Below are positions 1 through 64,000 of a stretch of 64,000 bases of DNA, one piece after another. This stretch comes from Enchytraeus crypticus (Eukaryota > Annelida > Clitellata > Enchytraeida > Enchytraeidae): NCBI GenBank assembly GCA_905160935.1, contig CAJHZI010000193.1, forward strand, positions 582,501 to 646,500, given 5' to 3'. Under the pieces are notes generated by a model. It did not search any database. It saw nothing but the letters and a program-made list of their open reading frames with translations, and was not told where the DNA came from. Within the stretch, counting starts at the first letter, position 1. Every line of letters begins with the position of its first letter. A program made the position numbers and the translations under genes.

Positions 1-585
1 GTTTTCATATGCGAGCTAGTTTAATTTTAATTAAAATTGGATTATTCGTCTTACTAATGAGCCCATAACTACATAACCAGTCCTTTATATTCAAAATAAA
101 TTCTAATATCTAAGGAGCTCAGTGTTTAACAACAGGACTGTTTATCCAAGTATGACTTGAAGGCCCGTGGCATATATTCATGCATCTCAGAGATCTGTAT
201 GGTAAAGAGGAGTAAACCAAAGACAATGGAATAAAAATAGCATTCCAAAATTAGTTTTAATGAATAGCCCAATGGCTTCAACATGCAACGAGTAAGTCAG
301 ATGCTACCGTGGGTTATAATTTCACTTTTACGTGAACAAATATAATTAACAGAAAAAATGAAATCAAACAACTAATTGACACGAGGGTTTGCCCTTCATG
401 ACTTTAAAAACTTTATGTATTTTAATGCAATTAAAACGTAAGGCAGGTTTTATTAAAGAAACAAAATATATACTGTTTCCTTACTTTAAGCATATTTATT
501 TGTTTACCAATATTCAAGTACGTTAAGGTTCTTTTTTTTAAAAGAATAAATGACTAAAAAGATTAAAAATAAAAGATTAACTAGC
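1..585 (-). other. Intron after exon 45: no feature recognised
   Basis: AT-rich unique-looking sequence. No exon with flanking splice sites and an Ig or Fn3 pattern was found. Confidence 0.5.
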
Positions 586-644
586 TCGTTAAACTTATCT
601 CTCCGTTACCTTTAATTATTACATATATTTATAATGTTACTATT

Positions 645-735
645 ATTATTGTATTTTTTATTGCCCTGGGCTGTAAAGGGCCCTGGGCTAAAAAATAAGA
701 TAAAAGAAAGACTTTATTATTATTATTAATTGACA
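645..735 (+). repeat. Possible non-LTR 3' end with (TTA)n tail
   Basis: A GC-richer stretch with the inverted motif CCCTGGGC...GCCCTGGGC, ending in a short (TTA)n run, looks like a retroposon 3' end. It is followed directly by a LINE-E fragment. Confidence 0.35.
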
Positions 736-741
736 TTTTTA

Positions 742-965
742 TATTAGGTATATCTCTCTCTTAGTGCACTGACTACTGGCAGGTCCATGGTATATAACGC
801 CTCCACTCTTCTCTGCCTTCCGCCTTCCTCTTCATTTCCATATATGAGTGGGTCTTTAAATCATCTAACATACCTAATCTCGGCCTGCCTCTGCCTCTTT
901 TTCCTTCCATTCTACCCCCTATGAAGGCTCTTAACAGACCTTAATAGAATAGGTAGGATATTAGG
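742..965 (-). mobile_element. LINE-E 3' fragment
   Basis: Starts (CT)n-TTAGTGCACT, then GGCAGGTCCATGGTATATAA and the reverse complement of the ORF2 end. Closely similar to the copies at 2178-2540, 6798 and 19540. Confidence 0.75.
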
Positions 966-1030
966 TATATATTTAGGTATATTTAACTAACTGACTGAAT
1001 GATAGCTCGCTAAACGTATCTCTCAGTTAC

Positions 1031-1318
1031 CTTTAATTTCTATATTGAACTCTGCTGAAGCTGAACCGAATGAGTTCTCGGCTTTGACCACATAGACTCC
1101 ACTCGTCTGTGAGGTGACGCCTTTCAGAGTTAGCTTCGAGGAACCTTCCTTTGTTTCCACGGTGACGCCATTCCCAGTTTTGAGCAGATCCTCAGCTTTG
1201 TACCAGGATACGGAAGGTTCGGGACATCCTGTTATGGATACGGGAATGGAAAGAGTGGAGTTGAGCTTCGCTTGCTGTGTTTCTTTGTACTTGGCGTCGT
1301 AATCTATCGTAGGAGCGG
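1031..1318 (-). CDS. Exon 45: Ig domain 24 (gamma type)
   Basis: [37 protein letters not shown] (core Trp), [16 protein letters not shown], ending IEIKG. Phase 1/1, donor GTAACT. Last exon visible; the gene continues below position 1. A diverged copy of its end and donor lies at about 588-620. Confidence 0.93.
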
Positions 1319-1759
1319 CTAGAATAAATAGCAATCAATGAGCGGCTAAGAAAGGTGTGTATTGAGTTCCAAAAAATTCAACCTCGAGAATGAAAGAGCT
1401 GTATATGAAATATTTAAACAATTTTTTATTTATGAACAAGCAAAGTATCAATTGTCACAAATATTTTATATCCAGAGCTTAAACTAATTGCATACTATAG
1501 TGCTTCATCGTGTTTTGAAACTGATAAAATGATTGCTTGAATAACGGGTTAATAGAAATTAATACATTATCTTACCTTGAACCAAGAGTTTGCACTCAGT
1601 GTTGACCTGCCCTAGTTTATTACTGGCTGTGCACTTGTAGGTGGCCACATCTGAGATCTCTACTTCCTTAATGATCAGTATAACCACGTTAGCGTCCTCT
1701 GACGTGGTTATACGTCCTCCTGTCTTCAACTCCTTGCCGTTCTTTGTCCTGTGATTATA

Positions 1760-1804
<45 letters not shown>

Positions 1805-1824
1805 TATACATGTAGATATATAGG

Positions 1825-1890
<66 letters not shown>

Positions 1891-2127
1891 ACACACATTA
1901 TAGTGAAATGATCAACTACGTTGATATCTATCACTTTTAATACCACATGTTAAATCCGTTAGGCAATTTTGTCCATTTTCTGTGTAGCCAGTCCAGTGTA
2001 TGTCCGAAATTTTACTCTCAGATCAGCGCGGCTGGGATTCGAACCCACGAGGGTTCAATTCTGTCATTTAAAACTTCATGACGTTATCTACACCTCTAAC
2101 CATTGCGCTATTGAAACATTCTAAATT

Positions 2128-2179
<52 letters not shown>

Positions 2180-2537
2180 TAGTGCACTGCCTACTGGCAG
2201 GTCCATGGTATACAACACCTCCACTCTTCTCTGTCTTCCGCCTTCCTCTTCATTTCCACATATGAGTGGGTCTTTAAATCATCTAACATACCTAATCTCC
2301 CTGCCCCTGCCTCTTTTTCCTTCATTCTACCTTTGACCTCTTTTAATAGACCTTCCCCCCTTATAATGTGTCCTATCCATCTCTTCTTCCTATTTCTTAA
2401 TACATTTATCAACTGTCTGTCAGTGTGAACTCTCTCCAGGACTTCCTCATTTGTAACCTTTTGAGTCCAGCTTATCCTCTCCATTCTTCTCCAAAGTCCA
2501 CATTTCCAATGCCTCCAGTTTCCTAATGCCTTCCAGC

Positions 2538-2604
<67 letters not shown>

Positions 2605-5600
2605 TACATACATATACAAGTATGATTCTCTTATGCAGCAGTCACAATCTGAAACTCTTTACCAGCTAATCTTCGCTCTTGTTTTTCTCTTTCAACTTTC
2701 TCTAGTAAGCTTAAAAGACATTCCTTTTCTCACCATAGACATAATTAATCTAGTGCTGAGTTAGTACAGTGTCGGTTCTAGTGATGTGGAGCTGCAGGGT
2801 TCTCCGTCACTGACATGCTATCGAGCAAGAAACTGACGTTAAACTTGGCTTTAGCTTTAGTTTTTCTCGTTATAAATCGACGCTAGCTTGGAAATATTTC
2901 AGAAGTTTCTTAAATTCAACAGTCATACCATTTGATATCGGCAGTGGGTTTTCCGCGATGAATGGTACACCTGAATTCCACAGTTTTCTTGAGCTCACTG
3001 GTGACATCTGTTAATCCCTCAATTATCTTCGGCGGTTCGCCATCTGTCGATAGACAATTGTACTAATTAATGACAATAACTGTTAAAATTTTAGTGACAA
3101 TTACATAGAAAGATCCAAACCGACGTCAGAAAAGGCATTCGGTTGGTAAGCGCCTACAGGCTCCAGCAATTGCTACAAAATTTTCTAATCCCGACCCTAG
3201 TTACACCGGAATTCATGGAATGAAATTGTTGATGATGAATTACATATAGAAAGTGATATTTTATCAGCGGCATTAAACACAAAATAATGCTGTCATTAAA
3301 TAGCGAATATGTTCAATGTGGCGGTGGAGAACAGTAGCAGTCTAATTTTGCTGTGGTTGACTACTACTATGACACTACTTTAACGACTTAGGCAACGGGA
3401 AACATTGAAGGAACTAGAGCTTACAGGTAAATTATAATAATATAAGAAGCTTGCAGATCTCTCCTAGTGCACTGTCTACTGGCAGGTCCAAGGTATATAA
3501 CGCCTCCACTCTTCTCTAAACAATTCACACATTTCTAATATAACAGCAACCAGTTATAATTGGAGCTACTTAGAAAGAGCAAACCTTTTTCATTTTTTTA
3601 ATCCGAAACCGAATTCAACTTCCATTTACAAGAATACGAATAAACCCAAACCTTAAATACGATAAAATTTCCATATCTCATTAACAAACAACCGCACCCA
3701 CCTATAACTTCAGCCATCTTGACCGGGCCACTCGAGTCGGAGAAAGGACCTTGACCCGCTTTATTCTCAGCAGCGACCTTGAACTCGTAAACCATGTCCT
3801 TGATGAGCTTCGTGACCTTGAACTCTGTCCTAGATATCTTCTCTTTTGTGACCTGTACCCACTGAGCTGACCTCTCGTTTCTGCTGTGTATGACGTAGTT
3901 AGTGACCTCAGCGCCCCCATCGTCCTCAGGGGTCGTCCAGTGCAGCTGCACTGAAGTGTCCTTGACCTCACTGAAGGTCGGTGTACCAGGCTTGCCCGGT
4001 TTACCTGAAACGTTATAAATGTAAATAAAATACAAATATTAGTAAAAATGTATAACAATGATCGTAATAATAAAGGTTTAACGTCCGTTTCCTCATACAA
4101 GGATGATGTCAGGGACGTCGTAATAAAACAGAATAAAAGTAAATTAGCATTATAGTGAATCTAGCATTATAGATATCAACTGAGTTGATATCTATCACTT
4201 TTAATACCGTATGTTTAAACCGTTAGGAAATTTAGACCTATTTCCGTATAACCAGTCCAGTGAATGTCCGAGATTTTACTCTCAGATCAGCGCGGTCGAT
4301 ATTCGAACCCACGAGAGTTCCATTCACCTTAAGACCTATCATTTAAAACATGACGTTACCCCTACGCTATTAAGACATTCTAAATTATAAACAAAATTAA
4401 GCGATTATAACAGACGTGTGGGCTCTGTAAACTAAGTTGTTACTTATAAGTTCAATTGAAAACTACTGAATAAGGTACTATACGGCTATTTAGAAGATGT
4501 ACTCAGACTGCGTGTCAGTAATGTTTCATATTGTTTCATGGCTATAATTTGTACCAGTTCGTTTTGCAGAAAATTCTATTGCATGAACGTTAACAAGGAC
4601 TAGACAAGGCACCATCGTCTAGCAAGAAATTGACGTGTAAATGTACAAAGAAGCAACAATAAAAAAAGGTATTATTAAACGTAACTAACGTAGTCGATAT
4701 CACAATTAGTATATCGTCCATTTCCTCATACAAGGATGATGTCAGGGACATCCCTCATTACAAGTCACCACAAATCAATTAACCCTAGCGATCGGAAAAA
4801 AAAACTTCATTTTTAAAATTTGTCTAAATGATTGACTGATTGAATGGTTGGCTGATTTACTGCTTGCTCTTACCGAAAGCGTCCTTGGCCTCCACGGGAG
4901 CTGAAGGACTGCTCGGAGGTCCCACGCCAACCTTGTTCTCAGCCATCACCCTGTACTCGTACACGTTGCCCTCCACCATGTCCGTGACCTTGAACTCTTG
5001 ACCTACAAGAGCCGTCTTGTTGACCTTGACCCATCTCTCAGAGGAGGTCACTCGTCTCTCCACGTGGTAGCCTGTGATGGGAGAGCCGCCATCTTGTGAT
5101 GGTGGTTGCCATGACAATGTGCAGGTTGTCTTGGTGACGTCCTTGACCTCAGGTTTTTCTGGCGGACCGGGTTTCTCTGTTAATCCGTCAAGCAATCGAT
5201 TAGACAGTTAACGTTCTTAAACTAATTAATAATAAATAAAGTAATTAGTTTCAGGTTTTCGATATTAACCAACAAACTAATATAACCTCATTATTTGATA
5301 TTTCTTTTATTTTCCTAATTCAGTTTGTATTTTTATGTTGTCTTATTTTCCTTTCTTGTACCACTGCCACTTGTTTGGTGAATAAAGATTATATAACAAT
5401 ACCGCAATGATAAATAAAATTATAATACTGTTAAAAAATAGCAACATAGACTTACATTGTAAGTGTTGAGGTGTTCTAATTAAGTAAGAAATTAATATAT
5501 TGTTAGTGATAAAATAGTATATAAAAATATTTAGTTAAATATTTTGCATACAACTGGGAAATCATTGTATCGGGATGTAAGAATTTTTTCCTGATAATTA

Positions 5601-7944
5601 ATTTATTCTTCTCTAAGTGTCGTGCCTGTTCCAAGCCTGAGCGGTCATCGTCATATTCCTCCATATATCTCTGTTCATTGTTGCTCTGATCATCTCTGTT
5701 TCAGTTAACTGCATCCATTTGCTAAGACTCTTAATAAACGTCTTTCGTTGTCGACCCTTGCATCTTTTGCCATCTATTATTCCTGTCACTACGGTATTTT
5801 CAAATATTTTGTTCCGCATAATGTGTCCTAAAAACTTCATCTGTTGTCGTCGTATTCGGTTCAAAAGGTCACGACAAGTTGACATTCTCTGTAAAACATC
5901 TTCATTTTTAAAGTCATCAATATAAGGTATACGCAGCATTCTTCCATAGAACCGCAAATGACAATTCATACTGATATTAAATCAAGTTTAATAATAAGTT
6001 AACACCATTATAATAGTACCCGTAACCCCAATATAAATTAATAGCCAGTATATATGCCTACTATGCGATCCAAAATGTATCAACAAAACTCCATCTAACG
6101 GCTCACACCAAAATGCAGTAGGTTATTTGTATGAGAATATATAACGTTAAAATTAAAAGACCAACTCTACCTTTTCCAGTTCCCGATTTCAGCGCCTGGA
6201 TTATTTCCACAAAATCGCCAACTCCGGCAGAATTCTGAGCGGCGACGTGGAAAGCGTATTCCATTCCCTCCTGGAGTTTAGTGACGGTTGATTCCAGACT
6301 AGTTGTGATCTCAACCTTATTCCAGGTCTTCTTGCTTGACTCTCTCTGTTCTACTACATATCCTGTTATCTCACTGCCTCCGTCACTCTCCGGCTCCTCC
6401 CACTTCAGAGTGACAGTCGTCTCAGCCAATGACGTGACGGCAAGGTTTCTAGGGGGACCGGGCTTGCCTGGGTATGCCAATACAAAATGTATGATTAGCC
6501 TTAAGATAATTGTAAACCCATAATTATTTTATTATCAACTTACAATTTATAATAATAGCTGCTAGTAATTAGTATCAGCTAGGACCAATTTCTATCTGTT
6601 ATATACCGTTATATTTTTCCGCTTTCAGCATACTTAAGAATTAGAGTTACTTAAAATTAATGGTACCACTACTACTATTATTAATGATAAAACGGCACCT
6701 TAAACTTATTATAGCACTGAATTTGATTAACTTAACTTCAATTTGGGGTAAATCTAATCAAACAAGAAAATTTGCAAAGAAAACTAAATAAATGCATTCT
6801 CTCTTAGTGCACTGCCTACTGGCAGGTCCATGGTACATAACGTCTCCACTCTTCTCTGTCTTCCGCCTTCCTCTTCATTTCCACATATGAGTGGGTCTTT
6901 AAATCATCTAACATACCTAATCTCGGCCTGCCCCTGCCTCTTTTTCCTTCTTTTCTACCTTCTATGACCGCTTTTAATAGACCTTATGCTTATAAATACA
7001 TTATAAAACTAATATTAAAGGCGTTAGTGACCTAAATATTAACTTTCAATAAACTGATACAAAGACATTGCATCAATTTACAATATCTTGCAAACTATTT
7101 AATTAGAAGCTAATAAATACAATTAATAATCAATCTAACCTAGAACGACCAGTTTCACTGTATATGTTGATTTTCCATGCACATTTTCCAGCGTTACTGC
7201 GTATTCACCCGCGTCCTTCTCCACAACCTTACCCAGAGTCAAAGAAGCCTTTCCAGCCACCAGTGTGGTCTTCATCCTCTTAGGGTCTGGAATTGGGGCA
7301 CCATTGTACACCCACGTTGCCTTGGGTTGAGGGTTGCCAGAGAAAGGTACATCAACCACCTTGGAGGCGCCAGAGTTTAGTTTGATAATTTCAGATCCTT
7401 CGGACGAGAGGAACTTGGGTGCCGCTGTAAGAAAAAGATACAAATAATAAGTAGTCAATAGGTAGTAAAATATAATACCGTTTCTTTTAGCAACTTCAAA
7501 AGATGTTTACAATTGAGAGTTTTAAATACCAATATAACCAACATCTCTCGAGCGAAATTTCCTATCTCGCTTCATAATTAGCTCCAATTAATTTATATTA
7601 AGTTGTACACCACCAATACCAGACATTCGTAGTATACGTCTAATTTCTATAGACAATGTAAAATATACACCGCCTAATGTACATGTACTGTCTTAAACTT
7701 GTGAGCCTATCAAATAATTACAAATCAATCATTGACTGCGGCGAGATGAAAGTCGTCTAAACGAGATAAGGAACTGCGAAGGTTAATAGTCATGTTTTAA
7801 TAGGTAATAGGTTTTATGTAAATTTGTTTTAATATAAGAAATCACCATCGTAGTCGTCGTTGTCTTAATCATCAAGAAATATACATATTATTTATAATTA
7901 TATGTATATTGTATAATACATAATTACATGTATATGTATTATAG

Positions 7945-8026
<82 letters not shown>

Positions 8027-11000
8027 ACATGTATATATATATATATATATAATTAAGAAATATATTTAAAAAAAAATAGAAATACCTTTGATTGAGAGCT
8101 TAGCGGATGATTTAGCGTCCATTTCTTTGAACACAACGCTGTATTCGCCCTCGTCCTCTCCCTTACTCTCACTCATCACCAGCCTATGAACTCCCTCATC
8201 CACTGTAATCTTGACCTTGTCACCAGCCTTGACCTGTTTAGTGCCCTTGAACCATTCGGCCTTGACATTCTTAACGCTGACCTCGCATTCAAAGACCGCC
8301 TCTTGACCTACTTCACTCAGAGTGACGTCCTCCAGTGGTCTAAGGAATTGTAGAGAGCCAGCTGGAAAGTAATCAATCAATAACTTAAGCAGTCAGTGAA
8401 TTAATCGCGAGAGTTTTACAATTTCTAAATTTTATAATCCTTAGTTAAACTGGGAATAAAGGGAAAATGATGATGATGATGATGATGACGATGACGACGA
8501 TGATGATGATGATATAATACTCACAGAACTTTGAAGGTTTTGACGGGTCAGACGGTAGACCATTCCCAGTCTTATTCACGGCGATCACTCTGAACTCGTA
8601 CTCTGAACTCTTCTGCAGGTTCTTTACCGTGTATTTTGTCTCTGAGACAGTCTCCACACTGACCTTCACGAACTTGGTCTCGCCCTTCTTTCGCATCTCA
8701 ACGATGTAGTTGGTAATCGGGGATCCACCGTCGCTTTCAGGAGCAGTCCAGCTGATTGAGGCAGAGTCTTCCAACATCTCGGTAACTTGAGGCTGACCCG
8801 GTTTGCCAGGCACATCGAATTCGCTCTTTGCAACGAAACTGATATCGGTGCAGGGTTTTCCAACACCCGCGGGATTTTCCGCCGAGACTCTGATGCTATA
8901 TTTAGTTCCGTCGACGAGGTCGTCGAGACGGAGCTGTAATTCGGTCACAGCTTTCTTGTTGACCTTGATCCAAGTGCCCTTGACCGATTTTTCGATGTAG
9001 TAGCCGGTGACGGGGGAGCCGCCGTCGGATTCAGGAGGCTGCCAGATAACTAGGGCAGAGGTCTTCGTCACCTCTGTGGCCTGGAGGCTCGTGGGAGGTC
9101 CTAGAGAATATCATATTAATTATTATAGTAATTAAGTATTAGTATTATTAATTATTATAATTTTAATTATTATAGTAATTAGGTATTAGTATTATTAATT
9201 ATTATAATTTTAATTATTATAGTAATTAATTATAATTATTATTAATTATTATAATATTAATTATTATACCATTATATTTTAATTACAATTATATTTTAAT
9301 TATTATAGTAATTAATTATTATTATTATTAATTATTATAATATTAATTATTATAGTATTTAATACTTTAATTAATTAGTTAATATTGAATAAACATTAAT
9401 TAAGTAAGATAATAGTTACTAGGCTATTTAATTTTAACAATAATTTGTTCATAGAGTAATTCGCATTTTAAGTTATTTAAATTACTAAAAGTCACGAAAT
9501 TAAATATTAATTATTAACTTATTCCACTAACAAATATCATAATAAAATATCGTCAATGTAATATAATTTAATCTATAAAGATATTGACCAATGCTTATAT
9601 AATACTAATAACAATACGTTTATAATAATTTATAATAATAGTAGTTTATAATAGTGTATATTAATAATTAGTTATTATAATTTATAATAGAAATTCTTAT
9701 AATAATAATATAGAACAATAATATAAATAAGATATCATAATAAAATATCATAAATATAAAATACAGGATTGACTGATGATATGATGTAAGACTTGAGACA
9801 GTCTATTGGTATCCCTACCCTAGTTGAACAGGGATTCAAGGGAAGATGATGATGATGAATAAAATATTATAAATATAAGGCGGCTCCACCTGGCGTATCG
9901 AATGAAGGTTTTGCAGTGACGGGTTCTTTGATATCCGCCCAATCACTCTGTCCCACACTGTTGATAGCTGCCACTCTGAACAGATACTTGTTGCCCTCTA
10001 TCAGCTTGGTCGCCCTTAGCGTCAGGGTGCTGCTATCCGTGGTCGCCTGCTTGATGTAGACTGACTTGCTCATGTCTCTTCTCTCAATCAGGTACTCCTT
10101 GATTGGCTCGCCACCGTCTGATTCAGGCTCCTCCCACTTCAGGTCTACCCAATCAGAGCTGTGCCCGGTGACCTGGAGGTTACGAGGTGGGCTGGGCTTA
10201 TCTGTAGGAAGAGATTTCATTAGTCAATTTAAAAATCGAGTAGGTGATTGATTAAACGATCGAAACATCAGTAGCAATCAACGATGTATCAAAAATAATT
10301 TAATTAATAAATAATTTATAATAATTTAATATATAAAAAAATTATAATAATTTATAATAATTTAATAAATAAAATTTGAACTGAGCTGTTCATTTCGTGT
10401 ACACACTGTAGCACAATATCAGAGGCGTCATTATCTAACGGCCCTTTTCAGAGCCAGCACATTTTCAAAAAGGAATTGATTCTAACTGACGTTTTACGTT
10501 GTGTGTTAAATGAAAAACATCATTTTTTCGCAAAACTTTGATAACTCCGGTTCCTTTAAAAATATTTTTACTGTAGCAAAATTCCTCCACAAGAGACCCT
10601 AAAATATCAAGGCGAAATATCAATAATTAGCTAAACTATCGTAATTGTTCTAGGGGAATATTTTTTAAAGCGAAACCTGTATAATATACCGTTTAGTATT
10701 AGCTAAAAGAAGTAATCAAAATGTAAAAAATATTAAATTATCCGATCATAACTTAAAATAATCTATTATTAATTAATTAATTAAATATCATTATCTAACC
10801 GGTAACGTTGATAGTGAATTCAGCCTCTGCTGTTCCCGCGGGATTCTCCGCTCTCAGTACGTAGCGTCCAGCCTGGACTCCCTTGATGGCGGGAAAATTG
10901 AGCTGACTTGATTGGTCAGTTGTTTGAACTCTGACCTCAGCTGTGGTCTGCAGTGGTTGACCATTAAATGACCAGGAGGTGGTGGGGGTAGGTACCCCTG

Positions 11001-14000
11001 ATATCTTAGTGTCCAATTTGAAGGCCTGACCCCCCTTCAAGTTCTGGGGGGCCTTGAATTTATCGTCGTATTGGATAGCGGGGGGAACTGAAAAACAAAA
11101 CAATAATATGAAAAATATTAAAAATATATTTAATCCCGTGCTTGCTTCGGCAATGATAAGCTGTTCCAAATCACGCGCTATAAGATATTGGAGAGCGGAT
11201 CAGTATGTGTGGGGTTCAAATCCTGGACTTGCCCGTCACTGACATCGCTTTCGAGTAAGAAAACTGACGTTAACATTAGCATTATCAGCTATTTAGCTTT
11301 ATCAAACAAAAATGACGTTTAATTTAGAGTCTCTCCGATACAGTACATTGCAAAATTCTGACAGAATTAACAATGTACCTTACCATAAATTGAAATAAAC
11401 ACATAAAATATAATACCGTTTCTTTAAGCAACTTCAAAAGACGTTTACAATAAAGAGTTTTACATACCAATATAACCAACATCACTGAAGCGCAATTTCC
11501 TATCTCGCTTCATAATTAGCTCCAGTTAATTTAATGTATAACTAATTTTATATTAAGTTGTACACCACCAATACCAGACATTCGTAGTGTACGTCTAATT
11601 TGCATGGACAATGTAAAATATATATTGCGTAATATAACGATCAATAAGAATTAGTTAATAAATTCATAAATACAATATATGAATCAATAAATGTTTTAGT
11701 ATATTTTAATACAACAATTAGTAAATGCTATTCCCGACCCTATCTAAACTGGAGTTCAAGGTAAGCCAAGCTGTTGGTGTCCTGCTCGATAGACATAGGG
11801 CTCCTCAGTAAGCCACAAACCATCGTTCACTGTAGAAGTTTATTGTATATTGTAGTGTTACTTTGTAAAGAGTAGTGTTTTGAAATAAACAAATAAGTTA
11901 ATGATAATGATAAAATCAAATAAAAAGCTTATGATGAAGATAAAGTCGATGTAATAAATTTATTAAATACCAATTAATAATAGTAATAGTAAAGGTTTAA
12001 AGTCCGTTTCCTCATCCAGGGATGATGTCAGGGACGTCTCCAACATTATTATTTACTAGTTTCCACTCAACTCACCCATATCTCCGCCCATGCTAACAGG
12101 CTGAGACAGCTCCACAGGTTCACTCTTCCCTAGTTCATTCACAGCAAACACCCTCATGCTGTAGGAGGTCCCAGCCTGGAGTCCTTCCACCCTCGTGGAC
12201 AGCTCCGTGGACTTACCCACCTCTTCCCAAGACTTCCGGTCTGCCACTCGACGCTCCACCAAGTAGTGCGTGACCGGTGAGCCTCCGTCTTCCTCCGGTA
12301 CCTCCCAGGTCAAGTCCACCGAGGAACCTGTCTGTGAGGTGACCGTGAGGTTACGTGGCGGGGAAGGTTTGTCTGAAACACAAATTAATAAAATTAATAA
12401 AAATTAATAATTAATAAAAATATATGAAATAACTAAATAAAAACTAATAATAATAATAATAATAATAAAGGTTTAACGTCCGTTTCCTTACCCAGGGATG
12501 ATATAAGGGACGTGAGATGATGTGAGGGACGTAACAGGGACGTAACAACCATTAGAGTGCTACGGTCATCAAAAGACAACATCGAGCACTATTAAGAAAC
12601 TAAAAAACGAAACTAACTATAAACTGAAAGCTGAATATCTATTTTAAAAAAGCTACTGTTAACGTTAGTTTCCTCACTCGAAAGCGATGTCAGTGACGGG
12701 CGAGCCCAGGAAGTGAATCCCGCTCATACTGATCCGCGGTCGAACATCACAACGACATCGCCACTGGCTCTAGCCAGTTCCCACCAGTTAACACGAGTTT
12801 CATCCTGTTTATTCCAGTCTAAACCAGATTTTGTATTTGTTCATTGTAGTTTTTGTCTCAGGTTTCTAAAAGATTGCTCGAAACGCCTATGATGCTGTTC
12901 CAAGCATAAAGCCAACTTTTACTTTATTATGTTATTGTATCCAAAGCTCTATTTCGCAGTGTGGAGTGGCAGTAGTAGAAATAATCTAACGCTATAGGTA
13001 ATCCTTTCTAGAAGAGTAGCATGGTACAGCCTACAACAATCTAATACTAGGTAAGCCATTCTAGAAAAGTAGTAGATTTAAAGAATTCATATAACACCAC
13101 GTTTTATGTGTGTAATCACACATTAAGTTACACCACATTCGATGCGTGCTAAATCCCATCTAGCACCATCCTACTGCTAAAGTAGCATTTGTTTAGATAC
13201 CAAGTAAAACAAAGTGAAAATTAAAGCAGAATAACACGAATGGATGAAAACCAAAATTTAAGGTCGAGTTGTACTTAACGGAAAAAACATCTTAAATTCT
13301 TAAGAACAATGCAAAAATAACTATACAGATCAATCTGTAACGGTAGCACGAATGCGTTCACTAGTCGTCAAGAAAAAGATGCACTCTATTTCTGGAACTA
13401 GCTAAAATTAAACCCACTGCAGCACACAGCTGTATCACAGCTGCGTCCTTCGTGTCTACTGCACGATGTCTGGCAGGCCTACATTGGGAACATAAAAAAT
13501 TGACTAAACTAGATTGTTCTGTGATCTTTCTAAGAGATCTCAAAATGTTACCCACTTACCCAAAACGATTAGCTTAATGGTTAGCGTGGCTCGGCCGCAT
13601 TCATTCTCCAGCACCAACTGGTAATTTCCAGCATCAGCTTTCTCGACCTTCTGAAAGCCTAGCGTGACCTTGCCCTGTTCGATCTTAGAGCTGACCCTCT
13701 TGACGTCCCGCACAGCCGTGTCGTTGAACGTGACCGAGCACTTGGGTGCAGGCTGACCGGTGAAGGGTATAACCACAGAACTGGAAGTACCTGCCTTGAG
13801 CTTGACAGTGTCCTTGAAGTTAGCATCCGTGTGGAACTTCGGAAGGACTGTGATAGTGAAAAACAAGGAGACGAATTAGATTTGTAAACAATTATTTTAT
13901 AAATTGTTCTAAATGTACAGAATTTACAAAAATTGGTTTAAGCTATTTAAAGGTGTAATTTGAACTTTCTTCTGTCGGATGTTGGATGAGTTGATGAAAT

Positions 14001-15255
14001 AATTATTTATAGAAATGAAAGGAAGGTTGAGAGAATTACAATTGTTATATATGGTCCAATGGCTTTATGGCAGGTCCAATGGTCCATCATGGATGATGGA
14101 CCTGCCATAAAGCAGTGTACTAAGAGAGAGAAATAGATATTTCGCTATAAAAATTCTTCAATCTCCTGAGATGCAAATATTTCTGTTGACTCTTGCTAAT
14201 TAAGCGCCAACAAGTAAACACTAACAACTAAAATATCGGCTGATGATTTATATAGTGGGCGCTATCTTGCGTAACACAAATACTTATGACAATATCGAGT
14301 ACTATAAAATAAAGATGATCGAGAAATAAAGATTCTTCAAAACAAAAAATACTTTCATGTAAAACTAGTTCACAATAGTAGTTAGTGCAAGAAAATGAAA
14401 AATAGTTTACTGTTTGGGTTAATGATTCAGAGTCAATCAAAACTAACATTGTTCACTGTTTGTTTAACAGATTCAGAGTCAATCAAACCTAGAACTGTTT
14501 ATTGATTAAATTCAACCAAACCTTTGACAGTTAGCGAAGCCTTGGTGGTAATTCCCCTGGCTGAGGCAGAGTATTCCGCCACATCGGCCTCGAGCACATC
14601 ATGGACAACGAGACGATGCACAGCGCCCTCTACGACAATCTCGTACTTCTTCTTGTCGGCCACAATTACCTTGCCGTTCTTGAACCACTGAAGTTTAACG
14701 TCGGATCTCGACAGCTCACACTCGAAAATTACGTCAGCTGGAAGTTCAGTCACCTGTCGATCTTCCAACCCACGTACTAGCTCTATGCTCTCTTCTGCAG
14801 CCAATCAATCAATCAATCGATCAATCGATCCATCAATCAAACGATCGATCAATCAATCAATCGATTAATTGATCAATCAATTAATCGATCAATCAAACAA
14901 TACATCAATTGATCAATCATCAAAACTGGTAATAAACCAACAGATTGATCGATAAATTGAAAAAGAAGTGAGAAAGAGAGAGAATGAAAGAGAGAGAAAG
15001 AGAGAGATAAATACGGTTTACTTTTTATTACATTTAAACTCAATAACGTACATGTAAATGATACAAACTAACAAAGGAAACGATACAAACGTAAAGCAAA
15101 CAGTGAAAAAGCATGCACAACCAATAGAAGATATACATGTATATACATAATATATATATATATATATATTAACACAAAATGAGAGTGAAAGAGAGAAATA
15201 CAGAGGTAGAGAGAGATAGAGAGACAGAGAAATAGATATGGGGACAAACAGAGAT

Positions 15256-15286
<31 letters not shown>

Positions 15287-15312
15287 GAGAGAGAGAGAGA
15301 GGGAGACAGCAG

Positions 15313-15343
<31 letters not shown>

Positions 15344-18300
15344 ACCTACCTGTAATTGTAACTCGAGCCTTTGTCGAAAGTTTGCCACCGAAGTTGGCCG
15401 TGTATTCTGCCTGATCTGTTGACTCCGCCTCTTTGATAACGAGCACATGTTTATTGTCCTCGACCCTGACCTCTAGACGACCTCCTGACCTGACCTCTTT
15501 TCCGTCCTTCAGCCACTTGACCTTCTGGTTGGGTTTGTTTACCTCGCAGGTCAAGGTGATCGTCTGCTTGCCAACGACCTCTTGATCGACAAGAGGACCC
15601 GTGATCTCCAAGGGTAATTCTACACAGGCAGAAAATAATGTGGAAAAGTTAGTCCGTGAGGGAATTGCGACGATTTAAACACCATTTATTCAGGCTATTA
15701 ATTTGCATATTAGTTTTCATCATCATCAGTTCCTTGCATTCAGAAGAAAACATTGGGCGGCGACATATGTACATGAATAGACGTTCTCTTGCATTCGTTA
15801 TAGAAAGTTTTGTATCAATTTCTGGAGCATAGGCGCTCACCAACCGAATGCCCTTTCTGACGTTGGTATGGATCTTAGTGCTCCAGCCGTACTTAGCAAT
15901 TAATCAGAATTAAATAAACAAAAATTGAGCAATTACTTAATATTTGATTAATAATATTTGTTTATAGCACCGCACACACTCTTGTCTCTCAATGGTCAAT
16001 CAGTTTCAAGCAGAAAGTTAGCAGCAGTGCATGCAATGGATAATCAAACTAATAGTAATAAGTATGTTTATAAATTGCCTTTCTACGCTAAATGCCATAG
16101 CAGCGCTAAATGGACAGTGAAGGTCAAGTAGACATGAAGAAGTTCACGAATTGTGTGTGCTTGGGTTCATCAGTAGGGTAATTTTTACGTGCTGTAATTT
16201 TTAAGTGTTTGAAACATTTAAATTAATTTAATTATACAACAGTAATATTGTTATTATTTTTAATTTTCGGTTCTAATGTACCCGTTAAAGACTGCAATTA
16301 ACGGGAAGCCAACTCAAGAAAAAAGAAAACGAGGAAGACCTAGAAGTACTTGGCTAAGTACGATCAACAAGGACTTGAGAGCATTAAACATTGCATGGGA
16401 AGATGCTGTGAAGATTGCTGATGATAGAAACGAATGGAGGAATGTTGCCGCCCTGGCTGGAGCCAGTGAAGAAGTCGGTAAGATACTCGACCGCGGATCA
16501 GTAGGAGCGGAGTTCAAATCCCGGGCTCGCCCGTCACGGGTATCTCTTTCGATTGAGGAAACTGACGTTAACCTTAGCTTTACCAGCTTTATGTTCTGTA
16601 CAGAACGCAAGGACCTGATGATGATGAATGTACCATGCTATGACATACCCTTGACTATCGGTTTAAAGATGTGGTATAAAAAGTGATAGATATCGACATA
16701 GTTGATCATTTCACTATAATGCGTGTTTACTTTACTTGATTTCAATCAGTTTTCTCTGTCTCAGTCGAACAAGTAGCTCTGACATGGTATTGCGAACTGT
16801 AACAGATAAAACTGATGGTTTTTCCATCAGCGTTATCGTTAGATATATAAATCGCCAGTTTTCATCTGCATAAAAAAATATTTTACAGTTTATTCGATTT
16901 TTTGTAAGCTTTTTTTACTTTACTTCAACATACCTTTGACTTTCAGCGAGGCGGCAGATTTCTTCTCTCTGATGACGCACGTGTATTTCTTTGCGTCCGT
17001 TTCGCGCACGTCAGTGATGACGAGCCTGTGAACCCTTCCCTCCACCCCCACGCTGAATCTCTCCCACCCTGGCTCTCCAGGCACCACGGGGGTGGAGCCC
17101 TGGAGCCACTGGGCGGGCTGGTCGACCTTGGACACCTCACACTCGAATGTTGCCGTCTGCTTCTCCACCACCTCAAGGTTGGACAACCCTCTCGTTACCT
17201 CCAGCGGAAGCTCTGATGTAATAAATCAATCAATCAATCCAACCAACTAAGTATTTATATAATCCATCAATCAGTTTACCTACCAATCAATCAGCCAATC
17301 AACTAACTAACTAACCAGACATCCAATCGATCAATCAATCAATCAATCAATCCTGTCAATTAGGTATTCATACATATAACTAAGTATTCGTATGAAGTCC
17401 CTGACATCATCCTCGCATGAGGAAACGGACGTTAAACCTTTATAATTAATATTACTAATATTATTAATCAATCAGTCAGCCAACCAATCCCCAACCAATC
17501 AAATAACTAAACAAATAACCTTCCAATCAATCAATCAATCAATTATTCAACAAACATATTAACCAAACAACCAAACAAGCAATCAATCAATCCGTCAAAC
17601 AATGAGTCAAAGAAGAAGATGTTTCATCTCTCGAAAGCGATATCAATCAATAATTCGACATGCCACTAAGCAGTACATTGAGAGAGAGAAAGAATATCTT
17701 AACGGATTGCTAAAGGTTGCAACACTACGACTAACCTTTGACTTTAAGTTCAGCGGTTGTTTCCACACCCTCACTGAACACGACTCTGTACCTCTTAGCG
17801 TCTGACATCTCCACGCTACTGATAGTCAGCGTGTGCCTCTTGCCGTCTTGATTAATCGTAACTCTTTCTGTCGTCTCAGTGATCTCCTCTTCGCCTCTGA
17901 ACCAGCGACCTTTGACCCCTGACCTCGACACCTCGCATTCCAAGGTCACTCTCTCGCCTTCTTTCACGTTCTTGTCCAGCAGCTTTCGAAGTATATCCAC
18001 CTTTTCCTCTTCGACCTTTTGCTCTTCAATCTTTTGCTCTTCCACCTTTTGCTCTTCGACCTTTTGCTCTTCGACCTTTTGCTCTTCCACCTTTTCCTCT
18101 TTTTGCTTCACTGCGCCTGTTAGAGGTTAAAATAAGGCAAAAGCATTAGAAAAAAGTAACAACCATGCTATCGCCGTATTATTTATTTACTATTGTTAAA
18201 ACATATTTTTTACTTTTACAAAGTTAAGAGTGCGATTTAGGGTTAGGGATAGGATAAAGGTTATAGTCAGGGTTCAATTAGAATGGAATTAAGGTTATAT

Positions 18301-21300
18301 TAATGGTATTCAGGTTATTTAGATTGAAATTTTGTAAATTAACAATTGGGGTTGGTTTCTGCTATAATTTATCTACTTTAAATATAGGTAAAACTATATA
18401 CAAAAAAGTTTGGAAAGTTCATTGTGTTACGGGTTAAGCCAGTAATTTGCTGGTAAAATATCCGACGGCGGTTAATTTGGTACTGTCGAGAGCACTTACA
18501 GAAAAATACAAGATTCAGACCTTAACGTTAAATATACTTTTACAATATAATTGAATTGAATCACGTTTATTTCACTTCGGTAAAATCGTACACCAGAGAT
18601 TAAGTGAAAAAGGACACAAAGGCCACGAAGGCACTAACATGTGCCCTAACACATATCGCAAAAAATAAATCATAAACAGCAGTTAAAAGTTTATAGCAAT
18701 CAAGGCATTCAATAGACGCATAATATTACTTACTTCAAAATACCCCTGCAGAATAGCAGGAAAGTAATAAAACTTAATAAAAGGCTAATGTATTTATAGA
18801 TATCAACACAACTTTACTGTTATACATGCCAAGCCAAACTTTATATTTATTGAATAGTAATTACATTAACACAACATAACAAAAATCAGAGTGGCACTGT
18901 CGTCCATGACAACATCTAGCACTATCGAGACAAATCGAAGCGGGTGCGAAAAATGAAGGTTCAAAAACGGTGCCAATTCCAAGATCCAGATAATAAGTCC
19001 AAAGATAAAGAGAATTGCAGAACTGTTGCCAATTCAATACATGTAAGTGGATAGTATAAACACCTCTAAATTAACAGTACATATAAATATTAATATACAT
19101 TTTAAATATGGATGGTATCCAGATTGGGACCTTTCTTTGTCGATAATTATGTTAATATTAATAGTAAATATGCTGGGCTTTCAGACTGTATGACCAGAGC
19201 GATAAAATATGCTACAAATTCTGGACTTAGTTTGAAGGTACATTGCCCTAATTGTGTTATTTATTGTTAATAAATATAGGTAAGAGAATATTTTTATTTC
19301 CATTTAGTTTAAGTAATAACCGTATTTTCTGTCATTCTTTTCCTTAATTTTTATTATTTCATGCTGCGATTATATTACTCCGTATTTTTGGTGAAAAAAA
19401 TCATTCTTTGAAGCACGAAATAAAATATTTTTTATTTGAAAGGTCGGGGTCTGACAAGTTTTTTTAGCATAAATCACAAAATAACTATGCATGACGATAT
19501 TAAATACCTTTAACTTTAAACACTAAATAGAAATATCTCTTCTCTCTCTTAGTGCACTGCCTACTGGCAGGTCCATGGTACATAACGCCTCCACTCTTCT
19601 CTGTCTTCCGCCTTCCTCTTCATTTCCACATATGAGTGGGTCGTTAAATCATCTAACATACCTAATTAAATCATCTAACATACCTAATATACGTAGAAAT
19701 ATAATGAAAACTAAATACCTTTAACTTGAACACTGCTGGTAGTGCTTTCCTCGCCTACCTCCAGCGTATACTCGGCTGAGTCCTCTTGCGCCACCTGGTG
19801 AATGGTCAGAGCCTGGGTGGTGCCATCTACCGAAACGTCGAACTTCTTGTCGACCTTGGGAAGGATCTCAAGGTCGTCCTTGAACCACGTGCCCTTGACA
19901 TTAGGCTTGGATAGCTCAGCCTTCAAGGTCACGCTGTCCCCTTCGGACACCTCCAGAACAGGCTGGACAGGCACTACGATGTGGACGGGGGATTCTGAAA
20001 CGACAGCAAAAGTTTCTTAAATTCATGTTTATAAGAAAAATTAGAGTAATCAGCTTTCACAATTATTGCTTTTAAAAAGTTTTTTCAAGTTTTATTTCTG
20101 AAACGACAGCATTATTATTATTATAATTATAATTATAATTATTATTATTACTATTATTATTATTACTACTACCATTATCATGGTAGTCAGCTAGATATGA
20201 TACTGTATATATTCACTGCATTATCAGTATTATTATTGCTACCATTATCATGGTAGTCAGCTGGATAAGATACTCTGTATCTTCACTGCATTATCACTAT
20301 TATTATTACTACCGTTATCGCGGTAGTCAGCTAGATAAGATACTCTGTATCTTCACTGACGACCAACTTTTCTCGCCATGGATGTAGGAATTGCTGTTGA
20401 GGCATTGTATGTCGATCATGCATCTTGTTTTGTCTTTGCTGAAAAATAAACATATTACTCTACTCCACTCTATGCCCTACAGCAAACGTTCTTGAATTCA
20501 TGTTTATAGGAAAAATTAGAGCAAAAATAAGAGCAATCAGTTTTAAAAGTTATTGCCTTTATAAATCATTTTTAAAACATCAAAATAGTTAGACAGGCGT
20601 TCTGTACACAGAATTGTCAAATCAGTTGCACTAAATGTCGATGAGAAGAACGCAAGCTAACGAAGAGTCCTTTTGTTTTACGATCGATCAATCACTGACA
20701 GGTGAATAGATTCAATGATTTGATAAATTGAATACTTCTCGCTTGACTGATTGATTACTTGATTATCGAGTTAGTAATGGCTGGAGCCAGTGGCGATGTC
20801 GGTAAGATATTCGATCAAAATGTGCGGGGTTCAAATCCTGGGCTCACCCGTCACTGACATCGCTTTCGAGTGAGGAAACTGACGTTAACATTATCAGCTT
20901 TAGCGGATTTACTGATTTATTGATTGACTCACTGATTGACTGATGGATGGATTGAATGACTTATTAATTGACTGATTGGCTGATGGATTCATTGAATGAC
21001 CTAATAATTGACTGATTGACTGTTGGATTGATTGATTGATTAATTGACTGATTGACTGATGGATGGATTCATTGACTGCTAGATTGACTGACTGACTGGC
21101 TGACTGATTAACTGACTGATAGATTGATTGATTGACCGTTGGATTAAGTAACTCACCCTCCACCCACAGCGTTGCCTTGCTCATCACTGTCTCACTGATC
21201 ATCAACGTGTATTCTGCCTCGTCCTCCAGCGTCACCCTCTCTATCATCATTATATGCCTCGGGCCCTCATCAATCAGCTTGACGTGCTCGTCTGGTACAA

Positions 21301-24300
21301 CCTTGACACCGTCCTTCAGCCAGACAGCCTTGAGACCAGGCTTGGAGGTCTCACAGACCATCGTCACCTGCTGGTCCTCTACAGTCTGGGTCTCCTTCAG
21401 AGGTACGGTGATCGTGGCCTCGGCCTCGACCACCTCTGAGGTGACTTCCTCCACAATGGATTGGGTAAGGGTCGCCTCCACCGTCTGTTCCTCAACAGCA
21501 CCTGCTGGGGTTAAAATGATATTGTTATCATGATAACGATAACATTATAATGTAACTTGCATTATCATATTAAAATTATGATAATACAATAATAATGCTA
21601 TTATAACTTGATTATATTAGAATTATATGACACGCTTATAATATTAAATATAATAAGATTATAGAATATACTCCATAAGATTAAATAGCTGTTAGCTTAA
21701 TAACGCCTAATGATAATTAATTAAATTGATTTAATTAATTTATTTGCAATTAAAAATTACTGTTAGCTTTGTTTTGACTAAGTTCATTACAGGAACCGAC
21801 GGAGGTACCTTCTTCAATTTTAATAATGACATTAGTCGAATTACTTGTATCGCAAACTGTATAGCGCTCCAGATAAAAATGTATAGATCACAATATACGT
21901 TAAGATTAATTAAGCTTTAAAGTCGAACATATCAAATTTTCAAAACCCAGTTCACCATTAATTTTATATTGTAATTTGCAGTCAACGAGTACATAAAAAT
22001 TGCATCGCAATCTAGGATATATTTTGTAATAATAAGACTACAATTTGCAAGGTTGGAATTCATCTTCTGTTTACATGACATTGCACAATTTATTTTATAA
22101 AAGATTTAGTAATAATTTAGTTACTAGATAAAACAAAATACAAAGTAAGACAATAAACAAAAACGAAAAAGTTATATTCCGTAGACCTGCCGTAAGGTAG
22201 GAGAGAAAGAGAAGGAGAGGGATAGATAGAGCGAGAGAGAAAGAGAGAAAGATAAAGATAGAAAGAAATAAAGAGAGAGAGAGAGAGAGACAGACACAGA
22301 GAGAAGGAGAGAATTGGAACAGTTAGGTGAAGAGCTCAAATCAAAAGAGTCTACAAAAGTTAGAATCTACTGAACATACATGTACAGCGTTATCACTAAT
22401 CAAAAAGTTAACGAAGATAAAACAGACTTCAAAAATTAATAAAAAACAACATTTATTCTAATACGTTACAATTACTTATGAAACCTACAGACATACAGAC
22501 CCGCTTTAAAATAAATTAAAAGCTAATAACCGTATAATAAGTTAAAAATAAAAGTACTACACGTACATGTAACTTGCAAAATTACATTCTGAGACAGATA
22601 AATCGTCAAAAATAACATCTACACATCAAACTTCATTTGTTCAAAAACATAATTAACATTTACACAAGAGTACAAAACATAATTAGTCATTTTTTGAGTT
22701 CTCAGTATCAAAAAGTACAGATAGAGTCTTTTACAAAAGTTATCTCTAACAGACTGTATTCGGCCAATAATACCGCCGATATCAGTTCAAAAACCTCTCT
22801 ACCATCGCTTCCTGCTCAAAACTCAAATTACGTTGTTAGTATTCTATCGTCATTCTCAAGCCAAACACGCTTTCACGTTGTTTAGCATCAAACTTTTCCG
22901 TTACCATCTTTTGGTTTCTTTGCAACGTCCAGAGTCACTGTAGCATCTTCCTCTTCCAACTTGGACTTCCTCTTCGCCTTTGACGCCTCAAGAACATCCT
23001 CTGCCTCCTCATCCTTCTTTCCAGTCTTCCTCGTGCTCTCCACAGTTGTTTCCAGAGTCACGTCCCGCTTCTTCTTCATTTTTGAGCCCAGAAGGCCTTC
23101 GTCTTCGCTTGGCCTCTCTTTTGACGGAAGAGTTAAAGTAGCTTCTTCTAATTCCTCAACTCGTTTTTCAGGTTCGACTGGGATGACCGGCTCTTGTTTG
23201 ACCTTTTCTGGTTTCTTTATTTTTCCCTGTAAAAGGGAATCATCGTCGGCAACTTTTTTCTTAGATGGCAGGGTTAACGTTCCTTCTTCTTCCATTATTT
23301 CTTCAGATTTCTCGGGTTGTGGTTTTTCTATTTTTCCACGCAAGAAGGCATCATCTTCTTCCTTTTTCTTTTGAGGCATTTCCAAAATGGCTTCTTCCAT
23401 TACTTCGACAGGCTGTTCTGGTTCAACTGGAATTTCGGGTTCTTTAACTGGCTGTGGTTTTTCTATTTTTCCACGTAAGAAGGCATCATCTTCTTCAGGT
23501 TTCTTTTGAGGCATTTTCAAGATGGCTTCCTCAATTACTTCAACAGGCTGTTCCGGTTCAACTGAAATTTCGGGTTCTTTAACTGGTTGTGGCTTTTCTA
23601 TTTTTCCACGTAAGAAGGCATCATCTTCTTCAGGTTTCTTTTGAGGCATTTCCAAGATGGCTTCCTCAATTACTTCAACAGGTTGATCTGGTTCAACTGG
23701 AATTTCGGGTTCTTTAACTGGTTGTGGTTTTTCGATTTTTCCACGTAAGAAGGCATCATCATCTTCAGGTTTCTTCTGAGGCATTTCCAAGATGGCTTCC
23801 TCAATTACTTCCACCGGTTGTTCTGGTTCAACTGGAATTTCGGGTTCTTTAACTGGTTGTGGCTTTTCTATTTTTCCACGTAGGAAGGCATCATCATCTT
23901 CAGGTTTCATTTGAGGCATTTCCAAGATGGCTTCCTCAATTACTTCAACAGGTTGATTGGTTCAACTGGAATTTCGGGTTCTTTAACTGGTTGTGGTTTT
24001 TCGATTTTTCCACGTAAGAAGGCATCATCATCTTCAGGTTTCTTTTGAGGCATTTCCAAGATGGCTTCCTCAATTACTTCCACCGGTTGTTCTGGTTCAA
24101 CTGGAATTTCGGGTTCTTTAACTGGTTGTGGCTTTTCTATTTTTCCACGTAGGAAGGCATCATCTTCTTCAGGTTTCTTCTGAGGCATTTCCAAGATGGT
24201 TTCCTCAATTACTTCCACCGGTTGTTCTGGTTCAACTGGAATTTCGGGTTCTTTAACTGGTTGTGGTTTTTCGATTTTTCCACGTAAGAAGGCATCATCA

Positions 24301-26130
24301 TCTTCAGGTTTCTTCTGAGGCATTTCCAAGATGGCTTCCTCAATTACTTCCACCGGTTGTTCTGGTTCAACTGAAATTTCGGGTTCTTTAACTGGTTGTG
24401 GTTTTTCGATTTTTCCACGTAAGAAGGCATCATCATCTTCAGGTTTCTTCTGAGGCATTTCCAAGATGGCTTCCTCAATTACTTCCACCGGTTGTTCTGG
24501 TTCAACTGGAATTTCGGGTTCTTTAACTGGTTGTGGCTTTTCTATTTTTCCACGTAGGAAGGCATCATCATCTTCAGGTTTCTTTTGAGGCATTTCCAAG
24601 ATGGCTTCCTCAATTACTTCAACAGGTTGATCTGGTTCAACTGGAATTTCGGGTTCTTTAACTGGTTGTGGTTTTTCGATTTTTCCACGTAAGAAGGCAT
24701 CATCATCTTCAGGTTTCTTCTGAGGCATTTCCAAGATGGCTTCCTCAATTACTTCCACCGGTTGTTCTGGTTCAACTGGAATTTCGGGTTCTTTAACTGG
24801 CTGAGGTTTTTCTATTTTTCCACGTAGGAAGGCATCGCCTTCTTCATGTTTCTTCTGAGGCATTTCTAAGATGGCTTCCTCAATTACTTCCACTGGCTGT
24901 TCTGGTTCAACTGGAATTTCGGGTTCCTTAACTGGTTGTGGTTTTTCTATTTTTCCACGTAAGAAGGCATCATCTTCTTCAGGTTTCTTTTGAGGCATTT
25001 CCAGTATTTCTTCCATAGGTTGTACCTCGATTTCAGCCACTACATCTTGAGGCTTATCCTGAGGTTCTTCCACAAACTGTTCCATTTCCATGACCGCCAT
25101 TTGTTCCTGGAGTGGATTTATAGGCTTAGGTTTCTCTTTCTTCTCAACGATAGGTTCTTCTACCTGAGCTATCGGTTCTTCTACCTGAACTATCGGTTCT
25201 TCTACCTGAACTATCAGCTCCTCGGGCTGCTCTATTTTGGCCTCCTCGAGTTTCTTTGGTTTTGGTTTCTCTTCCACTTGGATGGATACTTCCACAACTT
25301 CCTCTGGAAGAGATTCAACAGGCGCTTCCATTTCCACCGTTAGTTCAGTGGATTCCAGCTCTTCCACGCGCTCTGTCGGGCGCTCTGTAAGTTTACATTA
25401 TATATTATTATGTATTGTTTATTTGGAATACCAAAACGAGTACGACAATTCAGTATAATACACGTATATGTCTGTAATATAAAAAATTTTGGTATTAATT
25501 AATTAATTAATTAATTTTATACACCGGTCACCGGCCATGACACGGCTATAGAAATTGTCGGAGGTTATTTTTATAAATAAATTATGTACAACTAGCAATC
25601 GAAAGAGTGGAGTATGGTAACGTAGATTAGCATGTACAATCAATTCCAAAATAGTAGATAAGAATTTACTGAGGTAGCTTTGAGACATCTGATTTGAAGA
25701 CTCTGGCCAAAAATTCTCAGAAATATAAATAGAAATATCAAACATGATTAGAGTGACAATGGGATAACTATTATTAATATTAAATATTCAGTTCAGAAAG
25801 TATGACAATAAGATAATATAATTATAGACATTAGAATTATTGTAAGATTTTATAAATATCTTATAATAATTTACAAAGTAATAAAATAATTATAATAGTA
25901 ATGTATATAATAACAAAATATTTAAATATCGTTATAAATGTAAATATGTTTCGTCAATATAAATATGATTAAACTTCTAAATAATTTGCAATAAAAATTA
26001 ACTGGTAAAACCTAATTGCAACAATTATAGTCATTAGTTAAATATTTTATTAGTAGTACGATGCTTGACGTCCCTGACATCATCCTTGTATGAGAAAATG
26101 GAGGTTAAACCTTTATTATTATTATTATTA

Positions 26131-26161
<31 letters not shown>

Positions 26162-27893
26162 AGTAATTAATTACACAGAACTTGACATGTTTGAGAAAAA
26201 ACGAAAGCATACATTTCTATGCACATCTCACACTTTATTGAATATACTCTAGCTCTTTGCTTAACAATCTTAATTGGCTTCCTGTGGTTCAAAGAATTAA
26301 GTATAAAATTGCTCTTTTAACTTTCAAAACACTTCTCTATGGTAAACCTTCTTATCTTTCTGAACTCCTAATCCAATATCAACCTTCTCGTAAGCTTCGT
26401 TCTTCTAATGCCAAACTGCGCCAAGTTCCTAATATTCTCACTTCGTTAGGTCGGCGTTCACTCCTTTCTCAGCGCCTACTATTTGGAACTCTCTGCCTTT
26501 TGATCTTCGCTTATGTTCTACTACTTCCACTTTCCGTTGTAGGTTGAAAACACATCTCTTCCCAGCATAAACTTTTTTCATCTTGCTTGACTGTTTTTTG
26601 ATCACCGGACCGGCACCGCTTAGGATCCTTTTCTTTCTCTTCAGCACATGTTTTCTCAAATCGTTTGGGGGGTGAATCTATTTGCAGTGACATGTGATGG
26701 GAGGACGTCTCTGACATCATCCTTGTATGGGGAAATCGGACGTTGAACTTTTATTATTATTATCATTATATTATTATTATTATGATTATTATTATTATAA
26801 TTATTATTATTACTATTATTATTGTTAAAATTTGAAATAAGACGTTTAAATGGACGACAACAACTCAGGGGTGGTTTTTCAATTCTTTCGTAGTATCTGC
26901 GTCTCATTTCAGAAAACCGTGTCATATTTATCTTCTATGTGGTTCCTCAAAATCGAGGTTACAATAATTCTAATAAATTAATTTTCTTCTAAAAGTTGAA
27001 ATGTCAGTCAGTTATTACGAATTCTCTAAGAATATAACTTATATTACATAAGAATTAATATTAGAACTTATAATATGTTGGTTATATTCCTATAATATAT
27101 TTACAAGAATATATGAAACCAATAAACCAATGAAACTAAATTCAATTTGATGCATTGGTTGATTGATTTGAAGATTAATTTATTAAATTAATAAATAAAC
27201 AGAATAAAATAAATAATCATAATAATCGAAAACTGGCAAATCTCCAGACAACTAAATGACAAAGAAATTATGTTAAGGTTTTGGATTAGTCGACCGAATA
27301 AAATCAAAACAATGGCGTCAAATATACAATTCTCGACTGGCAAAATTGTGACAACATGAAAATAAATTAAATCAAACGAATCAACTTTAGGTAAATAATC
27401 GAGAATCGCCAAATGCGCCGCGCTGCGCAGCGAACAAAATGCAGCTATTTCATTAATCGTCATCATCATATCAGTAAAATTATATAATAATTGAGATACA
27501 AATCATCATCTTCTCTTGAATCCCAGTTTAACGGATAATACATATATAATATAGAATACAAAAAAAATTCAATTAAAAGATTATTTAAATACATAGTCTA
27601 TCGGCTGAGTACTAGTTTATTATAGATGATATAATTTATAGTCAGATATAACGTATCGAATTTATTAAAGTAATAAATGACTAAATATATAAATAACTAC
27701 TTGAAGAAATAATTTAAAATGCAATATTTCATTTAGTAGGTTAATTATTAATTTGACCTAATGCTCAATTTGTACATTTAAAGTATATTTTATTTTAGAT
27801 ATTAATTAAATTATAACAGATAAAAAAAGAAGGACGGTAGATAGAGATGAGTGGAGGCGTTATACACCATGGACCTGCCAGTAGGCAGTGCAC

Positions 27894-27930
<37 letters not shown>

Positions 27931-28427
27931 TTTAATAGACTTCAATACCCTGCACAACAAGCCTAGCCACACAGGCCACATCTCTAAACACGGCCTTGAC
28001 CTCAGCCGTGTCCTCGACCTTGACTGCTCTGATTGACAACTTGTGGGTGGTGCCCTCTGCGATGACCTGGTGCTTAGTGCCAGGGACGACCTCGATAGAG
28101 TCGATGAACCACTGGACCGGAACGTTCTTGTGGCTTACGACACACTGGAACACAGCGTTCTCGCGTTCCCGCACCGTGACGTCACTGAGTTCCTGCGTGA
28201 ACTCGTACTGCGATTATCAATCAATAAAATCAATCAATCAATAAATCAATTAAGCAATTAATCAATCAATCAATTAATGAAATCGATCAATCAATCAATC
28301 CATTAATCAATCGATCAAGCAATTAATCAATCAATCAATTAATGAAATCAATCAATTAACCAATCAATCCTCCAATTATTTTATTATAGCTAGAAAACTA
28401 AGGTTAAAGTCTGTTTTGTTACCAGAA

Positions 28428-28483
<56 letters not shown>

Positions 28484-31400
28484 TCTACTATTAGAAACTG
28501 TCAGGCGAGTTAATTACAAAACTGTCTAATTTAATCTCTCTCTCTCTCTCTCTCTCTTGAGTGTTCTGCTAATTGGCTCTTCCATGCAACAGCTCATAAA
28601 TCATAAACATTACTTTTATCATCATCACCATGTCGTTTATTGGCTCATCACGGCTCTGATTATTTAGGCAAGTGACAGAACATACATGTTATAAAATATA
28701 TTACAAGCAACATGAGAAAGGCTACAAAACAGTGACATAGCTCTGTGAGGTAATACCATAATTAACAGCTAGAAATGTGTACTGAAGTCTGAAATACATA
28801 ACTTTCCATTACATTACTAGATACATAAACATATGCAACCAACATCATCTAAAGTTGAGTACCTTGAATAATAACACTAGGATCTAAAGTTGAGTACCTT
28901 GGCTTTTTGTATTTCTATTTTAGCTGAGTCCGTCTCGTCCACCACACTAGCTCTCTTCAGCTCACGCTGATATCTATCACTGTCCGAGGTTTCTTCGAGC
29001 ACTGCCTCCGGCTTCTCCTTCTTTTCCTTCGTCGATCGCTCCAGTTCCGCCCTCTCTCGCTTCTCCAGCTGAATACTTGATCTGCGTCTCTCCATCTGGC
29101 GAACAAAAGAATAAAAACATTTATTTATTTATTTGCTTTAATTTCACCTTTTTCAAACGGTAGACAAATATAAAAGACAAAATTATAAGGCTGTCAAGTG
29201 AATAACAAGTAACATGTCAATATCGTTCAATAGCAAAAAGTGAATAGCAAAAGGCATAAATAAGGAATATTTGACAAGCCACAAATAACAACAACGTATA
29301 ACAACATAAAGAAACATCTGATAAAACACTAACTAACATCAAAGTGTCAAAACAAAAAACAACATATGATAAAATTAAATATCAGCCACATATAACAATA
29401 TATTATATAATATCTGGCAAACAAGTATGAAGTATAAATTTAAAAAGCTAAAAAAGCTAATGTTAACGTCAGTTTCCTCACTCGAAAGCGATGTCAGTCA
29501 CGGAAGAGCCCAGAATTTGAACCCCGCACCTACTGATACGCGGTCGATTATCTTACCGACTTAGCCAGTTCCAAAGCAGCATCATTAAATCTAAGAACCG
29601 TTTAAATTAAGTATTGATTGTCAATTGATTGATTGATTGTCTGATTAATCAGTTGACAAATTTTTAGTCATAAATTAATTTAATCAGTCAGTCGATTCAC
29701 TTACCTAGAGGTCAATCAACAACTCCGTCAAATAAATTAAATAAATCATAATTAAATAAAATTAATAAAGATGAATTAATCGAATTAATTCATTCATCAT
29801 CATCATTATCATCTACCCTTAAATCCCTATGTTTGACCAGGGTCGGGAAATCTAATTAATTAATTAACATTAATTAATATAATTGATTAATTATAATTAA
29901 TTAATTAATTAAGATTAATTAACCTAATTAATTGATTAAGACTGAATGCATACCAGCTCGTACTCTGACTTAGGAGCCATCTCAGTGACCTTCCACTCAT
30001 CTACTGATTGCGCCACCTCAGTGATCTTCTCTTCCACCCCCACCACTTCCTCCTCCAGCCCCTCCACCTTCTTCAGGCTGCCCCAATCCACTTCCGTCTC
30101 CTCCGTCTTCTTAGCGGTCACGATTCTGCAAAACAATCAATCAATCAAGCAATCAATAAATCAGCCAGTCAAATAATCAATCGATCAATCAATCTATCAA
30201 TCAATAAATCAATTAATCAGTCAATCAATTAATTAATCAATCAATCAATCAATTAGTCAGTCAATTAAGCAATTAGTTGACCAGTCAGACAGACGGCTAA
30301 TCAGTCAGTCAATCAGTGAGGCATTCAGTCTGTGAATAGATCAGTCAATTAATCAGTCAGTCAATAGGTCAAACAGCCCATCAGCCAATATGTCAGTCAG
30401 TCATTCAGTAAATAGGTTAGTCGGTTAGTCAGTTAGTTAGTCAGTCGGTCAGTCACTCAATCAGATAGACAGGCGGACATTTGTTATGATTTGCCTATTA
30501 ATTTATATTATATTATAAGATATGATAATGTCAGAAACCAACGTCAGAAAGGGCATTCGGTTGGTGAACGCCTAGGCTCCAGCAATTGCTACAAAAATTC
30601 AAACGAATGGAAAAGTCTCCAATTGGGGATTGGCTAGTGGTTTGGTGTAGGACAGAGAGGATTTGAGACAGTCTATCTGTATCCCGACCATAGTTCAAAC
30701 GGGATTCAAGGGAAGATGACGATGATTATATTATGAGATGTGATGTTATGACGCCTAGGGTAAATTTTAAAATAATAATAATTATAACACCAATAATTAT
30801 AAATGAAGGGTTCTATACACCCGGAGTAATAATGCAAATAATAAAAGTGTTAACTCCTACGTTTTCTTGAGCTATTACTTCCAGTGTGTCGCCTTATGAA
30901 GCCTAAAGTTTAGGTAAAATATGCCTTCTGAGGTAGTTACCCGTTGCCTTCCTCAATGGTGCAGGGTTGAAATCCTGGGCTCTCCCGTCACTGCCATCGC
31001 TTTTGAGTGAGAAAACTGAAGTTAACCTTAGCTTTACCAGCTTTATATAACTAAATATTATACGTTAGACTCGTACGTTTTCTTGAGCTGTGATTTCCAG
31101 TCAGTCACTTCGTCCTCTTTGTCTGTCACCATCAGCGTGGCTGGTGCGGAGTCACTGCCGAACTTGTTCTCGATGGTCACTGTGTACGTGCCTGTGTCGA
31201 CCTTCTTGATAGCGTCCATCTCCATGACGTAGTGCTGCAGCTCTGCGCTGTAGTAGATCCTCGTTCTACTGTCATTCGACAGCTGGCGCCACTTTCCTTT
31301 AGACCACGACACGGTGGGTTCTGGGATACCTTCTACCTGGCAGTGGAAGATGGCCGTCTGACCTGAAAGTATGATAAATGCCACGATATGTTAAGCAACG

Positions 31401-32378
31401 TTATGTTACGTTAAACTAGGTTATGTTACGCTATGTTACGCTTTGTTACGTTATGTGGCGATGTCGGTAAGATGTTCGACTGCGGATCAGTATGTGATGG
31501 GTTCAAATCCTGGGCTCGCCTGTCAATGAAATAGAGTTTGAGTGAGAAAACTGACGTTAACAATATCTTTTTAGCTTTTACGTCATATTCATATTTATTT
31601 ATTTCATACGTTATGATACGCTATGTTGCGCATGGCCGAGCCAGTGGCTTGTTGGCAAGTTGTACGACAGTGGATCATTAGGGGCAGGGTAAATAGAATA
31701 CACCAAAACGATTCCAATAAAAGCTGCATGCTAAGATTTTAGTCAGGGGGTCACCCATCCACCAAGGGATGATAAACTCCCTCGACCCCCCCCCCCCCCA
31801 GCAACCACATCCCTGTCACAAGGAAAGGTTTAAATTTTAAAACAGAAATGGTAATAAACTGTCCAACAGACCTTCAAGAACAGTGCACTTGAGCGGCTTT
31901 TCGATGAAGATAGGCGCCTGCCCAGATATGACGAGTTCTGCCTCAGAGGTGGCTTCTCCTCCGTTGTTCTTAGCCACCACTCGAATCTTACCAGCTCTCT
32001 GCTTCAGATCTCCAGTCAGTGTCAGAGTGTATGTGCTGTCTTTCTTGTTGTATTCTGTTACGACTGACTCGCCAGGTGTCAGCTCTTCTGTGCCAGAGAA
32101 CCTTCGTTGAATAACAAAGCGTTACATTTAAGAGCAAAGCTGGTAAAGCTAATGTTAACGTCAGTTTCCTCACTCGAAGGCGATGTCAGTGACGGGCGAG
32201 CCAGGATTTGAACCCCGCGTATACTGATTAGCGGTCGAGTGTCTTACCGACTTCGCCACTTGCTCCAGTAATTTACAGTTAGATCATTACACATAGAACC
32301 TCTACAGGAAAGATGAAAACGAATACTGCGATGGTATGGAGCTGATAAATAGTACACAGAGGGGAGGGGATAGAGAGA

Positions 32379-32409
<31 letters not shown>

Positions 32410-32588
32410 CGATAGAGAGCGAGAGAGCAGGAGAGAGAGAGAGGGAGAGAGAGAGAGCGATAGAGAGAGAGAGAGAGAGAGAAGGAGAGAGAGAATTAAA
32501 GAGAAAGACAGAGAACTAAAGCAATACTGAAGCAGGGAGAGAAAGACAGAGAGAGAGAGAAAGAGAGATAGAGTTGGTCAAAGGGGGG

Positions 32589-32629
<41 letters not shown>

Positions 32630-34427
32630 GGAGATAGTTAGGGAGAGAGTGAGAGAGAGAGAGCAAAGAACAAACCAGGTTGCAGTGGGAACAGGGAAGC
32701 CGGTTATCTTAGCGACGAACTTGACTGTACCCACGGCTGATGCTTCTACGTTCTGTAGAGGTGTGACTATAACAGGCGGCTGTACAGCTGTAAAATCAAT
32801 CAATCAATTGATCTAAATCGATCACTCAATCAGCTGTACGGCTGTATATCAATTAATCAATTAATCTAAATCAATCATTCGATCAACTGAAGTGAATCAG
32901 TAAATGCATCAATCAATCAATCAGTTGAGATAAGTAAATTAATCAATAAACTGAACGAACGATCAGCAACGATCATCCTTAAATATCCTTAAACATCAAT
33001 TAAATTAAAAATTTCCAGTTAAATAACTATATTTACTTATTTATTTATTTAAGTATAAATTTTATTATCCTTACTAGACTAAATATATGTCGCTAAAATG
33101 CATAGTTTCTGAACATAGAGAAAGGCATTAAAACAGCTTCATAGGATATACATCTATACCTCTATCGCAACATAATTCTATTTCTAAACAATGGTTAAAA
33201 TATTTAATTAAAAAACTAACACAATTTTTTCATCTGGAGGAGTGAAATGAAAAATCTAGAATTAACACCACTTTAATGATTTCGATATGCCCTTTTATAC
33301 ATTGGATTTTTGAATATCATGGATCACAAATAATATTGGAAATATCATAGATATTTCTATCTATTGCACATCAAATATTTGAATAGGTATGGCATGTATT
33401 TCTCATTGAAAATTCGATAGTGATGACATTGTGGTGTAAAAATTATAATTTTCCCTTTATTTACCGGCAAATTACTGGCAAAATTCCCACACAATATTTT
33501 ACCACGTTAAAAACAAACAAATAAATATTCTTTCAAAGGTGAAAATTGAGCACTTTGTATTATTGACAAGGAAAAGTGGAAAATATGGTAAAACTCAAAG
33601 ATTAATTCCACTCTGGTGTTGTGAACATATACTGAATAGGAGCTACTGTAAATGAGCTCTGCCACTGTACCTCATATACTCTGTTACTGTATCATTTCTT
33701 CTCTTCACTAACTTGAGCCCAGCTCTGACTTCCCAATATAACCACTGACTCTACATTAGACGACGGGATTTAACGCACTTGGTTTAGTTACGCGTCAATA
33801 ATCGCAGTTAAGCTACACCGGCCTCGGTTAGGATTTTGTGGGTGACCACATTGGAAGACCGAGTCTTGAGAGTTTTTAAGGTCAAAATCCCAGGGTGATA
33901 GAAGGTTATTCTTAAATCCGCGCCGGCTACAATTGATGTACCATCAAAAGGTAAAGATTACTAATAACCATGTAGAGGAAGAAAGAACTAGGCCCTAAAT
34001 AAGCACCTGTGCTTCCTGATCAAGTGTATTCAGAGATATTCAGTAAGGTCATTTATTAACTCGACCTGTATTTATTAATTAGTATTATTTTCACCATCAC
34101 CTACCTGTGACCTTTAGCCGTGCACTCGCTGACATTTGACCCACTTCGTTGATGGCCTTGACATTGATGATGCCCTCCTCGACCTTACGCACCCCACTTA
34201 TTCTCACCCTATACACCTCACCCTCTCTCTCGTGGCGCACCCTGTCTGACTCCACTAACTGTTCATCACCTCTGTACCACTCCACCACTGGTTCAGGCTT
34301 CCCAACCACAGTCGTCTGGAAAAAGACCTCGTCGAACTCAATGCACTCAACGTTGTCCGGCTTCTTCATGAACTTGGGCATCTCCTTCTTGCCTGTCGAC
34401 AATATATTAGAGCTTCTGATTTAAATT

Positions 34428-34490
<63 letters not shown>

Positions 34491-34985
34491 ATATGTTCGA
34501 GGCACTCAACGTTGTCTGGCTTCTTCATGAACTTATATATATATGTATATAAGTTCATATATTAGTTAAGTGAAAACTTTGGTTTGGACCACGCTATTTT
34601 ATGGATGTGAAACATGGACCTTAAGGAATAAAGATATTAGGAAACTGGTGGCATTGGAAATGTGGATTTGGAGAAGAATGGAGAGGATTAGCTGGACTCA
34701 AAGGTTACAAATGAGGAAGTCCTGGAGAGAGTTGGCACAGATAGACAGTTGATAAATGTATTAAGAAATAGGAAGAAGAGATGGATAGGACACATTATAA
34801 GGGGGAAGGTCTATTAAAAGAGGTCATATAAGGTAGAATGGAAGGAAAATGAGGCAGGGGCAGGCGAGATTAGGTATGTTAGATGATTTAAAGACCCACT
34901 CATATGTGGAAATGAAGAGGAAGGCGGAAGACAGAGAAGAGTGGAGGCATTATGTATCATGGACCTGCCAGTAGGCACTGCATTA

Positions 34986-35064
<79 letters not shown>

Positions 35065-35065
35065 C

Positions 35066-35099
<34 letters not shown>

Positions 35100-38000
35100 A
35101 CATTTTTTTGAAATGATACATTTAATTAATTTTACTTGAAGGCCTACTTGTAATCCTAATTTACATGTATACAATTAAGATTTATGTATTGTTAGTGTAC
35201 GCTGGATAATATCTATCCGACACTGAAACATGCCTCACGACATTAAAGAAAAACGTAAACATATACTATAGTGAAATGATCAACTATGTTGATATCTATC
35301 ACTTTTTAATACCACATGTTTAAACCATTGGGCAATTTAGTCCATTTTCCGTTTAACCAGTCCAGTGAATGTCCGAGATTTTACTCTCAGATCAGCGCGG
35401 CTGGGATTCGAACCCACGAGGGTTCAATTTACCCCAGGATCTGTCATTTAAAACTTTACCCCTACGCTATTAAGTCATTCATTCAATATATTAAAAATTG
35501 TGATTTAAATTGTGATTTAAATCATCATCATCTTCTTCCCTTGAACCCAAGTTTAACTAGGGTCGGAATACAAATAGACTGTCTCAATTCATCTCTGTCC
35601 TACATTATATCATCCATCAGTCAATCCCCTATTTGAGACTTTGCGATTAGTGATCGTAAGTCGTGATTTAAATATTTACATAAAATTGTACAGTTTTTTA
35701 ACACAGAGCTTGATATTCTAATAAATCTGAAATTATATATTTAACTAATTTTACTTGTAGGCCTACTTGTAATCTTTATTACAAGTATAAAAATTAAGAT
35801 TTACGTAATGTTAGTACAGGCCCAATAATATCTGTCCGACACTGAAACAAGCCCAAAATCAGTCGACCTGGGAGCCGGTGGCGAATTAAATATGCAACTA
35901 ATGATGAAAACACAATGTCGCGAAAAACAAATGGAACTGGTAACAGTGTAATATTTCCTATTATTTCGTATAATAATCGAACAAGAACGAGAGTATCAAT
36001 AACTAGTCAGCATCGGATGAATATTTCACAGTACGCGTTGTTCAACATTTAAAAATGAAATAAATAAGAACAAATAAATAAATTAAAAACTAGAAATTAT
36101 GGTGTTTTAATTTAACCGTTGGTATAGTTGTGTAGGCTACGCATTTTAACCGAAGCATTCAAAAGAAGAAGTTCTTGAAAGATTCGGTACAGACAGACAG
36201 GTAATAAATGTGATAAAAATTAGAAATAAAGCTAGCTAGGACTTATTATATGGGGATGGTTTGCTAAAGGATGTAATAGAAGGAATTATGCAAGGAAAAA
36301 GTGTTAGAGGAAGACCGAGACATGGGATGCTGGATGATCTGATAACAAATTCATATACAAAAATGAAAAGGCAGGCTCAGAGTCGATTGGAAGAGTTATA
36401 TGCCATGGACCTGCCGTTAGGCAGTGTACTGGAAGTAGAATTTAAGTGTCCTAATGTTTACTCACCGATAACTTTCAGTGAAGCTTCATGAACCGCCTCA
36501 CTGGCAGAGTTTTTAGCCACAACTTTGAAAGTGCCTTCGTCACTGGGCGAACAGTTGTCAACAAACAAGGTCGACGTGACCTCTTTCTTCTTCGACCCGT
36601 TCCTCTCGATCACTATGTTGTCCTTTGTTTGCAGCTCCTCGTCATTCTTGAACCTTAGCAACAGAGAAAAAGTATGTAACTTTATCAAACATCATCATCA
36701 TCATCTTCGTTATCACCATTATCGTCGTCGTCGTCGTCGTCGTACGAATAGACCTTCTCCAATCCTCTCTGTCCTATACCGCTATCAAAATCTCTTCCAT
36801 TCGTTTTATAAAATTTTGCAGAAATTTCTGGATCCTCATTCTTGAACTTAAACACAAGAGAAAAAGTAAGTTGTGGTTGGAACGTTATTCTTAAATCAGT
36901 TCCGGCTGCAATTGATGCGTCATCAATAGGCAACGATTACTAACTGCCATGTACAGGAAGGAGGAAATGGGCCTTAAACAAGCATCTGTGCTTCCTGTCC
37001 CAGTGTGCTATTATAGATAATATGAGCTAAAATTTCATATCCACACTAAAATTTCATATCCAAGAAATAATGGACATATTCAAGAAATAATTAGGTGCAA
37101 CTTTACCAAACTCCTTTTAAAGTATGATAAATGAGTCTGTATTGAAATAAAATTAAGATACACACCTATGATAGTAACCATGTGATAGTGGGTAAAGGCA
37201 CCCTATGATACTAACCATGTGATAGTGGGTAGATACACCCCTATGATACTATTCATGTGTTAGTGGGTAAAGGCACCTATGATACTAACCATGTGATAGT
37301 GGATAGATACACGCCTATGATACTAATCATGTGATAGTGGGTAGATACACCCCTATGATACTAACCATGTGATAGTGGATAGATACATCCTATGATACTA
37401 AACATGTGATAGTGGATAAATACACCCTATGATACTAACCATGTGATAGTGGGTAAAGGCACCCCTGTAGCTGATACGTCAAATCTTGCTCTTTGTCCCT
37501 CTCGCACCTCTTTATCAGTGGGTTCTCGAGTTATCAGCACCATCTCCACTTTCTCTGTAAAACAAAGTAATTACAAATTAATAATATTAAATAAACATTA
37601 TTAATTTTTATTTCATTATACTTTAATATTTCTTTATTACATTATATATAACTGAGGAAGGCAACGGGAAACCACCTCAGAAGCTATATTTTTCCCAAGC
37701 TATAGGCTACATAAGGTATGGATAAGGCTTAGACTTTGTGAAGGGATCAACTTGTTTATCTGAGGAGTGCTCTTATGTAGCGAGAAAGCAGACTGAGTAT
37801 GAATAAGTACCTTGAACCTGCCACTTGGCAGTGCACTGAAGAAGACTTTATTATTAAATAAATGCTATTTTAATATTCTATGTATAGTCACGCATGACCA
37901 TGAGGTCATAGCTCATCATGTCAGCTGCATGACATCAGCTACAAATACAATTTTTAAAACTATTCAAATACCATTCTTTCCTATACTATTTGCATTATAT

Positions 38001-38361
38001 GTTTGAACTTCTACTTTTTAGAGTTAATCTTACTCAATGTGTCCATCAAGCTTAGCAAGTACCAATTAAATTGAACATTAGTTTAAAATTATTAATTAAA
38101 GGATCGTGAATATATTAATATCAACAATAATCCTATTCTTATTCCTATCTGACAAACAGCAGATTGTAACAATACAACAGATAGCATAAACTATGTAACA
38201 ATTACAGGCAGAAATTTAACATAAATAATGATCAATACAACGATCGTACATTAAATATTTATTTGATTGCATAACCAGCCATAAGCTAAATAATCTCCCT
38301 TCCTCTCTCTATTTCCCTCTTTCTCTCTCTTTATCTCGTTCTCTTTCCCTCTTTCTCGCTT

Positions 38362-38392
<31 letters not shown>

Positions 38393-41300
38393 ATCTCTGT
38401 TTCTCTCTCTCTCTCTCTCTCTCTCACCCTCTCTCTCTCTCACTGCACAATGATAACAGAACATCCGGTATATTTTAAATTTAAATTAAAGACAAAACAA
38501 GCACTAGTTTAAAAATCACCAACTCTAACATAGTGAACACAACACTACACTACCTGGTAGAGTAAATGACAGAAGTATAGCTAGCTAAAAATACAGCCGA
38601 CAACAAATTTAGAAAGGTTTACTTCAAGTGGTGTAAGTGAATACACAAAGCTGATAAACTATTCATGTCTATATCATGCACTGATTACAACAAAAGAAAA
38701 AAATGCCCCTGCCGTTTACGTCGTTTGCAGTGATATCCATTTTGATTAAAAATGATATAATTGAATACGACGAAAATATTTAATGCTTCTATAAAGATAA
38801 GCAATTTATTTTAACATAAAAATATAGGAAAACTGCAATGTCCTTTAAGTACTACAGTTCTGGTGAAACCCGCTTCCATGCAAGTTCGAGACCAAGACCT
38901 GGTCTGGCGGAATTCACCTCTCTAGACAGTTTGGTTGAATAAAAATAATAATAAATAATAATAATAATAATAATAGTAATAGTAATAATAAATAAATGTT
39001 TAACGTCCGTTTCCTTATACAAGGATGATGTCAGGGACGTCCCCCCATCATATGTTACTACAAATCTATTCACCCCAAACGATCTTAAAAAAAATCTGAA
39101 TGGCGCCCTAGATAAAGTCATGCTATAATTAAATGGCCTGTCATCAGTAGAATGATCTCTGTTTTGACCGAAACAACAACAACAACAACAACAGTAACGT
39201 CATCAATGGCAACATATGAAATGACAACGCTATGGAACGAAATCCAAGCTAATAAACACAAATTGTGCATCAGTTTAACACCAGTAGTTTTGTTCAAACG
39301 AAAACATTACTTTAGTATGCCAAATACATAATATATAAGAGATAGTGCTAGAAAAATTAGGCCTAAATAATGTGCAGACACAGTTAGTACTCTAAGACTA
39401 CAACAAATAAGTAATCAAATACTGCAGAAGTGCGCTATGCAAGTTATACAACGACAAAACGTTTGGCTGGAGTCGGTGGCAATGTCGGTAAGAAACTCGA
39501 CGTGTATCAGTATGTACGGGGTTCAAATCCTGGGCACGCCCGTCACTGACATCGTTTTCGAGTGACGAAACTGACGTTAACATTAGCTTTAGTTTTAAAG
39601 GTTTCTGGCATCACAGTGAATACTCTATCAAGTTAGTATTAGTGGCGGATTCAGAAATTTTGTAGAGTGGGGAGGGCGAAATAATTTTTGGGACTGTGCT
39701 CACTTTTTGCTTGATACCATAAGTTCTTAAATGGACCGTTGGCACAGAATTTAGATGTAATTTTCCAATTTTTTCCTCCAGAAATAAAGTGAAGACTCTT
39801 TTGGGGATTTTAACTGTTTTTTTCTGTTAATTTGTTGAGATCTCCAGCCATCCCTATGAAATCAGAAAATTTGAATGTCTTATTAGTGTAGACCTAGAGG
39901 TAAAATGATAAAGTTTTCAATGACAGATCCTGAGGTAAATTGAATCCTTGTAGGTTCGATTCCTAGCCGCGCTTATCTGAGAGTAAAATCTCGGACATTT
40001 ACTGGACCAGATATACGGAAAATGGTCTAAATTGCCTAACGGTTTAAACAAGAGGTATTAAAAGTGATTCGCCTAGTTAGTTGATCAACTCACTATAACG
40101 AGTGTTTACTTTTTTCAGAAGAAATAAATGTGATTAATTGTAATTACAAAGACATTATACTGATAAAGAGAGTACATATTCTGATGTTGAAGCAGATATT
40201 CCTGTCACATATGTGAGATCGGTGGACCTAAGGAAAGGCAGGGGGGGGGGGTAGGTTACCCTACTCTGGATCCGCCACTGGTTAATATACTAATGCTACA
40301 GGAATTACCACAACTACTGAAACATGTCAACGCGTATTCTAATTATAAGAATTATTATTAGAATAAAATATACAGTATAACATGTATACAACATGTCAAG
40401 CTCGAGACAGATATTGGACTTCGAGAAAGCTTTACGGATATCTACAGGTGCTCAGTACTATGGACAAACCTGTATCGGGCTGTTGAACGTCGGCTTCTAC
40501 AGTCTGTTGAGTCTCAGGGGCTGATCGTTAAATTAAAACACCATTATTTCTAGTTTATATTTCTTTAATATTGAAACTGCATTTAGTAGTGTCAATATAA
40601 TCGTTCGAGTCAGTGGTTAAAATTCTGGTTTTGGTGGCCCTTTTAAGTAGTTAATTAGTTGTTAACTTAATCTTCATGACGATAGCTCGAGTGTGTCTAG
40701 TCGTCTTGTAGAAAAGCATGGTATTTCTGTGCATAACCTTCACCGTAAAAGACACTTATCGCCTGCCTAATTCGAGTTAAATGATACCAGAATCAAATGA
40801 TGTCATGAGAATGCAATGTCAACATCTGGAATTGATGCGAGAAGCAATTGAAGGCATGAATGAAGGAATAAAAATTGGAGGAAAATTGTTACAAGCTGTA
40901 AGATTTGTAGATGACCAAGGAATGATAGCGAGCAGCGAGACTGGACTGCAGAAGATAATGGATAGGCTGAATGATAAGGCATTGAAGTATGGAATGGAGA
41001 TTAACATAAAATGACAAAAGTGATGTGAGTGTCCCCGAACAGAAGTGAAGTTATTATTATATAAAATGATACGAGAACAGGTAGGCCCATACGGAGTTTC
41101 AAATATTTAGGTCATAGTCTAACAGATGATGGGAAATGTTAGACTGAAATATGCAGAAAGAGGGCACATGCAAAAAGGAAAGAGGCCTTCGGTAATAGAA
41201 AATAACTTTTAACAAATAGCTTAAAGAAAGACACTAAGTTAAAGAGAGTGAAAATCTTGGCATGGTTCACGAAGTCACTCTTTCTAATTTAAATGAAGTC

Positions 41301-44300
41301 TTAGAGCATTTAAGGCAAATCAGGCTCAAATAACGTAAAAAGTCCGTCCTACTTGACACGATCTACGTTATTATTGCAATTATAGCTTTGAACGACCAAA
41401 TTAACTGAAAATGTAACAATTTCACACCACAATAATGCTCTAAATATTCAGTATTTAGAATATTTGTCTGATATTGAGGACAAGTTGATATAATGATCAA
41501 CACCAAATTATTGCATATACGATTTAAACAAATACCTTAAAAAAACACCGAAAACGAAATTTATTCAGCAGACTAAACTTTGTGGCATTAAACTGTTTCT
41601 GAAATTTGAAGACGATTTAAAAAATTAATTTTAGAAAAACATTTACAAAAGAAGATGCTTTTAAAAAGCGCTTAAACCCCTGAACATCACACGAAGCACT
41701 CAAAACCTAATTACTCATCTATGATTTACTCACCGCTGACAGTTAGCACAGCCTGATGCTCCACGGAGCCCAGGCTGTTGCTAGCGATGCACAGGTACGT
41801 CCCTGACATGCTCGCTGTCACCTGACTGATCGTCAGGGTGTGCACGTTCTCCTTCTGTTCCCGTCGATACTTGAAGGTCGAGGGCACGTCTTTCCCGTCC
41901 TGCTTCCAGGTGACCTTCGGCTCGGGATTGCCCTTGACCTTGACCTTCAGCACCACCGTGGCTTTCTCTTCGATTGTCTAAACAATTTATTTGTGAATTA
42001 AGTAATCAAATAACCGACTAATTATTCAGTTTTAAAATTTATTAATCAGACAATTATCTATCCAATTTTTCTATTTAATACGACAGGTTGTGTTATTTGA
42101 TGACATCGACACAATTAAGAGCAAACACAAACAAATATGCACAATATCAAATAATCGAGATAAAGAGTGTCATGACAAAATATTACACGTTTAGTGATTA
42201 ATATTAACCATTACCATCATTATCTTCTCTTAAATATCAGTTTAAATAAGGTCGAGACACAAATAGACTTTCTCCAATCCTCTCTATCCCACACCATTAA
42301 TCATTACTATTAATAAGTTTTCTAAAATAATAAGTACAGAAATATTTTAGCTCTACCAGATTCTCGAAGACTTCGACAAAGGCTGGTGGTTCCCCTTTAG
42401 GAGGTGACTTCTCTTTCTTCACCTCCTCAGCTTTGGGTGACTCAGGAGCCGGTGCTTCCTCTAAGATAGGCTGCTCTTCTTGTTTCGGTTCTTCGATTTT
42501 ACGCTCTGGCGATCGTTCTACGCAGTAAACAAAATATACTTTCTTTACTTTCTTTATTATCTTTACGGTGATTTGTATTGTGTTTGATTTCTGTTGTACG
42601 AGTTTCTTACTGCCATGAATTTGGTGAAATAAAGATTGCATTTAATTTATATTTATTTAATAATCAGATTTTAATTGGTAACTTCCATGACTGCAAGAAT
42701 GGAAAATGATAAAATTAGTCTATATATTATTCAAATCGATGCCAGAGTAAAATACATATTTACAATTTCAAGTAATTAATCTGATTAATAAATAATTAAC
42801 TAATTAATCCAGTCATCAAGTGACTAAAAAAGTTGATATTTAATGTTAATACACTAAAAACACCATTTTTTGAGCGAAAGGTCTATCTAGAAATATAAGT
42901 ATGGAACCAGTTTCGATTACGTTTCGATTAAGTTTTCTTAACATTTATTAATTGCATCACTGCAACCGACGACCGTGGAAAAGATAAAATTAATCTCATC
43001 ATCATCTTCCCTTGAATCTCAGTGCAAATAGGTCAGGATACCAATAGACTGTCTCAAATCCTCTCTGTCCTATATCAATAAATCCCATATTTGAGACTTT
43101 TCCATTCGTTTAAGTTTTTGTAGCAATTTCTGGAGACTAAGTGCTGGTGTGGATCCTATTGCTTTAGTAGCCTTCTACGACACATGCAGTCACCGGTTGG
43201 TCAATTCTTCAAACAAACCGCAAAATTAATATGATAAAAATGATAATGATAAAATCTAAATAGGCCTATTGTAAAATTAGATGCCAGAGTAAAAACAAAT
43301 TGACAAGTTCAATTAATTATCAGGTTATCAATTAAATAATTACTAATTAATTGATTAGATTCTAAAATTTTCATAGAAAAAGATGATTTATAACAAAACA
43401 ATAGTTAACAATGTAGGCCTACTAACTTTTAACTTGCAGCTTAAAAGAGGCAGCGGCAGAACCAACGGGATTGGTCGCTTTCACAGTGTACTCTCCCGCC
43501 TGATTGGTCGGCACTGATTTCAACGTAAGCTTTGTCCTGTTCTCATCTAGCGTTATAGTAATCAGGTCAGTCTGTTCCAGTTTTGTGGTTCCCTTGTACC
43601 TGGGTAGACAATCATATCTTATTGTGTTTATTTGCTTGTTGTATTTAGAATGTCTCAATAGCGTAGGGGTAACGTCATGAACTTTTAAATAGCAGATCCT
43701 GAGTTGAATTGAACGCTCGTGGGTTCGAATCCTAGCCGCGCTGATCTGAGAGTAAAATCTCTGACATTCACTGGCCTGGTTATACGGAAAATGTTCTAAA
43801 TTGTCTGACGGTTTTAACATGTGGTATTAAAAGTGATAGATATCAACACAGTTGATCATTTCACTAAAATGCGCGTTTACTTTTTTTTACTGACTTTTCT
43901 TAACTTGATAATTACCTAAACCTCCTCACTTTCCTAAAGGCTAAATGAAAGTATACTTCTATACGTCAATAACTGTCATAGCTTAATAGTCAAATTGTTG
44001 TAAGTAGTAGAATTTGTACTCTCCAATCTTTATATTTGTTTTATATTCATCTGCCATGGCGCAGATATCTACATAGTCATTTGTGTTGTAAGTTTTTACT
44101 AGCTACAAATATTATTATTATTTCTTCTTCATCCAGAGTCAAATTTCAGAACTGTTATTATATTGTCCAAGATGCCATACTAAGATGACATACTAAGAGC
44201 AAGAAGCAACCATCTGATAAAGATATGAGCATTATACAAATAATTTTCTGTTAAATGGGTGTTTAATGTTTTAAAATAACTTTCGCTAGTTGCCATTCGG

Positions 44301-47300
44301 AACGTTATAAATAATTTCAAGATACACTCGTATGTGGACATGTAGAGAAAGACGGTAGATAGAGATGATTGGAGGCGTTATATGCCATGGATCTGCCAGT
44401 AGGCAGTGCACTAAGAGAGAGAGAGAGTTACCATTCGACAGATGGCAGCGGTAGACCCGTTACAACGCTCTCAAATGTGCAGTCGTCACCTTCCATTGCA
44501 TTCACATCAGAGGGGCGTGTCACAGTGGGCTTCTCCTTCTTCTCTGTAATTAATTAATTAATTAATTAATTAATGTTATTATCCAATGTTATGATCCTAC
44601 TACTTATTAATTTAAGTTATTATATGTGATTTCATGTTCCTGAGTACAGTTCAATTCGCCCCATTGCTTGCTATTAATCAATCGATTAATTGATCGATGA
44701 ACTGTTCTGTAGATTAGTAGACTAATTATATTACCACTGACGTCTACCTTATGTTTGAAACAAAAGCATAGCATTTAGTGCACAAAATGACTGATTGATT
44801 GATTGACTGATTGATAGATTGATTATACATGTAGATTGACGGACTGAATAATTAATTGAGTGGGTGATTAATTGATATATTAATTGATTTATTGATTGAT
44901 TGATTGATCAATTGACTTATTGATTGATTAATTGATCTATTAATTGATTGATTGATCTAACCTATGACGGAGAGCTTGGCTGAGGTCATGGCCTCTCCCA
45001 CAGGGTTCTTGGCGACGACCTTGACCTCACCGCTGTCAGTCAGTGCTGGATTGAGCAGGGTTAGGTGCAGCACGAAATCTCCATTCTGAGGAGTCAGCTT
45101 CCATTGGACTGCGTCTGTAGAGGTCATCGGCTGATCTTTGTGGTACCTGATGAAACAATCAGAGAGATAATAATTGAATCAAAGATATTAAAGCCAATTT
45201 TCATGAGATTAAAGTGAATCAATTAATCAAATCAATCAGTCAGCCAGTCTAATAATGGGTTAGTAAAGGGCTGATCTATGTGGTACCTGGAGAATCGATC
45301 AGAGAGATAATAATTGAATCAAAGAAACTAAAACCACTTTTTATGAGATTAAATCCAATCAATCAATCAATTAATCAAGTCAATCAATCAGTCAGTCAGT
45401 CTAGTAATGGGTTAGTAAAGGGCTGATCTGTGTGGTACCAGGTGAATCACTCAGAGAGATAATAATTGAATCAAATAGATTAAAGCCAATTTTTATTAGA
45501 TTTAATCCAATCAATCAATATAGAGAATCAATTAATCAAAGCAATCAATCAATTAGTCAATCAATTACTCAATCTATTAATCAAATTAATCAATCAATTA
45601 TTCAGTTAACTGGTCAGTCGGTCAGTCAGTAAGTCAGTCAGTCAGTCAATCAATCAGTTAGACAGTCAATCAGTCAGTCAGTAAGTCAGTCAGTCAATCC
45701 TTCTATTAATAGGTTTTCCATGGATGATCATTGACTTACCTGTTCAGTGAATGCATAGCTTAAAATAAAATACTAAAATAAAATATTAAATAAAGTTTTA
45801 AATAAATTTACAGTATTAATCAAAGAGTTAAGACTTACTAGTCAATATATTCAGCATGTAATTTTATTTGCTTAGATTAGAGGCATCTTGTATATAGGTC
45901 CATATCGAGTGTGAATTCGTCATAACAATATTTATTAACTATTACTATATTTATAATACTATTACATTTATTAACTATTACTATTTATTTATTAAATGTA
46001 ATCTTGACTTTAGTTTTATTGAGGACAAATTAATTATTTTATTTTAAGAACTTATTTTCAATCGTAAACATAAAAAGGAAACACTCTTCAAAATTAGTAA
46101 ACGCTCTAAGTAATATTGGTATCGATAACATTTCAAATAAAAATAAATGGACTGGCTAGCTGGTCGAATGGATTGCGAGTTTAAATAAGCAAAAGGTCAT
46201 CAGTTTGAATCTAAGTCAGATCAACTCTTACAGTGTCCTTACGTTAACTTACGGAAACGTACGTTACACTTTTACCAGTAGTACAGACTGCATTGTAGTA
46301 CATTTAACTACTAGGTCTTCATGGTGGACACTGGAAAACATCCTTACTGCATTTATAAAAAGTTTACTTTTCTAGATATTTGAAAACGTTCTGTTACAGT
46401 CGAATACACAATCAAAATACACAGTCAGAAAAAAGACTAAAGAAACTTAAAAATCTACGGGACATGACTGTATTGTTGAGTTATTAAATAGCTAAGACAT
46501 TAATATGGTTAATGAAGAAAGTCTATTCGTATCTCGACCCTACTTAAACTAGGATTCAAGGGAAGATGATGATGGTGATGATGATTAAATATGCTTAATT
46601 ATTGTTGCTAACCAAGTTATTTCTGGCTGTGGGCTTCCCTTTACTCTAGCCTCGAACACAATCTTAACACCCTCCTTGGTTTCCTTGCTGACCAGTTTCT
46701 GAGTGAAGACCGGTGGCGACATCTTGTCTGTAAAAATAACGACAGAATTCTGAGTAAATAGAAAAAAAATAGATTTAACACAATTACTTTTTTTAATTAA
46801 CAGAATCCACGTCATAATGCTGACCATTCTTATATTCTGCCCAATGGCATGTCCAGAGTCTATTATTTGTCAATCTGCTTAATACCAGTATCAAACTACT
46901 TATCTCATTAGTACTTATCTTACTACTTATCAGCAAAGTCAGAAGGGCATTCGGTTGGTGAGAGCCTAGGCTCCAGAAATTACTACAAAATTGTTCTAAT
47001 CCCGACCTTCGTTAAACTGGGACTCAAGGGAAGACGATGATGATGACGACGATGTTGACGATGAAGATGATTTACATTGTTTTATTTATTTTATATTTCT
47101 ATAAAGTGAAGATCGGGTACATCAAAGATCAGCCCTAAGTCCATATGTGTTTATTTTGATTATGGATGACCAATAAATTGATGACATGGAATAGTCAATA
47201 GGTTAAAAAGAATTTGACAGCAATTTTATGTTCTTTTGCTTTCTTTTAATTCTTCTACACCAGTTTTCATTCAAGTTTATCGACAGTTCTCAGGCCAAAA

Positions 47301-50300
47301 CGACGCTGGTCGAGACGATCTGAATGAGATTCGAACCTCAGTCAACCGCTTAACTGACAGGTGTAAGGCAAACTGGGCTATCCATCAGATACTTTCTACA
47401 GCATTAACCAATGACAATTTCTAGAGAAGGATAAAAAGCTGGTAAAGATAAGGTTAACGTTAGTTTCCTCACTCGAAAGCGATGTCAGTGACGGGCGAGC
47501 CCAGGATTTGAGCTACGCATATACTGTTCTGTGGTCGAATATCTTATCGACTGGAGCCAGTGGTGAAGATAAAAGGCGCCTCATTTAACGTTCATTATTA
47601 ATACCATTTTAAAACGTTCAAACATCTCGCAATGTCTGTCCATCTCATGCTTATCAGAGAGTGCGCTAACCACTCGGCCATCTGGTACTACGAGTAAACT
47701 TTAGGTTTGATTTATTCAATTTTCAAGAGGGTTCGTTCCGGGAGTGGAATCGAAGGCTTTGGGGGGGGGGTAGGGGGGGTAATAGAGGCTATGTCATAGG
47801 TGTATTCAACCTGGTGATTACAATTTTAACCAGGGGGTCACACATCTACTAAGAGGGTGGGGGTGTTAAACCTGCGGGGGAAAAAATTTAGTCAGGGGGT
47901 CCCATTTCGGCTAAGTGGGGCCGAATCCCTAACCACCCACCAAATCTAATTTTCACTAGTTTAGATATTAATTTAAATGTAATGATTATTTAGCTTATTA
48001 TTGCTATTAATCTCTTTCTGTAAAGTAGTCTCGAAGACCGAGTCGGCCATGACACTTAAGTTTTGTCATGCTGACAAGTTTTCTGACATGCTATTTAAGT
48101 TTTCGTTGTTAACAATAATAATAATAATAAAGTCTAATCCTAAGGAAACTGTTTGACGACGGACCTACGACGTTGACGACGGCAGAACACTCCGTGGAGC
48201 CCGCGCTGTTCTCAGCGACACAGCGATAAACTCCTGACATCTTCTGAGTGACGCCTGACATGACCAGCGTACATGTGTCGCCCTCTTGCGAAATCTTCTG
48301 TTTAAATGTCTGCGTCAACTGCGTCTCTTCTCTGTAAAAGTGAAAAAGTGGTGTTTTATAAGCATATAAATAAACGTGCTGATGAAATTTAGAATGATTT
48401 TCTATAAGCAGCAAGAAAAGAATGTGCAAAGGGGAGAAAGAAGCACTCGTCGTAACAGTTGCAAGGCCGAGTGGTTAGCTAGTTGACTTGATATGCTGGA
48501 GGAAGACCGAGACTTGAGAAGATAAAAGAGTTGACAGCGCGTCGTTTGTGTATATGAAAGGCAGAAGATAGTTGTGTAGGGGAGTTTAGTGCAATGGATC
48601 TGCCAATGAGCTAATGGGCAGGTCCATTCACTAAACTCCCTTAAAATGAAAACAAAAAGCCAAACTAACAAACTGGTAAAAAAGCTAATGTTAACGTCAG
48701 TTTCCTCACTCGAAAGCGATGTCAGTGACGGGCGAGCACAGGATTTGAACCCCGCACATACTGATCCGCAGTCGAATAGCTTACCGACATCGTCACTGGC
48801 TCCAGCCAGTAACTAAATTAAACACAACAAATCTGCCACACTTAAATGGTCCAGTAGACGAGAATAATAAACCACATAACAAATGCATGAAAACAGTAAT
48901 ATTAAACTATATGAAAAATAAAAATAAATAAAACTATAATGTAAGTAATTAATTAACTTTCAAAAACTATATGAAAAAAATAAATAAGTAAAATTAAAAA
49001 GTAATTATCTTTCAGAAATACAATGACAAAAACACTTAATTAAAATCTAAGAAGAATAAATAATAGAAAATTTTAATAATTAGAAAATAGTAAACAAATA
49101 ATAATAATAATTATATAAAGGATTGCTAAAAGGGTCACTCACTTGAACCATTTAACGTTGGGCTGAGGTGAGCCCACGACCCTAGTCACCAGGGTTAGGT
49201 TCTTCTTCTCTTCTATAGTCTGCGTAAATCAATCAATCAATCAATCATAATAGGGGCGGGATTTAGCGCACTCGGCTAAGCTGCGAATCAGCTGAACGAA
49301 GTTAAGCTACATCGCGCCCGGTCAGTACTTTCTGGGCGAACACATTGGAAGATCGAGCCTTGACAGCTTTGAATGAAAAAATCCCGAGGGTGTTGGAAGG
49401 TTATTCTTAAATCCTGGCCGGCTGCAAGTGATTTGCCAACAATATGTCATGTGTCTGTACGGATACATATTCTCTTCCTTTGAATCTCAGTTTAACTTGG
49501 GTAGGGATTAGAAAATCTTGTAATTTCTGCAGCTAAGGTGATCACTAACATAATTCCTTTTCTAATGTTGGTTTGGATGTTTGTGCTTTGTCGTCTTTTA
49601 CGACACGTGTAGTCTACAGTTGGTCTATTCTTCAGCAACCCGGACATAAAACGGGTAAATTCAGTCAATAAGTTCAATTAATCAATCAGTGCGTTTATCT
49701 ATCAATTCATTTATCAAAGCACTCAGAATCGTTTTAAATAGCTCGCAGTAGATTAGTTAATGAAAAAGTGAGAAATCGATCACTACATTATTTAATACGA
49801 TCAACGAATGGAGACTCTCTGATTGCGGTTTGTGGAGTGTTAAGTTTAAGCAATGAGCTAAATTAAAGAATATTGTAATTAAAATACTTTCAATGTTGTG
49901 ATCACATAGTGATATAGTTTTTCTGCTATTAAACCAATATATTATATCCCAGCAATGAGACACCGATATCACAAATTTTATGCGGAAATTACTATTTATC
50001 ATTTTACAAATACCAACGTAGAATAACATGCAGACACCATTCTTCTAGGAACATTATTTAAATATCAACTCTGCTCGTCTGTCTGTGCTTAACTAAGTCA
50101 GTCCAATTCTTATCATTGGATTCTAACGCCTATGTCGATTATATACAGTATAGTGAGTGTAATTAGTCAATATTACAATTCACTAAAAAGACAGTCAACA
50201 CCGTATTTGAACAACTCGTAAGGTAGATAAGTGAGGGAAAAACACGAAGAGTCAATCAATTATTTTTTACTAACTTGTTTATTGACTGTAGCACTGTAAT

Positions 50301-50410
50301 TGCTGTTATTCTAACGATATTAATTACATGGGGCAGCGGCCAATTTTAAAATAAGTATAAACCTTTTGAAAATAATCGCTCTATCTCTCTCTCTCTCTCT
50401 ACCTTTATCC

Positions 50411-50454
<44 letters not shown>

Positions 50455-53400
50455 TTCACTTTCATTTTATTCAAGTTCATTGTTCTGTCATATGGCAGAT
50501 CCAAGATACATATTCCTCTCCACAGTCTAAAATCAGGCTCCATAGAGAGCATTCCTTAGATCAATTTGTTGATCTCTTTAAAAGGCTAAGCCTTTATCCA
50601 CGTGTAGCCAATAACTTGAGAAAAATATGGCCACTGAGATGGTTTTCCGTTTGAAACTAATAGGAACACATCAATATCGACTTTAAGACTTTATTTTGAC
50701 TTTAAGTCAAAAAATGTTTAGTTTTAAACCAACCTTATCTTAAATTCAACTGTGTTTAGTTCGATATTAGCTCAATATTTATTTAATTAACTTGATTTTT
50801 ATTACCTTAAGACTACGATTTAAGTAGACTATCCTTTGCTTTACATTTATATAGCTATGTTTCCAATATTTGCCTCTTTTTATGTGCAGTAATTAATGTG
50901 TATGGTTGCCATAGGCTCTACAGCATTCTGTAGCATAGAAGACAATTAGTAGCTGTGTTTGTTATTCTCTGCTACTGACTGTATTACCTCACAGAGCTTA
51001 GGCTCTTTTGTGGTAACCGTCTTCCAGATTATTTGTTTAGTTTCTAATTAAGTATGCTGTATTTGTTGTTTATTATGACACGGAAAACAAATGAAAAGGT
51101 TGAATGAATCAATCAATATGATACGGTTCAATAAAAGCAAACTAACCGTTTCTTTGAGGACTTCAATGAACTCAGGTGCTCTCGTCTCGGGCTTGACTTC
51201 TTGTTTGGGTTCGTCTTTGGGCTCTTGTTTGGGCTCCTCTGGTTTGGCTGCATTAGAATAATATAAATAAAAAAGTAAATAGATAAATAAATAAATAATT
51301 AATTACATGATTAAATAAATAAATACATTGGCTGCATTTGAAGAAAAAATAAATATAAATATAAATTGTTTTCACATCTACAGGCTTTCATTCAGAGACG
51401 TTCCTAACGTAAAAATAGTTCAATTTGTAAGCGTGTCAAGTACTTTAACCTACCGATATAAAAATTGAGTTAACTGCAAGTTAACTGTTATGAATTAGTG
51501 ATTAGATGAATTGATGAACTGATTAATTGCTGAAACGATAAATTAATTTGATTGATTGTTCGACGGATTGATTAATCAACGCATTAGACTACCTGGTAGA
51601 ATAAGATTAATTATTAATAATTAATAGATTAATTGATTAATTGATGAACTGATTAATTGCTGAAACAATAAATAAATAAATAAATAAATTGTTCGACAGA
51701 TTGATTAATCAACGTATTAAACCACCTGGTAGAATGAGCACAGCAGTCGAGTGTGCCTCCCCCACACTATTCCTCGCCCAACAAGTGTACTGGGTTTTCG
51801 TATCCTCGACGGTAACGCTGCGAATCGTCATACTGTACGTTTCTTCTCGTCTCTCAAAGTGGTAACGCTCTGACTCCGTCACAGACCACGTGACCTCTGG
51901 GTCGGGCACGCCCCTCACCACTGAGGTCAAGGTCACGGGCTGACCCAAGGTCACAGGCTCGTCCTTGAGGGGACGAAGGAAGACGGGAGCCTCGAAGACG
52001 ATGATGACCTGGCAGGAGGAAGTGGCCTCGCCGTAGTCGTTGTAGATACGAATGACGTACTCGCCGGCGTCAGCCTGGGTCGAGTGCTCGATGATGAAGA
52101 TGATCTCAAGAGTCTCAGTCAACTCCATTCTAGGCAAGTTAATCAATAACTTAATGTAGCGATCGATAGGTTGATAAAATCAATCCGTCAACCCATTACT
52201 TAATCACTTAGAGATGAAGACATAAATTAATGCGTCAATCAATCTTTTAGTCAATCTGTCAATCAATCAATAACTTAATGTAGCGATCGATAGGTTGATA
52301 AAATGACTGGAGCCAGCGGCGAAGTCGGTAAGATACTCGACCGCGGATCAGTAGGTGCGGGGTTCAAATCCTGGGCTCGCCCGTCACTGACATCGCTTTC
52401 GAGTGAGGAAACTGACGTTAACCTTAGCTTTACCAGCTTTTAAAATCATTCCATTAACCCATTAGTTAATCATTAAGAGATGAAAACATAAATTAATGCG
52501 TCAATCGATCTGTTAATCAATCTTTCAATCAATCTGTCAATCCATCTATTGATCAATCTTTCAATCAATCTGTCAATTAATGTGATAATCAATCTGCCAA
52601 TTAATATGACAATCAAACTGTCAATTAATATGTCAATCTATGTGTTAATCAATCTGTCAATCAATGTGTCAATCAATGTGCCAAGCAATCTGTCAGTCAT
52701 ATTCGATTACAGATTGACTGACTGAAAGACTAAATGATTGATAGATTGATTGATTGATTGTTTGAATAATTGATTTACTGACTGACTGATTGATTAATTT
52801 TGGCGGAGTGGATGATTGATTGATTGATTAATACTAATAGTAATAAAATAAAATTTAAAAAAACAATAATAATAATAATAATAATATAATATTAAAAATA
52901 ATAATATAAAAAAATAATAATAATAACAATCAGTCAATCAATCAATCAATAAGAATTCAACATCCGGTTCCTCGCCATAAGGCAATGTCAGGGACGTCTC
53001 CTGCAGACTCTACACAAACAGGCGCCAAAGAACCACACGATGACGACTGAGTACGCAGAGACCACAAGGGAAAGCGAGATCAAAACAGTGCAAGTCCAAG
53101 ATCCAAGGCAAGCGGATCCAAATTTGGACCTATGGCGGAAAGAGATGGGTTTTTAGCTTGCCAAGGAAAGTACCAATACAATTACAAGATCGAAGATCGT
53201 GTGGCAGAGAGTTCCATATTGTCGCAGCAGAAAACATGAAGGAGCGTCTGCCCATGGCAGATTTAATATTTGGTACAGTAATAATGATATAGTAGTAAAA
53301 ATAAAGGTTTAAGTTAACGTTTTCTGTACTGCCTGACATAGTAAGCCTATTAGTATAATATTTAACTTACTAACCTATACTGATTGACGTCAAGCTCGAT

Positions 53401-56400
53401 GCCATTCCTGTACCAGGCCACTCCCTGTGGGCGTTCCGTCACCTGACAGTCCAATCTGATCGGCTGAGACAAGTTGACATTCAATTTAGACAGGCCTCTT
53501 TTGAAACGAGGCGCCTCCCCTTTAGGCTGTAATGAAATTATTTAAGAAGTAAAACAATGCAATGAAATACCATTTTAAAAGAGCTAAAAAGCTAAGGTTA
53601 AAGTCAGTTTCCTCACTCGAAGGCGATGTCAGTGACGAGGGGAGACCAGGATTTGAACCCCGCTCATACTGATCCACGGTCGAGTATCTTACCGACATCG
53701 CCACTGGCTCCAAGAAGTCGGAGTTTACAATACAGTTTAAGTTTAACAGAGAAATTTAATACAACACAATTACGAAAAAAATTTAGGCTTAATACATTTC
53801 AAAACAGTTCAATGAATTTTATATCAACAGTATGCAGTAAAATATCTAGTTGCTAAATACAAACCTATAAGTTACGTTAATATTACGGAGTAAAGTATAA
53901 AATTTACAGAACAATTCAGACGTAACATTTCTGTATTTGAACTTAGATAAGCTTAATAACAAAGATATTAGCGAAATACATCGCGGCACACTGGGTCAGG
54001 AAGCACAAATGCTTGTTTAAGACCCATTTCCTCCTTCCTCTCCATGGTTATTAGTAATCGTTGCCTTTTGATGGCGCATCAATTGCAGCCGGCGCGGATT
54101 TAAGAATAACCTTCCATCACCCTGGGATTTTTTCCTTCCTAAGCTTTTACCAACACTTAGTCTTCCAAGGTGGTCACCCACAAAGTACTAACCAAGGTCG
54201 ATGCAGCTTAACTTCGATAATTGACGCGCAACTAAACCAAGTGCGCTAATCCCGCCGCCATTAGCGAAAGATTTAATTGCTATCACTCGTAAAACTATTG
54301 CCGAGACAAATAGACATTCTATTAAATAAATAATTAACAACTATTAAATAAATAATTAACAACTATTAAATAAATAATTAACAACTATTAAATAAATAAT
54401 TAACAACTATTAAATAAATAATTAACAACTATTAAATAAATAATTAACAACTATTAAATAAATAATTAACAACTATTAAATAAATAATTAACAACTATTA
54501 AATAAATAATTACAATAATCATGAATAATATAAAACATTAGCATTCCTTATTGACATATCAATTATAAAGACGTCCCTGATATTGCGTTTGGCGAGGAAC
54601 CGGACGTCAAATTCTTACGTATTGATTGATAATTGAAATAGATTCGAAAGTGAACTTGTTCTGTTGTTTATATTGATTTCCACTTACCTTCTCCAGCTCT
54701 ATCTCAACCTGCTCCACCTTTTTCTCTTCTACAATCCTGTCGATAAAAAGAATAAAAATTAACGGTTTGGACATCATTTCATAACGTTTCTTACTACTTA
54801 TTTATTTAGCGTTAATATTAATCCAGGTAACTGCTTCACTTGTAAGGCAGCTTAGCGCAGACAGTCCACCCGGTAGGCGGGTTAGAGGGCACTCCTCAAC
54901 GCTATGTTTCATGTTTTGAGGTTGAGCGCAGTCACACAGTAGTGAATCACGAATTCCCCAGCGAAACTCAATTTCTCTATCTCTCTATCTCTCTCTCTAG
55001 TGCTCTGTCAAGTGGCAGATCCACGGTAAATATTCCTATGTTGCTCTTCATTCTCCACAAAGAGCATTCCATCGCTAAACGTGTTAATATCTTCACAAAT
55101 GGCTATGCCTTGACCACATCTTAGTGAGCCTAAAGCTAGGGAATAATATAGCTTCTGAGGTTGCTTTCCGTTGTCTTCTTCAGCTCTTGCTCAGTCACCT
55201 CATATTACGACACATGAATGTTACGGTTGGCAAATCAGTACAATTAACAACAACATATTAAATAATCCAGTTGATTAACTAAGCTGTCAATAAATTATAT
55301 TCATTTATGTATACATCCATCTAACAATCAAATAATCTATAATCGTTAATTCAGTCTATCTGCAAATCAACAAATATATCATTCATCTCTATCAATCAAT
55401 CAATCATTAGTATTTGTAACAATTAGTATTTGTAACAATAAGAAATCTAATAATTATCTTGCAAACTCTTTCGCTTTTTAAATTTCGCTTAGGCTAAAGT
55501 GTGCATATTTTACATTCAAAATTTTCGCTCAATGGATTCCAAACATCAGCGACGGCTCGTATCCTGAAAGCTCCAGAACTAGTATACCGCACTTTTATGG
55601 TTAGATTCTTCGGGTAAAGTAGGCTCGAATATCTGCCTCTTCTAGCGTGACATCTTCTTCTGCAGTGCACCGCCAAGTGGCAGGTCCAAGGTACATATTC
55701 ATACTCAAAGTCTGCTTTCTCGCTTCATAGAGAACCCCTTAGATCAACAAGTCAATTCCTTCACAAAGTCTATGTCTTATTCATACCTTATGTAGCCTAT
55801 AGCTTGGGAAATGTATGGCTTCTGAGGTGGTTTCCCGTTGCCTTAGCGTGACATATGTGTATGTAAATCTAGGCCTACATATGTCAGGAGGCTGGAGTCA
55901 ATGGCGATGTCGGTAAGTTATTCGACCGCGGATCAGTATGTGCAGTGTTCAAATCCTGGGCTAACAGTAATAAAATTGAGTAGAAATAAAGGTACTATAA
56001 ATTTTGAAACATAAACTTACTGCTTTTCTTCTGTTACTTCTGTAATGTCCACAGTTTTTTCAATCTCTGAAAGAGAAAAGAGAGATATGAAAGTCTATTC
56101 CTATAGTATTATTGCGGCTAGCTTTCTTATAACAGTTAACTAATTAACAGGCACTTTTTTTAGAAATTGATTCCTGATAAAAATTAAAGTTGTTGAACAA
56201 TAATAGAACGGCAGTAATAAATACAGTTTAGCATTTATAATTGCAGAACTGTTAACAGCAACTTGTTATATATATAAGTATATGCAAAATATTAGAAAAT
56301 TGGTTGTATAATTATAAAAGCTATGCAGCAATAGTAATATATTATTATAATTATTATTAGTAGCACTATTGATAGGCTAATATTAATTACTGAAAGGCTA

Positions 56401-59400
56401 CAATTTGAAAGGTTTCCTGGATTCTGGATTTTTCATCGTTTTTGAACAAATTTTTAGCTCGTCAGTTTAGAATAGGTTCACAGTGCTGCATGGTATCATT
56501 AATGACAGTTTAATTCTAATTCCATTTCTTTATGCAGCTGTTGCTTGAACCATTGTTGAGCTTTCAGCGTCATATCTAGCATGAACATAACGTCAATAAG
56601 TGTTGGAGGCCAATCCACTAAAGAAAGGTCTTACGTTAAAATAAATATAGTCTTAATAGGCATTACAATGTATTGCAGTTTACTACAGTGTATTGCAATG
56701 TATTGCAGTTTACTACAGTGCATTACAATGTATTGCAGTTTACTACAGTGCATTACAATGTATTGCAGTTTACTACAGTGCATTACAATGTATTGCAGTT
56801 TACTACAGTGCATTACAATGTATTGCAGTTTACTACAGTGCATTACAATGTATTGCAGTTTACTACAGTGCATTACAATGTATTGCAGTTTACTACAGTG
56901 CATTACAATGTATTGCAGTTTACTACAGTGCATTACAATGTATTGCAGTTTACTACAGTGCATTACAATGTATTGCAGTTTACTACAGTGCATTACAATG
57001 TATTGCAGTTTACTACAGTGCATTACAATGTATTGCAGTTTACTACAGTGTATTACAATGTATTGCAGTTTACTACAGTGTATTGCAATGTATTGCAGTT
57101 TACTACAGTGCATTACAATGTATTGCAGTTTACTACAGTGCATTACAATGTATTGCAGTTTACTACAGTGCATTACAATGTATTGCAGTTTACTACAGTG
57201 TATTACAATGTATTGCAGTTTACTACAGTGTATTACAATGTATTGCAGTTTACTACAGTGTATTACAATGTATTGCAGTTTACTACAGTGTATTACAATG
57301 TATTGCAGTTTACTACAGTGTATTACAATGTATTGCAGTTTACTACAGTGTATTACAATGTATTGCAGTTTACTACAGTGTATTACAATGTATTGCAGTT
57401 TACTACAGTGTATTACAATGTATTGCAGTTTACTACAGTGTATTGCAATGTATTGCAGTTTACTACAGTGCATTACAATGTATTGCAGTTTACTACAGTG
57501 TATTACAATGTATTGCAGTTTACTACAGTGTATTACATTGTATTGCAGTTTATTACAGTGTATTACAGTGTAATAAAATATATTATAGTGTATTGAATTA
57601 TATTAAAGTGTATGACAGCGTTTTATAGCGTATTACATTGTATTACATTGTATTACAGTGTGTTACAGTGTATTAGAGTGTATTATAATATATTACAGTC
57701 TATTGCAGGGCATTGAAGTGTAATGACATTTTTATTACCATAATGGTAATAAAAATGTTAATGTATAGTCAATGTCAATGTTTAATATGTTAATGTATTA
57801 TAATACATTATAATACATTGCTCGTCACTGGCATAGCTTTCGAGTGTAGAAACTGACGTTAACATTAGCATTACCAGCTTTAATCTGTGATTTATCGATC
57901 TAATAGATAATACTTTATAAATTGAATTGTGTTAATCTAAATCTATAATCTTATTTACATGCTATAATTTTTAAAATACCGACGTATTTTCAAGCAACAC
58001 ACTCTAAATTCCAGCACTAAAGAAGCTTAAACAACGTCAATTGAGCAACGTTACGTGAAGCATGCATAAATACTTCATACTTCTCTCTTCCTCAGATCTG
58101 GTTCCATAGCCTGGCATTGCGACTCTCGACCGATGCTGCAACCGCTCTGTTAGAAAACTGTGTTAGAAAACTCGAAGCAGCTATAAGCAACTAAGTACGT
58201 GTGCCAGTATTAGAGATTAATTTCTAGCTATAGGCCTAAGAGAAGAACAATTAAATACTAGCTATGTCAAAATAAACTTTATAAAAATTGTATAGACTAG
58301 AGTAATGCGAATGACAATAATCTTGGTATACTTACGGTCATATCAACCTTCGAGAATAAGCTATGTTGTGAATTTGAAGAATAGTGGGTTGCTAGGTTAG
58401 ATGATAGCGTTGAAGACTTTGAGAAACCATACAGATAGTTTGTAATGTAATGTAAAGACTGCAGGTTTGTAATTTTCTTTTCAATCATGAAAATAACTTC
58501 AAATCAGGAGAGTTTTTCGTGTCAATAAATCTTATTAGCTAGATGGCATTCCAACTAATACTGCATTGAAAATTATTAACCGTTCACTCATTATGGCACA
58601 GACTTTAAGCCAGTTCTACATGTACATATTGAGGTCACACTGGTAAAGAGTATTTACCTATTTCAAATATAGTATCAATAAGGATGTTTCACGCATATAG
58701 CCTGTTTTACGCACATTTTCGCATCAAATAGTACAGCCATTACTTGCAAGCAGCGCCCATAGCGGCAGCATATATTTAAAAAACTGGACTAAAATTAAAA
58801 AACGCCATTGACCACGCACTGACAGCGGCAGTATATACCACGCATAATCAGCATATGCAGCAAAAGGGTAAAAAGCGCAGCAGCGTTTTGGGAACACAAA
58901 TACGTAAAAAATATATAGTAATAATTAAACTACGCAGAAAAGTGAGCAAAATCGGATCAGATCAAAAGCTTGTTAATATAATAATAGAATGAATTTCATT
59001 CGCGACTTTCATTCGCTCGGCCATGGTTACGCGCTTTTTAGCTGCTCGAGAAAAAGTGAAAGGATAAAACCATGCAGGGTTTGAAAACGTTCAATGACAG
59101 ACATAAAATTAATTATCAACCATTAGGCTAAGCGGCATGAAATTACCTGAACGCAATTAAAATTTACAACAATGACTGAATTCTAGTAATATGTGCAAAT
59201 CTCAGCCAGAGGACTAGTAGAATTCTAGCGAATTGTTACTCACAAAGAACGCTGTTAGTATTTGTCATATATTTTTTGTTAATAGAAACAAAGACTAAAA
59301 TATAATAACGAAAATACCATTCTTTGTGCTTGGATTTCCTCTTGAAATATGTTATTATAGAAATAAATGTTCAGCAACGTACGTAAAAGCAAGGTGCGAT

Positions 59401-61544
59401 AATAAATAATACATTTCAATAATACCCAACAATTAGTAGAAAACGTAAGAAGCGTTAGTTTATAACAATTACGCTGTAATGATTAAACTGAAATCATATC
59501 ATCTCCGAAACAAACGATTAATTACGAGAAACCAATTAAGCCTCGTGTGCAATACAGATACAATGCAATTCAAAACAAAACTACACAACTTCGACTGACA
59601 AAGTGTTAGCGAGGTTGCTTCGCAGGCCACAGGCCTCGGTACAAACCTTTGACGAGCAGCGAGACAGTCACTTTCGACTCTCCAAACTGATTCCTAGCTA
59701 CGAGCTGATAGCTGCCCGAGTCGTTGACCTTGACATTGCGTACAGTGAGGCAGGACCGGTATGTCTGCTTATCCTCCAGGATGACGTCGAGTGTTGTTCG
59801 CTCTGTGCGCTCTATCAGCACCGTGTCCTTGAACCAGACCATCTGCAGAGAGGTACGATTAATCAATACAGTTCAGAAAGTAATAATAGTATATAATAAT
59901 AAAGGTTTAAAGTCCGTTTCCTCATCCAGGGAGAGAGATAGAGAAATATATGTGTTTATTTCAGCATCAACACCAAATCGCTGACAAACACAAATAAACA
60001 TTCAAATAAAATAAAATTTAAAAATTCCCAGAAACACAGTGTGTCAAACAGTCTATAAACACCGGAACAACGGCCGAAAGACAAGGCAAGGCAAAGGCAA
60101 GGGATGAAATCAGGGACGTCCCCAAGAGCACACATCACTACAGATCAATTCACACAGACCAATCTGCAAAAGAAATGTGCTGAGGAGAAGTAAGGTCCTA
60201 AACGAAAGGCAGTCCGGTGATCAAAAATGGTCAGGGTAGATTGATTATGTCTATGGTGGGACAAGGTAAGTTTTAAGCTTACTAGAGAAAGTTAAAAGAG
60301 AAAAACAAGAGCGAAGATTATCAGGTAGAGAGTTCCAGATTGTGGGTGCTGCGTAAGAAAATGAACGTCTGCCCAATGATGTGAGAATATTTGGAATCTG
60401 AGTTGGAACTTGGCTTAAGCCTTTAATATGGAAATAGAGGCAGTGATCCAAAATAATAATAATAATAATGTTAGTAATTTAGTTCAAACCACCGTTGTCA
60501 GTCGTGCCTTGTTTTCTTGCAGTCGGACATTTGCAGTCGAATGGTTCTAGCACAAAGTTTTAAAGCAATAAAATTGGTCGTTTATTATTAATCAAAATAT
60601 TTCCCATTACATATGGGAGCTAATACAACTTTCTCTCCTGTGCTCTCCCACTTTATCCACTGAATTAATGCATGAATGATAGAAAGAAGAAAAGAAGTAG
60701 AGTATGAAGACAGACCTCAGGTGCAGGCTGGCCTGACATGGTGCATTCAAACACGACCGTCTCTCCCTCGTTAACAATCTGAGGCTTCGGCTTACTGACC
60801 AACTTGGGCGCCTCTCCCTTTATCTGCTCAACTATACAGATCAAACACATGGATCCGCTAGTAGGCGCATTTATAGAATATCTTATTCGCGGATCAGAAT
60901 GTGCGGGGTTCGAATCCTGGGCTCGCCCGTCACTGAAATCGCTTTCGAGCGAGGAAACTGACGTTAACATTAAACACGCATTATAGTTAAACTATCAACT
61001 TTGTTGATATCTATCACTTCTAGTACCACATGTTTAAACCAATTTAGACCATTTTCCGTATAACCAGTCCAGTGAATGTGGGGGGAAATTTTACTTTCAG
61101 ATCAGCTTTAGCAGCTTTACTTTTTTACTAATCACGTGCTGATTGTAGTTGTGAGTAAAATGTTTATTCTGATATAAATGTATATGCAATTTTAGACTTA
61201 AATTAACTATTATTTAATATTATTGTAACGTGTAATTCTGAAATAAAATCTCTCTCTCTCTCTCTCTCTCCAGTTACCAAACATAAAGATCATGCAAAGT
61301 GGATTACTCTAATCATCGTCGTTGTCATTCCTTCAATAGCAATTTAACCAGGCTCGAGTTTTAGAAAATTTTGTAGCAATTTCTGGACCTCGGCTCTCAC
61401 CAACCGAATTAATTTTCTGACTTTGGTAGGAAGTTGGTGGAGCCTAAAGGGTTTTAAATTAACGAAATTCTAGTACTGGTTTAGTAAAGGTAAATATATA
61501 TAAATATATATAAAATATAAATATATATATATATATATATATAG

Positions 61545-61584
<40 letters not shown>

Positions 61585-61648
61585 ACAAAAATATAAATAT
61601 ATATAGATATAGTAAATATATATATAGATATATGATATATATATATAG

Positions 61649-61679
<31 letters not shown>

Positions 61680-62730: not shown

Positions 62731-62741
62731 CTGAAAATTTA

Positions 62742-62868
62742 ATCAATCACTCAATCAATAAATCAATCATATCAGACAATCAATCAATCCATCAATCAAT
62801 CAATAAATCAATCAATAAATCAATCGATCAACCAATCATATCAAACAATCAATCAATCAAATGTAGGA
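62742..62868. repeat. (ATCA)n degenerate array
   Basis: Begins about 10 bases upstream of the exon 1 acceptor; contains a 40-60 base internal duplication (ATCATATCA-ACAATCAATCAAT). Confidence 0.85.
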
Positions 62869-62869
62869 T

Positions 62870-63395
62870 GTGGTGTGTAAAGATTCAAAAGTAAAATGCC
62901 TTTCTCCTAGACAACTCAACCAACTAGAGCTACCGTTACAATGGCTCATTTAACAGCTCTATCAACCTGCAAAAGCGGGCAAAACGGCAACATGGCGTAT
63001 AGCCAGTAAATAATAATTTTATTGAAGCATTATTACAGAAAAAGTGGTATTAAAGGAAATGTCTCATTCCAAAAAATTCGTTTACATACAAGTGAGAAGA
63101 GAATATATATAAAATATTCACCGATGCAATCGTTGAATGAGCATTAAACTCATTCATTTCATTTAAAACTTTGTAGAGTATAATATTCAATATTTACTAG
63201 ATTATAGCATGAGGATGGTATATTGACAGATGTGTTATTTTATCAGATAATGTAAAAATAATATATTTTTCTTTAATGGAACAATATTATTTAGTTTCAG
63301 AGCACATGCTAGTCTCTTTCGACCTTTATGTCCTTTCTTTTCAGAAGAGCTCTAATTGGTCACTGAATATATTTTATTTGATATGGAGTGAATTA
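62870..63395 (-). other. Intron upstream of exon 1: unique sequence
   Basis: Nothing recognised. Confidence 0.4.
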
Positions 63396-63399
63396 ATCG

Positions 63400-63458
63400 T
63401 AATCATCATCATGATGATGATGATCATCATCATCATCATCATCATCATCATGATCATG

Positions 63459-63501
<43 letters not shown>

Positions 63502-63760
63502 ATATCATCTTCCCTTTAATCACAGTTCAACCAGGGTCAGGATACGAATAGCTCTTATCCACTCCTCTCTGTCCCATATTATATCATCACCAAATCTCCT
63601 ACAATCTCTTCTATTCATCTTAGACATTTTTGTAGCAATTTCTGAAGCCTTAGCGCTCATCAACCGAATACCCTTTCTGACGTTGGTTTGGACCTTAGTG
63701 CGTTAGTAGCCTTCTAATACACGTGCAGCCACTAGTTGGTCTATTCTTCAAACAACCCGG
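63400..63760 (-). repeat. Repeat D, longest copy, with (ATC)n
   Basis: About 90 bases of (ATC)n, then TCTTCCCTTTAATCACAGTT, CTCCTCTCTGTCCCATATTA, TTTTTGTAGCAATTTCTGAA, CCGAATACCCTTTCTGACGT, CACGTGCAGCCACTAGTTGG. Confidence 0.75.
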
Positions 63761-64000
63761 ACACAACACGGGTTTATTCGCAGAATTCGTGAATTGATAA
63801 ATTAGATAAATAAATAAATAAATAGCCCTGCTTCTCAGAGGCTTGTATTTTATATCATGCTGTATTAATTTTTATTATGTACCAAATGTACCAAATCTCT
63901 TATATATTTGTCTCACTCTCTAACCGATAAAACAAAGTTAAATGACTAAATTCTAATTAAACAAAAGAAAAGAAGATTAAACTAATTTTGTTGCATTAAA
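63760..64000 (-). other. Intron end of window: unique AT-rich sequence
   Basis: Nothing recognised; the next upstream exon is outside. Confidence 0.4.

Follow-up and report, generated by a model that had tools for sequence, protein, structure and literature searches.

Pieces of exon edges are repeated in the adjoining introns of a giant titin-like gene of Enchytraeus crypticus. This animal genome is rich in local duplications, and the copies are very probably ordinary members of that set, sampled because they happen to reach an exon. Exon edges are not special in this respect, because 6 of 71 edges have a local copy against 10.4% of windows elsewhere in the genome, and the 24 usable edges of the 18 exons that follow in the gene have none. 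The analysed DNA (the window) is a stretch of 64,000 nucleotides and corresponds to contig positions 582501-646500 in a 524-Mb assembly of 802 contigs.

The minus strand of the window holds a part of the gene, with 46 exons according to a simple gene finder whose output was curated. This model is a prediction only, and the exons are numbered in transcript order. It derives from 66 predicted exons. Nineteen were removed by eye as repeat-derived or very weak, and a long repeat exon predicted in two halves was joined into one. The repeat-derived frames removed include RERER frames and frames with a sequence of 12 residues. Likewise, the frames of a dispersed family at 799-918, 2219-2339, 6842-6970 and 19587-19652 (one example has 31 residues) were predicted as exons and removed. 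We presume, from its resemblance, that this family is a piece of a retroelement. An earlier setting of the gene finder, with a low exon penalty, gave 222 exons; it was an overprediction and was discarded. The model contains the exon 40470-40520, apparently uncounted in the first-pass annotation of this DNA, which had 45 exons. Exons 12, 17, 18, 19, 24 and 45 of that annotation are E12, E18, E19, E20, E25 and E46 here.

Ten translated exons or exon parts, out of the 46 exons, were submitted to Pfam, and eight matched the immunoglobulin I-set or fibronectin type III; the two low-complexity translations among the ten had no match. For the two exons tested, the closest solved structures by sequence were titin chains. 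Rfam gave no matches at gathering scores. The gene extends past both ends of the window: the flank at lower positions has Ig/Fn3-like exons, and the flank at higher positions has long frames rich in repeats. Contig positions 646501-666500, upstream of the Ig region, show very long repeat-rich coding frames, which may represent a PEVK-like part of the protein. Within the window, a long coding array with a 135-base (45-residue) unit lies inside one exon at 23315-25003. This exon is open in two frames in turn because the unit near 23949 is one base short compared with its sister units at 23679 and 24623. The missing base is either an assembly error or a real variant. An intronic minisatellite at 56662-57699 has a 30-base unit, about 35 copies and much internal inverted complementarity.

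The first-pass annotation reported pieces of six exons repeated in the adjoining introns, and all six are present. Beyond them we found two clear copies, at the donors of E7 and E23, and two weak ones, at the donor and the acceptor of E29. The nine exon-touching pairs are 78-100% identical over 19-90 alignment columns. They are in direct orientation and spaced 35-421 bases apart, so that each has a proximal donor within 5 kb, as in repair-mediated duplication. The exons, copies and arrays described below are given on the minus strand, at positions of the window, and the exons follow the gene model.

Exon E46 (1031-1318) is an Ig domain with an I-set match, and its low edge is the donor. The copy of this donor at 582-624 corresponds to 1003-1045, with 37 of 43 positions identical. 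It keeps the GT, with a score of 4.1 against 5.3 at the true site. Between the two copies, 735-943 is dispersed-repeat sequence, and a direct repeat of 13 bases (at 741 and 958) occurs close to either end of it. At E25 (28898-29095), the donor copy 28847-28866 is identical to 28882-28901 in all 20 bases, including the GT. E23 (31077-31362), absent from the earlier list, has a donor copy at 30836-30890 that matches 31053-31106 in 43 of 55 positions; the GT is kept and dispersed-repeat sequence lies in between. E7 (51726-52129) is also absent from that list and is an Ig domain. Its donor copy at 51557-51602 corresponds to 51690-51735 (42 of 46 identical, GT kept). A search for a second allele or contig, made with the E7 exon, gave one match place in the assembly. 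At 52148-52499 there is an intronic duplication composed of two local pairs; a dispersed element at about 52290-52461 apparently interrupts its second copy.

In E20 (34105-34392), an Ig domain, the copied piece belongs to the exon interior: 34497-34534 corresponds to 34338-34375, with 35 of 38 identical. A near-palindrome at 34527-34558 (30 of 32) overlaps the end of this copy, and it might be of the type left by a template switch. The acceptor copy of E19 (36466-36653) is located at 36837-36871 and matches 36643-36677 in 29 of 35 positions; the aligned AG is lost. Two edges belong to tandem arrays. At 37440, the donor of E18 (37440-37554) lies in the unit nearest the exon of an array at 37156-37466, with a 38-base unit in 8.3 copies and GT in the four further units found. 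The acceptor edge of E12 (44962-45146) is one unit of a 140-152-base array at 45129-45519, with 2.7 copies when the unit is taken as 152 bases; two further copies of the acceptor edge are present and one of them has the AG. Finally, E29 (19719-19994) presents weak copies of both edges. The donor copy 19501-19519 corresponds to 19712-19730 and keeps the GT, and the acceptor copy 20096-20110 is a 15-base match that keeps the AG. The earlier count of four copies with a recognisable donor or acceptor agrees with E46, E25, E18 and E12.

We made two kinds of comparison to judge the frequency of these copies. Within the window, 74 of 92 exon edges were usable (18 were too masked), and 8 of the 74 have a local copy at score 19. 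When exon edges were compared with neighbourhoods over 4 kb distant, the same score was reached in 2 of 2220 cases. With long minisatellites taken out, 7.0% of 5132 intronic windows have a score-19 copy within 1 kb, compared with 8/74 edges (P = 0.14). When they are left in, the intronic background is 11.4%. Within 500 bases the edges exceed the introns (5.6%, again with long minisatellites out) about twofold, with P = 0.05, which is our strongest indication of an excess. At the level of events, the window has 34 local-duplication clusters. Four are purely coding repeats and were set aside; of the remaining 30, 21 touch no exon and 9 do, where 7.7 would be expected (P = 0.35). Intronic windows at most 400 bases from an exon had a copy within 1 kb in 8.5% of cases and deeper ones in 4.5%; for a copy within 500 bases, the values were 7.9% and 1.6%. 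This near-exon surplus is partly composed of the edges' own partner copies, which these figures do not separate out. A further contribution would come from slower decay of pairs in which selection acts on one copy.

The control from the same genome consists of 20 further 10-kb stretches (20 of 20 fetched), submitted to the same masking and scan as the window. They are unannotated stretches chosen near pattern matches, and some may be genic. They show 69 local-duplication events at a score of at least 19 in 150.4 kb of unmasked sequence, or 0.46 per kb. The non-exonic part of the window has 19 events in 29.7 kb, or 0.64 per unmasked kb, although single stretches range widely. A copy within 1 kb was found for 10.4% of 6684 sixty-base windows of the control and for 12.0% of 1190 in the non-exonic part of the window. 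When repeats were masked with the control stretches too, 71 of 92 exon edges remained usable (21 were too masked), and the donor copies of E23 and E29 dropped out of the scoring edges. The resulting 6 of 71 (8.5%) does not exceed the 10.4% of the control (p = 0.84). The 18 predicted exons that follow in the gene have 24 usable edges (of 36), none of them with a local copy, and pooled with the window the count is 6 of 95.

The claim that the copies exceed chance therefore stands against random sequence (2/2220 versus 8/74) and fails against other DNA of the genome. The first-pass annotation had itself named an equal density of copies elsewhere in the genome as the observation that would refute its pattern, and this is what the 6684 control windows show. 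The pattern is thus not confirmed as a gene-wide property: other DNA has the same copy rate, and the next 18 exons have none. The proposal of replication slippage or patch-like repair in this locus named a fitting class of mechanism. Its specificity for edges and for the locus is not borne out by the control, by the next 18 exons and by the 21 of 30 events that lie off exons.

The arrangement of the copies helps to weigh the explanations. In the window, 21 events are direct and 8 local pairs are inverted at score 19, the latter all in AT-rich or minisatellite arrays. None of the local inverted pairs touches an exon, in a scan that is blind to microsatellite-masked sequence. The palindrome at 34527-34558 is outside this count because the scan does not see such sequence. 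The arrays of E18 and E12 are head-to-tail direct copies, as in tandem duplication or minisatellites. Tandem arrangement nevertheless seems rarer among exon-touching pairs, which counts against simple local duplication: by an automatic rule, 1 of 7 of them is tandem, compared with 53 of 69 events elsewhere; with E12 and E25 judged by hand it is 3 of 7 (p = 0.07). In 8 of the 9 exon-touching pairs the copied segment straddles the edge, against 3.6 under uniform copying (P = 0.0015). It might suggest, together with the twofold excess within 500 bases, that duplication in this gene is drawn to exon edges or to splice signals through a locus-specific habit of slippage or patch repair. We consider this very unlikely, given the lack of excess over other DNA of the genome, the absence of copies in the next 18 exons and an event count as expected. 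Straddling would be predicted by tandem duplication, unlike copy-and-paste, since a unit must cover the edge for one copy to end up in the exon and the other in the intron.

A different reading concerns the single spaced copies. They could be target duplications that arose together with an insertion in a single step, where a wide staggered break or a retroelement insertion was filled in with 35-125 bases of target on each side. Among the 11 spaced pairs of the window (gap of at least 80 bases, leaving out two low-scoring pairs at 20050 and 41207), element or microsatellite sequence makes up 67% or more of the gap in 8, a level reached by 2.9% of random intervals. The 67% cut-off was set after seeing the values, and E46 lies at it. 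The control points in the same direction, with 2 of 15 spaced pairs passing the cut-off against 0.5% of random intervals. Without dispersed and microsatellite sequence, the gaps of E7, E19, E23 and E25 shrink to 9, 12, 1 and 15 bases, which makes these pairs near-tandem. Those of E29, E20 and E46 retain 43, 57 and 124 bases and are not clearly so. The copies of E23 flank element sequence almost directly, as this reading predicts, but part of its second copy is itself counted as dispersed, and it is the least certain case. On the other hand, the elements of E46 and E29 lie between their own short direct repeats (13 and 9 bases), well inside the copies, and so point to later insertion; the 9-base repeat of the E29 element has two further occurrences in the window. 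No element separates the copies at E25 or E12, and E18 is a plain array. Insertion in one step thus seems rather unlikely as the origin of the spaced copies. Less probable still is a narrower version, in which breaks near exons would be mended in one step by wide staggered fill-in and capture of a mobile element, leaving the edge on both sides of the insert and creating decoy sites.

As the first-pass annotation noted, decoy splice sites do lie beside real ones. Donors with GT are found in six introns (at 610 for E46, 28863 for E25, 30861 for E23, 51593 for E7, 19508 for E29 and within 37156-37440 for the E18 array) and acceptors with AG in two (at 45286 for E12 and 20097 for E29). Sites were scored with a weight matrix from which the exon concerned was excluded. 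The copies might have been kept for function, as decoys that regulate splicing or as a source of unproductive isoforms with stops. GT is present in all five single donor copies as well as in the further E18 units, and every donor extension tested reaches an in-frame stop within 2-6 codons. However, two bases would mostly be kept anyway at 78-100% identity, and early stops are usual in intron sequence. The AG is lost in two of four acceptor copies (one of E12 and that of E19). Roughly 140 intronic GTs (5.3% of 2738) score at least 4, a level of many true donors, and the decoys are few compared with these high-scoring GTs elsewhere. A functional role would be the least probable of the explanations considered.

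Ordinary local duplication remains the preferred reading, and the following course would account for the copies. Stretches of about 20-150 bases would be duplicated directly throughout the genome by slippage, unequal exchange or break repair. Some duplications would start in an intron and extend into an exon by anything from a few bases to about 30. The exon would stay undamaged while its edge is duplicated in the intron, and selection would therefore tolerate such copies. Two duplications (E18 and E12) would have expanded into tandem arrays, and other copies would have been separated later by the insertion of mobile elements or the growth of microsatellites. The order of events is an inference, and so is the choice of slippage or repair as the molecular step. 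Copies of exon edges may also be recognisable for longer, since one of the two is under selection.

These copies are ordinary instances of kinds already described, namely linked duplications with partial exons and minisatellites that alter genes. Pace et al. (2009, PMC2671141) described repair-mediated duplications by capture of proximal DNA in 824 human cases; four have partial exon/intron donors, and the acceptors are often in introns. The copies are closely linked in that set as in ours, and the donors include splice sites and pieces of exons. Conversely, the human insertions have at least 50 bp and breakpoints read against other primates, whereas several of ours are shorter or plain tandem arrays. 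De Grassi and Ciccarelli (2009, PMC2812944) reported internal tandem repeats and minisatellites that modify gene structure, with units of 30 bp repeated 4 times on average. Likewise, E18 and E12 have units of tens of bases, few repeats and an overlap with gene structure. Their repeats vary between human paralogues, while ours are seen in a single sequence. Lehmann et al. (2010, PMC2891723) described the gain of introns from coding sequence duplicated in tandem, and a further case is reported for the potato RdRp (PMC4974935). In common with the cases of Lehmann et al., we see tandem duplication of sequence with motifs like splice sites. Unlike them, our copies lie inside introns, between exons of domains of known type, and form no new intron; no intron of the 46-exon gene model is bounded by two copies.

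The decoy donors, above all those of the E18 array, are worth a look with RNA, as gene prediction can be misled by them. More generally, a duplication-rich genome yields copies of exon edges in introns by sampling, and caution is needed, since only a control from the same genome reveals it.
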